Assembly: GCF_000787575.1 (NCBI RefSeq)
Contig: NW_012236527.1
Coordinates: 620,001-684,000 of the forward strand
From: Acytostelium subglobosum LB1
Lineage: Eukaryota; Evosea; Eumycetozoa; Acytosteliales; Acytosteliaceae
Length of the DNA stretch: 64,000 nt
Direction of reading: 5' to 3'
The notes under the pieces were generated by a model. That model ran no database searches, was not told where the DNA came from, and was given only the letters and a program-made list of their open reading frames with translations. Of this stretch, positions 1 through 64,000 are shown piece after piece. Position 1 is the stretch's first letter, and each line of letters begins with the position of its first letter. The translations under genes were made by a program, and so were the position numbers.

Positions 1-1
1 A

Positions 2-904
2 ATTATTGATGCCTCCGAGTTCCGTGGTGGTCGCGACAATAGAGGTGGAAGAGATGATAGACGTGGTGGTTATAACAACAACAACAACAACAATGGCGGT
101 GGCTATAACAATAACAACAACAACAACAACAACAGAGGAGGATCAGGACCAATGAGGAACAACTATCAAAACAATGACCGTAACCCAGACTACAGAAGAA
201 GAAACAACAATAGTAGTGGAAGCAACAGTGGTGGCAGTGGCGGTGGTGGATACAACAACTACAACAGCTACAACAGCAGTGGTAGTGGCAGTGGCAGTGG
301 CAGTGATAGTGGAAGCAGTGGAAGTAGACCAAACAACATATCCATGAACATGCCAATGAACAACAACATACCACCAATTGGCGGCAACAACTATAATGAT
401 GGCGGTATGTATCACACATTGACGACAACTCACTTGGACGACTTATTTGCTAACAACACAAACATTAATGTAGGCTATGGCAACTATAACAACAACATGA
501 ACCCAGGCTATGGAATGAACAATGAATATGGTATGAACAACAATATGGGAGGCATGGGCAACAACATGATGCCAATGGGTGGCGTGATGAACGGAGGAGG
601 AATGGTGCCACCAATGAACGGTAACAACATGGGCAACCCAATGATGAACAGCAACATGCCAATGGGAATGGGTATGAACAACAACAACATGCCAATGGGA
701 ATGGGCGCTCCAGGCAACCCCGGTATGCCACCCGCTGGCGGCATGGGTTCCAACTTCAACTTTGATCCGACCAACCAAGAGATGTTGAACAGCATGGTAC
801 AGTCGATCAAGGTACCAACATTCAACAATCAATGGAACAACGGACCATCCAGCAACACTGTCAACCAGACCTCGCCAAGCCAACGGTACCAGCCAGCGGT
901 CTAG
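2..904 (+). CDS. RGG-box, Asn/Gly/Met-rich protein (3' part only)
   Basis: The frame is open from the left edge of the window to a TAG at 902-904, so the gene begins upstream and only about 300 C-terminal residues are seen. The visible part starts with an RGG-type stretch (FRGGRDNRGG, then DDRRGG), continues through Asn and Ser/Gly runs, and ends in a Met/Asn/Gly-rich low-complexity region (repeats such as NNMPMGMG) with a short, less repetitive tail (QEMLNSMVQSIKVP). RGG boxes with Asn-rich tails are typical of RNA-binding proteins, but no RRM, KH or helicase core lies inside the window, so the family cannot be named. The frame choice rests on its length and on the RGG pattern; the overlapping opposite-strand frames are Cys/Val-rich shadows of the CAA/GGT repeats. 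Confidence 0.8.
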   Translation: MIDASEFRGGRDNRGGRDDRRGGYNNNNNNNGGGYNNNNNNNNNRGGSGPMRNNYQNNDRNPDYRRRNNNSSGSNSGGSGGGGYNNYNSYNSSGSGSGSGSDSGSSGSRPNNISMNMPMNNNIPPIGGNNYNDGGMYHTLTTTHLDDLFANNTNINVGYGNYNNNMNPGYGMNNEYGMNNNMGGMGNNMMPMGGVMNGGGMVPPMNGNNMGNPMMNSNMPMGMGMNNNNMPMGMGAPGNPGMPPAGGMGSNFNFDPTNQEMLNSMVQSIKVPTFNNQWNNGPSSNTVNQTSPSQRYQPAV

Positions 905-1191
905 GCACCGAGTTGATGATATATAGTCTCCCCACTGATGCAGCGGCTTACTTTTGCCAACCATAATGCCGACATTAACTTTAAGGATGGTCAATAAGTT
1001 AGGGTAGGCTGCGGCTTCACCGACAAACTACACTGTCCAAAGTTGGACATAACCAACCAAACATGTACACAACATCACACCTAATAATAATAATAAATAC
1101 AAACATATCCAATAGTAACAACGTCCATCCATTCCTTCATACATCCATCATTGATTGGTTGATTGATTGATTAACTATACACGATACTCGT

Positions 1192-1632
1192 TTATTGCCA
1201 CTCTTCATCATTCTCATCACCATCATCTTGATGATTTTTGAATTCACCTGCCTCTATCCTCTCTCTGAATCTCTCTATTGTTGTTGTTGTTGTAGATGGT
1301 GATGACGATTGATGATGAGTGTCAGTACATTCATTCAATCATTGACACATCAATCAATCAAATGACTTACCCAATAACGATTTGTTGATGTGATCAGTGG
1401 CTGATATTTCATATACTGGCTGTACAACTTCTTCTTCTTCTTCTTCCTCTTGCTCTACCTCTTCATCGTCGTTTGACGTTCCATATGGATCTATTCTAAG
1501 TCTTCCCATCTGTCTCTCATTAACATCAGAGGGTTGTTGCTCATCAACAGCAGGGTTGTTGTTGTCGTTTGAATCAACGACAGCAGTGATGCTGGTATTC
1601 GAGTCTGTTGTTGTTGTTGTATCGGCCATCAT
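1192..1632 (-). CDS. Small acidic protein, two exons
   Basis: Join of 1632-1371 and 1274-1192, giving 114 residues. The first exon starts MMADTTTTTDSN and carries an Asp/Glu run (EQEEEEEEEVVQPVYE). It reaches a GTAAGT donor at 1370; read through, it would stop four codons later. The acceptor (CAATAG) ends at 1275. Splicing keeps the frame and gives NKSLLERFRERIEAGEFKN followed by an acidic tail ending DEEWQ and a TAA. The join turns an abrupt stop into a plausible amphipathic helix, which is the main support for it. I do not recognise the family. The start codon lies about 110 bp from the start of the small plus-strand gene at 1746, so the two may share a promoter. Confidence 0.65.
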
Positions 1633-1745
1633 ATGTTACTTGTTTTGTTGTTCTTTTTATTATACACCTGGTCGTCGTCGTAGTAGTTGTTTGAAACAAT
1701 CAATCATTCAGTCGACTCACCAAATCAACTTTAAAGTCCTTTGAA

Positions 1746-2003
1746 ATGAATGTGTTTGATAATAAAGATCTGCAATTATTTGAAGCGTTCCGCTCATTCA
1801 TTCACTTCGAAAGCGAATCACTATCGATATTCGAACAACAACTCATAGATGTAAGAGAGGTCACATCTACTACTTTATTGTATAACCGTACAGTCGGTTC
1901 TTAGAATGGTTCAAACGAACGAACGACAGATCCAACCAGATCAACGCCTCAATATCCACTCGCGAGTGTCAAATTCACTCACTGTGACGCTGTTTGTGTA
2001 TGA
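1746..2003 (+). CDS. Possible small spliced gene
   Basis: An ATG at 1746 opens a 35-codon exon (MNVFDNKDLQLFEAFRSF and onward) that reaches a GTAAGA donor at 1851. A 54-nt intron ending TTCTTAG at 1904 joins in frame to 1905-2003, ending at a TGA, for 67 residues in total. If unspliced, the same ATG gives 52 residues ending at the TAG within the acceptor. The first exon has balanced codon use and an amphipathic, protein-like composition; the second is less convincing. It is divergent from the acidic small gene at 1632. No family is recognised. Further exons cannot be ruled out, although the sequence after 2003 is AT-rich and looks non-coding. Confidence 0.4.
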
Positions 2004-2325
2004 ACCAAGAGTGTACGTATGTTGACCTTACAAACATACATGTAATAATAATAATAATAAAGTGGATTGATAATGAATAAATAATAAATAATTGTCGTTG
2101 ACCAAACAAAGAATAAAAGGTAATGTTGGTTGGTCCAATGCCGGAGGCACACACAAGACTGGTCTTGTCTGTGTGTTTGTTTGACTGTCTGATCAAAGTG
2201 AAGTGCCATAGTTCATTGAGATCATAAGCTCGCAATGAAGGGCACCATTAAAATAAACAGCATCAATTCGCCCACAAACAAGCACACACTAACACTAACA
2301 TTCAAATCAATCAAAAAAATATCTG
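2004..2325. other. AT-rich intergenic spacer
   Basis: The spacer contains (AAT)n near 2041-2062 and a GCCCACAA element near 2270. The element differs by one base from the dictyostelid upstream sequence element (A/T)CCCA(C/T)AA found about 60 bp before many small RNA genes. No convincing coding frame was seen. Confidence 0.4.
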
Positions 2326-2329
2326 TCTG

Positions 2330-2535
2330 GTTGGTCCAGCTCATCCATCCACATCCCGCTTTGTTGGATGGGTTTTGAGTACAAGGGCATTGAGTCCTAC
2401 TGGAGAGGCGAGTGTCGCACGCGACTGCCTCCTCATGTTCATGTTGGGCTCAACAGCAAACACCACAAACACATCGCAACATGTTATGATGGCCTTGAAG
2501 CAAGCAGACAGGAGGATGTTCTATTGGGTTTGGGA
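2330..2535 (+). ncRNA. Candidate structured non-coding RNA
   Basis: This is a GC-richer island of about 200 nt between AT-rich spacers. It can form several strong local hairpins. CTCA-T-CCATCCA pairs with TGGATGG-GTTT-TGAG (about 2338-2380). GAGGC with inner GTCG pairs CGAC and GCCTC around a CACG loop (about 2405-2431). TGTTG and CAACA close a GGCT loop (about 2442-2455). An upstream GCCCACAA about 60 bp before the island matches the dictyostelid small-RNA promoter element with one mismatch. I compared it by eye with SRP, RNase P/MRP, U3 and spliceosomal RNAs and found no diagnostic core. An open frame runs through it (MGFEYKGIESYW...), so a short coding exon is the alternative. Confidence 0.35.
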
Positions 2536-3061
2536 TTACTAGTTGGTAATCATTCATTCATTCATTCATCCATTCATTTGCACCTAACATACCTCCCATC
2601 ATTTTAAACAATATTTATTCTTATTCTTCTTTGTTGTTGTTGTTCGCAACTTTTAACATCACTCATTCATTCATACATCGTTGCCAACATACCATCAATC
2701 CTTCCATCACATCGCACATCAAATATTATTTACCCAACATCACTCCGGAGTCATCACTTCTCCAATACCATCACTCTTACTTTGCAAAGTTATAATTATA
2801 ATAACACTTTACTTACTTATAAATATTTAAAAGTCTTAGACACCATAATCACGCGGCTGATTGGTCGACAACACAACCACCACTCCACATCACAATCACA
2901 ATCACACACAAAGTTACGAAACACGAAGTTTGATCACTTTTTTGAGTCGAAACACCCACATCCTCCACAAACCGCATCATCAAACAGCCACAAACGAACA
3001 AACACAACAGCCACAGTACATAAAGATACAAACGTAGCCTAACAAACTACCAACCAAGTAG
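2536..3061. other. Intergenic spacer upstream of the ELMO gene
   Basis: CATT and CAAC simple repeats and AT-rich stretches; no gene or RNA was recognised. It probably holds the promoter and leader of the gene starting at 3062. Confidence 0.5.
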
Positions 3062-6000
3062 ATGGACGTACAAATACAGCGACCATCGTCGCCACTGGTA
3101 CACTTGCAACAGCAACAACAGCAACAGAGGCAACAGAGAGGCGGCACAGGTGGCCTCGCTGGATTAAGGGTACAGATGGAGTCCTCAGACGAGGGTCAGA
3201 GCAATGAGGGCGAGCAATCGGTCGAGATGTTGGCCACGGCCGTTGTATCATTCGTCTATGTCAGCAAGCAGGCCAGTCTGTTCAGCTTGTTGATCCAGAT
3301 GCTTTCGACCAAGAAGTTCGCACCAGTCAACTTTGTCAATGCAATCAATCCCTTCTCCAACATTCCCTTCCAGCCATCGCCCGACCCCTCCAACAAGATG
3401 GGCTTCAGCAGCGATACGCCAGCCTCCCTCAACAACACCCCTGCCAACCTGGCCTCAATCAAGACCACCCAATCACTTATGTTCCACGTGCTCAACGATG
3501 CAATCCAATCCGTCTCCCAACAATACCAAAAGAACTTCTACCTCCATATTATCGAGCCGCCCACAGTCGCCGGAGCCGACGGCCATCTGGTCGCCGCGCC
3601 ACCCGCCGTGCTTCCATCATTCCAGTCGTACGACCAGCTGCTGGCCGGCTGTCTATCGTTCATCAATCACATGTTGTTCGCGGCGCCCACTCACTTTGAC
3701 TTTGAGAGATATCGCCAATCGATCAGCGCCAATGGCATCAACGAAATTGTAAAGAAGCACATCAAGAACATCAATGCCAATGTCAGGTCCGAGTTGCTCC
3801 ACTACCAAAAGCACCGTCTTGCCAACATCAAGATTGGCAAGCAAGTAAAGGACAGGTATGTTCCCAGGCCCTCCATCCCCACGCGATCCATCCACTAACA
3901 GTCCATCCCATCATCACAGACAAAACATTGACCATTTGGTAGCCAGATTGATAAAGATGTCTTTCAAAGGCGAGTTGGAGTCACTGCCTTTGGAACAAAA
4001 GTTGAGATTGATTGGCTTCAATGGCACATCAGCAGTGGACCAACAGGAGCTGCTTGGTACAGGTATACTGGGCCTTCGCAACCTGATATACTTTGGAGCA
4101 CGTTATTCTAGAATCTATAACGAGATCCTTCAGGTACAAGTACAACGTGACCCAGAGTCGGCCCACTACTCCTTCATCCAAGTGGCCATGGCCATCACAA
4201 ACTGCATCTATGAGATATATATCGATGGTATGTGTAGTATAGTTGTTTGATTGATGTGGTGGACTGGACTGGACGGGCATATACTAACCCATGACGACCA
4301 ACAGATGAGAACCTCTATGAGATCATCTTTGACCAGGACGACTGGTTTGAAGAGTTGTTCTCCATTGCCTTTGAACTCTTTGATGAGATCTGGGAGATGG
4401 AGGCCACAGTACCAGAGGACTTTGTAACAGTATTACACAAGACAAGGTATGTATAAGGGTCCATGGCCACCCTCACTCAATCACTCACTCATACTCAATC
4501 AATCAATCAAAAAGAAATCTTGTATCAAGGATCAAATGGACAAATCCAGACTCGATCCAAACATTCCAGGTTAACCTGGGCAACGTGTTGGATGATATTA
4601 AGAATAGGGAGGTGGAGATGGTCGAGGACACATACAGGAGAATGCTGCCAATGAGTGATAGTATCATTGGATTGCCAGTCAACTCAACAGGCCCCATCCA
4701 GATCAACACATATCGCCTCCAGAAATTCTTCAATGAGTCCAAGAATAGACTCGAGAGATTCAAGACAATGGGCCGCAGGGATGCCCCGGGCGGCGGAGGT
4801 GGCGGTGAGGACGTCGACGTGGCCAGCTCCAGCAGTGGTGAGGTGCCCACCACAGGCTCACCAGACTCTCCTCAGATGAGCAAGTATGCTCAGCTGCGAC
4901 AACAGATGAAGACCATGAGCTTCAAGAAGTTGTTCGAGTTGAATCCACAGTTGCGCGGCAACAAGAATGCCGACCAACCAATGCCAGACGAGGCCCAGCA
5001 ATACATTGACGACAACTCCAGTCTAAACAGCAGCAGCAGCACAGTCCATCAGTTCACAGACAACAGTAGCACCATATCACATAACAACAACACAACCACT
5101 GCCGATGAAGAGTTGAACTCGTTCGGCAGGATCGTGCGCATGCTCAAGAATGCCGTCGCCACTCTACGCTCACGTCAGTTGTTCCACTTCAATGGCGACC
5201 GTCCATCAAGGGATGGCGGCAGCGATGAGAACCCCAATGGCCTCGAGACTGACGAGCAAAGACAAGGCACCACGGCCGAGAAGTTGCAGGGCACCCTGCG
5301 ATCGAGTGGCGCCGCCGTGTACAATACTATGAAGAAGGTGGTCAACACGATCGAGAAGAAGGGCAAGACGATCAAGCAGCGCGTCAAGGCAGCGCGCAAT
5401 GACCAGGAGCTAACCGAAGAGGAACGCGCCGCCAGGGCCGAGAGGAAGCGTCTGAGAAAGGAGCGTCGTGCGGCCAAGCGCATCATCTATGAGCAAGAGA
5501 ACGATCATATTATCAACATGATGGACCCGACACTGGCTGCCAAGTTGGACCGTGGCAGCTTCGTCGAGCTTGACCTGGACCTGGGTGAGGACTCTGACAG
5601 TCTTGACTCATCAGACGAGTCTGGAGACGACTCTGACTCTGCCGAGGAGTTGGAGTTGGACGTCGACGAGCGTGCCTCAACTTCCTCCTCAAACAACACA
5701 CCGACCAAGAGCCAGCTTGTCCGCAACAACAGCAACAACAGCAGCAGCAGCAACAGCCACAGCAATGGACATAGTACCAATGGTAGCCGATACAATATCA
5801 CACATTCAACAGGCTCGGCATCCAGTCCCAACACATCCAGCCCCATACTGACCAGCAGCAATAGCCAAGGAGCAAGCTCAAGTCCATCGCTGGGCACCAG
5901 CCCCAACCTGGCCTCAAGCCCAAGCACAGGCCCACCACAGCTTTTCAGAAAGGCTAGCAATGCCTCGCTCACACTGCCACGTGTCCAACCAATCGTCATC

Positions 6001-6684
6001 CTGCCAAATAGCAACAACAACAGTGCCATTGCATCTGGTACCAATGGATACCAACGCACACAGCCCAACAGGACATCATCACCTACACTCTCACGCGAGT
6101 CCAGTTTGAGACAGGTCACCAACAGCAATCAATCCGACAGCAAGCCACTCTTCCTGCCACCATTGACACCATCTGCACCCAAGCCACCAATGTCCCCTGC
6201 CCCCAAGGTGTCTTCGCTCTCGAGCGTCGTGGCACCAGTCCCAACTCAAACTCCAGCTCCAGCTCCAACTCCAGCCCCAGCCCCAGCGAAAGTGAGCGAG
6301 ATGTCTCAGGTGTTGGATATATTGGATGACCTTGCTAGTTGCCTGTCACCAGAGCAACAACAGATGGCTACTGCCGTACCACAACCAACATCACAATCAT
6401 CCACAACAACAAGGACAGCTGAGCAACAAGCTTACAAGAGGTCGTTTAACAGCAACCCCAAGATGAAGTTGCCACCAGCACCTGTCAATGTGCCCTCCTC
6501 CTCTTCGCCCAAGTCATCCACACCAACTTCGACTTCACCAATCTCCAATTCACCAGCAGAGCGATCTCCACTTCTCGCAGGCAACAACAACAACAACAAC
6601 AGTAACAACAATTTCAAACAACTCAAGTCAATGTTTGAGTCCAATCCTCCACCAGTCAACGAGCCACGATCACTAAGGGGATAA
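3062..6684 (+). CDS. ELMO-domain protein with long disordered C-terminus
   Basis: Four exons: 3062-3855, 3920-4227, 4305-4446 and 4515-6684, giving about 1137 residues. All introns are GT-AG, 64-77 nt long, and keep the frame. The ELMO/CED-12 domain spans about residues 285-450 across exons 2-4 (EQKLRLIGFNG, GTGILGLRNLIYFGARYS, then ELFDEIW and TNPDSIQTF). ELMO proteins act with Dock/Zizimin-type GEFs on Rac or regulate Arf-family GTPases, controlling actin, motility and phagocytosis; dictyostelids have several. The N-terminal 260 residues contain a Gln run and a conserved-looking segment. After the domain come Ser/Asn/Pro-rich low complexity and one highly basic helix (ERAARAERKRLRKERRAAKR), perhaps a nuclear-localisation or lipid-binding region. 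An alternative acceptor at 4529 would drop five residues (NLVSR). Confidence 0.85.
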
Positions 6685-6966
6685 TTCCACACATATCGCC
6701 ATCACCATCACCATCACTTTCACCCTTGTAGCATATATGCCATATTGGCATCCATCAATCAATCAATCAATCGATCAAACCTATTATTTATTAACTATTT
6801 ATTGTTAAACATGGCCACAAATGTCCACCCAAGTCAAGCCATTATCGAAGACATCCAGACTGGATGATCAGACAGTATCACATACACACAACAACCAATT
6901 CCATCACATCCCTGCCTCCATAATAAATAACTTATTCATTATCTATTAATATATCTCTTAATCTAT
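6685..6966. other. Convergent 3' spacer
   Basis: Spacer between convergent genes, with CAAT repeats and several AATAAA-like signals. No gene is seen. Confidence 0.5.
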
Positions 6967-8793
6967 CTATTTCCTGCTTTTAAACAATGATGATAAGAAT
7001 GATGAGATGGCATTACCTTCCTTTGGTGGTTGTTTCCTAGACTTTGGACCAAAGAGTGGTTTCCATAATGCTTCTACATCTTTCTCCAGGAGAACAGGAA
7101 TGATTCCATATAGACACGTCTGTTCTGGTGAGCTCCAATGATCAGATATCAGTACGTAGAGTAGGTGTTGCTCGTCCAAGTGTCGGAAGTGAAGTGCATT
7201 GTCCAGAGGATTAGAGTCATACTTGACTCTGATCGTCAAACGGTAGTTCTCTACATTGGGCACCTTGGCCGCCATGCTCTGTACCAGTTGGACTTGTACA
7301 GCTTTGCCATTCAGGTCAAAGTGCTCGGGTCGTATTGAACTATGTGAGTAGAGTTTGGCCGACAACAAGCTGAGACGGGTTGGGGCGGGTGGTTGGGCAA
7401 AGAATGGGAGTGTGAGCTTGCTATTGGTCTCAATGTTGGTAATGTGCACTGACTGCGCCGATGATGGAAGTTGTTGTAAATAGTGTAGTTGATCAGTGCT
7501 TGCAATCTTGAGTGATTGGAGTTGGTTGGGGAACTCAATCATTGATTTGAAGCAGGTGCCAAAGGACATATGCTTGAGAGATACAGGCAACACACCTTGA
7601 TTGAATGGTTGGTTGTAGAGTGAGCCCAGTCTGAGTGAGATGAGTGAGGCTGGAAGACTTCCTTTGTTGAATTGTACGTTGAACGATGCACCAAGTGTCA
7701 GATCGGTGAGTGTCTGAGGCAGCATACCAGGTTTGAGTTCTTTATTCGCGTTGAGACCCATGCATAGCTTGGTGAGTGATGGCCTGAGAATCCCTTCATG
7801 CATCACATGTGTATAGGCCTCGGAGAAGATCAATGTGGACATGGTATCCGGCAGTGCGCCACTTATTGCCTGGTTGAAGCAAGCACCAAATTCCAGATGT
7901 GTGAGTGATGGCGGGAGTATAGCCGGTAGTCCACCTTCAAAGAGATAGCCAAACCTCAGCTTGGTGAGAGATGGGGGAAGTTGAACATGCTCAATAGATA
8001 GATGGAACGTTTCGCTAAAGATAAGTGATTGGAGCGATGAGGGCAGTGTCGACGGCAGTATATCATGTTTGAACATATAGCCCATGTTCAGGTGTTGGAG
8101 TGACTGTGGCAATGATCCTGGGAGCAACTGCCTGTTAAATTGATATCCAAAGGTAAGGTGAATGAGTGATGCTGGGAGCACACCTTCCAATATTGTCCTG
8201 TTGAACATGCCAAATGTAAGTCGTGTTATTGATGAGGGCAGTGTGTCTGGCGTAAGGTCATGGTCGAATGCGCCAAGTACAAGCTCTTTGAGTGACTTTG
8301 GCAGCACACCTGGCTTGATGTCGTGGAGGCCCAAGTATGTGAACGAGGTCAATGATGGAGGCAGCAGTCCTGGACTGTCAAGACATTGATTAAAGTGTAG
8401 TCCAAAGCAGAGTGATGTTAATGATGTCGGTAATACATCATGTTCGATCACAGTGTTGAATCGATCACAAAACACTAGGCTACGTAGTGTCGTCGGCAAT
8501 GTACCGGGTATGATGCGAGTGTTGAATTGTAGACCAAAGGCCAATGCAGTTACATGTCGATCATTGGTCAATGTTTCTAAATCTTCTATTCTATTGATTA
8601 TCATGTGGCCGGGTGGTGGCGGTGGAGGTGGATGCAACAGAGCAGGTAGCAAACTCTTCAATATCTCATTTAACTGTTTACATGTTGCACCAAGACATAC
8701 TATATCGAGCAATGATGGACCATGTACTTGTCTCTCTGACAATGATAAATATATATCTTTCAATAAGTAGTTTGGTAAAGTATCCATCATCAC
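6967..8793 (-). CDS. F-box-like / FNIP-repeat protein
   Basis: A single exon of 608 residues. The N-terminus (TLPNYLLKDIYLSLSE ... VCLGATCKQLNEIL) looks like the F-box-like helix set that precedes FNIP repeats. About residues 75-430 hold roughly fifteen repeats of about 22 residues with the pattern FN..I..G.LP.SL..L.FG, for example FGYQFNRQLLPGSLPQSLQ. These repeats are an LRR-like family greatly expanded in dictyostelids and some giant viruses. A Pro run (residues 55-62) separates the two regions. The last 180 residues lack repeats and resemble nothing I know. If the F-box works, the protein would be an SCF substrate receptor, which is inference. The reading frame is intact, unlike the FNIP gene at 38.4-39.3 kb. 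Confidence 0.9.
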   Translation of the reverse strand: MMMDTLPNYLLKDIYLSLSERQVHGPSLLDIVCLGATCKQLNEILKSLLPALLHPPPPPPPGHMIINRIEDLETLTNDRHVTALAFGLQFNTRIIPGTLPTTLRSLVFCDRFNTVIEHDVLPTSLTSLCFGLHFNQCLDSPGLLPPSLTSFTYLGLHDIKPGVLPKSLKELVLGAFDHDLTPDTLPSSITRLTFGMFNRTILEGVLPASLIHLTFGYQFNRQLLPGSLPQSLQHLNMGYMFKHDILPSTLPSSLQSLIFSETFHLSIEHVQLPPSLTKLRFGYLFEGGLPAILPPSLTHLEFGACFNQAISGALPDTMSTLIFSEAYTHVMHEGILRPSLTKLCMGLNANKELKPGMLPQTLTDLTLGASFNVQFNKGSLPASLISLRLGSLYNQPFNQGVLPVSLKHMSFGTCFKSMIEFPNQLQSLKIASTDQLHYLQQLPSSAQSVHITNIETNSKLTLPFFAQPPAPTRLSLLSAKLYSHSSIRPEHFDLNGKAVQVQLVQSMAAKVPNVENYRLTIRVKYDSNPLDNALHFRHLDEQHLLYVLISDHWSSPEQTCLYGIIPVLLEKDVEALWKPLFGPKSRKQPPKEGNAISSFLSSLFKSRK

Positions 8794-9050
8794 CTACTAT
8801 TATTACATTACTAATACTAACTACATGTTGTCAAACAAATAAACAACTTGTGTGTGTACAATTAGTATCTCTTTCGAAACGTGATGCAAACCTGATGAAC
8901 ACACCAAAAGTGGGATAAAAGAATTTTCTAAGAAGGTTATTGATCGATGGTCAGATGAGGGTCAATGCATGCATTGACTAAAGTTAAAGCACACAATTCT
9001 GTTTCCCTCATTTATTCAAACAAACAAATACACATACATACAAATATATA

Positions 9051-9949
9051 ATGGTAAGTCTAGAACGATATTAATAGTCACTCAATCACAATTACTAACG
9101 AACGCATTTAACAAACTACAAACACAACAGGATAAGCTATCTTTTGATGAAAAGTCCAAGGTGACAGCATTTGTTGCATCGACATCAGTGTCCGAGTCAA
9201 AGGCAATAACAGAGTTGAAGGATAATAGGTGGAGATTGGATGAAGCTATCAATTCATACTTCTCAAAGCCAGCAAATATACCAAAGGAGGTCAATGTATC
9301 AAGCATTGAGACCTTGTTCAACAAGTACACAGACGAAGATGATCGCGACAAGATATCAGGCGAGAACCTACAGCGTCTGTGCCGCGACCTCAAGATCGAG
9401 AGTGAGCTGCTCGAGTTGGCTTTCTCGTGGAAGTTGCGCGCCAAGACCCTGGGCGAGGTCACCAAGACCGAGTTCAAGAACGCCTTGATCTGTTTGCGCG
9501 CTGACTCGCACGACAAGCTGCGATCAGAGATGTCCAAGCTGGCGACAGTCGTTGGCAACGCCCAGTCGTTCAAGGAGTTCTACTGCTACATCTTTGACTA
9601 TGGCATGCAGCCCAACCAGCGTGTGCAGTCCCTGGACATGGCCATTGGTCTCTGGGAGGTCGCACTCACCGCCAAGTACAAGGATCTGAAGCACTGGTGT
9701 GAGTTCCTGCGACAGAAGAACCAAGGTGTCTCGCGAGACACCTGGAACCAAATGTTGGACTTTGTTCGTATTGTCAACGATGACATTACAAAGTATGATC
9801 CAGAAGGTATGTCATTGTATGAGTAGTAGTCAGGATACAGTCGCAAGTGATGATCAAGTGTATATTAACATATTTTGTTTATTTGTTTAGCATCATGGCC
9901 AACTTTGATTGATGAGTACGTTGAGTACTTGAGCACTGCCAAGGCGTAG
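9051..9949 (+). CDS. DCN1-like protein (cullin neddylation E3)
   Basis: Three exons: 9051-9053, 9131-9806 and 9891-9949, giving 245 residues. Exon 1 is only the ATG, followed directly by GTAAGT; exon 2 then gives DKLSFDEKSKVTAFVAST, matching the N-terminus of DCN1 proteins. Residues about 8-45 form the UBA-like domain (LKDNRWRLDEAINSYF). The PONY/DCUN1 domain follows (IETLFNKYTDE, then FSWKLRAKTLGEVTKTEF, DYGMQPNQRVQSLDMAIGLW and SRDTWNQMLDF). The last exon supplies the conserved end ASWPTLIDEYVEYL. DCN1 binds Ubc12 and the cullin WHB domain and promotes Nedd8 transfer to cullins, activating SCF-type ligases. Length and domain order are normal for the family. Confidence 0.95.
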
Positions 9950-10188
9950 AGGTGATTGAATGAACGAACATCATCATCATCAACATCACCATAATAATAT
10001 ATACAACTCTTCGCACTTCAACAACATACTCCAGCATCACTTCACCATCAGCATCACATCCATCAACAACACACAGACAGACAGTCACATCAACATACTC
10101 TGGAGTATCAATACTACTATTACTACAAGGATGGAGAATATGACATTAGTGATACACCGGCGGATGAAGGTATGTCACCTCCCGCGGC

Positions 10189-11639
10189 CTACACAATGCT
10201 TCTTCCCTCTTCCAAGAGCTTCAGGTCATCGATCCAGCTCTTCTTTGCCTTCTCATTCACTGCCATAAACGTAAAGATCAATGGTTTGCTGCCCTCAGGG
10301 TCGGATATGAATCTAAACTCATTGCCACCTTGGTATAATGACAACATTAATGTCAGTCAGTGTGTTGTCTCGAATCGTCGTGCTTCCTCTACTTACCCTC
10401 TAGCATCTTGAACTCGCTCTTGTTCAAGTGTATCTCTAGGAGATACTCAAACTTCTTTGTCCTCTTGTGCGAGAATAGAGTAGGCTTGGCCAGGACGATG
10501 ATGTCGTTGAACAAGTACACCATGAACATTCCATTGTACTTCTTGCTACTGCATGCTGTATTGAGGACACCCTCTTTAATCCATCTTCTTGATGGATTGA
10601 CAAATGTGTTCTGTATCAAGTAGTAGGGTGTCAGTCAATCATTGATTCAATCATTCAATCAATCAAACATATACATACAGGACATCCTTTGAGTTGGTCA
10701 CGGATGGTCACCACTCTGTCTTGGTTATCTTGTAACTTCTTGTTGTTGTTGATATAGGCATTGATCTCTCTGATGCTTGCCAAAGCCTTGGTGAGGTCTT
10801 CATAGCCTAGATGATCTGGATTGGTATTCTGCAACAAGTTCTTTAACAACAACTCATACCTTGGTATTCTCTGCACCGGCATGATCAACAAACTCTGACT
10901 ATTTGGATGGCGATGTTAGTACATGATCAATCAATCAAAGATCCTAACGATACGTACATATCCAACGAGTATTGGTTATCCTTTTGGATGTTCCTGAAGA
11001 AGTTTGGATACTTCTCTTCAACAAGTTGTAGCTCTTGCATTGATCGCTCGTAGTTGTTGATATAAGTGACGTATTTCTTCATCTCTGCTGCCTTTTCGAT
11101 GTAGATATCACCAATCACTCTCTTCTCTGGTGGCATATCAAATCTACGCTTCAACTCCAAATGTAGGTCCTTGCTAACTACCAATAGTTCTTCTACATTG
11201 GAGAAGATTGTAGAGATCTGATGAGGCTCGAGTACAATAGTAGGGTCACGCTCCAATGGGAACTTGTAGACTAGGATTAGATTCTCCAAAGAGTCAATGT
11301 AGCTCTCCTCAGTTGACAACAGTTCTTTGAGTGCAAAGTCTCTCTTATGTTGTTTGGCATCGTTGGTCAATCCTGGCTTGCTGGATGAGTCACCTGAGGG
11401 TGGAGGGGCAGATGCAGCCACATGAGCTGGGACAGGGTTCTCCTTTGCCAATTGAGGCTTGTTCTCTCTCTTAGCAACTGGAGGTGGAGGTGTTGGATCA
11501 GCAGGTCTAGGTGCAGGTTCAGGGGACTTGGATGGAGGAGGTCTATAATGTTGTTGCTCTTGAGGATTTGGTAGGTTTGGACTGACTGATTTAGGTGGAG
11601 GAGCATATTGTGAGGGACGATTATCATATGATTGATAAG

Positions 11640-11671
<32 letters not shown>

Positions 11672-12153
11672 GAAGGTCCTGGACCTTGTTGAGAGTATTC
11701 ACGAGGACTTCTTTGTGATGTCAATGGGTGAAGGTATGAATGTGGAGGTGATCCAGTGTTGTAGTTTGAAGGATTGAGTGGACCATGATATGATGTTGGT
11801 GCTGGGTTGTATCCAGGTTGAACTTGTGGTTGTTGCAAGTAAAAACCTGGTGAAGGTGGAGGAGCATAGGGACTGGCAAGGAATGCTCCACCCTGTTGTT
11901 GATGTCCTATTGGTACTTGTCCATAAGGTAGTACTAGTGAGTTTTGATCATAAGCATTATAGGCACCAGTCTGTGGATTATATGTCACTTGTACTCCTGG
12001 TGGATTTACAAACTGAGCATTTATCACAGTTGGTGGAGGAGGCAGTACAAAGCCCAAACCAACCTGTCTATTACGTTGATTCATTGGATGATATTGTTGT
12101 GGTGATGGGTTTGCCTGTATATATCCTGATGGTGGGTATGCATATGGATACAT
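10189..12153 (-). CDS. RhoGEF (DH-PH) protein
   Basis: Four exons on the minus strand: 12153-10958, 10898-10679, 10610-10397 and 10328-10189, giving 589 residues. The joins are GT-AG and restore continuous homology. The first 260 residues are Pro/Gln/Tyr-rich and disordered. The DH domain spans about residues 270-455 (KRDFALKELLSTEESYIDSL, then SLDIQSLLIMPVQRIPRYEL and LLKNLLQNT); the exon 1-2 junction falls just before the conserved PVQRIPRYELLLK helix. A PH domain follows (RRWIKEGVLNTACSS, MFMVYLFNDIIVLAK, EFRFISDPEGSKPL, then AKKSWIDDLK). This is the standard layout of Dbl-family exchange factors for Rho/Rac GTPases. There is no additional catalytic domain. Confidence 0.9.
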
Positions 12154-12439
12154 AGATTTAGTTACCTAATTATATATAATTAATAATAAAATATTATTAT
12201 TTGTTTTATTAAAATAAGTGCTAAGGATTTATGTGTCTCTTTGAAGAGCAGGATTCACCTCATGTCTTGTCGGGAAATGAAATAAATTGAGTTGAAGGTC
12301 TCAAAGCGAGAGAAGGAGTGAGTCGGGAACATGAACACACCAGATTGGTTGGAATCCAAAATTGGTAATTCTATCTGTCACACACTCACACTTCGCGACA
12401 TCTAGACTAGTCTTCTTCGAGTTGAACATTTATTTGATG

Positions 12440-15045
12440 TTAATGTAAGTACTTAACATTGTTTGTTCTTTGCTTTTTGACTTTAACTCTTTCTATTCTA
12501 TTATATCTTCTTTTAACTTCAACAGTTGTTGTATTGTTGTTGATTTGATTATTGACTCTTTCTCTATCAATATCTTTTTTAATATCTCTGATCCAATAAT
12601 AGTTACTATAATTAGTGATTTTCTTCTTTGGAAGTCCTTCCAATAAGTATCTAATACATCTATGTGCATACCACTTGTTCTCTGTGATTGCCATGTCCAG
12701 AAAGTATTCCATGACCATTGTAATATTGATTGATTCCTTGACAAGTGCATTGTGCTGATTGGTATTGTTTGGAGCCTCTGGCAGAGACTTGACAAACAGC
12801 TCAACATAGAATGGAAGTAAGTCGACTCTATCGAATCCCAAGCATTTGATACCACATTTGCTCAGCAACTCTCTACTGTGTACTATCTTTAGACCATCTG
12901 GATTGGACATTCTCGATCAATTCTTGTTAAGCATAAGAGTGCTCGGTTGAACACTTCTGCTTTCTCAATGTTGTTTGGTGCTTGCAAGGCAACCAAGGTG
13001 TCCAGTGTGGCTATGTCCTCGTATCCAACCCAATCCCATGTCTTGAGAGATAATTGTGCTCCATATTTGTCCATTAGATGATTGCACAATGAGTATTTTT
13101 CATAGGTGAATGATACATGTAGCAAGGATGACATACTTGATTGGTCTGATCGTATCTGTTCAAAGACATCATTGGGCAAGTCGAGTAACATAACACAATC
13201 TCGTAGATCAATTGAACATGCTGATTCCAGGAGTGACATGACCTTCTTCTTGTCAAAGCCAGCAATGGGTGCTTGAGAGAGGAGATATCTGATCACACCA
13301 GGGTCCACATCATATTCCTCGGATGGTACAAAAGACATTGCCTTCAACGCGTGGTTTGAGAATGATTGGACATTTTCAAGTGTTAACTCCCCAACACGTG
13401 TGTTGAGACATTGGATTGTCTCAGAACGTTGAGCTCTATCATACTCGGCTTGTATAATTGATTTGATGGCAATGGACCTGTCAATATCATATCGTTCAAG
13501 ATGATTAATATCCAATTCATGGACAATGTCATCAAGTGTGAGTATATGAGGATACAATGCAAGATATGATCTTAGCATGTCTGGGATAGCCAATGAAACA
13601 ATGAAATTGAGTGTTTCCAAGTTATCCATTGGGTGTAAATTGTGCTGATGAATATACTCCATTACATCAATCGATCGTGGATAAACACAGTCCAGATGGA
13701 TGTTGTTGCCATTTGGTGAGCCTCTATGGCGTGAGCGTGACACAGTATAGTGAGCAATCTTGACCATCTCCAGAGTACCGAATGTGCACACTGTCGCAAG
13801 GCCAAGCATCAGTCCATCTGTCTTCATATCATTAGAGAGGAAGTACCGAATGAACATCCTTAAGTATGTTTGATTGAATGTCTCAGCAGGAAGAACATTC
13901 ATGAATATTCCCTTCCTGATATGTGACTTGAGCTGTGGCTTCTCGTAATGGCATAGGATCACATAGATGTTGAGGAAGATCACACCAGCTTTGTTGAGTA
14001 TATCATGGCACCAAGGGAATAGTTTATGAACTTGAGGTGTAGGATGGCCATAGAGTTGTAGCACCTTGATCAGGAATTTGAATGATTGCTCCAACTGTGC
14101 TGGATCAGTTGGATGCGTGTCTGGGCCATGGAGTACATCAGTACCATCGATGGTTGGACGGAAGGTAGTCTCAATGTGATGACATAGTCTACCATGATTG
14201 AAAGGTATATGTTCTGCCACTAGCCCTGCCAACTCAATGTCCTTGCAGTTCAGCATCATTTTGAATAATGTACCACGCAATATTTGTTCCAACTCAATGA
14301 TTGAGTTGAGTTCCTTGTTGCATACTAGGACATACTTTATCAACATCTTGAGTATCTTGGCCATCTGCTCCAGATCGTATGAGGTGTCTGATACCACCAA
14401 TTCATAATAGGTGTAATGATCCGACCATGATTGAATCCTCTTGGCCATGTAATCTGATGGTTCGCTTGGCATTAGATATTCAAACATTGCCAGTCGGCCA
14501 TGAATTAGTGCCCACAGTAGATCGTCGTCGAAACGATATGGGTGACCTCTCGAGATGCATGGATAGTCTTTAGAGAGTGTCTGGAGGTGTTGATAGATAT
14601 CGAGTCGTCCATTTCTGGCAGCGATCGACTTCATTTGTTTGTCCCAATAGTGTATCATGTGTTTGTTTGTGTCACTGACTCGTTGGAACACAGCCAGGGG
14701 CATGGTCTCGATGATCTTCTCCAAGCAGTCGCGATTCATGTTATGCATGGAGTGGCGGCCGCCTTGTCGCAGAAGTCGTTCGACAAAGAAATAGTGCCAA
14801 TGTGGGTTCATCAACAACTTGTGTGCATCTAACAATCGGTCGTACTTGTATATCAAATGATTGGTGAATGGTAGTCTGCCCATCTTTACAATAGTCCTTA
14901 ACATTGTCCTGTTGCACAACACTTTAACAATGAAGTAGTCATGTCTTTGTTTATCTGCACCAACCATCATGAGGCATGAGTCTCGACAGTCACACTTTGG
15001 CAGGAATTGTTTAAGTACTTGTGATAGTTCAGTTGTGTGGGACAT
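12440..15045 (-). pseudogene. Ankyrin-like CDC-motif paralogue, copy A (frame disrupted)
   Basis: The first frame runs from ATG at 15045 to a stop at 12889 (718 residues); the family C-terminus continues in another frame to 12440. Between about 12950 and 12885 the homology steps through a third frame that reads LIENVQSRWSKD, so at least two indels lie close together. The start MSHTTELSQVLKQFLP and the CDC-x3-C ... RHD motif are intact, and the end keeps RCIRYLLEGLPKKKI and the basic KKQRT tail. It is probably a recent pseudogene that could still express a truncated protein; an assembly error is possible. It is the last member of the left (minus-strand) half of the array, about 310 bp from copy B. 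Confidence 0.75.
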
Positions 15046-15356
15046 GATTGATTGATTGATTGTTTGTTAGATTGGTTGAATGTAGAATCGTAGTTTGATC
15101 AAATGATCACCAATCACATGACACCATTGTCCTCTCCAAACTTTCACCCTCATTTCGCTATTACCAAAACCCTTGCCCTCATTTAGACCTGACCCAAACT
15201 CTCGTTCTCATCATGATGTCGAATGGATGTATATTTAGTATTGTTGTGGAAGTATGATGCTCTGTTCTGTTCTCTTTCTCATGACTTGGATATTATGATT
15301 GGGTATCTTGGATATCTGACCATGCTCCAAACATTGTCGAAGGAGTACAAGAATGT

Positions 15357-17888
15357 TTAGTGTTGGTGTCGCTTGACTCTCTTGTCTGTCTTTTCTTGTC
15401 TGTCTCGAAGATAATTGGTCCAAACATTATGACTGAAATTGTCGATGGTCCGTTGTTCCATTCGTTCCATGACGTATCTAATACATTGCTCCGCATAGCA
15501 GATATCCTGAGCAACCATCTTCTCGAGAAGGAATACCCTGAGAATTGCCATGGTTACATGTGTTGTAACGACTGCAGACGGTTCTGGATGGGCATTCTCG
15601 ATCAGATCTAGAATGAATGCCAACACATCAACTCGATCCAGAATCAAACATTTCATATCCGAGGTTTTACATATCAAATCCCTTGAGAGCTTCTCACGGT
15701 TGATGACAATATCCTGATACCATTTTGAGAGGATGATCTTGATCATTGGTAGGTTGCATTGGTCGCATGCTCCTTTGAGCGTATCCTGTTTCTCCTTGAT
15801 AGTCGGTTCTTGCAATGCAATCAATGTATCCAAGATGCTCACGTCCAAACCTCCAACTGCCCGCCATATTGTAAATCTTGCTCCACAGCCAATGAGGTAT
15901 TCACAGATTGAGTAGTGGCCATGAGCAAAGGCCACAGAGAGGAGCTGTGACATCAATTCCGAGTCTGTTCGAATATCAACAAATACAGGGTATGATGTTT
16001 CAAGCAAGCGAATAGAATCCATTAAACCAAGTTCACATGCTGATGTGAAGATCTGGAATGTAAGTTCCCAGTCCAACTCTGCCGCTTGGGCTTGTGAGAG
16101 AAGATAGCTGACCACTTCAACACTATGGTCTTGTGTAGGCTTGAATCTGATGTACTTGAGGGCATGGATGGGTAGTCTTTTGATCTGTCGCGGATCTAAA
16201 TCTTGGGCACGTTCAGAGATGATGTCAAAGTCCATGTTTAAGCCGGCTTTGTTAATTTCGCGCTGTATTATTGATTGAATTGCCAGACTTTTGTCAATAT
16301 CTTTGTCGACCAAGCAGTATCTTATCTCATCTCTGATTGAATAGACCTTTGACATAATATCATCTTCGTCTGGTGAGAATAAATCATATGTAAAGTTATC
16401 AAAGAATGCTTGAAGTATGTCTGGTTCAGCCATTGAAGCAAAGTGATTGAGCACATCCACTTCATCGCCCTCGTACATGTTATGATCATGCAGGTATTTC
16501 AGTATGTCCAGAGATGCTGGAAGCATATAGTCCATCCTAAGATCATCATGAACCAATGAATGGCCGTCTAGACCACCATCGGGTCTATCCAACAACTGAT
16601 GACCAATCTCAACCATCTCCAATGTGCCAAAGGTACATATTGTTGCCAGTCCAAGTACTTTTGATTTGGGTGTCTTGCCGAGTCCGATGAAGTAATGGAT
16701 GAACTCTACCAAATGTGGACGATCAGTCTGGCGAACATTCATGAAGATGCCCTGTGTGATGTATGAGGCGATTTGAGGTTCATTAAATTCCTTCATGACG
16801 ACATACAGGTCGAGGATCATGATGCCAACGTCGGTGAGCACCTCCTGTCTTCCAGGAGATCGGTCTGCAGTGCGTTTTAGTTGACGTCCATACAACTCGA
16901 GAAGTTCAAACAGGAAGTTGACTTTGTGCCTCAGCCTCTCTAGGTCGAGTTTGATCCACATTTGATTGTTGTTGATGTTGTCGTAGAGGTAGAAGCTGTT
17001 TGAACCAAATATATTGTTGCAATAATCGAAGAGTTGAATATCATTGAATGGAGCACACTCGATATATTGACGTGCCAACTCCATGTCGGTACACCTCAGT
17101 ATCATTGTGAATGGTTCAATCAATAAACATTTGATTGCTTGAGCAGGCGTGATCGAGGTGTCCTTCTTGTAGTGATGTGCGATATACCTGATGAGTATCT
17201 CAAGTGTTGATGCCATATCGCTCATGTCTGTGTCTGCGTTGAATTTATACATCTCTCTTGTCGTTTGGCCAATCAAATGATTCCTTCGTCGTATTCTTTT
17301 GTCCATGCTCTGTTTGGTCTCTCGTGATAGGAGATAACCAAACAATGACGAACGGCCATTGTCAAGTGCCATCATGAGATAATCGTCGACATTGTTGGTG
17401 CCTTTGATACGTAGATACTCTTTAGCTTGAGCCCAGAACAACTTGAAGGCTTCTAGGTGTCCATTCTTTGCTGCCGACTCCATCAATGCTAGATGATGAT
17501 AAAGCATGAGGTATCTGTTTGTGTCATATACATGTTTGAACACAATGAATGGCATCGAATCCATCAACAGCAACAAGCCGTCAATAGACCAACTCATCCT
17601 GTGACCTCGAAGCAATCGTTCTAGAAATACATAGTTATGTTTGTTTGATAACATTCGATATGGATCATTGAGTTGATCATACTTGAGCATTGAATACCTC
17701 ATGTGTATTTGTCTGCCCGAGTCCACAATCCTTTTGAACAATGTCCTGTTGCACAACACACCAACAATGACACTGTCATGTCTCTGTTTGTGTTGATCAT
17801 CATTATTACATGTATCACTACAGTCACACTTTGGCAACAACTGCTGAAGTACTTGTGATATGTTCACCTGGTCAGTACTCTGTGACAT
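15357..17888 (-). CDS. Ankyrin-like CDC-motif paralogue, copy B (open)
   Basis: A single exon of 843 residues. The N-terminal module is ISQVLQQLLPKCDC-SDT-C ... KQRHD, followed by VLCNRTLFKRIV. The rest is built of helix-pair units that look like degenerate ankyrin repeats (AAKNGHLEAFKLF, ICTFGTLEMVEIGHQLL, FAHGHYSICEYLIGCGARF). The conserved C-terminus reads QCIRYVMERM and then a basic tail, KRVKRHQH. There is no signal peptide or membrane segment. The function of this dictyostelid family is unknown to me; ankyrin-like repeats suggest protein binding and the Cys/His motif suggests metal binding, both inference. It lies 136 bp from copy C with the same orientation, and its upstream spacer carries the G-rich hexamer tract. 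Confidence 0.85.
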   Translation of the reverse strand: MSQSTDQVNISQVLQQLLPKCDCSDTCNNDDQHKQRHDSVIVGVLCNRTLFKRIVDSGRQIHMRYSMLKYDQLNDPYRMLSNKHNYVFLERLLRGHRMSWSIDGLLLLMDSMPFIVFKHVYDTNRYLMLYHHLALMESAAKNGHLEAFKLFWAQAKEYLRIKGTNNVDDYLMMALDNGRSSLFGYLLSRETKQSMDKRIRRRNHLIGQTTREMYKFNADTDMSDMASTLEILIRYIAHHYKKDTSITPAQAIKCLLIEPFTMILRCTDMELARQYIECAPFNDIQLFDYCNNIFGSNSFYLYDNINNNQMWIKLDLERLRHKVNFLFELLELYGRQLKRTADRSPGRQEVLTDVGIMILDLYVVMKEFNEPQIASYITQGIFMNVRQTDRPHLVEFIHYFIGLGKTPKSKVLGLATICTFGTLEMVEIGHQLLDRPDGGLDGHSLVHDDLRMDYMLPASLDILKYLHDHNMYEGDEVDVLNHFASMAEPDILQAFFDNFTYDLFSPDEDDIMSKVYSIRDEIRYCLVDKDIDKSLAIQSIIQREINKAGLNMDFDIISERAQDLDPRQIKRLPIHALKYIRFKPTQDHSVEVVSYLLSQAQAAELDWELTFQIFTSACELGLMDSIRLLETSYPVFVDIRTDSELMSQLLSVAFAHGHYSICEYLIGCGARFTIWRAVGGLDVSILDTLIALQEPTIKEKQDTLKGACDQCNLPMIKIILSKWYQDIVINREKLSRDLICKTSDMKCLILDRVDVLAFILDLIENAHPEPSAVVTTHVTMAILRVFLLEKMVAQDICYAEQCIRYVMERMEQRTIDNFSHNVWTNYLRDRQEKTDKRVKRHQH

Positions 17889-17967
17889 TGTTATTGTATA
17901 TATATGTTGTTGTATTTGTTGTTGTCAAGGTTGAATGATCCATTCGTGAAACTTCCAACATTTTCAA

Positions 17968-18002
17968 CCCTCGCCCTCGCCATTGCCCTTGCCCTCGCCC
18001 TC
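17968..18002 (-). promoter_or_regulatory. G-rich hexamer tract upstream of copy B
   Basis: Read on the gene's sense strand this is a series of GAGGGC/AAGGGC units with five GGG runs, about 80-115 bp before the ATG at 17888. The same kind of tract precedes copies A, C, D, I and K in the same orientation relative to the gene. Confidence 0.5.
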
Positions 18003-18024
18003 ACACAAACGATTGATGTTTTAA

Positions 18025-20616
18025 TCAAGTATGTTTAGTGTTGGTGCTTGTTCTTTGTCTCTTGACACTTGTAGTCCTCTGATCTGATTGTCTGTCTTTA
18101 TCACGACCATTAAATATCTTGATCCAAACATTGGCACTTGTGAATCTCTTGATTGTCAGTTGTGGCAACCCTTCCAGGAGGTACCGTATGCATTGCGCTC
18201 CGCCAAACATATGGTAGTAGCCATCATAGTAATCGTCCTTTCTTGCTACAATCTGATTGAGAAGATATTCCTTTGCAGAGTGCAGAGTGTTTGGAGTCTT
18301 GGCCGTGGCGGAACGAGTCTTGGACGACAGGATATTATTGTTTGAGTCTAATCGAGAACAATCGACAATCATCTCTGTAATGCTTGCCAACACATCCACA
18401 CGATCCAGTGTCATACATTTAAAGGCCTTCTGTACCAATATATCTCGATCGAGTTTGATATCTTTAGACCATCTCCTGTAAACCATCTTGATCAATGATG
18501 AGTCGGGGTTGGAGCAGAGAGAGTGTATCACGACTTCCTTCTCCGACTGGGTGAGAGTGGTCTGCTGTTGGTCAAGCAACATATCCAACAACATGATGCT
18601 ATTGTTATCAAAAATTATGATCCTCTTCCACATGAACCATTTGAGTCTTGCGCCACAACCCACGAGGTATTGGAATATTGAGTATTGACCATGATTGTAG
18701 GCCGCAAGAAGTAGATTTGCCATAACATCTGAGTCTGATCGAATATCCTTAAAGACTTGATTGGACGACGAGTCGAGAAGGTGAACGTACTCTATCAATC
18801 CATATGTGCAGGCTGACTCCATGAGTCCCTCTGCGAAATGCTTGTTGAGGATGATGTCGGATGCCCTGGAGAGAATTGAGATGATCACGGATGGGTCCAC
18901 TTTACAAACTTCTTCATTAGGATAGTATTCAAAGCTCCTTAATTTGTCGTCAGAGAGGGATTGGACCTGTTGCAGTGTAGACAGATATGCTTGAACAGTT
19001 ACGATCTTAAAGTCAGCATTTCGATTTGCTTTGGCCAGCTCAGCCTGGATGATTGATTGGATCGATATACATGTGTCTACGCTGTGGTTTTCCAAAGCTT
19101 CCATGATTTCATCCTGATACACTCTAAGATCATCAGCAGTATAGGTTTGATTATCAATCAATAATGTTGGGAATGTTGAGAACAGTTTCCTAAGTTGGTC
19201 TGGATCGCCCAATGAAGCAAAGTGAACGATTACTGGCCAGGTGCGCATTGTATACAGGTTGTGCTGAACGAGGTACTCCAGTATCTCCACTGACTTTGGG
19301 AATGAATCATCGTTGCTCAGATCCTTCCCGTCCAAAGATCTTCCTACGATGTCCATCGCAAGTTTGACCATCTCCAATGTGCCATAAGTGCTTATCGCTG
19401 TGAGTCCATCAAAAAGTTGATGGGTGGTCATGTCACGAGAGATGAAGTACTGAACGAACTTGGCTAACTCTGATTGGTTGGCATCCTGGCGAACATTCAT
19501 AAAGATTCGTCGTATGACTATCCACGTGTCGTAGTTCTGTGTCAATGCGGAGAAGATGTCGAGCAGCATCACGCCAACGTCGTTGAGCACTTCTCTGCAG
19601 GCTGGCCATTCAACAACAGTGCGTGTGGCAGGGCGTTTATGGAGTTCCAAAAGATCAAAGATGAAGTCGACCTTGCGTCCCAACTGCTCGGGATCGATGG
19701 GTATCCCCTTGAGGTCATCATAGTTAAGCAATTCCAGGTTGAAGCTATTGGTCAGCTCCTCATCATTAAATGGGAAGTATTTGATTGATAGTCGTGCTAG
19801 ATCCATGTCCTGGCAGAGCAGCACCAACATGAATTGACAATCACCCAACAAACGCGTGATCACATATTGTCCTTGAGTAAGCTTCTTGTAGTGTGTCTCG
19901 ATGTATATGACCAATGTCTTGAGTATTGCTGCCATCTCTCGCCAATCATCGGGGGAACGTAGGCCTATGTTTGGAGGAATGATATTGGACCAATTGGTCA
20001 ACCTACGATCCATGCTTTGCTTCGTCTCGCGTGCCAAAAGATGATCAAACACCGCCTGTCTGTTGTTATGAAGAGCCAGAATGAGATGGTCATCTGAGGA
20101 GGATTGATACGAGTGTTGCGGACCGGGTGGGAAGTCTTGAACCTGCGCCTCAAAGATCTTGAACATATCCAGTCGTCCATATTTGGCAGCTGTCGACATC
20201 AATACCCGATGATAATAGAGCATGATGTATCTGTTTGAGTCATAGACATGCTTGAACACAGCGAATGGCATCAACTCGATGAGCAACATCAATCCTTGTA
20301 TTGACCACGATATACTGTTGTTGCCACAGCGGAGTAGTCGCTCAACCAACACATAGTGACGTTTCAATCTCAACAAATCGTCGGCTCTGTTGAGCTGATC
20401 ATACTTGAGAGTTGAATATCTCCAATATATAGGTCTGCCCACATTGATTATCCTTCTTAACAATGTCCTGTTGCGCAACACCTCAATAATGATGCTGTCA
20501 TGTCTATGTTTGTTTGTGTTGTTGTTGTTACAAGTGTCGCTACAATCACACTTTGGTAGTAACTTTACAAGTACTTGTGATAAGTCTGTAGTAGTACTAC
20601 TACTAGTATCTGTCAT
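18025..20616 (-). CDS. Ankyrin-like CDC-motif paralogue, copy C (open)
   Basis: The open frame extends 27 codons further upstream, but the start is placed at the ATG giving MTDTSSSTTTDLSQVLVKLL, because this matches the starts of the other copies; that gives 863 residues. The CDC-SDT-C ... KHRHD motif is present, then LRNRTLLRRIINVGRP, the ankyrin-like units (AISTYGTLEMVKLAM, AYNHGQYSIFQYLVGCGARL) and the end QCIRYLLEGLPQLTIKRF. The C-terminal tail is VKRQRTSTNTKHT, which resembles a short nuclear localisation signal. Its first 250 nt and its leader are nearly identical to those of copy D, so the two arose by a recent duplication or were homogenised. Confidence 0.85.
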   Translation of the reverse strand: MTDTSSSTTTDLSQVLVKLLPKCDCSDTCNNNNTNKHRHDSIIIEVLRNRTLLRRIINVGRPIYWRYSTLKYDQLNRADDLLRLKRHYVLVERLLRCGNNSISWSIQGLMLLIELMPFAVFKHVYDSNRYIMLYYHRVLMSTAAKYGRLDMFKIFEAQVQDFPPGPQHSYQSSSDDHLILALHNNRQAVFDHLLARETKQSMDRRLTNWSNIIPPNIGLRSPDDWREMAAILKTLVIYIETHYKKLTQGQYVITRLLGDCQFMLVLLCQDMDLARLSIKYFPFNDEELTNSFNLELLNYDDLKGIPIDPEQLGRKVDFIFDLLELHKRPATRTVVEWPACREVLNDVGVMLLDIFSALTQNYDTWIVIRRIFMNVRQDANQSELAKFVQYFISRDMTTHQLFDGLTAISTYGTLEMVKLAMDIVGRSLDGKDLSNDDSFPKSVEILEYLVQHNLYTMRTWPVIVHFASLGDPDQLRKLFSTFPTLLIDNQTYTADDLRVYQDEIMEALENHSVDTCISIQSIIQAELAKANRNADFKIVTVQAYLSTLQQVQSLSDDKLRSFEYYPNEEVCKVDPSVIISILSRASDIILNKHFAEGLMESACTYGLIEYVHLLDSSSNQVFKDIRSDSDVMANLLLAAYNHGQYSIFQYLVGCGARLKWFMWKRIIIFDNNSIMLLDMLLDQQQTTLTQSEKEVVIHSLCSNPDSSLIKMVYRRWSKDIKLDRDILVQKAFKCMTLDRVDVLASITEMIVDCSRLDSNNNILSSKTRSATAKTPNTLHSAKEYLLNQIVARKDDYYDGYYHMFGGAQCIRYLLEGLPQLTIKRFTSANVWIKIFNGRDKDRQSDQRTTSVKRQRTSTNTKHT

Positions 20617-20702
20617 AGTGTTGATTGTTATATCTGTATGTTGTTGTATCTGTTGACCACAATGTTGAATGAACAAACAAATCATCCCTTGCTTCACTTC
20701 AA

Positions 20703-20740
20703 CCCCTCACCCTAACCCTTACCCTCGCCCTCGCCCTCAC
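20703..20740 (-). promoter_or_regulatory. Perfect G-rich hexamer tract upstream of copy C
   Basis: Six CCC runs at exact 6-bp spacing (20704, 20710, 20716, 20722, 20728, 20734) on the plus strand. On the gene's sense strand this reads as units of the type TGAGGG/CGAGGG/TAAGGG/TTAGGG, starting about 87 bp before the ATG. Four or more G3 runs with 3-nt loops satisfy a simple G-quadruplex pattern and resemble variant telomere repeats. Confidence 0.55.
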
Positions 20741-20772
20741 ACAAGGATGGATTGAATGATTGATCAACGTGA

Positions 20773-23330
20773 TCAAGTATGTTTAGTGTCGATGCTTATT
20801 CTTTGTCTCTTGACTCTTGTCCTCCTCTGATCTGATGTCGCATGTCGCTCTTGCTCACTACCTATAAATATCTTGATCCACACATTGGAACTGGTGTATC
20901 TCTTGATGGTCTGTGGTGGCAATCCTTCCAGAAGGTACCGTATGCATTGTACTGCTCCAAGCATATCTTTGCTTTTTGTTATAATAGAGTTGAGTAGATG
21001 ATCCTTTACCAATGGTAGTGTGTTTGGTTCTCTGGCCGTGGCTGAACGAGTCTTACGCGACATGTTGTTGTTTGATTCGGATCGAGAACAATCGACTATC
21101 ATCTCTGTAATGCATGCCAACACATCAACACGATCCAGTTTCTTACATTTAAAGGCCTTCTCTACCAATGTCTCTCTATTGAGTTTGATATCTTTAGACC
21201 ATCTCGTGTAGACCATCCTGATCAATGATGAGTTGGGGTTGGAGCAGAGAAAGTACATCGCTTTTTCTTTCTCCGACTGGGTCAGAGGTGTCTGTTGTTG
21301 TTCAAACAATACATCCAACATGCCATCGCTATTCACCTCCTTCCACATGTTTTTTTTGAGACTTGCGCCACAACCAACGAGGTATTGGCAGATTGATATA
21401 TGTCCATAGTTGTAGGCCGCAAGAAGCAGCGTAGCCATTGTCCCTGAGTTTGATCGTAGCTCGACAAAGACCTTGCTGGACGAGTCGAGAAGGTGAACAC
21501 ACTCGGTCAAACCATGAGTGCATGCAGCCTCCATGAGGGATTCTGTGAGATCACTCTCGAAGTCCAAGGCCGATGCCTTGGAAAGTAGATAGCTGATCAC
21601 GGATGGGTCCACTTTCCAAATATCTGGAGGTGTGATTGTAATTCTGTTCAAAGTGTCGTCTGGGAGTGATTGAACCTGTGGCAATGTCATCTGATGTACA
21701 CGCATTGTGACGATATCAAAGGTATCATTTCGTTGTGCTTTGACCAGCTCATCCTGGATGACTGATTGAATGGCAAAACATGTGTCAATGTTGTGATTGT
21801 CAAAGATATCCATGATATCATCCTCCAACTTCGAAAGGTCGTCTCCACGAGGTAATATTGTTGGAAATGTTGAGAGCAGCTTCCGTAGTTCATCAGGATC
21901 GCACATTGAGGCAAAGTGAATGATTGCCTGCGAGTTGGCCATTTGGTGCATGCCATGCTCAACGAGGTACTCCAGTGTCTCCACCGACTTTGGGAATATA
22001 TCATAGCAACTTAAATCCATGACCCAAGTTCTACCTGCAATGTCCAGAGCAATCTTGACCATGTCCAATGTGCCGGTTGCATATATCTCAATGATGGCCC
22101 GACGAATATCATCGGTTTTCATGTCACGTGAGAAGAAGAATTGAATGAACTTGACCATCTCTGATTGGTTGGCATCCTGGCGAACATTCTTAAAGATTTG
22201 ACGTGCGATGGCCAACCCGAAATTGTGGTTATTCTTGGTCCTAATCGTGTAGATATCGAGCATCATCACTCCAATTTCCGTGAGCACCTCTCTGCAAGCT
22301 GGCCATTGATCAATGACACGTGTGAACCGACATTTATAGAGTTGCAGGACCTCGAATATGAAGTCGACCTTGGGGCCAAGGTCCTCTGGACTGAGGGGAG
22401 GAATCTGTTCATGATTGCTATGCCTGGTTATATCGTCGCAATGTTTGCTCAGTTGATGAGCATCGAATTCGATATACTTGTAACATTGTCGGGCCAGCTC
22501 CATGTCCTGGCATTTGAGCACCAACGTGAATTGAACATCTTGATCAAACAATCGACCAAACACACGTAGAGCATGTTGAAGCTTCTTATAATGTGTCTCG
22601 ATATGCTTAATCAAAGCCTTCATTATCGCTGCCATCTCTCGCCAATCATCTGGGGTACGTTGACTGATGGTCATAATAATGTGATAGCTCCAAATGTATT
22701 CCATCCTTTTGTCCATTCTGTCTTTCGTATCGAACGACAGCAGATATTCAAACAATGACTGTCTGTTGTTATGAAGAGCCAGAACGAAATAGTCATCCTT
22801 GGAGTTTGAGTATGAGCGAGTGCGTTTATCCTCTGGTGGGAAGTCTTGAGCCATCGCCTCCAAGATCTTGAACAAGTCCAGTCGTCCATATTTGGCAGCG
22901 GCAACCATCAATTCCCGATGATAATAGAGCATGATGTATCTGTTTGAGTCATAGACATGCTTGAACACAATGAATGGCATCAGCTTGATGAGTAGCGTCA
23001 AGCTTTCTTCTGACCATGATATGCTGTTGTTGTTGCCACAGCGGAGTAGCCGTTCGACAAACACATAGTGACGATCATTCAATCTCAACAAATCGTCGGC
23101 TCTGTTGAGCTGATCATACTTGAGAGTTGAATATCTCAATATATAGGTCTGCCCACATTGATTATCCTTCTTAACAATGTCCTGTTGCGCAACACCTCAA
23201 TAATGATGCTGTCATGTCTATGTTTGTTTGTGTTGTTGTTGTTACAAGTGTCGCTACAATCACACTTTGGTAGTAACTTTACAAGTACTTGTGATAACTC
23301 TGTAACAGTACTACAACTAGTATCTGTCAT
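20773..23330 (-). pseudogene. Ankyrin-like CDC-motif paralogue, copy D (single-base frameshift)
   Basis: The ATG at 23330 begins MTDTSCSTVTELSQVLVKLL, then the CDC motif and RTLLRRIINVGRPIY, after which the frame stops. The rest of the protein (788 residues to 20773) continues one frame over, from RYSTLKYDQLNRADDL to the tail VKRQRISIDTKHT. Copy C has a CTCC at the same place where copy D reads CTC (plus strand, near 23135-23137), so one base is missing and a Trp codon has become TGA. Everything else looks functional. It is therefore either a very young pseudogene or a sequencing error; resequencing the site would decide. It has the same leader and a similar G-rich tract (23416-23435) as copy C. 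Confidence 0.8.
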
Positions 23331-23415
23331 TGCGTTGATTGTTATATCTGTATGTTGTTGTATCTGTTGACCACAATGTTGAATGAACAAACAATCAACA
23401 CTTGCTTCATTTCAA

Positions 23416-23466
23416 CCCAAACCCTACCCTTGCCCTCACACCACATACCCTCGCACAAATACCCTC
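23416..23466 (-). promoter_or_regulatory. G-rich tract upstream of copy D
   Basis: CCC runs at 23416, 23422, 23427 and 23433, then looser ones at 23448 and 23462, on the plus strand, starting 86 bp before the start codon of copy D. It is a less regular version of the tract before copy C. Confidence 0.45.
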
Positions 23467-23501
23467 GAATAAAGACTACAAACTGATTGGTAACAACCAG
23501 A

Positions 23502-26030
23502 TCATATATATGGAGTACCTGTACTTTGTCGCTTGTCACTTTGTTTGGTTTGGATATCCACATCTAGTATTCTGTCTTGAATCCGGCCCATAAGATACTT
23601 GATCCAAACATTGTCACTTGAGTATTGCTTAATGGTATGTTGTGGCATTCCTTCCAGGAGGTACCGAATACATCGTTCTCCATTACACCTATCTCTGTGG
23701 ATGGCCCTGCCAAGTATGTATTCTTTGGCCAACCATGTACGCTTCTCATTTCCTACCTTTCGATTCTTTACATTTACATACTTGACGATCAACTCTACAA
23801 TGAATGCCAATATATCAACATGATCCAATTCCAAACAGTCACTCGCGCAGGTTATCAACCTCTTTTTGTCAATCATGATATCATGTGAACATCTCGATAG
23901 TATGATCTTGGCCAATGGTAGATTGAGTTTGTCTAAAGCTCCATACAATACATCTTCCTTCTCATTGTTTGTTGGTGATTGCATTGCGATCAATGTATCC
24001 AAGATTGTCACATCCTCACCTCCAACCCACGTCCATGTTAAAGAATCAAAGATTGCTCCACGTCCTATCAGATACTGGCAGATTGAGTAGTGGCCCTCCA
24101 TGAAGGCATTGTGAAGCATGGCTGATGGAGTATTCAGAACAAATAGATGACTTTGTGAAAGTGCCATTTGGACTGACTCGTCCAATCCAAGTGAACAAGC
24201 CAGATAAAGTATGCTGGAGGACAGAAGATCGTAGTAGTATGCGACGTTGGCCTTTGAAATGAGATAACTGACCACTGTTGGATCCACTTCCCAATAGGGA
24301 TCCAGAGTATTAAATTTGATGTTCTTTAGAGCTCTGATAGGGAGTAATTGAACATGTTGCAACGTCAAATCATCCATTCTATATGTGATATTATCAAATT
24401 GAAAATCATTGTTTGCTTTGTCAAGCTCTGTCTGAATGATTGATCGAATAACGATTGATACATCCAAGTCGGTAAGGCAGGAGAATACTTGAAGGATTGC
24501 GGATCTGTCCAACTCTACGTCTAGCAAACCTGGATATCTGGCAAAGAAAGTCTTGAGCATGTCTGGATTGCCCATCTTTGAAAAGTGAGCAAGCATTGCC
24601 ATATTGTCCATCGTGTACATGTTATGTTCCAGTATGTACTCCAACATCTCCAATGACTTTGGAAAGACTCTGTTCAATCTAATATGATCCACCTTGAGTC
24701 CATACTCTAACACCAATAACTCGTGAACAATCTTGAGCATCTCAACAGTGCCAAAGGCACATATTGTATCCAGTGTAAGTATAAGTCCTTGGATCTTCTT
24801 GTTGTTGAGCGAGAGGAGGTATCGAATGAATTGCTTCAAATGTAATGGATCACATGACGGACGAACATTCGTGAAGATGCTCTTTCTGATAATGGAGTGA
24901 AGTGCAGGCTGTGAATCTGGTGACATGATGGCATAGACATTTAGGATCATCACACCAACCTCGGTGAGCACCTCCTTGCATGCTGGGAACAGTGTGTGAG
25001 TCGGTATGATGACAGGTCGGTCATATAGGATCATCAGTTCAAAGAGGAAGTCCACTCCACGTTTGAGCTGCTCTTGGTCAATCTTCTTCTTGATATCGGT
25101 ATAAAGTATATTTTCCCAGTTGTGATAGCCAAGTATGTTGCTGCAATGTTTGAATAACTGACTCTGATCGAACGGGGCATACTTGATTGCCTGTCGAGCC
25201 AACTCAATGTCCTCGCATTCCAATATCATTGAGAATGGATCCTTCAACATTGCTCTGATCACATGATGAGGTCGAATCGGTGTGATCTGGTTGTTGACGT
25301 AGTATGTCTCTGTGTACTTGATCAGTTTCTTGATTATGGCTGCCAATTCAATGCGTTCGTTAAGTGTGCGCCGCCGACTGGTCGTTGAAAGTTGGTTGTA
25401 ATGATGGGCAACTGGATCCTTAACCCGGTGGCTCATCGTGTCATAGGTCTCGAGCGCAAGTAGATGTTCAAACATTGATAGTTTACAACTATATAGCGCA
25501 TACATTAGATGGTCATTGTACTTGTCTGGCGAGGGAATTGCTAGTGGGTAGTCTTTGGACTGTGCCTCAAACACCTTGTACACATCAAGTCGGCCAGCAC
25601 TTGCAGCTGTTGCGATCAATGTTGGATGATGGTACAGCATGTTGTATCTGTTGGTGTCATAGACATGTTTGAATACAACGAATGGCATCAACCGGATCAA
25701 CTCAATGATGGCATCTTGAGACCAATACATTCTATTGATGTTGTTGCTACATCGGAGTAATCGTTCAATCAACACATAGTGATGTTGTTTGGACAACAAC
25801 AATGCATGTGCATCATTGAGTTGATCATATTTGAAGGTTCTATGCCTCCAGTATGTTGGTCTGCCCAACCTGACAATCCTCCTTAACAATGTCCTGTTAT
25901 GCAACACCTCAACAATGACACTGTCATGTCTATATTTGTCAATGTTATTGTTGTTGTAGCATGAGCCTCGACAGTCACACTTTGGTAACAACTGTTGAAG
26001 TACAAGATACATATCATTGGTATCTGACAT
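23502..26030 (-). CDS. Ankyrin-like CDC-motif paralogue, copy E (open)
   Basis: A single exon of 842 residues, starting MSDTNDMYLVLQQLLPKCDC with the motif CDC-RGS-C ... KYRHD. The usual order follows: RTLLRRIVRLGRP, YVLIERLLRCSNN, MPFVVFKHVYDTNRYNML, ankyrin-like units (AGRLDVYKVFEAQ, ICAFGTVEMLKIVHELL, MEGHYSICQYLIGRGAIF) and the end RCIRYLLEGMPQHTI. The tail has KQSDKRQSTGTPYI, a weaker form of the basic tail. Its upstream spacer has the shared leader element (TGTTGTTGTATCTGT on the plus strand) but only one CCC run. It is the most central full-length member of the minus-strand half. Confidence 0.85.
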   Translation of the reverse strand: MSDTNDMYLVLQQLLPKCDCRGSCYNNNNIDKYRHDSVIVEVLHNRTLLRRIVRLGRPTYWRHRTFKYDQLNDAHALLLSKQHHYVLIERLLRCSNNINRMYWSQDAIIELIRLMPFVVFKHVYDTNRYNMLYHHPTLIATAASAGRLDVYKVFEAQSKDYPLAIPSPDKYNDHLMYALYSCKLSMFEHLLALETYDTMSHRVKDPVAHHYNQLSTTSRRRTLNERIELAAIIKKLIKYTETYYVNNQITPIRPHHVIRAMLKDPFSMILECEDIELARQAIKYAPFDQSQLFKHCSNILGYHNWENILYTDIKKKIDQEQLKRGVDFLFELMILYDRPVIIPTHTLFPACKEVLTEVGVMILNVYAIMSPDSQPALHSIIRKSIFTNVRPSCDPLHLKQFIRYLLSLNNKKIQGLILTLDTICAFGTVEMLKIVHELLVLEYGLKVDHIRLNRVFPKSLEMLEYILEHNMYTMDNMAMLAHFSKMGNPDMLKTFFARYPGLLDVELDRSAILQVFSCLTDLDVSIVIRSIIQTELDKANNDFQFDNITYRMDDLTLQHVQLLPIRALKNIKFNTLDPYWEVDPTVVSYLISKANVAYYYDLLSSSILYLACSLGLDESVQMALSQSHLFVLNTPSAMLHNAFMEGHYSICQYLIGRGAIFDSLTWTWVGGEDVTILDTLIAMQSPTNNEKEDVLYGALDKLNLPLAKIILSRCSHDIMIDKKRLITCASDCLELDHVDILAFIVELIVKYVNVKNRKVGNEKRTWLAKEYILGRAIHRDRCNGERCIRYLLEGMPQHTIKQYSSDNVWIKYLMGRIQDRILDVDIQTKQSDKRQSTGTPYI

Positions 26031-26167
26031 TGATTATATGTATGTTGTTGTATCTGTAGGCTACAAATAAAGAATGATCAAATAACATAACCCTTCACTC
26101 TTTTCATTCATTAGTTAATGATGTTTGGAGATGACGAAGTTCGTTCTTTTTTGTTTCCACACTTGGT

Positions 26168-26668
26168 CTAGTCGTCAGACGACGTGATTGATTGTAGTCT
26201 ATCTTGATCACGACCATGAAGATACTTGACCCAAGCATTGACACTAGAGTACTTCTTGATGCCCTGTGATGACAGTCCGTTCATTAGGTATCGAACGCAC
26301 TGTTCAGAGCACATCGTTAATCGATAAGTAGGCTCTTTGATTGCACGACTTAGAAGGTACTCCTTCACCAATGACACATCGTTGGTACCAATGAAGGGAA
26401 ATGTAATGTGGTAGTCTTGTGGTGGACACTTGGCAATCAACTCTGTTATGACCATCCATCAACTCATCAACTAGATTACTTTCCATATGATATAAAGCCA
26501 CCCTGACCAGTTCTTCTAGGTTATGTTCAATATCATTGATATTCCATCTGGAAAGTACATGTTTGATCATTGTTAAGTTGGGATACAAGTTGGTGACAAC
26601 CAATTTAAATACAATATTCTTCTCCTGGTTGGTAGGTGCTTGCATTGTGATCAGAGTATCCAACTTCA
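26168..26668 (-). pseudogene. 3' fragment of the ankyrin-like family, fragment F
   Basis: Only the C-terminal fifth of the family is present. It begins at LDTLITMQAPTNQEKN and runs to QCVRYLMNGLSSQGIKKYS, then VKYLHGRDQDRL. One frameshift lies near 26455, where VDELM gives way to MVITELIAKCPPQDY in another frame. There is no N-terminal module and no family sequence upstream of about 26668. It lies on the minus strand with its cut end facing the centre of the array. Confidence 0.75.
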
Positions 26669-26840
26669 CTACAAATTATCCGCTGTGAAACTTAACTTAT
26701 GTTTTTGGGAGTCTTAATGAGTGTGAGTGTGTTTGAATGTGATCATTCATCATCACTCAAACATATATATAATCAAACATATAATGTTGTTATTGACGTT
26801 TGTTGATGATCAATGTGTGTTGCAGTCATTGTAACACGAT

Positions 26841-26896
26841 CGCCTGGTTGACTTGAGCAGTGTGGGGTGGTTCGCACTGCTCATGTCAACCAGGCG
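26841..26896. repeat. 22-bp foldback hairpin at the centre of the array
   Basis: The left arm 26841-26862 (CGCCTGGTTGACTTGAGCAG plus TG) and the right arm 26875-26896 are inverted copies with one mismatch in 22 bp, around a 12-nt loop. The hairpin sits between two 5'-truncated family fragments pointing away from each other, and it marks the strand switch of the whole array. Confidence 0.85.
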
Positions 26897-26919
26897 AGTA
26901 GAGTTGCACCGTCATGATT

Positions 26920-27319
26920 TGAAATGCGACCAGGAGTTACTTTATATTTTCGAAAGTGCATGCTCTTGTCTCAACCTACAAATGATCGACCAAGTACTCT
27001 ATGAGTTGACTAGTGACTTCAGAATCAACTACAAGATATTTGTGGACTGCGCTATCAAATGTTTGAATGAGGATCGAGTCGATGTGTTGGCATTATCACA
27101 GAGTTTATAGCCAAGGGCGACCAGCAACAATAATCATCAACCGAGTCTGACTTGAATCATTATATGGCTAAGATCAAGGAGGAGATCCTTGTGGATGTAA
27201 TCAAACTAAAGTCATTGCACTCTGAGCAATGTATTAGATACCTCTTGGAAGGATTGCCACAACAGACCATCAACAAGTACTCAATCGACAATGTCTGGAT
27301 CAAGTATCTACTTCAATAA
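26920..27319 (+). pseudogene. 3' fragment of the ankyrin-like family, fragment G
   Basis: Family homology begins near 26920 (ELLYIFESACSCLNLQMI) and passes through CAIKCLNEDRVDVLA. It changes frame near 27095 (ITEFIAKGDQQQ) and ends with QCIRYLLEGLPQQTINKYS, VWIKYLLQ and TAA at 27317-27319. At least two disruptions are present. The cut 5' end lies about 25 bp from the central hairpin. The C-terminus resembles copies H-K (no basic tail), in keeping with its plus-strand position. Confidence 0.75.
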
Positions 27320-27593
27320 TATTCAAGACTGATGATGTATCATTATTACCACCAATAACTATGACAATAATACTAAATAATTATAATATAATACACAATC
27401 ACAAAAGATGATTGTTTGTGTTGGCCCAGGAAAGTGTAATACTGTATCATCATCAACATTATTAGTGGTCCATTCCACATTTTGGGTTTAAAATCATTTG
27501 ATACCTAACATACTTCCAAACAAATACAACCACAAACAGATACATACAGTATACACACATACATATATATATATATATATAATATATATAACT
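27320..27593. other. Spacer upstream of copy H
   Basis: AT-rich, with a (TA)n run near 27561-27590 just before the ATG. The G-rich hexamer tract seen before other copies is not obvious here. Confidence 0.4.
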
Positions 27594-30125
27594 ATGACAC
27601 GGACAATCACCTCTGATGACTTGTCACAAGTACTGAGGACATTACTTCCCAAGTGTGACTGTCGTGGAACATGCAACAACATCATCAACAAAATGAATGA
27701 TGGTGAACACAAACATCGACATGACTGTGTCATTGTTGAGGTGTTGTGCAACAGGACACTACTCAAAAGGATTGTGAGCGTGGGCAGACCAAGATACTTG
27801 AAGCATAGACGATATAAATATGATCAACTCAATGATGTTGGAATATGTATGGCAAACAGCTACTATTATGTGTTTGTTGAACGATTGATACATAACGACA
27901 CAATGTATTGGTCTCGAGATTGCTTGTGTAGTGTCATCGAGTCGATGCCCTATGTGGTGTTCAAACATATCTTTGACAACAACAGATACATGATGCTTTA
28001 TAATCATCATACATTGATGATGGAAGCTGTCAGGAATGATCTGCTCGATGTGTACAAGCTGCTTGAGACTCAGGCACGAGAGCTTCCACAGGACACACCT
28101 CCATTAGATATCTACAACATCTCAGATCATCTAATGTTGGCACTCATTCAAGGTCAGGTATCAATGTTCAACTATCTCCTCTCATTAGAGACGCAACAAT
28201 CAATGTCCAACAGGATTCAAAGTGAGAGGTACTTCTTTAATGTTTCACGAGTAGTACCCTCTTTCCATACCAACAATAACCAGAAGGCGGCGATGTCATC
28301 AATACTCAAGACACTGATCGGATACATTGAGAGGCACTACTCCAATGACACATCAATCACTCCATTTCAAGCATTCCGTGTGTTGTTGAAGGATGCACAT
28401 CCATTCGGGCTGATACTTATGTGTCAGGACATTGAGTTGGCAGAGATGGCAATCAAGTACGTGGCATTAGATGGCAAACAACTTGGCATATATTGCAATG
28501 CTATATTTGATCATTGCAGTAGATCAAAATATGCGCCCTACATCCCCTCAGACTACGAGTTCGATCAACAAGAGCTCAAGCACACTGTCCAGTTCCTCTT
28601 TGCACTATTGAAGTTCTATGGCCGCCATGTGGACAGCACTGAGGTACAGTTCCCAAGTTGCCGCGGGGCTCTCACCAAGTTTGGAGTTCTGCTGACAGAC
28701 TTTTACGTGATCTTGTCCTCACAGTACGCCTCACCACCACTCCGGTCATACATAAGGAGGGGCATCTTTGACAACATCCACCAAGATTGCAGTGATTATC
28801 ATGAACAATTCATTGATTTCTACCTCAATCAATCAAATGGACGTCATCAAACGTTGATTGATTTCAACGCTATATGTACATATGGCACGAAGGATATGGT
28901 TACAATAGGCTATGATTGGATTTGTAAGCACTTCGACCATAATATATATTTGCACAAAGCTTATCCCAAGTCATTGGAGATACTAGAGTTCCTCGTTGAC
29001 AAAAATTGGTACCACTTGGACCAGATGGCAATGCTAGTTCACTTTATATCAATGGCCGATCCAGACATGCTCAAGGCATTCTTGACTGAATATGATATCA
29101 ATCCATTGTTTACCACTGATGATGATGGTGATCTCCACATTGATGGTCTCATTGATTCGGTGGGACCCACGGAGTTCCACCCCATTGACAAATGTGCAAT
29201 CATTCAATCAATCATCCAGACAGAGTTTGATCGGCAACGCTGCCCCAAGATCTTTGACATCATCTCACACCGCATAGAGGAGATGACACTGCAACTCTAT
29301 CAAACATTCTCTAAAGATGGACTGATTAGGATAAGGTTTGACTCTCCCGAGACATTCCTGGCGGACCCAGCTGTAGCCAGGTATCTTCTATCTCAAGTCG
29401 TAGCAGACTTTGATACTGCCATTGTTGAAAATGCCATGAAGTCGGCATGTGCTTTGGGCTTGATGGAGTGTGTCCATTTGCTCGATTCACCCAGTAAGGT
29501 CTTTAGCGACATTCGATCATGGGAGGGCACAATGTCAGCTCTGCTTCATCATGCGTTTATAAATGGCCATCACTCAATCTGTCACTACCTCATTGGCTGT
29601 GGCGCAAGGTTTGGCGGTATGACATTCCAATGGGTAGGAACAATGGACGTGGCTACATTGGATACTTTGATTGACATGCTAGAGATGACCAACAAGGATA
29701 AATGTCAAGTGTTTGGCTATTCATGCCTTCATCTCAACTTACCATTGATCAAGAGTATTCTCTTGAGATGGACTCGAGATATCATACTCAAAGACTGGGA
29801 TTTTAAAGGTTACGCCTTCGAATGTTTGAAACAGGATCGAGTCGATATGTTGGAATGCTTCTCAGAGTTGATGGTCAAGTGTCATCATTCACAACAGTCA
29901 TCAAACACATCAAACGATCAAACCTCCTCGACCGATCCTGATATAAATCATTTGGAAGTGGTCAAGGCTCAGCTACTAGATGATGCAATCAAAAGAATTT
30001 CTTATCACTCTGAAAGCTGTCTCAGATACCTCCTGGAAGGATTGCCACAACAGACCATCAACAATTACTACATCAACAATGTCTGGATCAAGAAAATTGT
30101 TCAAAATATTATTAGTAAAGACTGA
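27594..30125 (+). CDS. Ankyrin-like CDC-motif paralogue, copy H (open)
   Basis: The start is placed at the ATG giving MTRTITSDDLSQVLRTLLPK, aligned with copy I, rather than at the in-frame codon 96 nt upstream that would add a Tyr/Ile-rich leader; that gives 843 residues. The motif is CDC-RGT-C with a longer loop to KHRHD. Then follow RTLLKRIVSVGRPRYLKH, YVFVERLIHNDTMYWS, MPYVVFKHIFDNNRYMML, the ankyrin-like units (AICTYGTKDMVTIGYDW, INGHHSICHYLIGCGARF) and the end CLRYLLEGLPQQTINNY. There is no basic KRQRT tail. H, I and J share FKHIFDNNRYMML-type signatures and form a right-hand subfamily. Confidence 0.85.
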   Translation: MTRTITSDDLSQVLRTLLPKCDCRGTCNNIINKMNDGEHKHRHDCVIVEVLCNRTLLKRIVSVGRPRYLKHRRYKYDQLNDVGICMANSYYYVFVERLIHNDTMYWSRDCLCSVIESMPYVVFKHIFDNNRYMMLYNHHTLMMEAVRNDLLDVYKLLETQARELPQDTPPLDIYNISDHLMLALIQGQVSMFNYLLSLETQQSMSNRIQSERYFFNVSRVVPSFHTNNNQKAAMSSILKTLIGYIERHYSNDTSITPFQAFRVLLKDAHPFGLILMCQDIELAEMAIKYVALDGKQLGIYCNAIFDHCSRSKYAPYIPSDYEFDQQELKHTVQFLFALLKFYGRHVDSTEVQFPSCRGALTKFGVLLTDFYVILSSQYASPPLRSYIRRGIFDNIHQDCSDYHEQFIDFYLNQSNGRHQTLIDFNAICTYGTKDMVTIGYDWICKHFDHNIYLHKAYPKSLEILEFLVDKNWYHLDQMAMLVHFISMADPDMLKAFLTEYDINPLFTTDDDGDLHIDGLIDSVGPTEFHPIDKCAIIQSIIQTEFDRQRCPKIFDIISHRIEEMTLQLYQTFSKDGLIRIRFDSPETFLADPAVARYLLSQVVADFDTAIVENAMKSACALGLMECVHLLDSPSKVFSDIRSWEGTMSALLHHAFINGHHSICHYLIGCGARFGGMTFQWVGTMDVATLDTLIDMLEMTNKDKCQVFGYSCLHLNLPLIKSILLRWTRDIILKDWDFKGYAFECLKQDRVDMLECFSELMVKCHHSQQSSNTSNDQTSSTDPDINHLEVVKAQLLDDAIKRISYHSESCLRYLLEGLPQQTINNYYINNVWIKKIVQNIISKD

Positions 30126-30187
30126 TTACAATATCAAATATATTTGTACATAACAACATCACAATCATTTGGATTGAGAATCCATGT

Positions 30188-30216
30188 AAGAGTGAGAGCA
30201 AGGGTAAGGGCAAGGG
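30188..30216 (+). promoter_or_regulatory. G-rich tract upstream of copy I
   Basis: Three GGG runs at 6-bp spacing (30202, 30208, 30214), preceded by GAGAGC, about 113 bp before the ATG at 30329 and on its sense strand. Confidence 0.45.
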
Positions 30217-30328
30217 ATGAAAAACCAACTAAAGTTGGAAACATTCACTTCTCATCCCTCTTTAAACATCAACAAACAGATACATAATAGACAAACATAT
30301 ATGTATGTTTAGACCACACACATAAACA

Positions 30329-32845
30329 ATGGCAATGACACAGACAACCACCTCTGATGACTTGTCACAAGTACTGAGGACATCACTTCCCAAGTGTGAC
30401 TGTCGTGGAACATGCAACAACAACATCAATAAACATCGACATGACAGTGTCATTGTTGAGGTGTTGTGCAACAGGACACTACTCAAAAGGATTGTGAGCG
30501 TGGGCCGATCAAGATTCTTGAAGGATAGACGATATAAATATGATCAACTCAGTGATGTAAGAATATGTATGAACAACAGATTCGATTATGTGTTTGTTGA
30601 ACGATTGATACGCAACGACACAATGTATTGGTCTCATGATTGCTTGGAGTTGCTAATCGAGTCAATGCCCTATGTCGTTTTCAAACATATCTTTGACAAC
30701 AACCGATACATGATGCTCTATAATCATCAATCATTGATGATGCATGCTGTGAGGTATGGACAAATTGATGTGTATAAGCTGCTCCAGTCTCGGGCACCAT
30801 TGGTCACACACCGGAAAGATCCCAACTACATCTCTGACCATCTCTTGTTGGCACTCAATCGTGGTCAACTTTCAATGTTCAACTATCTCCTCTCTTTCGA
30901 GACTCCACAATCAATGATCGACAGGATTCGTATGGGTAGAGACTTTGCCCGCACTTTCTATCACTTCAGTGACCCGGTGGCGATGTCATCAATACTCAAG
31001 ATATTGATCAGATACATTGAGACAGAGTGCAACAAGGACGCATCATTCACTCCATCTCAAGCAATCAGTTGCTTGTTAAAGGACACCAATCCATTTGGTA
31101 TTCTACTCAGGTGCCAAGACATTGAGTTGGCACAACTAACAATCAAGTATGTACCGAAATTCGATGCCTTCCAACTCTACAAGTATTGCAATTATATCTT
31201 TGATCACGGTGATGGCTCATTCAATGCACCATACATCCCATTAAAGGATGAGATTGAACAACAGAAGCTCAAGCACACAGTCGAGTTCCTCTTTGCACTC
31301 TTGAAGCTCTATGGCCGCCATGTGGACAGCACTGAAGTACAGTTCACAAGATGCTTTGATGTGCTCACCGAGTATGGAGTTCTGGTCACTGACATATACG
31401 TGATCATGTCATCGCAGTATGTTCCACCACCCCTCATGTCATATATCAGGAGGGGCATCATCACCAACATCCGTCAAGGTTGCGATGTACAATATCTTGA
31501 TGAATTCATTGAGTTCTTCCTCCTTCAAGCCAACAACATAGTTGACCAAATGTTGATTGATTTCAACTCTATTTGCACGTACGGAACAATCGAAATAGTT
31601 ACCATGATGGACGTTCATTTGCAAAGACGGCACCACGACTTGGCCATTCATTTGGACAAAGCCAACGCTTATCCAAAGACAATGGAGATACTGAAGTACA
31701 TCATTCAGAGAGGTTGGTACCCAGAGGACCAGAAGGAAATGCTCATTCACTTCATTTCAATTGCCGATCCAGGTTTGCTCAAGACAATCTTGGCAGAATA
31801 TGATATCAATGGACTGTTTACTGGTGATGATGATGATGATGATGACTACTTAGCGTTCATTGACTCAATGCGAACACATATGGAACATTTCAGTATTGAA
31901 AGATGTGCAACCATTCAATCAATCATCCAAGACGAGTTTGATCGAAAACGCATCCCCAAGTTCTTTGACATCATATATGAACGGGCAGACGAGATGACTG
32001 CGCAACTTTATCACGCACACTACAAAGATCGTCTGAAGAATATTACTTTCGATCCCATAGATACCAGGGAAGTGGACCCAGATGTGGTCACATATCTTCT
32101 TGCTCAAGCACCCACTGCAGGCTTTGATCATGAGACACTGGTCAATATCATGAGGTCTGCCTGCGCGCTTGGCATGATGGATTGTGTTCATTTGCTCGAC
32201 GATCCCAAACATCAGGTCTTTGGCGTCATTAGATCAGAACAGAATTCTTCTATGTCAGCTCTGCTTCATGAAGCGATCATACATGGTCATCACTCAATCA
32301 GTCAATACCTCATTGGTTGTGGCGCAAGGTTTGATTCAGATACATTGAGGTGGGCAGGAGAGAGTGACGTGGCTACATTGGACACATTGATTGCAATGCA
32401 AGAACTGACAAAAGATGAGAAGAATCAAGTGATTGACTATGCTTGTTCTCTTCTCAACCAACCAGTGATCAAGTTTATCCTTTCAAGATGGTCTCTAGAG
32501 ATCAATATACCTGACTGGAAGTTTGCCAACTATGCCATGGAATGTTTGAAACATGATCGAGTCGATGTATTGACATGCATCACAGAGTTTATGGTCAATT
32601 GTCAACAGCCGCCAGAACAAATCGGTCATACCTCCTCCTCCACTCATCATCTGGCTGTGATCAAGGTTGGGATTCTTGAAGATGCAATCAAAAGAGACTC
32701 TCACCTCTCTGAGCGCTGTCTCCGATACCTCATGGAAGGATTGCCACAACAGACCATCAACAAGTACTACATCAAAAATGTTTGGATACAGCACCTAAAC
32801 TACAAGATTGATGATGTTTGTTCCAAAATAAATATCAATCACTGA
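30329..32845 (+). CDS. Ankyrin-like CDC-motif paralogue, copy I (open)
   Basis: A single exon of 838 residues, starting MAMTQTTTSDDLSQVLRTSL with the motif CDC-RGT-C ... KHRHD. Its first 200 nt are close to those of copy H, indicating a recent duplication. Ankyrin-like units include YGQIDVYKLLQS, ICTYGTIEIVTMM and IHGHHSISQYLIGCGARF. A (GAT)n-encoded acidic run of Asp (near 31827-31846) sits in the middle, in a linker where copy J has a much longer one. The end is RCLRYLMEGLPQQTINKYY and then a tail without the basic motif. Confidence 0.85.
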   Translation: MAMTQTTTSDDLSQVLRTSLPKCDCRGTCNNNINKHRHDSVIVEVLCNRTLLKRIVSVGRSRFLKDRRYKYDQLSDVRICMNNRFDYVFVERLIRNDTMYWSHDCLELLIESMPYVVFKHIFDNNRYMMLYNHQSLMMHAVRYGQIDVYKLLQSRAPLVTHRKDPNYISDHLLLALNRGQLSMFNYLLSFETPQSMIDRIRMGRDFARTFYHFSDPVAMSSILKILIRYIETECNKDASFTPSQAISCLLKDTNPFGILLRCQDIELAQLTIKYVPKFDAFQLYKYCNYIFDHGDGSFNAPYIPLKDEIEQQKLKHTVEFLFALLKLYGRHVDSTEVQFTRCFDVLTEYGVLVTDIYVIMSSQYVPPPLMSYIRRGIITNIRQGCDVQYLDEFIEFFLLQANNIVDQMLIDFNSICTYGTIEIVTMMDVHLQRRHHDLAIHLDKANAYPKTMEILKYIIQRGWYPEDQKEMLIHFISIADPGLLKTILAEYDINGLFTGDDDDDDDYLAFIDSMRTHMEHFSIERCATIQSIIQDEFDRKRIPKFFDIIYERADEMTAQLYHAHYKDRLKNITFDPIDTREVDPDVVTYLLAQAPTAGFDHETLVNIMRSACALGMMDCVHLLDDPKHQVFGVIRSEQNSSMSALLHEAIIHGHHSISQYLIGCGARFDSDTLRWAGESDVATLDTLIAMQELTKDEKNQVIDYACSLLNQPVIKFILSRWSLEINIPDWKFANYAMECLKHDRVDVLTCITEFMVNCQQPPEQIGHTSSSTHHLAVIKVGILEDAIKRDSHLSERCLRYLMEGLPQQTINKYYIKNVWIQHLNYKIDDVCSKININH

Positions 32846-33061
32846 TGGGCGAGTGAGGTGCCAGGTCCCAGTTTTTTCTGATCCTTCACTGAGAAAGATC
32901 ATGATTTTTGATTGCTTGGTCACTGATCCAATCTCATTTCCTTCTTTGTCCTCATCTCTCAAGATGGATAGTAATATCTAATGTGTCTCTTGCTAGGGTA
33001 TATCTATCAATCATGTATGAATTCATTCTTCAATTACTATTATAACATAAAACAACAAACA

Positions 33062-35659
33062 ATGACTCAGACCAATAGAAAGTCTGATTGTGATGATGGA
33101 TTATCACAAGTACTAAAGACATTACTTCCAAAGAGTGACTGTCGTAACACTTGCAACAACAACAACAAGCAAAGACATGAAAGTGTTATTGCCAAGGTGT
33201 TGTGCAACAGGGAGTTGCTCAAAAGGATTGTGAACGCTGGAAGACCAAGATATCATACTGGTAGATCGTACAACTACACTCAACTCAGTGATGTCAGAGC
33301 ATGTATGGATAATGGATACTATTATGCGTTTGTTGAACGATTGCTACGCAACGACACATTGAACTGGACTCAAGATTGCTTGGAGAATGTCATCAAGTCG
33401 ATGCCCTACGCAGTGATCAAGCATGTCCTTGACAACAACAGATACATGATGCTCTATAATCATCACTCATTGATGAGGTATGCTGTGGAGTATGGACAAC
33501 TCGATGTGTACAAGCTGCTTCAGACTCAGGCACGAGACCTTCCACCCGACGCGCCTCCGCCCTCAGCTGATGACTTCAACTACATCTCTGATCATCTCTT
33601 GTTGGCACTCAATGTTGGCCAACCCTCAATGTTCAACTATCTCCTCTCACTCGAGACACAGCAATCAATGAACGACAGGATCCTAGAGGGTGACTACAGA
33701 TTCCACACGGATACAGTGTGCCGCACAAGTGACGAGCGTGTGGCCATGTCAACCATGCTTAGGACTTTGATCACCTACATTGAGTCGCACTACAGCAAGG
33801 ACACACCCATTGAGCAATACAAAGAAGCATTCAGTCGATTGTTGGGTCACCCATTCGAACTCCTGCTCAAGTGTCAGGACATTGAGCTGGCACGTCTGGC
33901 CGCCAAGTATGTCGACTTCCATCCCCAGCAACTATATTACTATTGCAGTGATATCTTTGGTCCTCGTGGCAGTGCAACAGCACCATATCTCCCGTTGAGC
34001 AAGGAGATCGATCTACTCGAGCTGGAGCATACCGTCGTCTTCCTCTTTGAACTTCTGGAGCTCTATGCCCGTCAAGTCGAGCGCACCAGCACGTTGCTCC
34101 CATCATGCTCAACGGTGTTCACAAAGTTGGGTGTGATGATCACCGACATCTACTTGATCATGTCTTCGCAGCACGACCAACCAAGACTACTGTCCAACTT
34201 GATGAGAGCCATATACGCCAACATCCGTCTGGAATGCGATGATGGTCATCTGGAGCAACTGGTACACTTCTTCCTCGATCACTCATTGGACTTGGATAAA
34301 GTACATGACAGTGGCAACAAGCATGTCTCACTTGTTCTCAACTCTATCTGCACTTATGGAACAATCACATTGGTTAGAAAGGCCTATGCTTGGTTGGGTC
34401 TTCGCAACATCAATGAGGAGGATGTTCGATTGAACGAGGCGTATCCAAAGTCAGTGGAGATACTAGAATACATCAGTCATACTCACAGTTGGTACCAAAT
34501 GGACAAGATGGCTATGCTGGTTCACTTTACCTCGATGGCCGATCCAGACTCGCTCAAGACATTCTTGGCTGCACACGACATCCAGAGTTTGTTCAGGACT
34601 AATGTACCTGAAGATAATCAAGACGATGATAATGATGATAATGATGACGATAATGATGATGATGATGATTATCAAGAGGATTCATTCTTTGATTTAATCA
34701 ATTCAATGATGTCCAAGCACGACATTGACACTTGTGCCACCATTCAATCAATCATTCAGACAGAGTTGGATAAGCATCAGATCCCCACTGTCTTGGACAT
34801 CATCTCTGATCGCACCAATGAGATGACAGTACCATACTATCAATTATTCACAATTGATCGTTTGAAGGATACCAAGTTCGAACTTCGCAATACCTGGGAC
34901 GTCGACCCAGCCGTTGTCGCCTATCTTCTTGCTCAGGTACCCACTGCTGTCAATGATTCCGACATGGTTATCAAGTACTTGAGATCAGCCTGCGCCATTG
35001 GAATGACCGAGTGTGTCCAACTACTCGATTCGCCCAGTCAGGTCTTTACCCTACTCCGTTCGCACGATTATTCAATGTCAGAGCTGTTGCATGAGGCATT
35101 CAAGAATGGTCATCACTCAATCTGTCAGTACCTCATTGGTTGTGGCGCAAGGTTTGGATCTTCAACTTGGAAGTGTGCAGGAGCAATGGATGTGGCTACA
35201 TTGGATACATTGGTTGCAATGCAAGAACTGACCGACGAGCAAAAGGATGAAGTGTTTGACAATGCTTGCTCTCAACTCAATCTGCCATTGATGAAGGTGA
35301 TCCTATCGAGATGGCCAGATGTCAAACTCACTCACATGACACTGAATGAGAGTGCATTGAGTAGTTTGGTCGATGATCGAGTTGATGTGTTGTCATGCGT
35401 CACAGAGTTGTTGGTCAAGTGTCCTCCAGACGAATATGACGAGAGCTCCAACGGATCCGAGTCCGAGTCCGAGTCCGAGACCGAGCCAGAGCTGGTCATT
35501 GACCTGGCTGTGATCAAGGATAAGATTCTAGAGCAAGCAAAGTGGCGATTGACTTTCAACTCGGAGCGTTGTCTCAGATACCTCCTGGAAGGATTGCCAC
35601 AACAGACCATCAACAAGCACTCCACCAATGTTTGGATCAAGTATCTACTACAAGCATGA
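33062..35659 (+). CDS. Ankyrin-like paralogue, copy J (open, altered Cys motif)
   Basis: The start is at the ATG giving MTQTNRKSDCDDGLSQVLKT (the frame is open 81 nt further upstream); 865 residues. The first Cys of the family motif is replaced: LLPKSDC-RNT-C, with KQRHE instead of RHD. If the motif binds metal, this copy may be altered. An acidic linker of about 35 residues, rich in Asp and Asn (34617-34680), is a GAT/AAT microsatellite expansion, and there is a second Glu/Ser run (SESESESETEPE). Ankyrin-like units (YGQLDVYKLLQTQ, SICTYGTITLVRKAY, KNGHHSICQYLIGCGARF) and the end RCLRYLLEGLPQQTINKHS are normal. There is no basic tail. Confidence 0.85.
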   Translation: MTQTNRKSDCDDGLSQVLKTLLPKSDCRNTCNNNNKQRHESVIAKVLCNRELLKRIVNAGRPRYHTGRSYNYTQLSDVRACMDNGYYYAFVERLLRNDTLNWTQDCLENVIKSMPYAVIKHVLDNNRYMMLYNHHSLMRYAVEYGQLDVYKLLQTQARDLPPDAPPPSADDFNYISDHLLLALNVGQPSMFNYLLSLETQQSMNDRILEGDYRFHTDTVCRTSDERVAMSTMLRTLITYIESHYSKDTPIEQYKEAFSRLLGHPFELLLKCQDIELARLAAKYVDFHPQQLYYYCSDIFGPRGSATAPYLPLSKEIDLLELEHTVVFLFELLELYARQVERTSTLLPSCSTVFTKLGVMITDIYLIMSSQHDQPRLLSNLMRAIYANIRLECDDGHLEQLVHFFLDHSLDLDKVHDSGNKHVSLVLNSICTYGTITLVRKAYAWLGLRNINEEDVRLNEAYPKSVEILEYISHTHSWYQMDKMAMLVHFTSMADPDSLKTFLAAHDIQSLFRTNVPEDNQDDDNDDNDDDNDDDDDYQEDSFFDLINSMMSKHDIDTCATIQSIIQTELDKHQIPTVLDIISDRTNEMTVPYYQLFTIDRLKDTKFELRNTWDVDPAVVAYLLAQVPTAVNDSDMVIKYLRSACAIGMTECVQLLDSPSQVFTLLRSHDYSMSELLHEAFKNGHHSICQYLIGCGARFGSSTWKCAGAMDVATLDTLVAMQELTDEQKDEVFDNACSQLNLPLMKVILSRWPDVKLTHMTLNESALSSLVDDRVDVLSCVTELLVKCPPDEYDESSNGSESESESETEPELVIDLAVIKDKILEQAKWRLTFNSERCLRYLLEGLPQQTINKHSTNVWIKYLLQA

Positions 35660-35748
35660 TGATGTTTGTCCAACTTGGAATAGATAAACAAGAATCAATG
35701 AATCCATGTCATAATAATTGCATTCAACGAAATAGATGAGATTTTGTT

Positions 35749-35771
35749 GGGCGAGGGCAAGGGTAAGGAAG
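35749..35771 (+). promoter_or_regulatory. G-rich tract upstream of copy K
   Basis: GGG runs at 35749, 35755 and 35761 with a following AGG, all at 6-bp spacing on the sense strand and about 75-95 bp before the ATG at 35844. Confidence 0.45.
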
Positions 35772-35843
35772 GTGCAGTGTGTGAGGCCAAGGTTCATTAT
35801 TAATTTGATCAAGTGATAATAACAATAAATATACAATAACAAC

Positions 35844-38363
35844 ATGTTAATACAACAACATCAACAACAACAATATACAGAGTTGTCAAAGATACTATAT
35901 ACATACCTACCAAAGTGTGATTGTAGAGTGACTTGTTGTGAGTTAAAGGATAGACATGACAAGGTTATCAATACTGTGTTGTGTAATAGGACACTACTTA
36001 GAATGATAGTGACATTGGGTAAACATAGATTCAAGAAGTTATCATTCACAAAGTATCATCAACTTGACAATGCCGTATTACTCATCAACAAAGATCTACA
36101 CTATGTGTTGGTTGAGCGATTGATTCGTGGCAGTAGACTATATTGGAGTATTAATAGCTTGGACAGACTCATCGAGCTTATGCCCTTTGTGGTATTCAAA
36201 CATGTATATGATACATACAAGTATCTCATGTTGTATCATCATCGATCATTGATGTGCTTTGCTACATTGTATGGACGACTTGATATCTACAAGCTGCTCG
36301 AGTCGCAGCAACATGATGTTGATAAGATGCTACAAGTACATCAACCGGTAGACTTGACGGCGACAGAGTACGAACCAAGTAGTGATCTTCTCCTATTGGC
36401 ACTGTCAAAAGGCCGTCTGGCAATGTTTGAGTACCTACTCTCACATGAGACAACACAGAGCATGGAGAGAAGAATAGGACATTGGAGACAGAATGAATCT
36501 GGTGGTCTCACATATGTGAGGTTCATAGACATTGATGATTGGGACCAGATGATATCGATCATTAAGTTGTTGATTACTTATATCAAGTCATACAATCGAT
36601 CCGATGGCGAACAACTAACACTCAGTGTACTGTTGTGCGAGCCTTTCAAGTTGGTACTTCGGTGTCAGGACATAAAGTTGATGCGACTTGCCATTGATCA
36701 TGTGTCTTTAGAATTTGAAGTCGTGAGACAACATTGCGAGGATGTCTTTCGTCCAACAACCGATGGCACCACAGAACTATACAGTGCAGACCAGCAACGG
36801 TCCGATCCAAACAAGCTGGAGCAATCACTCATATTCCTCATCGACGTATTCAAACTTTATCATCTGTCAACACGCCATGTGACTCTTGATGGTGACGCAT
36901 GCTGTAATCAGGTACTGACGGATGCTGGCAAGATATTCATCGCCGTCTACAGGCTACTGGTCACACATGTTGTCCTCCCAATCAAGTCATTCATTATAAA
37001 GGGCCTGTTCATGAACATACTTCAGCCATGTCAACAAGATCATCTGGTCGCATTCCTTAAACTCTTTCTATCACTCGATACACTTGACCCTCATTATCGT
37101 TCTGGTATTTCCATAGTCTGTACCTACGGCACGATAGAGATGGTGAAGATCGTTCATGAGATGGGACGGGTGCCACCCACCCTGCAACCTTACACTCCAT
37201 CACTGGTAGTGTACCCCAAGGACTTGGAGATACTAGAGTATATCAATCAGACCAACTTGTGCTCGTTGGACAACATGGAAATGCTCACTCACTTTGCCTC
37301 GATGGCCAACCCCGACTTGCTCAGGGCATACCTGGCAGCACACCCTCGTCTGCTCATTGACACCACACAAGATGAATTGGATGATGGATTCGATCCAATC
37401 ACAATCAATGATCTATTGAATCGCCATGACATAGACAAATGCATAGCGATCAAATCAATATTGAAAGCCGAGTTCACTCGTGCCAATCAATCAATGAGCA
37501 TTGATTTGATGTTTAATCGTGTCGATGAGATGACACTAGGACAAGTACAATCAATCTCCAAAGATGCTTTGAAGAACAGTACATTCCATCCCAGGGATTA
37601 TTTGAATGTGGACCCTGCCGTTGTCAGATACCTCTTGCTCCTGGCACCCTCAGCAGGCTTTGACAAAGTGCTAACCATGTCGATATTGAAATCAGCTTGT
37701 GCCTTTGGTATGACTGATGATGTTGTGCGATCAATTGAACACTCAAGCAATAGTACAATCAGATTGGATCATTCAATCATGTCCAACCTGCTACATTATT
37801 CATTCATATATGATCGACACTCTCTGGTACAATATCTTATTGGTCAATGTGAGGCAACGTTCAGTGGCACCACATGGATCTGGGCTGGTAGTAGGGTGGA
37901 CATTGAGACATTGGACAAAATGATCTTGCTGGAAAGTCCAACTGGATTTGGAAAGGAACGACTTCTTATAGGTTCCTCCCAATCATCCAATGAATCTTTG
38001 ATCAAGGTCATACTCGAGCGATTGTGTACCGACATGCCACGCAAGAAATTAGGAATGATTGCGATGCACTCTTTGGCCTACGATCGAGAGGACGTGGTGG
38101 AATTGTTTGCAGAATGGATGATCAAGTGCCCACCCGATGAACCACTACAGTCACAACATCACAACATTCACGAAGCACTCATCAGCAGCACTGACAAGTT
38201 GGACATAACAATGGTCAAGGACTATCTCCTAGGTGAGGCGATCACTCACAAAAGATTTGAGGCTGAGCAATGTATTCGATATCTTCTCCAAGGACTGACT
38301 CGTGCTACCATTGACAAGCACTCTTGTTCAAATGTATATATCAAGTACCTTCAATATAAATAA
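35844..38363 (+). CDS. Ankyrin-like CDC-motif paralogue, copy K (open, divergent)
   Basis: A single exon of 839 residues. It starts MLIQQHQQQQYTELSKILYT and carries CDC-RVT-CC with a shorter loop to DRHDKVI, making it the most compact form of the motif. Then follow RTLLRMIVTLGKHRFKK, YVLVERLIRGSRLYWS, MPFVVFKHVYDTYKYLML and the ankyrin-like units (YGRLDIYKLLES, IVCTYGTIEMVKIVHEM, YDRHSLVQYLIGQCEATF). The end is QCIRYLLQGLTRATIDKHS and then IKYLQYK, with no basic tail. It is the outermost and most divergent copy of the plus-strand half; in several segments (CEDVFRPTTDGT) it is closer to copy A, the outermost copy of the other half. Confidence 0.85.
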   Translation: MLIQQHQQQQYTELSKILYTYLPKCDCRVTCCELKDRHDKVINTVLCNRTLLRMIVTLGKHRFKKLSFTKYHQLDNAVLLINKDLHYVLVERLIRGSRLYWSINSLDRLIELMPFVVFKHVYDTYKYLMLYHHRSLMCFATLYGRLDIYKLLESQQHDVDKMLQVHQPVDLTATEYEPSSDLLLLALSKGRLAMFEYLLSHETTQSMERRIGHWRQNESGGLTYVRFIDIDDWDQMISIIKLLITYIKSYNRSDGEQLTLSVLLCEPFKLVLRCQDIKLMRLAIDHVSLEFEVVRQHCEDVFRPTTDGTTELYSADQQRSDPNKLEQSLIFLIDVFKLYHLSTRHVTLDGDACCNQVLTDAGKIFIAVYRLLVTHVVLPIKSFIIKGLFMNILQPCQQDHLVAFLKLFLSLDTLDPHYRSGISIVCTYGTIEMVKIVHEMGRVPPTLQPYTPSLVVYPKDLEILEYINQTNLCSLDNMEMLTHFASMANPDLLRAYLAAHPRLLIDTTQDELDDGFDPITINDLLNRHDIDKCIAIKSILKAEFTRANQSMSIDLMFNRVDEMTLGQVQSISKDALKNSTFHPRDYLNVDPAVVRYLLLLAPSAGFDKVLTMSILKSACAFGMTDDVVRSIEHSSNSTIRLDHSIMSNLLHYSFIYDRHSLVQYLIGQCEATFSGTTWIWAGSRVDIETLDKMILLESPTGFGKERLLIGSSQSSNESLIKVILERLCTDMPRKKLGMIAMHSLAYDREDVVELFAEWMIKCPPDEPLQSQHHNIHEALISSTDKLDITMVKDYLLGEAITHKRFEAEQCIRYLLQGLTRATIDKHSCSNVYIKYLQYK

Positions 38364-38401
38364 TCAATGACCATAATTTTCCCTACATATTTATTAATTT
38401 A

Positions 38402-39345
38402 TCAATTGATTGATGGTACAATCAAAGATACAATTTTGTGTAGAATAAGATTTGAACATAATTTCCAAAAGACACACGAGGTCACCAAAATTTGGAGACC
38501 CTTTGGTAGACTACTGGGAATAATTGAACTATATATTAAAAGAGTTTTAAGTTGTTTTTGATCACTTAGATTTAGAGTTTGATCGAATTTGGAACCAAAT
38601 TTCAAATGTTTCAAATTGAGAGGTAATAATCCATCAACAGGATGATTGAATTCCGATCCAAAACTAAGATGGAATAGTGATTGGGGAAGGGAATTGGGAA
38701 ATATTGGTTGGTTAAAGCTTATACCAACTCTAAGGAATGTCAAAGTGTCTGGCAAAGTGTTTGGAAGTATTGGAAAATTATAAACATATCCAAGGTCCTA
38801 GTACCTTAAAGTCTCTGGGAGTACTCCGATCTTTATAGGTTGTATTAAAGTATCTATTTCAAGATGAGTAAGAGATTTTGGAAATATATTGCAATCCAAA
38901 ATATTATTAAATTGACCTAGAATAAATAAAGTTGTTAAACTCTTTGGGAGGTTAGGTGGAAGAGAGCTATAATTAAGGAAATTAGGAATCAATGTTTTAA
39001 TATTTTCATTCTGAATAATTCCTAATATATTATTATCCAATATTGTTTTGTCTTTATTTAAGATGATTGTATCCACTGATGAAGGCAATAGATTTGATTC
39101 AACATCAGAGGTTCCATAAGAATGATGATTCATTTTGATACTATAATCAGTCTTTAAATTGTTTTGAATAGATATTACTCTATATGAATTACACTTTCGA
39201 ATTAATAAAGATGAATTTAATATATTTATATTCTTTTACAAGTTTGTAAGAGGCACCATATATCCATATCAATATCCACATCATCAATACTCAATAAAAT
39301 ATCACCAAGTGTTTTGATTACAACAAAAGGTAACTTATTCAACAT
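38402..39345 (-). pseudogene. Decayed FNIP-repeat protein gene
   Basis: The minus-strand ATG at 39345 begins MLNKLPFVVIKTLGDILLS, an F-box-like start. The frame breaks near 39230, after CKRI, and resumes as INILNSSLLIRKCNSYR leading into the frame from 39133. FNIP repeats follow (LGQFNNILDCNIFPKSLTHL; VGISFNQPIFPNSLPQSL). An in-frame TAG near 38797-38799 interrupts LRY-stop-DLGYVYNFP, where other repeats have Leu (TTG to TAG). The gene would encode about 310 residues. It is much more AT-rich than its neighbours, including the intact FNIP gene at 6967-8793, so it is an older or differently derived member. Confidence 0.7.
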
Positions 39346-40113
39346 TTTTTATCTCTACTGTATGAATATTTAAATTAATTAGTACAATAATGGTTAGTAA
39401 ATACTTAATGATCAGGTATTCACACACTTAAATAATATTTTTGGTCACCAAATTACAATAAAAATTGTCTCTATTAGATTATTATTAAATTATTTATTTA
39501 AATAAATAAAAAAAATATATATATTTATTTTCTTGATGAAGAGATTAAAGGTCTAGATAATTAATACACATAATCAATCAAACAAACACTCACACAACAG
39601 AAAGTACAATAAGTGGAAATCGAACCACAATCTAGATCAAAAAAAGAAGTGGGGAACAACTGACTGATCAGTTGGCGGCAGATCTGCCCCTTTTGCAAAC
39701 AAATCATATCAAAATTTCGAAATGCATAAGTCAGAGAGGGGGGCACCATCACATGGTTTAGGGTGCTCGATCTCGACAAGAACCCCATGACTTTGTCTCA
39801 AGTCATTCTATTCCCTGTTGTTGGCCCAAGACAAAACATACACATATACAACACATTACATTATATTCCCCATCCCATTACATTATCACTTCAATCAACT
39901 AAATCACTCATCTCAATCATTCAATCCTACTCATTCATTCAATCACTCATTCAATCACTCAAACAATCAATCAATCACACATGTCAAGTTAACGAGACAA
40001 GACAACACAACATATAACATTCATTCATATTATATATTTACTTTGTAACAGTACTACTACTACATAAATATAACAAACATATAATTACAAAACAATATAT
40101 ATATACACACGAG
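39346..40113. other. AT-rich intergenic region upstream of the cyclase gene
   Basis: About 770 bp of mostly AT-rich sequence and CATT/CAAT repeats. A GC-richer patch at 39600-39790 contains, on the minus strand, GGTTCGATTTCC, which looks like a tRNA B-box. No acceptor stem or anticodon arm can be paired with it, so no tRNA is called. Confidence 0.4.
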
Positions 40114-43100
40114 ATGTTCCAACTTCCAGATGTCAAAAAGTCAGAGACAGGCATTAAGAAGTATACGGCATGGTTAGACTTGAGATTCCCGAGAGTACAG
40201 GAGGAGAAACACTTCCAGTCATATTATTATCATAGTTATGTCCGACAGATTCGAATGGCCGTCGTCTTTCTCACGATGGTCTTGACATTGGCACTGATAG
40301 TCGATTATATCAGTCCATTAGATGTCAATGCCCTACCCTTCTACATGCCATATAGTTACTTCTATGATGATGAAGATGAAGATATGAATAATAATAATAA
40401 TAATAGTTCAACATCATCAACATCAATACCTCGAGAAATACCTGCAGGCTTTATACCTGATTATCTGGACTTTAGCTCAGACGAAATTAGACAACAACAA
40501 ATCAACGCCTTCATCTCGAGACTTGTTGGCGTAGGCATGCTACTAGTCTTCTTCATATTCACCTTTACCAACTACTTTAAGCGTTTCTGGAAGTTATACG
40601 CATGTCTAATAACATTCTTAGGTATGTGAGTTAGAGCGAGCGAGTTAGAGCGAGTAAGCGAGACATCGTGATACTGACCCATAACCTGATGATGTAGCAA
40701 CATGTATTACATTGTTATTCGTCTATGATATACGAACGATTCCTGGACGAATGATATTGTTGTACGTGGCCATAACGATTGCCTCGGGCTTGACGTTTCT
40801 GCCTGCGGCCATATCATCAGTGGCACTATCTGTATTCTACTTTATCTATTATATAATATCCTTTAACATATACTATACTACCATGCTACTACTATCACTA
40901 TTCATATTCGTTTCAATGTTCTTCCTTGTATCAATCGCGCAATATAGGTATGTACCAAGTGTGGATCGATCAATGACTCGACCGACTTCATCAACTGACC
41001 CATCATCTTTAGAGAGCAACTGATACGAGACAAGTTTAGAACATTGGAGAACTTGAAACTACAGAGGATAAGATCGGGAAAGGTTATACATCAGATGTTG
41101 CCAACGGTGGTGGTTCAGAGACTGCGATTAGAGTCATCAAAGGAACAGACGTTGGATTCAATAGTGTCGACTGAAGCCAAGACACTGCCATCAGTATCGT
41201 ATGAAGCGCATCATGTGGAGATATCGATTGGAAGTGGGTCATCGTCGACGATGACGCCCGAGGCATCGCCCAGCAACTCTGCACCATCAACACCTCAACT
41301 CTCACCACAGGTCACGCCTCAGTCAACACCGTCAATGTCGCGCAAGGCTCCGATCGACCCACAATCACCATCATCACTCAACCCAGGACATTACTCAGGC
41401 AAGTTGATCGTCGACTCTTACGACCCGGTCACGGTTCTCTTTTGCGAGATTGTCAACTTCACCGCGATGCTCGAGAAGATGCCCGCGCCACAGGTCATCA
41501 CGCTGCTCAATGAGATATACAACTCGTTCGATCGCCTTACCGATGTGTACGGCGTCACCAAGGTGGAGCACATTGGAAATGTGTACATGGTGGTGGGCGG
41601 CTGTCCTGAGCTGTGCACCGACCACGCCGTGCGAGTGGCTCACATGAGTCTTGGCATGCTGCAGATCATCCGTCGATACGGTATCGTCCAGGTCAAGATT
41701 GGCATGCACACGGGCCCGGTGGTTGGCGGCATCATTGGCAAGAAGAAGCTCAGCTGGCATTTGTTTGGCGACACGATCAATACGGCCAGCCGCATGGCAT
41801 CACACAGCTCAATCGACAAGATCCAGCTGAGCCAGCCCGTCCAACAGCTGCTCAAGTCACACTTCCTCTTTGAGGACCGCGGAAAGATACAGGTCAAGGG
41901 CAAGGGAGTGATGCGAACGTTCTATCTCGTCAAGACCAAGGCGTTGGACAAGCGATACACGACCATCTTCTCACTTCATCGCGACAACAAGCCGTACATC
42001 CCGCCCATCGACATTTCTGAGGTGACCTCCCTCGAGAGCTCTCCGCCCCCACTCTCCAGCTCTCCAATGGCACCGTCGGCACTAAACATGGTCGAGCCAC
42101 CCCTGTCCAGTCGTCAGCGTAAAGGATCGATCTTTGCGTCGGTCATCCCGCCCAAGGTGCTCAACTTTATTCATTCACAACCGCAACAACCTGCAGCCAA
42201 TGCGACAGATCCAAATGCAGCTTCGTCAAGTGGAGGCGATCACAAACGATTGGAGAAAGGTCCCAGCACGTCAAACATCCATAACCTCTTGGTTGGTGGC
42301 CCCAACAATGGCGCCGACAGCTTTGGCAAGAAGAAGAGCATGGTCACATTCCAGAACCTACCAATCATTGACCGCCGACCCAGCCGAGCACCCACCGTCG
42401 TCGCGATGGACGACATGGACCTTCAGGCCGAGCCAAATGGCAGCGACATGGTGGAGATGTCCAGCTTTGACCTGGGCAAGGGAGTCAAGGGTTCCAACGT
42501 GATCTACTCTGACTCTTCACTGTCCAACATTGAGAACGAACTCAAGAAGAACTACACGATCGACTATCTGCGGCTGAAGTTCGTGTCACGCGATGACCTT
42601 GTCGAGAAGCAATTCCGTATCGACTATCATAAGCTGGTGTACAAGCGAGTGCTACTGGCCATGATATTCGCCACCGTAGTACTGGCCATGGGTGCGATTG
42701 GCGACTACTTCTTCATGAAGGACTTTGACGATTTGTCCTACGACCGAGTCACTGGTATTAGATTTGGTGTCTGTCTCTTTGGATTGATATATATATACGC
42801 AGCTTCAAAGTCAATCAGGTATGTTGTATCTCATCAACTCAATCAATCCTGGCTGGAACTATCCCGCTCACTCAATCACACAAACAGACTTAGGAAATAC
42901 TTCCAAGTGATTGGATCATTGTACTTTATGATGATGGCATCGAGTGTTATTGGATTGGCAAGCTTGCCAGCACAGACTTCTGCACCATTGGAGACGTTGA
43001 CATTGTCCTCGATAATGATGATATTCACAATCTGTTACAATTTTTCAGGCATCCGATTCTTTGCAGCCAACCTGGTGTTTGCCTTCTGCCTGTTCATATT

Positions 43101-44235
43101 CAACATCAGTCTGCTGTGGAAGTCGACTGATCGCCAGATCATGCTCAGCCACAACTTTTACCTGGTGACCGTGGTGCTTGTCAACATCAGCACAGCCTAC
43201 ATGGAGGAGTTGTTCCAACGCCAGAACTGGGTGCACGGCAAGCTGCTCGACAAGGACAGTCGCGAGACCGAGCAGCTCGTGTCAGAGATTCTCCCGATGT
43301 ACGTAGTGTTGCAGATGAAGTCTGGCCGTCAGCTGATCGCCGACGAGTTTGAGCAAGTGACCATCTTCTTGTCGGACATTGTCGGCTTCACAGAGATGGC
43401 CGCGCGCATGACCCCGGGCCAGCTGGTCGAGACACTCAACGAGATCTATTCAACATTCGATGAGATTGCTCAGAGGCATGGCGTGCTCAAGGTGGCGACC
43501 ATTGGCGACGCCTATCTCTGCGTGTGTGGCTGTCCAGAGAAGCGCAGCGATCATGCCGAGCGTGTAGCAGACATGGCCATCGAGATGCTCGAGGCCATCA
43601 AGAACATACGCACCGTGGACAACATACCAATCAAGATGCGTATTGGCATTCACACTGGTCCAGTAGTGGCTGGCGTCGTAGGAATCAAGATGATCCACTA
43701 TCAACTGTGGGGCGAGAGCGTACAGATTGCACAGCAAATGGAGAGTTCGGGCAAGGCCGACATGATACACGTCAGTCACGAAACATACGCATTGCTCTAT
43801 GACAAGTATGTGTTCCAGGATCGCGGAGAGACAACGATCAAGAAGCGAAAGATGCATACATACTTCCTTGAGCGACCGAGGACTGAGGCGGATGGACCTG
43901 CTCCAGAACTAGACCCAACGATCACAATCAACAAGGCAGGATTTGGCGCGTCACTCACAATACCAAGAGTGGTCGTGATGAGTGGTGCTGATGTCCAGAC
44001 CAACTCGAGTGTCGGCAGTCAAGACGATGACACGACCACAGTGGATATACCAATCAATACTTCGATACCCTTGGCAAGCAGTTTCAATGAAGATGATAAC
44101 AACAACAACAACAGTAGCAGAAGCAACAATCACAACATTGATGGCTTGTCAATTATCAAGGAGGAAGATGAGGTAGAGGCAGACGAAGAGGACCGTCATC
44201 GTGGAAACGAAGTATTTTCCTTTGATACACAATAA
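40114..44235 (+). CDS. gca: 12-TM guanylyl cyclase (GCA type)
   Basis: Exons 40114-40621, 40698-40947 and 41013-44235; 1326 residues. Two sets of membrane helices (MAVVFLTMVLTLALIV to LSLFIFVSMFFLVSI; LLAMIFATVVLAMGAIGDYF to FYLVTVVLVNIS) each precede a class III cyclase domain, as in mammalian adenylyl cyclases and Dictyostelium ACA/GCA. The first cyclase domain (about residues 385-575) has FCEIVNFT and KVEHIGNVYM: both metal-binding Asp are replaced (Glu, Asn), and the purine-selecting site is Glu, as in guanylyl cyclases. The second (about 1030-1205) has LSDIVGFT and TIGDAYL, so it keeps both metal Asp. This C2-C1 order, reversed from adenylyl cyclase, is the hallmark of GCA. The product would be cGMP for chemotaxis or osmotic signalling. 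A Ser/Pro/Asn-rich linker joins the halves and the tail is acidic. Confidence 0.85.
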
Positions 44236-44332
44236 ATACATTGTTCGCGAACGTCCACCTATTACCCTGAGCCCATTCATTGGATGATATAACAAACTTA
44301 AGTTTATTGGTTGAGTGATCGGGTGATTGGAA

Positions 44333-47300
44333 CTACTCCATCATCATACCATTCGATGAACCTAGACAGAATGACATTGTTGATGGCTCTTGTTCAGTGA
44401 CTGAACCTTCCTTCTTCTCTCCCATTCTCACAATGTCCTTGAATAACTTTGCATTGTTGTTGCTGATACTTGTTATCTTGGCCTCCTTCTTCTTCATCAG
44501 GTTCTCTTCTTGTTCACTCAACTCTTGTTCAATCTGTGATAGACGCTTCTTGGTGTCCTTGGCCAACACACCTCGCACACTTTCAATCTCGGCGCGTGAC
44601 TTGTCTTCCTGCTCCTCGCGCCATACCTCCACCTCGGACTCCTTATCGGCAATCTCCTTTGCCACACGAGCCAGACGTTGTTCCATCTCCTTCTTTGTGG
44701 CCAGCATACTATGTGCTCTCTTGCTCTCGACCGATGCGCCATCCTTGACCTTCTTCAGCTTCATCGAAGTGACCTCCATCTCTAAGTTAGCTCCATCCTT
44801 CTCCTTTGAAGCATCTTCAATCATCACCATGGCAGCCATCAATTTGCGCTCCAACTCTCTCTTCTTCTCCTCGGCAGTGCCACGCTCTGACAATGAATGA
44901 TCCAACAACTCTTGCTCGGTCTTGCGCTCAGCTCTTGTGCGCTCCAGACGACTCTCCAGACGTAGTTGCTTGGCGCCCATCTGTGCCACCTGTTGATCAA
45001 TGTTGCCAAGCTCCTTGCTCTTGATTGACTCGATCGCGTTCAACTTTAGCATCTCTCGGCCATACTTGACATCGACAGTCTCAATCGCCTGCTTCTGCTT
45101 ATCATACATTGTAGCCTCGACACCTTTCAATCTCCTCTTCTCCTCACTGAGCTCCGACTTTTTGTTGTCCAGCTCTGCCTCTTCCTCGATCATTCTGATC
45201 ATCACTCTCTTGCCCTCGGTCTGTGTGTCCTCGATGCCTGAACGCAACTCATCATTGGCAGAGTCCAGTCGCACTGTCTGGCGATCTTGTGCCAACAACT
45301 CTATACTGGCCTGCTCCAGACTCTTTCTCAGTCTCTGCTTTCTGTCGATCAGTTGTTGATTGGCCTTCTCTAACTCTTGATTGAGTTGCTTCTCCAGCTC
45401 GACTTGCTCCAGAGTACGGGTCTTCTCCTTGGCCGTGCGTTCAATCTTCTCCTCAGTGACCTGTCGCTCGATGCCCTCCATATGGATGTCAAGTGTGTAT
45501 GACCTGTTGTGTTGAGCCATGACCTCCACCTCTCTCTGTACGTTCTCGGTGGCATAAGCTTCACGGACCAACTCTGTCGTAGCCTTTAACATCTCAACCT
45601 TCATCTCGGCACGCTCATCATAGAGTTCATTCTTGTCACGATCAAAGTCTCTCTTTAGCTTGCCCAATGCCTCGCGATGTTCACCCTGCAGTGCCTTGAC
45701 AGACTCCTTCTTCTCGGTGATTGTAATGTCCAGGTCCAGCTTCCTCTCGCTCAACTCCTCGGTGATCTCTTCACGTTTGATCTCCAACCTCTTCTTCTCG
45801 CGTCGCAAAGTGTCTAGATGCTCTTCGACATCATTGGTCTCGACCTTGATGACCTCGGTCTGTTTCTTGATGTAGACAGTGTCGTTTTTGAATCGATCCA
45901 CCTCCATCTTTAGCTCCTTTACATTTCTCGTGGCACTATCGATACCGCGCTCAGTGTCAATCCTTGTGCGTACCACTCGGTCTGTGTTCTCCTTGGCAGC
46001 GTTCAGTTGATCCTGGATCATGCGTCTTGCACTCTCTATCCTATTCTTGTCATCGCGGGCATCGTACAGCTTGTGCATCAACACCTTCTCCTCCTTCTTC
46101 AATCCCTCAATGTTGACACTCAGCTGCTTGGTCTCGGCCTTGGCCTGCTCTAGCTTCCTCTTGGCATCGGTGATTCCAGTGGCGTCCAGCCTGGCCTTGA
46201 CAGCATCCATCTCTACCTGCAACACAGACATCTCGCGCTCCAAGTCCACTTTGGCACTGTCCAACTTGACCTCGCACTCCTTTCTGTCAGACTCGGCAAC
46301 TTGTACCTGACCCTTTATCTGAGCCAAGTTCATCGATAGTCCAATAGCCTCATGTTCCAACTGCTTGATGATGACAGCCTCCTTCTCATATTCTTCCTGC
46401 AACTGCTCTTCGGTCATTGGAGCCTCGGTCTGGAGCACGGTCAGCTCCTCCTCCAGCTGTTTCACCTGAACTGTGTAGGTCGAACGTTGCTGGTCCCACT
46501 GATGTGCATAGTCCTTGGCCTTGTCCTCAAACTTCTCTTGGATGTTCAAGTTCTCAACCTTGACCGTGTTGATCCTACGACGCATCTGATCAATCTTCTC
46601 CTTGCTCTCATGGGCACGACTCTGGTACAATTGGATGGCGCTCTCAATCTGAACGATGGTGGCAGTGTTGGCGGCGATCTTCTCGTCGGCACTCTTGATC
46701 ACCTCGGATGGTATGACTGGTTCCTCATCAGCCAGTTGATTGAACTTGTTGAACACATATGCTATGAATGCGATGTTTAGACGACCATTGGCATTGACAA
46801 TGTCATCAGTAGTGATGAACTTTCGACATTGAATCTTGGCAGCAGACTCGAGGAACATTGTGGCGCGCTTGGACAGGTCTGGCTCATTGAGTGCATCCAA
46901 CGTACATGTCTTTGGTGCAAGTTGATTGAATAGTATAATGTACACTTCTGAATCACGAATGTCCGATGCAAAGTTGGACACACGACGATCAGACTTTGCA
47001 TTGGCCAAGTGATGATTGACCCATCTTATCAATATCTCGTCGGGTACCATTTCATCAACATTATCCATCGCACCCAAATCCAGTATCTCAGCCTTGACCC
47101 TCGAGGCCAGTCTTGACACCTTGTTCAACAAGTCCAACTTTACCAATTGCCAAAGTATTGACAATATTAAATGTCTCTGTTAATATTGAATGATTGATTG
47201 ATTGGAGATGGTTAGTTATGTGTGATTGATTGATGGACATGGAATGGTTCCTTACCTTTCCTTCATGGAAATCAGTTGGACCAATATTGATCACATAACA

Positions 47301-47738
47301 TCCAATTGTCCTGGCAGACTTTAGACATATATCCAAGTTGACATTCTTTTCAAAGATGTTCAACTTGTTGGATAACTTAATATCCTTCTCATTGATCACT
47401 CCAGGTCTAATAGCATTTATAAGTTTACTAAAATGGGTGGATGAGTTAGTGGAATGATTCCATGTGATGATTGATTGATTGACTGATCATGAAACATACC
47501 ATAATATTACACCATCTGCTAGTGAGGCGAATATTGAGTCTGATTGTGGATCGATTGGTATGATTGTGGACAGTCTTTGATCTTTCCTAAGTAAGAAGTT
47601 GACATGTTCCACAAGACCTTGTTTCTCCTCGTCGTGATAGGTATGCATTACACTGTCTCTGGTATCAGCTCTCAACAATCTTCTATTATTGTTGACGAAT
47701 GATCCAGAGCTAATTGTCTTTGTAGACGAAGCCATCAT
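44333..47738 (-). CDS. Fimbrin-like tandem CH domains with long coiled coil
   Basis: Exons 47738-47500, 47427-47256 and 47176-44333; 1084 residues. The joins give the fimbrin-type CH1 sequence: EEKQGLVEHVNFLL, IPIDPQSDSIFASLADGVIL-C-KLINAIRPGVINE, then LNIFEKNVNLDICLKSARTI and GPTDFHEGKRHLILSILWQL. A second CH domain follows (about residues 180-290: ILIRWVNHHLANAKSDRRV ... RKFITTDDIVNANGRLN). The remaining 750 residues are a nearly unbroken coiled coil (Glu/Lys/Arg heptads) with no third or fourth CH domain and no EF-hands. Fimbrins bundle actin with four CH domains; here one actin-binding pair sits on a long rod, so a dimeric actin cross-linker or scaffold is likely (inference). The gene is convergent with the cyclase gene. 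Confidence 0.85.
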
Positions 47739-48765
47739 CGCTACTTGATTGTTGTGTTGATGAGTTTGATTGATTGATTGATTAATTGATTGATTGATGA
47801 TGTATCTTGGTGTTGGATGGATGGATGGATGGTAGATTGAACGAGTGACCCTTGAGTTGGGTATGGTAATACTACTACTTCGTCAAGTATTAGATTACTA
47901 AAGGTAGGTATGTATAATAGATTGGAACAATAGAGTTGATCACACTGATTGATTCAGTTACACTTGGTGTCAATAAAGATGCCCAGCAAAGTAACAATTA
48001 ACAATAACTAATAATGAATATCATCATCATCATCATCATTAACCGGGGATGCATGGATGGATGGATGGATGGACTAATGGTTGTTGGTTAGTTAGGGTTG
48101 GTTAGTTGGTTGATTGGGAACCGATGCGATGCGATGCGATGTCCCTGTGCGGCAAGCAAATGCATTGATGATGATATGTGTCTGGTAGTGTGACATGTGC
48201 GTGCGTGTGCCCTTTGCCTATCATTCATCCATCCATCACCCTGCTCACTCCTCACTCTCCTCACTTCCCGAATTAGCTCCAACAACAACCTTGAGTGCCA
48301 CTGCAAATGAAATCCAATCAATCAATCAATCAAATATACGTATATCTTATCTGTGTTATGTGTGTCATGGGTTTATATGTTGTTTGTTGAGGTTGATGCG
48401 TGTATTGGTGTATAACAATAACTCATCATGGGGTGAGTGTGAACTTGATCACCTGATCATATTCGCGTGTGTTTGTGTTTCTTTGTGTGAATCTGATCAA
48501 GTTTCACCCATCCACATACTCAATATAACCAATTTAATATAATTTAAATAATAATATGTTGTCCAAGGACAAGACAGTTAATACATATACTTCGGCATTA
48601 TCATATTCCGATACATGTCCATTGTGATTATCATTTTCCGATCAGTTACCCATCAACCTAACCCAAAACCAATCAACTTCTTCAAGTATCGTATTAACCT
48701 AATTTGGACGTATATTCATTTAATCAAATAATTCATTGTCTAAAAGGTAGAATAATAATAATAAT
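47739..48765. other. Intergenic region with simple repeats
   Basis: About 1 kb between divergent genes. It holds (GATT)n near 47767-47797, (GGAT)n at about 47815-47832 and 48055-48073, (ATC)n near 48020 and a GCGAT repeat at 48122-48140. No coding exon or structured RNA is supported. Confidence 0.5.
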
Positions 48766-49224
48766 ATGGAGCTAATACTACCACGGAAACCAAATGATCA
48801 TAAAGGAAAACCGACATTACAGGAACAGATTGATTTGGCTTATGTTGGTGTTAGAGTAAACAAACAATTTATAGTAGAAATATTGAATGTATTATGTTTC
48901 AAATATAGATTTAATAAGATAACAAGAAAAGAGTTGATTGATAACTTGACTCTATTATTCAATGATGATATAGCACATTTCTACGCAGATCTAATGGATA
49001 GTATTGGAGAGGGTAGATATCAACCTCCTGATTCAATAGTATACTCAATGATTACAACAAAGAGATTTATAGATAAAGTATTGGAATACAAAGATGAATA
49101 CATGGAATTCTTAACTGATAGGCAACTTCTGAGTAAATTGTTAATACTATCTCCAATCCGATCATCAAACAATCCATTCCTACATGATTATGTTATGGTC
49201 AATCCATCAATAAATATTCAATAA
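48766..49224 (+). CDS. Short unrecognised gene, AT-rich codons
   Basis: A single exon of 152 residues from MELILPRKPNDHKGKPTLQE to NPSINIQ. The composition is protein-like, with alternating hydrophobic and charged residues (QFIVEILNVLCFKYRF, KELIDNLTLLFNDDIAHFY, RFIDKVLEYKDEYMEFL), and a mostly helical soluble fold is likely. There is no signal peptide, membrane segment or motif that I know. Codon use (AGA, ATA, TTA, AAT) is clearly more AT-rich than in the neighbouring kelch, fimbrin-like and cyclase genes, which may mean low expression, a recent origin or transfer. It is convergent with the kelch gene, with a 126-bp gap. Confidence 0.6.
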   Translation: MELILPRKPNDHKGKPTLQEQIDLAYVGVRVNKQFIVEILNVLCFKYRFNKITRKELIDNLTLLFNDDIAHFYADLMDSIGEGRYQPPDSIVYSMITTKRFIDKVLEYKDEYMEFLTDRQLLSKLLILSPIRSSNNPFLHDYVMVNPSINIQ

Positions 49225-49350
49225 TCACTCAGTTGTAGTTCATCTTGGTCCTAGATATATGATCGATCAATCCATCAATCCACCCCACCCTCAATCAATG
49301 ATTATTTAATTGATAGATTGATTGATTGGATATAAATATATTCTAAATAT

Positions 49351-50955
49351 TTATTGAGCTGATACACCTATCTCCAACTTTGAATGTTGGTTGATGTTGG
49401 TAAGAGGTTTAAAGTGTTGTAATAATGTCCTGAGTTCGGTTGAGAAGGACATTACGGTGAGATCATCCATGGCACGACCATCATAACCTCCAAACATGTA
49501 GACTTTGTCGCCGACGACATCTGCACTAGCCATGTCGCGTGGGCTTGGAACTCCATGATGGAAGACTTGCTTGCTCCAGGTCTCAGAGATAGTGTCAAAG
49601 AAGTAGAGCTTCTTGGTGACCTTGCCCTTGATCAGATGCTGGCCGCCAAACACTCCAACCAAGTGACCAATGAGGAAAACACAGCTGAATGTACAGACTT
49701 GGACCAGTTGGTTGGATGGGACGTGGCGCCACTCTGAGGTGATCGTGTCAAAGATGTGAATGTCATTGAATCGCTCCTTCCAAGAGTCGCCAGCACCACC
49801 TCCAAACATGTAGAGCTTGGTACCGACTGTGACCAGACGGTGGCCACAACGGGATGATGGAAGGTCGCCCTTGGCCTCGACCTCACTCCAGGTCATTGTC
49901 TGTGTATCAAACACGTAGAACTCGTCCAGGTCTTGCAGCTCCCAGCGGGAATCTCGGTTGATGCCGCCAAATACATAGAGTTTGCTGCCAATGACTGCTG
50001 AAGCGTGGTTGGTACGCGAGCGGGGTGGCTTGCCGTGAACGACTGGGCTGGTCCAGGAGAAGGTCTCAGTGTCAAAGATTGAGAGGTCAAAGTAGACACC
50101 AGAGCCATCGAATCCACCAAACACATATATCTTATTGCCAACGGACACTGAAGTGTGACGGGCAAACTTGGGTACCTTGCCTCCATTGACGTGAACTCTG
50201 TGGAATCTATGTGTCTCTGTGTCGTAACGGAATATATCGCTGAAACGTCTCAGCTGAGTCTCTTGGCCTCCAATATAATAAATCGATGATCCAACAACTG
50301 TTCCAGTGTGTTGATATCTTGCTGATGGGCCAGGACCCTTAATGCGAAGGGATATTGCCGAGACAACTCCCTTGCCGGATGTGATCTCTCTAAGATGATA
50401 ATAATTCTTCCAGGAGAAATCTGTCAGACCCTCCTGCGCCAGCAGGGACATCTTGTTGGCTTGTGGCATCCATTGCTTCTCGACATTGAACTTCCAAAGA
50501 CCGACATCCTGCACCAGACGGTACATGTCGCGAGACACCAGACTAAGGTTATAGATCATGTCCAAGTTGAAGCTCTGTGAAATGCGGATGATCAACTCTT
50601 CGGGCAGGTTGGTCAGAGGGAACACGCCCTCAAACTTGCGAGACTTTCCATTGCTATTGGTTGAGTTGTTGTGATTGTTGTGGTTGACTAACATAAGCTT
50701 GCTCATTCTTGATTGGTACTTTGGTCGTTGTTGACGGATAGTGTTGTTGGCGTTTGGTGATTGATTGGCTTGGTTGCACTTGTCTGTTGAAGATGAATGG
50801 CGATTGGATGATTTGATCGCGTGGAATAAACTATCGAATATATGACTAAAGAATGATGTATGATGATGACCAGTACTTTGATTTCCACTATTCTCTGTAC
50901 CAATATTGTTGGAGGACTTGGACCTTCTTGATTTAGATCTAGATACAACTGGCAT
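49351..50955 (-). CDS. F-box / kelch-repeat protein
   Basis: A single exon of 534 residues. The first 110 residues are Ser/Asn-rich and basic (SRSKSRRSKSS). Residues about 112-160 match an F-box (PLTNLPEELIIRISQSFNLD ... SLVSRDMYRLVQDVGLWKF). From about 205 to 500 there are six kelch motifs with the usual pairs of Gly and spaced Tyr/Trp (NKIYVFGGFDGSG, SKLYVFGGINRDS, TKLYMFGGGAGDSW, DKVYMFGGYDGRA). That is the layout of an SCF substrate receptor using a six-bladed propeller to bind its target. The DCN1-like protein encoded at 9 kb acts on the same ligase class, but the genes are not linked functionally by position. Confidence 0.9.
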   Translation of the reverse strand: MPVVSRSKSRRSKSSNNIGTENSGNQSTGHHHTSFFSHIFDSLFHAIKSSNRHSSSTDKCNQANQSPNANNTIRQQRPKYQSRMSKLMLVNHNNHNNSTNSNGKSRKFEGVFPLTNLPEELIIRISQSFNLDMIYNLSLVSRDMYRLVQDVGLWKFNVEKQWMPQANKMSLLAQEGLTDFSWKNYYHLREITSGKGVVSAISLRIKGPGPSARYQHTGTVVGSSIYYIGGQETQLRRFSDIFRYDTETHRFHRVHVNGGKVPKFARHTSVSVGNKIYVFGGFDGSGVYFDLSIFDTETFSWTSPVVHGKPPRSRTNHASAVIGSKLYVFGGINRDSRWELQDLDEFYVFDTQTMTWSEVEAKGDLPSSRCGHRLVTVGTKLYMFGGGAGDSWKERFNDIHIFDTITSEWRHVPSNQLVQVCTFSCVFLIGHLVGVFGGQHLIKGKVTKKLYFFDTISETWSKQVFHHGVPSPRDMASADVVGDKVYMFGGYDGRAMDDLTVMSFSTELRTLLQHFKPLTNINQHSKLEIGVSAQ

Positions 50956-51605
50956 TGTTGTTGTTTGGTGTATATATAATAATAAATAATACTACTCTTT
51001 TTAACTTGAATAATAATAATTGATAGATGGATTGAATGAATGGACAAATATGGAAATAAAGTTGGAATGTTTGGTTGTTTGGTTGTTTGATTGATTGATT
51101 GATTGAATGAATAGAAATGGTTGGATTATTATGATATAAGACAAGAGACAGGAATGATAAATAGGGTGGTGTATCCGATCAGACGTCTGCGGAATGAGTG
51201 TTATGTGTTGCGAGAACGTGTGTGGTTGGTTGGTGTGTGGTGGACTGATTGATTGATTGACTGAACTGATTGATAGTTGAGTGTGTGTGATCTTGATGAT
51301 GATTGTCCAGTATACAAATATATAAAAGGGGTTTGGATTGTTGTGATGACTGGCTATATGTATGTATATATGTATGATTGGAGAGTAGATAAATAATGAT
51401 TGTAGGCTTGGTCGACCTAACTACAACTCTACGACTAATTATAGACAATCTGATTGATGTGTACGTTTGAACTTGGTTGATGCTATCAAAGTATGTATAT
51501 GTACAACAATTGACGACAAGGTTTGGTAATTCGGTCACACTTGCCCTCCCTCCTCAGAGTATTTATAAACAATAGTGGTAGGTGATGATGATGATGTTGC
51601 TTTTA

Positions 51606-51662
51606 ATCCAGGGTTCAACGACCCCCGGGTGTCGATGAGATGGACCACTTGTGGCCGGGGTC
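51606..51662. other. GC-rich stem-loop element
   Basis: GACCCC at 51620-51625 pairs with GGGGTC at 51657-51662 and the stem extends by a few pairs inward. An alternative small hairpin GGGT/ACCC lies just 5'. The patch is GC-rich in an AT-rich spacer. It could be a small RNA or a regulatory element; neither can be shown. Confidence 0.25.
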
Positions 51663-52697
51663 ATCAATTGTCGTCGTATCGATTACTGCATAAGGTTGGA
51701 ATGGGTGTATGTGTGTTTGATGGTATTCGACTGCCACGTCCTAGCGTGTGAGAGAAAGAGGGAAGGAAGGAAGGTGCATCGATGTCCCGGTGTGAAGGGC
51801 GAGTGATAGGCCAGGTCCCGCATCCACATCATCAACATCAGGATGGTGGCACTCTGGCAAGATGAATCGAAAAGACATAGTATGTTGTCATAGTGATGTT
51901 GAAAGAGGTAGCTCTTTGGGATCGTGATAATGCAAGGTGGTGTGGGTGGTGAAAGAACGAGAACTGCACTCTGCCCCCCATGTTAGCCTGGTAACCCACC
52001 AAACCATCATGATGGTTCGATGTTAAAGCTGAAATGGAGAGAGAATGATGCATGTTTTTCAGGCCCAAATATTTGTGTGTGATTGGCGAGTGATAGACCT
52101 TGTTTGATTATGTGTAGCACAGTAGTATTGACAACAGGTATTTCCAAAACAGTCGATTTTAGGTCGACATCGGTAATACTAAACAAAGCGTCATAGTCAC
52201 AATCTTAATATAACTTTGGGACTTTGGTGTCTGATAATCATTCGAAGAATGAATGGACTGTGAATGGGGGATGACTCATCCGAGTCCAAGGCCCAGAGGC
52301 AAAGTATGATGTTTATGGAAAGGTAAGTGTTGTCAAGACTTACATGATTGTAAAGTAATATGTATTATAATATTGATGTGGAATATGATGTTTATATTAT
52401 TATTATTATTACTTACAAGTTTGATTGAATGAATGATAACTCAACTGATGATGAAGTTGAACACTGAATGAATGGTCATTTATAAAGGTGTGGTAGAGGG
52501 GAATGAACAGGTGTAAACCATGGAGCATCTCTCAGTCAATCAAACTGGCAGCTCCTTTATTCAATCATACAGTCAATCTAAGTATTGACCAAGGATTAAG
52601 AGTGTTTATAACACCACCACAATGTGTGTGGCTGTGGTCAATGGGCGAGCACATTTGAAACAGGTCAGTGTGATTGACTGAGGTCCATTCAATTCCA

Positions 52698-52759
52698 AAG
52701 CCCCAAGTGTCAAAAACAAGGGTTGTTTTTACGTGTGGTTTTTGGGGCTTCTTTTTTTT
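52698..52759 (+). other. Hairpin followed by T8
   Basis: AAGCCCCAA (52698-52706) and TTGGGGCTT (52742-52750) form a 9-bp stem, with a nested AAAAACAA/TTGTTTTT stem in the loop. A run of eight T follows on the plus strand. A T run after a stem is how an RNA polymerase III transcript could end, but no promoter elements were identified. Confidence 0.3.
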
Positions 52760-53557
52760 GAGATCTGTTATCATAGCCATTAATGCCAAGATCAACAAGT
52801 CCAACCAAAATACGATATTTTGTGTGTAAGTGTCTTTTGACAATTAGAGTCTTGTGAGTGGAACAGAATAAGTTGGTTCAATCTTTTATTATTTGACTCG
52901 TTGTTTGATGTTGCCGAATTATGCATCATCGGTGTCCGCCTCAGATCATGTTTCAACCTTCTTAATAAAGAATATCAATTGCTGATTGGATGATTCAAAA
53001 GCTCCAAAGTATGAAACTGATCAATTTTGAGTACCTTGATATTACATGTACCCAAGGGTTGAGATTTAAGTAATGATACATCCCATTGGCTAAAGGAACA
53101 CCACTATCAAAATGGTTTGATTGAGTAAAGGGTCACCCTTTAAGGCCATGGGCAGACCCTAACCAAAAAAGGACATTCAATCAATAATATTCTGTTGTTG
53201 GCTGGAGGAATGCAAATGTTATTTCTCACAACAGACTCAAACGAGTTGAACAACATCATTCCGAATTTACAATACACTCATACATTATCATTTGTATTTT
53301 AATAAATAAATATGTTGAAGGAGACATCCACTCACTTCAGATTGCTCCATGGATAAATGGGGATACTATTCCCTTAACTTAAAAGGTCTTGTTATTAATA
53401 ATCAACCTACTCCATCATGAGTTGAAGTCAGTTGGAAATAATTCGACAAGTTGATATATTCTGAACAACAATAGAATCTAAACATCTTCTTACAATCGTG
53501 AGTATATATATATATGTCAGCTGGACTTTGGTTGATAAACTCGTCACTCACCAACTG

Positions 53558-53629
53558 CTTTTCCATTAGTGATCATTGTTAGAGCGAGGCTTGTGTTCAT
53601 TTTCAAAAGAAAGATCACTAATGGAAAAG
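53558..53629. repeat. 17-bp inverted repeat upstream of copy L
   Basis: CTTTTCCATTAGTGATC at 53558-53574 is repeated exactly in inverse orientation at 53613-53629, with a 38-nt loop. It lies 27 bp before the start codon of damaged copy L. Confidence 0.85.
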
Positions 53630-53655
53630 TAAAGATAATCCTATATATATACAAT

Positions 53656-55757
53656 ATGATACAGACTACAGTAGGTCATGATGTCATGTCACAAGTACTT
53701 AAGGCGTTTCTCCCAAGTGTGACTGTCGAGGCTCATGCAACAACAACACACAGAAGCAGAGACATGACAATGTCATTGTTGAGGTATTAAGCAACAGGAA
53801 ATTGCTAAAGAGGATTGTCAACGTGAGCAAGATACCATATCAGAAGACATTCAAGTACAACGAGCTTAATGTTGCCATGATTATGTTGCGCACTCGAGTC
53901 TATTCGCACAATGACTGCAAGGGTACATGACATTTATGCGAGGAAAAAGAGAAACAGTGGAGGAGAATAAGATGGATTGGCAACAGATGACATCAATACT
54001 CAAACGATTGATATCATTCTTGTATTATGATGAGATCGATTTCTATGATTATGATGATTGTCAGGATGCATGCCACAATCGATCAACTTATGTATAAACC
54101 CTTCAAGTTGTTGTTGCGTTGCGAGGACATCGAGTTGATGAAACTGGCATGCAATCATATCACATTCAATCATAATGATGTACATGATTATTGCGAGGAT
54201 GTATTCCGTCCATTGGTCGACGAGCAAGATGATGTACTCTATGGCGCCAAGAACAAACAACCTACCGATTCTGCCAAGTTGGAGCACTCACTCAACTTCC
54301 TCATTCAAGTGTACCAGCTCTATGGCAAGATTAAAAAACCGCCATCCAACGAGTCATTACAAGCATACAAGTCAGTACTCAATGTGGGCATGATATTCCT
54401 CAAGGTCTTTGCCTTCCTCTCGGCTACACCAAGAACGATTGATAAGCCACCTCTACTGCCGGTATCATTCGTCAGGAAGGGCATCTTTTTGAATGTGCGC
54501 CAGTCATACCAACAATCACATTTGGAGTCATTCATTCGATACTTCCTCTCGTTGGACAAGAAGAGACCTGGTCTGCTGCTTGGACTGGCAACCATCTGTA
54601 CATTTGGCACATTGGACATGGTCAAGATTGCTCATCAGATCGTTTCAAAAGAAGGAGGTCTGCCTCTTGGACATGATATTAGGCTCCAAAGTGTGAGCCC
54701 CAGGTCATTGGACATCATGGAGTACATCCAACTTCACAACCTGTACCCAATGGAGACCATCGAGATACTCACTCATGTTGCCTTGATGGCCGACCCCAAC
54801 ATGCTCAAGTCATTCCTTGTAACATACCCTGATGCACTGTTCGGACAGACAAACCCAGATGACGAAGAATATCTGAACGTTGATATCATATCCAAGAGAA
54901 TGATGAGGCATGATATGGACACACACAATGCCATTCGATCAATCTTGTTGGCCGAGTGTGAGCGATTACGTTGTTTGGAAGATGATGAGAGTGATTGTCT
55001 TATTCTTCGAGTGGATGAGATGACCGTTCAATCATACTCCAACAGTATTCTGAGGGAATCGACATTCGAACTACCTTTTGAGTTGGATGTTGATCCGGCC
55101 GTGGTAAACTATCTTCTCACTCAAGCACCGATTGGAGACTTCGGAACGGAGTTGACCTCTACAATCCTGGAGGCAGCTTGCCGACTTGGAATGACAGAGG
55201 GTGTTCACTTGATCGAGTTGCCCAATCAAGTGTTTGTCAATGTCCGATCCAACCCTTCATGCATGACCAGACTACTCTTGGCAGCACTCCAACGCGGTCA
55301 TCTCACAATCTGTCAGTATCTCATTGATCGTGGCGAACGATTCGACTGGTCATGGGCCGGCAATATCTCCTCTGTTGATGCGATTATTGAAATGCAAAGA
55401 CCAACAAACAATGATAAAGAGGCTATATTCTACGAGGCATGTAACAATAGCAACACCTCGATGGCAATGAACCTATATTCAAGAAGGTCTCAGGATATGG
55501 TGCTCTGTCGAAAGAAGTTGGCCGACTATGCCAAACAAAGTATCACTCGATGGGCCGACCCTGTCTACTTTGTGGCCTACATTGCAGGACTGATCGTCAA
55601 ATGTCCACCAACAACCAACAACAATGGTGCGTTGTACAACCATCAACTTTCCAAGAATTCATTCATTCTTTTGTTTGTTTCAGTGTTTGTTATTGGTTTG
55701 AGAATGTCAAACACTCCATTCAACCATTCATTTTTCAATTCAATTGAATTACCTTAA
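53656..55757 (+). pseudogene. Ankyrin-like paralogue, copy L (deleted and truncated)
   Basis: The start MIQTTVGHDVMSQVLKAFLP is followed by a one-base loss (CCCAAGT where copies M and N have CCCAAAGT) that destroys the CDC motif frame. At about 53892 some 350 nt present in copy N are missing: the sequence jumps from IMLR straight to the segment before DWQQM. A further shift lies near 54040. From 54060 to about 55640 the family frame is open for over 500 codons (LLLRCEDIELMKLACNHI, ICTFGTLDMVKIAHQIV, QRGHLTICQYLIDRGERF). After LIVKCPPTTNNN the homology ends in unrelated sequence, so the C-terminal module is lost. It belongs to a subfamily with M and N (KIPYQKTFKYNELN). Confidence 0.8.
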
Positions 55758-55785
55758 TATCTCATTCAATCAATCAATCAAACAA

Positions 55786-55806
55786 ACAAACAAACAAACA
55801 AACAAA
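55786..55806. repeat. (CAAA)n microsatellite in the leader of copy M
   Basis: Five perfect CAAA units and a partial one, ending at the ATG of copy M (55807). Confidence 0.8.
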
Positions 55807-58360
55807 ATGATACATACTACAGATGGTGACGATGGCTTGTCACATGCACTTAAGGCGTTACTCCCAAAGTGTGACTGTCGAGGCTCGTGCAACAACAACA
55901 ATAGCAGTGAGGACAAGCAGAGGCATGACAATTTCATTGCTCATGTATTGTTCAACAGGACATTGTTGAATATGATTGTTAAAGTTGGCAAGATACCATA
56001 TAGTAAGACATACAAATACAATGAGCTCGAAGATGCCATGATTATGTTGCGCAACAAACAATTTCACTATGTGTTTGTGGAGCGTCTGATGCGAGATCAC
56101 AAGATGCATTGGACACAGAATAGTTTGGAGAAGCTCATCGAGTTGATGCCCATTGCAGTATTCAAACATGTCCACAACGCATACAGATACACAATGCTCT
56201 ATCATCATCAGCGAATGATGCAGCTCGCGTCCCGATACGGACGACTCGATGTTTACAGGTTACTTGAGAAGCAGGCAGACGACAACAAAGACATACACTA
56301 TCATTTGTTTGAGAATGATTTCCAAGGCGATAATCGATATGACCATCTCAAGACTGCACTGTCATTGGGCCGGCGTGAGATGTTTGAATACCTTTTACCA
56401 CTCGAGAATGAACGCTCATTCACAGGTAGGATACATAGTACTGTGTTTGAGCATTATATCGATTGGCAACAGATGGATACTCAAACATTTGATAAAATTC
56501 TTGGATAAAGCTGGCATGCCATTTATAAGTCAACTTCTGAATAGACCCTTCAAGGTATTGTTGCGTTGCCAGGACATTGAGTTGGTGAAACAGGCAGTCG
56601 ATCATAATCATATCGAATTCAATCATGATGATGTCCATGATTATTGCGAGGATGTATTCCGTCCATTGATCGGCGAACAAGATGTACTTTATGGCCCCAA
56701 GAACAACCTATCACCTACGCAACCAGCTAAGTTGGAGCAATCACTCAACTTCCTCATTCAAGTGTACCAGCTCTACGGCAAGGATGTTCCACCATCCAAC
56801 GAGTCATTCCAATCATGCAAGTGGGTGCTCAATGATGTGGGAGTGATATTCCTCAAGGTATTTGCCATCCTCTCGGTCACACAGAGATCGAGAAATCAGC
56901 AACCTCTTCTACCGGTATCATATGTCAGGAAGGGCATCTTTTTGAATGTGCGCGAGTCATACCATCGATCACAATTGGAGTCATTCGTTCTATACTTCCT
57001 CACCTTGGACAAGAGTAGACGTGGTCTGTTGCTTGGATTGGCAACCATTTGTACCTTTGGCACCCTGGACATGGTCGAATTATCTCATCAGATCGTATCA
57101 AATGCTCGTTACAAAGGTGTACCTCTTGGGAATTATATTAGGCTCCAAAGTGTTAAGCCCAGGTCAATGGACATCATTCAGTACGTCCAAATTCACCACC
57201 TTTACCCAATGGACACCTATGAGATGCTCCAACATGTTGCCTCGATTGCCGACCCACTCATGCTCAGGACCTTCATCGAAACATACCCCGATGCATTGAC
57301 CAGACACCATATAGACATTGGATACATTTCTTCATATTTGTATTATCATGACATTGACACACACAATGCCATTCGATCAATCTTGTTTGCCGAGTGTGAG
57401 AGACTAGGAATCCTGGAGAATTCCAAATGTAATTGCCTTTATCATCGAGTGGATCATATGACCTTGGGACACTTTGAATCTTACTCTAAAAGGTTCTTAA
57501 AGTTATCTATATTCAATCCACGCCATGACTGTGATGTTGATCCGGCAGTGGTCCACTATCTTCTCACTCAAGCACCGATTGGAGACTTTGGAAAGAATTT
57601 GACCAAGTCTATCCTGGAAGTGGCTTGCTCACTTGGAATGACCGAGTGTGTTCATTACTTGATCGACTCGCCCAATCAAGTATTTGTCAATGTTCGATCA
57701 GACTCATTGTGCATGACCCAACTGCTCCGTGCAGCCTTCAAGAGAGGTCATCTCTCAATCTGTCAGTACCTCATTGAAAATGGCACATATATAGACTGGA
57801 CTATGGTGGACACAATCTCCTCTCTTGATGCGATTATTGAAATGAAATCACCAACAGACAAAGACAAAGTGAATATATTCTACACGGCGTGTATGATTGG
57901 CAACATCACAATGGCCAAGAACATATATTCAAGATGGTCTCAGGAGATGGTACTTTGTCGAAAGATGTTGGTGGATTGTGTACTTGAATGCATCTCGAAA
58001 ACTCCAAGGGGCGATCCTGTCGAACTGGTTACATTGATTACAGAACTGATCGTCAAATGTCCACCAACAACCAACAACTATTGGCCAGAAGATATATTTG
58101 TCAAGCATACGATCGATCTGGTGATGGTCAAGGAATACCTTCTCGACCAGTGGGTCCATGATAAAGAGTTTGGATTACAGGAGCTATGTATTCGATACCT
58201 CTTGGATGGACTGTCAGAGCAAGCGATCAAGAGATACACTGAAATCAATGTTTGGATATGGTATCTGAGTAGACACAATAAAGAGACCAATCAAGACTGG
58301 CCACCAACAGATGATGACAAGGTGAAACGACAGAGAACAGACAATAACAATCTTGATTGA
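55807..58360 (+). pseudogene. Ankyrin-like paralogue, copy M (one frame break)
   Basis: The start is the ATG giving MIHTTDGDDGLSHALKALLP; the motif CDC-RGS-C ... KQRHD is intact. The first frame runs to a stop at 56508; family homology changes frame near 56474. There, copy N reads DWQQIAAILKRLI, while M reads DWQQM and then ILKHLIKFLDKAG in the next frame, so a few bases have been lost. The second part is open to 58360 with all later landmarks (LLRCQDIELVKQAVDHN, ICTFGTLDMVELSHQIV, CIRYLLDGLSEQAIKRY) and the tail VKRQRTDNNNLD. With a single lesion it is a young pseudogene or a sequencing error. It is the best preserved member of the second cluster. Confidence 0.8.
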
Positions 58361-58458
58361 TACCTGATCATTGTATCGTACAACTTTTCCTGTGTGAGAT
58401 TGACATTATTGATACAGTACCTTAATCAATGCAACAATTCCATTTCCCAATCATTCTT

Positions 58459-58500
58459 GTTGTTCATTCTTTCATTTTCAAAGGATGATCAATGAACAAC
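58459..58500. repeat. 10-bp inverted repeat upstream of copy N
   Basis: GTTGTTCATT at 58459-58468 and AATGAACAAC at 58491-58500, with a 22-nt loop, lie 50 bp before the start of copy N. It is short, but the position is like that of the repeat before copy L. Confidence 0.5.
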
Positions 58501-58549
58501 ATGTACAGATAAAATATACCTTAATATCTCTTTCAATCAAACAATCAAT

Positions 58550-61079
58550 ATGATGCAGACTAGAGATGGTGATGTTGATGATGACTTGTCACAAGTACTT
58601 AAAGGGTCTCCCAAAGTGTGACTGCCGAGACTCATGCAACAACAACAACAACACACAGAAGCAGAGACATGACAATGTCATTGTTGAGGTATTAAGCAAC
58701 AGGACATTGCTAAAGAGGATTGTCAACGTGAGCAAGATACCATATCAGAAGACATTCAAGTACAACGAGCTTAATGTTGCAATGATTATGTTGCGCAACA
58801 AACAGTTTCACTATGTGTTTGTGGAGCGTCTGATGCGAGGTCACAAGATGCATTGGTCACAGAATAGTTTGGAGATACTCATCGAGTTGATGCCCTATGC
58901 AGTGTTCAAACGAGTCCACGACACCAACAGATACGCAATGCTCTTCAATCATCAAATGTGGACGGCTCGACTTATACAAGTTGCTCAAGCAGCAGGCACT
59001 AGACAACCCAGACATACTTAAACCCAACTATCATGACTACATGATTATACAAAGAAAGGATCATCCAGGCAAAGTCAAGTATGATTTTGGACAAGACCAT
59101 CACCTGATCGCACTTAAACACGGCCGACTGGCGATGTTTGAATACCTTCTGCCACTCGAGACTGCGCGCACAATGGCAGCGAGGACAAAAAGATCAAGGG
59201 AATATATATTATCGGCAATAGAGTCTCAGATGGATTGGCAACAGATTGCTGCAATACTCAAACGATTGATATCATACTTGTATCAAAATGATGACGACGA
59301 CGACGAATATGATGATGACGATGATAGTGATGATTTTTGTGGGCAAGGAAGCTATCTAACAAAGATCTATCAACTACTCAATAGACCTTTCAATATATTG
59401 TTGCGATGCGAGGACATCGAGTTGATGAAACAGGCACGCAATCATATCACATTCAATCATAATGAAGTACATGATTTTGCCAGGATGTATTCCGTCCATT
59501 GGTCAATGAGCACAATGTACTATGGCACCAAGAACAAACAACCTACCGATCCTGCCAAGTTGGAGCACTCACTCAACTTCCTCATTCAAGTGTACCAGTT
59601 CTATGGCAAGGATGTACCGCCATTCCAAGCATGCAAGTCAGTACTCAATGATGTTGGAATGATATTCCTCAAGGTCTTTGTCATCCTCTCGGTTACACCA
59701 CGAACGAACGATTGGCAACCACACCTTCCTGTATCATTTGTCAAGATGGCATCTTTATGAATGTGCGCCAGTCATACCAACAATCACATTTGGAGTCATT
59801 CATTCGATACTTCCTCTCGTTGGACAAGAAGAGACCTGGTCTGCTGCTTGGACTGGCAACCATCTGTACATTTGGCACTCTGGACGGTCAAGAGTGCTCA
59901 TCAGATCGTTTCACAGACTTGTATCAAGGGGGGTGCCACTTGGACACAATATTATGCTGTATAGAGTGTATCCCAAGTCATTGGACATCATGGAGTACAT
60001 CCAACTTCACAACCTATACCCAATAGACACCATCGAGATACTCACCCATGTTGCCTTGATGGCCGACCCCAACATGCTCAGGTCATTCCTTGTAACATAC
60101 CCGGATGCATCGATTAGAGACCCAGATGAACAAGGTCTGGATTTTGAAAGCATTTCTAATCACATGGACTATCATGACATGGACACACACAATGCCATTC
60201 GATCATTGCCATGGAGATGTTTCCATCGCTACATGCCTCGTAGAATGCATCCTCTTTGTTCTTGTTTGTTGGTGGTTGCATCTCTATCATCACATCAACA
60301 TTTGAGATATTGTCGATCCACGACCAGTCGGTCAATCGTGCGCCACGATCAATGAGATACTGACAGATTGTGAGATGGCCGCGTTGGAGTGCTGCCAAGA
60401 GTAGACTGGTCATGTTGGAGGGGTCGGATCGAACATTGACAAACACTTTATGGGGCGAGTCGATCAAGTGAACACCCTCTGTCATTCCAAGTCGGCAAGC
60501 TGCCTCCAGGATTGTAGAGGTCAACTCCTCTCCAAAGTGTCCAATCGGTGCTTGAATGAAAAGATAGTTTACAACGGCAGGATCAACATCAGGTAGTTGG
60601 AATGTCGATTCCCTCAGAATCCTTTTGGAGTATGATTGAACCTATATTCAAGATGGTCTGAGGATATAATGCTCTCCAGAAAGAAGTTAGTGCACAGTTT
60701 CTTACTATGCATCTCTCGATGGGACGACCCTGTGGATGTGGTGATATTTATTGCAGAACTGATCGTCAAAAGTACGCCAATCAACAGTGGGACAGATGAT
60801 GTAATGAACAGGACAACGATCGATCTGATGATGGTCAAGGAATATCTTCTTGACTCAGTGGTAAACGTTCAAGACCGTGACAAAGCACTTGGGTCAGAGT
60901 TATGTATTCGATACCTCCTGGAAGGGCTGCCAAAACCAATCATCAAGAAATACTCAGAGGTCAATGTTTGGATCAAGTATCTACGTGGGCAGTATCTAAA
61001 GACCAATCAAGATAGGCCACCAGCAGATAATAACATAGTCAAGCGACAAAGAACAGACAATAACAACAATTATTATTGA
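58550..61079 (+). pseudogene. Ankyrin-like paralogue, copy N (many lesions, internal inversion)
   Basis: The ATG at 58550 begins MMQTRDGDVDDDLSQVLKG, then the frame breaks just before PKCDC-RDS-C. Further breaks lie near 58965, 59745 and 59885, each followed by family sequence in another frame. From about 60205 to 60640 the family sequence is on the opposite strand: it reads from VQSYSKRILRESTF to DGNISMAM on the minus strand, exactly the segment missing between HNAIRS and NLYSRWSEDIML on the plus strand (about 30 codons of the left flank are also gone). The 3' end is open again and has LCIRYLLEGLPKPIIKKYS and VKRQRTDNNNNYY. An acidic Asp run is encoded near 59288-59335. Confidence 0.85.
60204..60640 (-). 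other. Internally inverted segment of copy N
   Basis: About 430 bp encoding, on the minus strand, VQSYSKRILRESTFQLPD, LTSTILEAACRLGMTEGVHL, the GHLTICQYLIDRGARL unit and FYEACSDGNISMAM. Flanking plus-strand sequence carries the immediately preceding and following parts of the family. Microhomologies of TCA (left) and TGAAC (right, 60637-60641) fit the two joints when compared with copy L. Confidence 0.85.
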
Positions 61080-61796
61080 TTACTGCAACGGGAAATGTTG
61101 CAAGGAATGTCCTGAGCATGGGTGGGTCGGCAGTCGAGCATCTCAATGGTGTCCGTGTAGTTGGATGTACTCCATGTTGTCCAATGACTTGGGTTTCACA
61201 CTTGGGAGCGTAGTACCATCTCTCAACAATGGAGAGTAATATGAGCTTGGGAATGGCACTACTGTAAAGAGGATATGAAACATGAGTCTGATGTGATCAT
61301 TGGCGGGCGAGGGTTAGTATCGCGCGCTCACTCAATCAATCAATCAATGTCGTCAATGTAATAACTTGGAGAGAATGAATGACCAACTCATGTTTCATAT
61401 CCTCTTTACAGTTGTGCCATTCCCAAGCTCACATGGTCAAGATTGTTCCAGTGAACATGTCCAATATCCAAATACTCGTTGGATGGCGGTTTTTTAATCT
61501 TGCCATAGAGCTGGTACACTTGAATGAGGAAGTTGAGTGAGTGCTCCAACTTGGCAGGATCGGTAGGTTGTTTGTTCTTGGCGCCATATAGTACATCGTG
61601 CTCATTGACCAATGGACGGAATACATCCTGGCAATAATCATGTACTTCATTATGATTGAATGTGATATGATTGCGTGCCTGTTTCACCAACTCGATATCC
61701 TCGCCATACCTTGAAGGGTGTAACCAGAATTTGATCGATTTGTGGTGCGCACGTAGATGCCAGACAATAGTCATGATAGTTGGTTTTAGTATCTGG
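61079..61796 (-). pseudogene. Rearranged fragment of the ankyrin-like family, fragment O
   Basis: The minus strand has family sequence from about 61796 (ILKPTIMTIV-like, matching the ILKPNYHDYM of copy N) through EDIELVKQARNHITFNHNEV, DVFRPLVNEHDVLYGAKN and LEHSLNFLIQVYQLYG, and stops near 61440. After an inverted-repeat region it resumes weakly at about 61205-61085 (VKPKSLDNMEYIQL, then DPPMLRTFLATF). It lacks both ends of the protein and several internal parts. Both outer limits and the internal gap coincide with foldback repeats. Confidence 0.7.
61243..61430. repeat. 45-bp inverted repeat inside fragment O
   Basis: 61243-61287 (starting GAGCTTGGGAATGGCAC) and 61386-61430 are inverted copies with one mismatch in 45 bp. 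The 98-nt loop contains a (CAAT)n run. Confidence 0.9.
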
Positions 61797-61797
61797 G

Positions 61798-61818
61798 CCA
61801 GCCAGCAGAACTGGCTGG
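61798..61818. repeat. 8-bp perfect hairpin at the edge of fragment O
   Basis: CCAGCCAG, loop CAGAA, CTGGCTGG. Family homology of fragment O on the minus strand begins within a few bases of it. Confidence 0.7.
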
Positions 61819-61853
61819 ATTAATTAATGATAAGAATGCAAAGAGTCGACCGG

Positions 61854-61997
61854 GGTAGCCGGAATGATCTAGAAATGGTGTCAAAGTCGAAGGTTGAATG
61901 AATAATATGTTAATGAGATTAACGAAGTTAATCGGAATTTATTGATTTAATCTAAATCTAGCAATCCAGACACCATTTCTAGATCATTCCGGCTACC
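61854..61997. repeat. 29-bp inverted repeat copying the cathepsin gene 3' end
   Basis: 61969-61997 contains the last codons and stop of the minus-strand protease gene. An exact 29-bp inverse copy lies at 61854-61882 (GGTAGCCGGAATGATCTAGA ...), so the plus strand there reads VAGMI-stop again. The loop is 86 nt. Confidence 0.9.
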
Positions 61998-62893
61998 ACG
62001 TCACTTTCGATACCGCATTCATCAACGCCCATCTTGATCCAGAACTGTCCTTGGTTGCCCCAGGAGGTGGTCCATGAGTTGTTGACGATCCAGTATGGAG
62101 TGCCGTTTTGGGCGCCCCATCCAATAATCTTGACACAGTGACCTCCGAGGTCCTTGCCAGTGGTGTGAACGTAGATACCAGACTTGTATCCGACAAAGTC
62201 CTCGTAAACGGTGAAACAGGCCTCAACTGGACCGTTGGTCATGATCTCAGTTTGGATGACAGAGGCAGCTGGGTGAAGAGAGTAGACAGTGGTGACGTGG
62301 TGCTTGTCAGACTCGTAGTCGAGAGAGTCGTTGGCACACTTCTTGACACAGGCTGGGGTGTCAACAAAGTTGAGGCATGGCTGTTGGGCTGGTGGGCAGG
62401 TTGGGATGGTGTATGGCTGGCACTCAGCTGATACAACTCCGGTCTTCTGGACCCACTTGTAGGCAGAGTAGGCATCACCACCGTTGCAACCGTCCATGGA
62501 GGTGTCACAGGTGACGAGGTCCTGGAAGGAGAGCTGGATGGAAGTGTTCTTCTGGATGCAATAACGGTCAGAGATGGACTCGATGGCACCAAAGGCCCAG
62601 CATGAACCACACTCAGCCTGGTTTTGGATGGCGCCAATGGTCTCACATTGTGGCCATTGTTGACGGGCGTCAAAGGCGGTTGGGACAGCATCGAGGGAGA
62701 ATGATCTGACTGGGAATCTCTGGCGGTGGGCGGCTCTCTTGAAACCCATTGGTGGAAGATGGTTCTTGTTGTAGAAACCGCTCTTCACCTCGGTCCAAAG
62801 TCCGTGGTCAATGACGACTGGTCTGTTGTTCTCGTGGTTGATGGCCACGGCAACACAGACGAAAATGGTGAACAAGAGTGCAACTCTGAGCAT
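61979..62893 (-). CDS. ctsB: Cathepsin B-like cysteine protease
   Basis: The start is set at the ATG at 62893 because it begins a typical signal peptide (MLRVALLFTIFVCVAVA); the frame is open further upstream without good sequence. The product has 304 residues. A short propeptide (GLWTEVKSGFYNKN) precedes the mature enzyme, which starts near VPTAFDARQQWPQCETIGAI. The active-site Cys lies in QAECGSCWAFGAIESISDRY, the His in GGHCVKIIGWG and the Asn in WIVNNSWTTSWG; GCNGGD is also present. The region of the occluding loop (CPPAQQPCLNFVDTPACVKK) lacks the His-His pair that gives mammalian cathepsin B its dipeptidyl-carboxypeptidase activity, so an endopeptidase is expected. It probably works in lysosomes. 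Confidence 0.92.
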   Translation of the reverse strand: MLRVALLFTIFVCVAVAINHENNRPVVIDHGLWTEVKSGFYNKNHLPPMGFKRAAHRQRFPVRSFSLDAVPTAFDARQQWPQCETIGAIQNQAECGSCWAFGAIESISDRYCIQKNTSIQLSFQDLVTCDTSMDGCNGGDAYSAYKWVQKTGVVSAECQPYTIPTCPPAQQPCLNFVDTPACVKKCANDSLDYESDKHHVTTVYSLHPAASVIQTEIMTNGPVEACFTVYEDFVGYKSGIYVHTTGKDLGGHCVKIIGWGAQNGTPYWIVNNSWTTSWGNQGQFWIKMGVDECGIESDVVAGMI

Positions 62894-63428
62894 TTTGTTA
62901 TGTATAAATAATATTATATTTGTATAATGTACAACAAGGTATTTTAGTTTGATAGATGTTTGAATGAATGTGAACTTGTTAGAGTTGCAGCACGTGTCGC
63001 AGTGGAGCAGGTTTGTTCGGTCGGAAGAGAGTAAAGAAAAGTAGTGTGGGTGCGTTGAAGACTCTAAGTAATCCAAATTAAATCGTAAATAATATCCTAA
63101 AACAGTTGATAGATTGAGGATTGGGAGGCAATCACATCCAATTGTGGGGATGTTGTTGTTTTGTGCATGCCAAGGGTTTTAATGGTGGGTACATCAAGGT
63201 CCGATACGTCATTGGAGAATGCTCAAATGAAATTTCCAGCAGTTGAAAAAACATCAAAATCCCAACCTCAATCCCCCAAAAAATGGATCAGAACGTTCTT
63301 TTTTGGAATCCTCGACATGACCCATCACACACTCTATGAATATGATATCTTTGATTGACTGGAATAGATACAATAATACAAATACAAGTTGTAGTAGGAT
63401 TGTAGGAGATTACGATTGTTATGACAGT
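62894..63428. other. Spacer upstream of the protease gene
   Basis: Contains the presumed protease promoter. No coding frame or RNA was recognised; the short plus-strand frame at 63161 has no support. Confidence 0.45.
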
Positions 63429-64000
63429 TTAATGTGACCCTTTGATGATTCTGTGGAAGTTGTAGGACCATGAATGTTTTTGATATTGACCGACAAAGTC
63501 ACCAGTGTCAGGAAGTCTGTCAATCATTAGTTTTTCGAATTGCGTTTGATCAGTGATTTCAAATAGGACATTGTCAACGTTGGATTGTGGATTAGAGGAC
63601 AATTGATCAAACAGAAATACAAGGTCATCATACTCCTTGGCAGTGCGAGACTCCAAAATATCGTTCTGCTCAAGGTCCAACTCGACATCATCTGGATCCG
63701 TGATGCCAATTAGTATCGAGTGTAGGTTGGTATCGCGCACCAACACTGGAATCAATTTGGACTTTTGATCATCCGTGAGGAATAGGTAGTCGCCAAAGAA
63801 TATACTGGACAATGACTTGCTGGTGCAAACAAAGTCGAGGAATTGATCAAAGTTGTCGGCGGTCAGGTAGTGTCGATGATCAAACAGGAATAGTCGCACC
63901 AGGTTGGATGTTGGATTCAGTGTGATGAATGATGTGAATGCTGCAGGTGGGATCTCGTTGCGTAGGGATAGGTTACTGAGTGTTGACGGCACCTTGGACA
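63429..64000 (-). CDS. Unrecognised protein (3' part only)
   Basis: The minus-strand frame is open through the right edge of the window (reading SKVPSTLSNLSLRNEIPPAA from the edge) and ends at 63429, giving about 190 C-terminal residues. The start of the visible part (PSTLSNLSLRNEIPPAAFTS) has a leucine-rich-repeat flavour like the FNIP/LRR-type proteins of dictyostelids. The rest (FDHRHYLTADNFDQFLDFVC, SLSSIFFGDYLFLTDDQKS) is soluble and mixed alpha/beta in look. No domain is recognised, and the true start lies outside the window. Confidence 0.7.
   Translation of the reverse strand, partial: SKVPSTLSNLSLRNEIPPAAFTSFITLNPTSNLVRLFLFDHRHYLTADNFDQFLDFVCTSKSLSSIFFGDYLFLTDDQKSKLIPVLVRDTNLHSILIGITDPDDVELDLEQNDILESRTAKEYDDLVFLFDQLSSNPQSNVDNVLFEITDQTQFEKLMIDRLPDTGDFVGQYQKHSWSYNFHRIIKGSH

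Follow-up and report, generated by a model that had tools for sequence, protein, structure and literature searches.

Ankyrin proteins such as FEM1 serve as ubiquitin-ligase substrate receptors, and ankyrin-repeat proteins in general (Pfam models Ank_2, Ank, Ank_3 and Ank_4) are the described proteins to which the genes reported here are most readily compared. Ankyrin proteins are also encoded by giant viruses, among them mimivirus (R837), Tupanvirus and Pandoravirus. Dictyostelid genomes carry expanded repeat-protein families whose function is little known; in Acytostelium subglobosum, for which PMC4334915 gives a genome of 30.9 Mbp with 55.0 percent A+T, 381 genes fall in an orthogroup that includes the FNIP proteins. 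For Dictyostelium, PMC9485057 describes 18 Skp1 interactors without a recognised F-box that have receptor-like domains and are perhaps divergent F-box proteins.

The family considered here lies in a 64-kb window of the Acytostelium genome (the whole stretch of 64,000 nucleotides that was analysed, G000:C51:620001-684000). Like the FNIP family, for which at least 207 matches were found in this genome, it is an expanded repeat family, but FNIP repeats are leucine-rich (PF05725) and not ankyrin. With ankyrin-repeat proteins it shares Ank_2 above cut-off in four of eight copies and profile matches to PDB sequences that are nearly all ankyrin, yet its repeats are mostly degenerate, it carries an extra N-terminal head, and it has no recognisable partner domain. 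The giant-virus ankyrins provide the best fold matches in BFVD (E-values down to 1.5e-5), although in the 50 matches listed from this database, which holds viral proteins only, the TM-scores over the query are 0.12-0.31 and the identity 8-15 percent. FEM1-type Cullin-2 receptors resemble it in a weak profile match to FEM1C (positions 584-668), but there is no sign of ligase docking, and the resemblance is that of any ankyrin protein. In the available parts of the literature searched, including PMC8535579, PMC8715426, PMC9525666, PMC9485057 and PMC3188802, no description of this family was found.

A tblastn search of the window with the seven intact proteins, together with reading of the frames, located 15 family loci between 12.4 and 61.7 kb (Table 1), the first six on the minus strand, the next eight on the plus strand and the last on the minus strand. 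They comprise seven intact frames of 838-865 residues from Met to stop, five broken copies and three remnants. The E-values among family copies reach 0, which excludes chance resemblance. CNRTLL occurs in 11 copies by pattern search, with a variant, SNRKLL, read in the frame of the copy at 53.7 kb, and a RYLLEGL-like C-terminal end was found by pattern search at 12 places in the window. A preliminary description of this DNA had already proposed fifteen loci of one family with common motifs, a count that the search reproduces, and its suggestion of rapid decay agrees with the eight of 15 loci that are broken or remnant, although three of the five broken copies (loci 1, 4 and 13) have one apparent frame break each, for which sequencing error is possible. 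Unrelated genes, encoding a cyclase with two catalytic domains, a calponin-homology protein and an F-box kelch protein, split the cluster at about 38.4-53.7 kb. The GC content, taken for five loci, is 0.415-0.473.

Table 1. Family loci and associated features, in positions of the window
Feature	Positions	Strand	Description	Basis
Locus 1	12440-15060 (or 12560-15060)	-	Frame broken once, near 12.9 kb; C-terminal part in other frame	tblastn and frame reading
Locus 2	15360-17888	-	Intact, 843 aa, KRVK tail	
Locus 3	18028-20616	-	Intact, 863 aa, KRQR tail	
Probable conversion tract, locus 3	20392-20692	-	Partner 23107-23405 in locus 4; 5' flank and head	
Locus 4	20776-23363	-	Frame broken once, near 23.14 kb; near-identical to locus 3 at the 5' end	
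Locus 5	23505-26030	-	Intact, 842 aa	
Head example, locus 5	25875-25988	-	LPKCDCRGSC ... RHD ... LHNRTLLRRI	
Locus 6	26129-26684	-	C-terminal remnant	tblastn
Locus 7	26859-27316	+	C-terminal remnant	tblastn
Locus 8	27594-30122	+	Intact, 843 aa	
Locus 9	30329-32842	+	Intact, 838 aa; all-helical chain in model	
Locus 10	33062-35656	+	Intact, 865 aa; KSDC (first head Cys replaced by Ser), RHE	
Locus 11	35844-38360	+	Intact, 839 aa	
Locus 12	53712-55826	+	Broken, mostly deleted past head; query residues 82-258, head to body, without tblastn match	
Locus 13	55795-58348	+	Frame broken once, near 56.5 kb; KRQR tail	
Locus 14	58550-61073	+	Frame broken several times; piece 60183-60641 inverted; KRQR tail	
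Locus 15	61478-61702	-	Internal remnant	tblastn

The N-terminal head motif P-K-[CS]-D-C-x3-C-(5 to 14)-R-H-[DE] is present in all 12 window loci that have a 5' end, much as the preliminary description had it, with locus 10 the single window copy reading KSDC. A 75-residue head query identified 17 places in the genome searched (30.73 Mb, 56 contigs), with no further match at E up to 1, a number to be taken as a lower bound. Five of the heads are dispersed outside the cluster, on contigs C46, C33, C56 and C28 and at C51:1141709-1144537; the C46 copy is 57 percent identical to locus 9. The copies on C46, C33 and C56 are open from Met to stop, and in those on C28 and at C51:1141709 the open frame shows no ATG upstream of the head. 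The family had been called large; the branch that bears the Cys/His head is of moderate size, with at least 17 heads in the genome.

In all 17 aligned heads the second Cys, the third Cys and the His are retained; the first Cys is found in 15, being Ser in locus 10 and absent in the C28 copy, and the His is followed by D in 16 heads and by E in the other. Likewise constant in 17 of 17 are four further columns of the head (V, K, I and I), so invariance within the head is not special to the Cys/His set. The dispersed copies have either a CxC-x4-C spacing or no first Cys; the Cys spacing is thus x3 or x4, looser than in the window, and the constant core of the head is C-x(3,4)-C ... H-[DE]. In these copies the K of PKCDC is kept in one of four, the D in two of five and the R of RHD in three of five, but neither the second and third Cys nor the His is lost, so that the conservation of the spaced Cys/His set reaches into deep paralogs. 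Such turnover of neighbours around fixed Cys and His fits the pattern expected of a metal site but is not proof of one. Among ten full copies, 12 of 39 columns are invariant in the head versus 49 of 732 elsewhere. Pfam places no domain over the head and gives no zinc-finger match in eight window proteins at E up to 10, a scan in which the HMMER filters discard most weak matches, and to that extent the head does match no known domain, as had been supposed. Metal geometry is not visible in the predicted structures because the Cys loop has a pLDDT below 50 in both of them (locus 9 at full length, and residues 1-157 of locus 5). In the locus 9 model, residues 1-44 and 53-71 are below 50; in the locus 5 model (mean pLDDT 69), the Cys loop at residues 16-28 is below 50 and directly follows a short predicted helix. 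Foldseek with the latter model returned only four chance-level matches. Taken together, the head fits a small metal site, on grounds that lie in its sequence.

The cluster appears to belong, as a single branch, to a larger ankyrin-like family in this genome, and the head would be the unusual part of that branch. With the gene at G000:C55:680927-682636 as query, 47 genome matches were obtained, four of them in genes of the Cys/His branch and one being the query itself. The wider family has in common with the cluster an N-terminal VLTNRxLxRxI ... QW ... LLxDRxKR region and the helices that follow it, but the C-x-C-x(3,4)-C ... H-[DE] motif is absent from all 11 of its members that were read at least partly, the C55 query gene included. 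When the two groups were compared by hhalign, they aligned with a probability of 97.8 (E 7e-13) over 118 columns, starting at RHD. In an unrooted tree of the shared region, built without the Cys part and sampling 15 heads, all but those of loci 4 and 12, the 15 Cys/His rows and the 11 Cys-less rows lie on opposite sides of a branch with 100/100 support. All 15 Cys/His rows, but none of the 11 others, have the His at the head position; in two of the latter a His stands one or two residues upstream. A single gain or a single loss of the Cys/His head would explain the sampled tree. Beyond this genome, pattern scans, which may miss distant relatives, confirmed none in IMG/VR among 24 stretches for the family alignment or 27 stretches for an alignment of five Cys-less members, and none among 43 stretches from bacterial and archaeal genomes; no relative was confirmed in phages.

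The rest of each protein is predicted, from sequence matches and a structural model, to be a degenerate ankyrin-type helical solenoid, and the ankyrin-like repeats of the preliminary description are thereby upheld. While Ank_2 exceeds the Pfam cut-off in half of the eight window proteins, ankyrin models fall below cut-off in two and the remaining two have no ankyrin match whatever. With E allowed up to 1, a 13-row profile matched 56 PDB sequences (best E 1e-4), mostly at positions 583-668, and nearly all of these are ankyrin proteins. The AlphaFold model of locus 9, for which the alignment consisted of window rows only, is all-helical (mean pLDDT 76.4, pTM 0.60), with 52 helices at least four residues long and no strand that reaches three residues. 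In Foldseek searches with this model, 45 of the 50 matches listed from BFVD are named ankyrin. The 50 listed from the PDB are weak matches to other solenoids (PPR, STAG), with a best E of 3.7e-4 and five at E of 0.001 or less, and none of these chains is named ankyrin; one entry title names ANKRD11, yet the length of the matched chain is that of its STAG2 partner. NCBIfam gave AnkF at 19 bits, versus a cut-off of 1000, in one of five proteins and two chance-level matches in another.

Neighbouring copies are in places far more alike at their 5' ends than elsewhere. Loci 3 and 4 have an identity of 0.94-1.00 (in 100-column steps) in the 5' flank and head, over some 350 alignment columns, versus mostly 0.56-0.84 over the remainder, where it rises to as much as 0.91 near 18.4-18.6 kb and to about 0.85 at the 3' end. 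Loci 8 and 9 have an identity of 0.93 over residues 1-84 and of 0.66-0.77 from residue 165. Gene conversion probably homogenises some of the 5' ends, and the identity of heads between neighbours may in part reflect this homogenisation; the head is, however, also conserved in the dispersed copies, which argues that selection acts on it beyond conversion.

For 13 rows (78 pairs, one without dS), most pairwise NG86 estimates approach saturation. The seven pairs with the least divergence have a dS of 0.51-0.78 and an omega of 0.45-0.55, and among the seven intact frames the smallest pairwise dS is 0.53. Over ten full copies (705 gap-free codons) the M0 omega is 0.44, and by region it is 0.31 (residues 1-75), 0.35 (76-200), 0.48 (201-580) and 0.46 (581-838). 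The mean omega from the mixture analysis is 0.42-0.46 for residues 1-80, which is not lower than the 0.39 of residues 121-160, so the head is not set apart by this measure. A class of sites with omega above 1 was supported in the ten copies (2dlnL 11.9, none of 40 simulated nulls as high), but once columns within four of a gap were removed the statistic fell to 3.37, with six of 40 nulls as high, and only the result for the four closest copies (loci 8, 9 and 10 and the C46 copy) is therefore retained. There 2dlnL is 22.5 and, after gap trimming, 8.16, with none of 40 nulls as high either time; with 40 simulations chance can be bounded no lower than about 0.02, and the test may be disturbed by conversion between copies. 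Omega is higher outside helices than inside (0.63 vs 0.53, p 5e-4), and within helices it is 0.65 at polar sites vs 0.45, being lower at hydrophobic sites. The diversifying selection that had been proposed for the family thus finds support in the four closest copies but not in the trimmed ten-copy set, under a mean omega that is well below 1. The variable Asn-rich loop, which had also been offered as a sign of such selection, mostly fails as one. In nine of 12 copies the stretch from the third Cys to RH holds two to five consecutive AAC codons; another copy reads AAT AAT there, and neither repeat occurs in the remaining two. Diversifying selection as the cause of the loop variation was rejected on the strength of this codon repeat, though differences of another kind are seen in loci 1, 8 and 11, in locus 8 a longer insertion of different make-up. 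Repeat slippage explains much, not all, of the variation in loop length.

The reading that we favour, with a probability of roughly one half, is that the cluster consists of paralogs subject to birth, death and probable conversion that encode soluble intracellular adaptors of the ankyrin type, in which a constant, metal-held head is joined to a diversifying, partner-binding body. Clustered paralogs would arise and decay by birth, death and probably gene conversion, and their products would be soluble helical solenoids within the cell. The head would be a small cap held together by a metal, for instance zinc, with the two invariant Cys and the His as ligands, the fourth ligand presumably being the first Cys in most copies and possibly the acidic residue in the two that lack it. 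It may do a job common to all copies, as a cap, in dimerisation or in docking one shared partner, while the solenoid body would bind partners specific to each copy. The case for a metal-stabilised head with a common role is made by conservation, and that for copy-specific partners by the type of fold and by omega by region. Among the expanded repeat families of dictyostelids this one offers a tractable case, since a constant short head stands against a variable body, intact and dying copies occur together, and near-identical tracts are strongest at the 5' side. A head that binds metal would constitute a new small module, and if the variable sites of the body are binding sites, intracellular recognition in amoebae would be open to direct test.

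The omega > 1 class of the four closest copies, the clustering and high turnover (eight of 15 loci broken or remnant) and the near-identical tracts between neighbours could also suggest a recognition or defence repertoire, that is, intracellular sensors whose solenoids diversify in conflict with bacteria, viruses or other amoeba strains. We regard this as unlikely, because the mean omega is 0.44 and the ten-copy signal is not significant once trimmed, Pfam finds no effector domain (NTPase, TIR, kinase or any other) in the eight window proteins, the variation of the loop is largely codon repeat, and the turnover also fits neutral duplication. A bolder proposal, in which the head is an undescribed metal- or redox-responsive module gating fast-diversifying ankyrin receptors, some of them nuclear, that form a repertoire for self, prey or pathogen, is a long shot. 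Neutral duplication can itself be taken further, to a family that decays under relaxed constraint and has no lasting importance, and the same eight broken or remnant loci and the omega of 0.45-0.55 in the seven least diverged of the 78 pairs lend this some colour. It is nonetheless improbable, given seven long frames that are intact despite a smallest pairwise dS of 0.53, an omega that stays under 1 in all regions and is lower at the hydrophobic sites of helices, and dispersed copies (C46, C33 and C56) that are likewise open from Met to stop.

Two further alternatives concern the N-terminal region rather than the history of the family. The Cys cluster lies in the low-confidence stretch 16-28, directly after a short predicted helix, as might suit lipid attachment by S-acylation or a redox switch instead of a metal site; a His and two Cys kept together in 17 of 17 heads would be needless for lipid attachment, and this interpretation is rather unlikely. 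The proteins might instead be ubiquitin-ligase substrate receptors whose N-terminal region is a divergent element for docking Skp1 or a cullin, a suggestion with a precedent in the FEM1 type, with the weak profile matches to FEM1C behind it, and with a parallel in the possible divergent F-box proteins among the Dictyostelium Skp1 interactors (PMC9485057). Pfam gives no F-box match, however, and hhalign of the wider-family alignment against the window kelch F-box and the N-terminus of the window FNIP protein gave a probability of 0.1 each, a weak test with single sequences; an F-box origin of the shared region is not supported by these results, and a ligase role as a whole is quite unlikely.

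Returning to the favoured reading of soluble adaptors, no 19-residue Kyte-Doolittle window exceeds 1.9 in any of ten proteins. The C-terminal tails contain K[KR]x[KR] in seven of 17 cases, five of them VKRQR and with the distant C56 copy included, in a sample whose rows are related and not independent and in which the tail of locus 7 was taken from a mismatched pattern position. Shuffled tails contain the pattern in 1.5 cases on average, and none of 2000 shuffles reaches seven. It is possible that copies with a KRQR-type tail are nuclear, and such copies may enter the nucleus as part of the role proposed above.

The 5' ends of the intact copy at locus 3 and of its neighbour at locus 4 are near-identical (20392-20692 and 23107-23405, respectively), on a background identity of about 70 percent, and from this distribution of sequence similarity gene conversion is the probable source of the shared tract. 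The frame break of locus 4 lies close to the end of that tract. At locus 14, a segment of the gene (60183-60641) has kept its place but runs in the opposite orientation to the remainder.

A KRQR-like basic C-terminal tail, presumably akin to a nuclear localization signal, is present at loci 1, 2, 3, 4, 13 and 14 and in L038, apparently the dispersed copy on contig C56; some other copies are without it.

Beyond the window, two fragments (L040, G000:C51:1140957-1141665) adjoin the distant copy on the same contig and match its residues 432-530 and 847-936; as read from these matches, this is a second locus, small in extent, at which copies have duplicated and decayed. Beside the copy on contig C46, near the contig start, lies a repeat-bearing protein (L037:2-2023) whose repeats we take to be Cna-B- or colossin-like.

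Other genes in the window include one that we presume to be DCN1-like and an FNIP-repeat gene, FNIP matches numbering at least 207 in the genome.

Other genes in the window
Gene	Position	Domains
FNIP-repeat gene	6967-8793	
DCN1-like gene (presumed)	8978-9826	UBA-like and cullin-binding domain
Cyclase	40999-44235	two guanylate/adenylate cyclase catalytic domains
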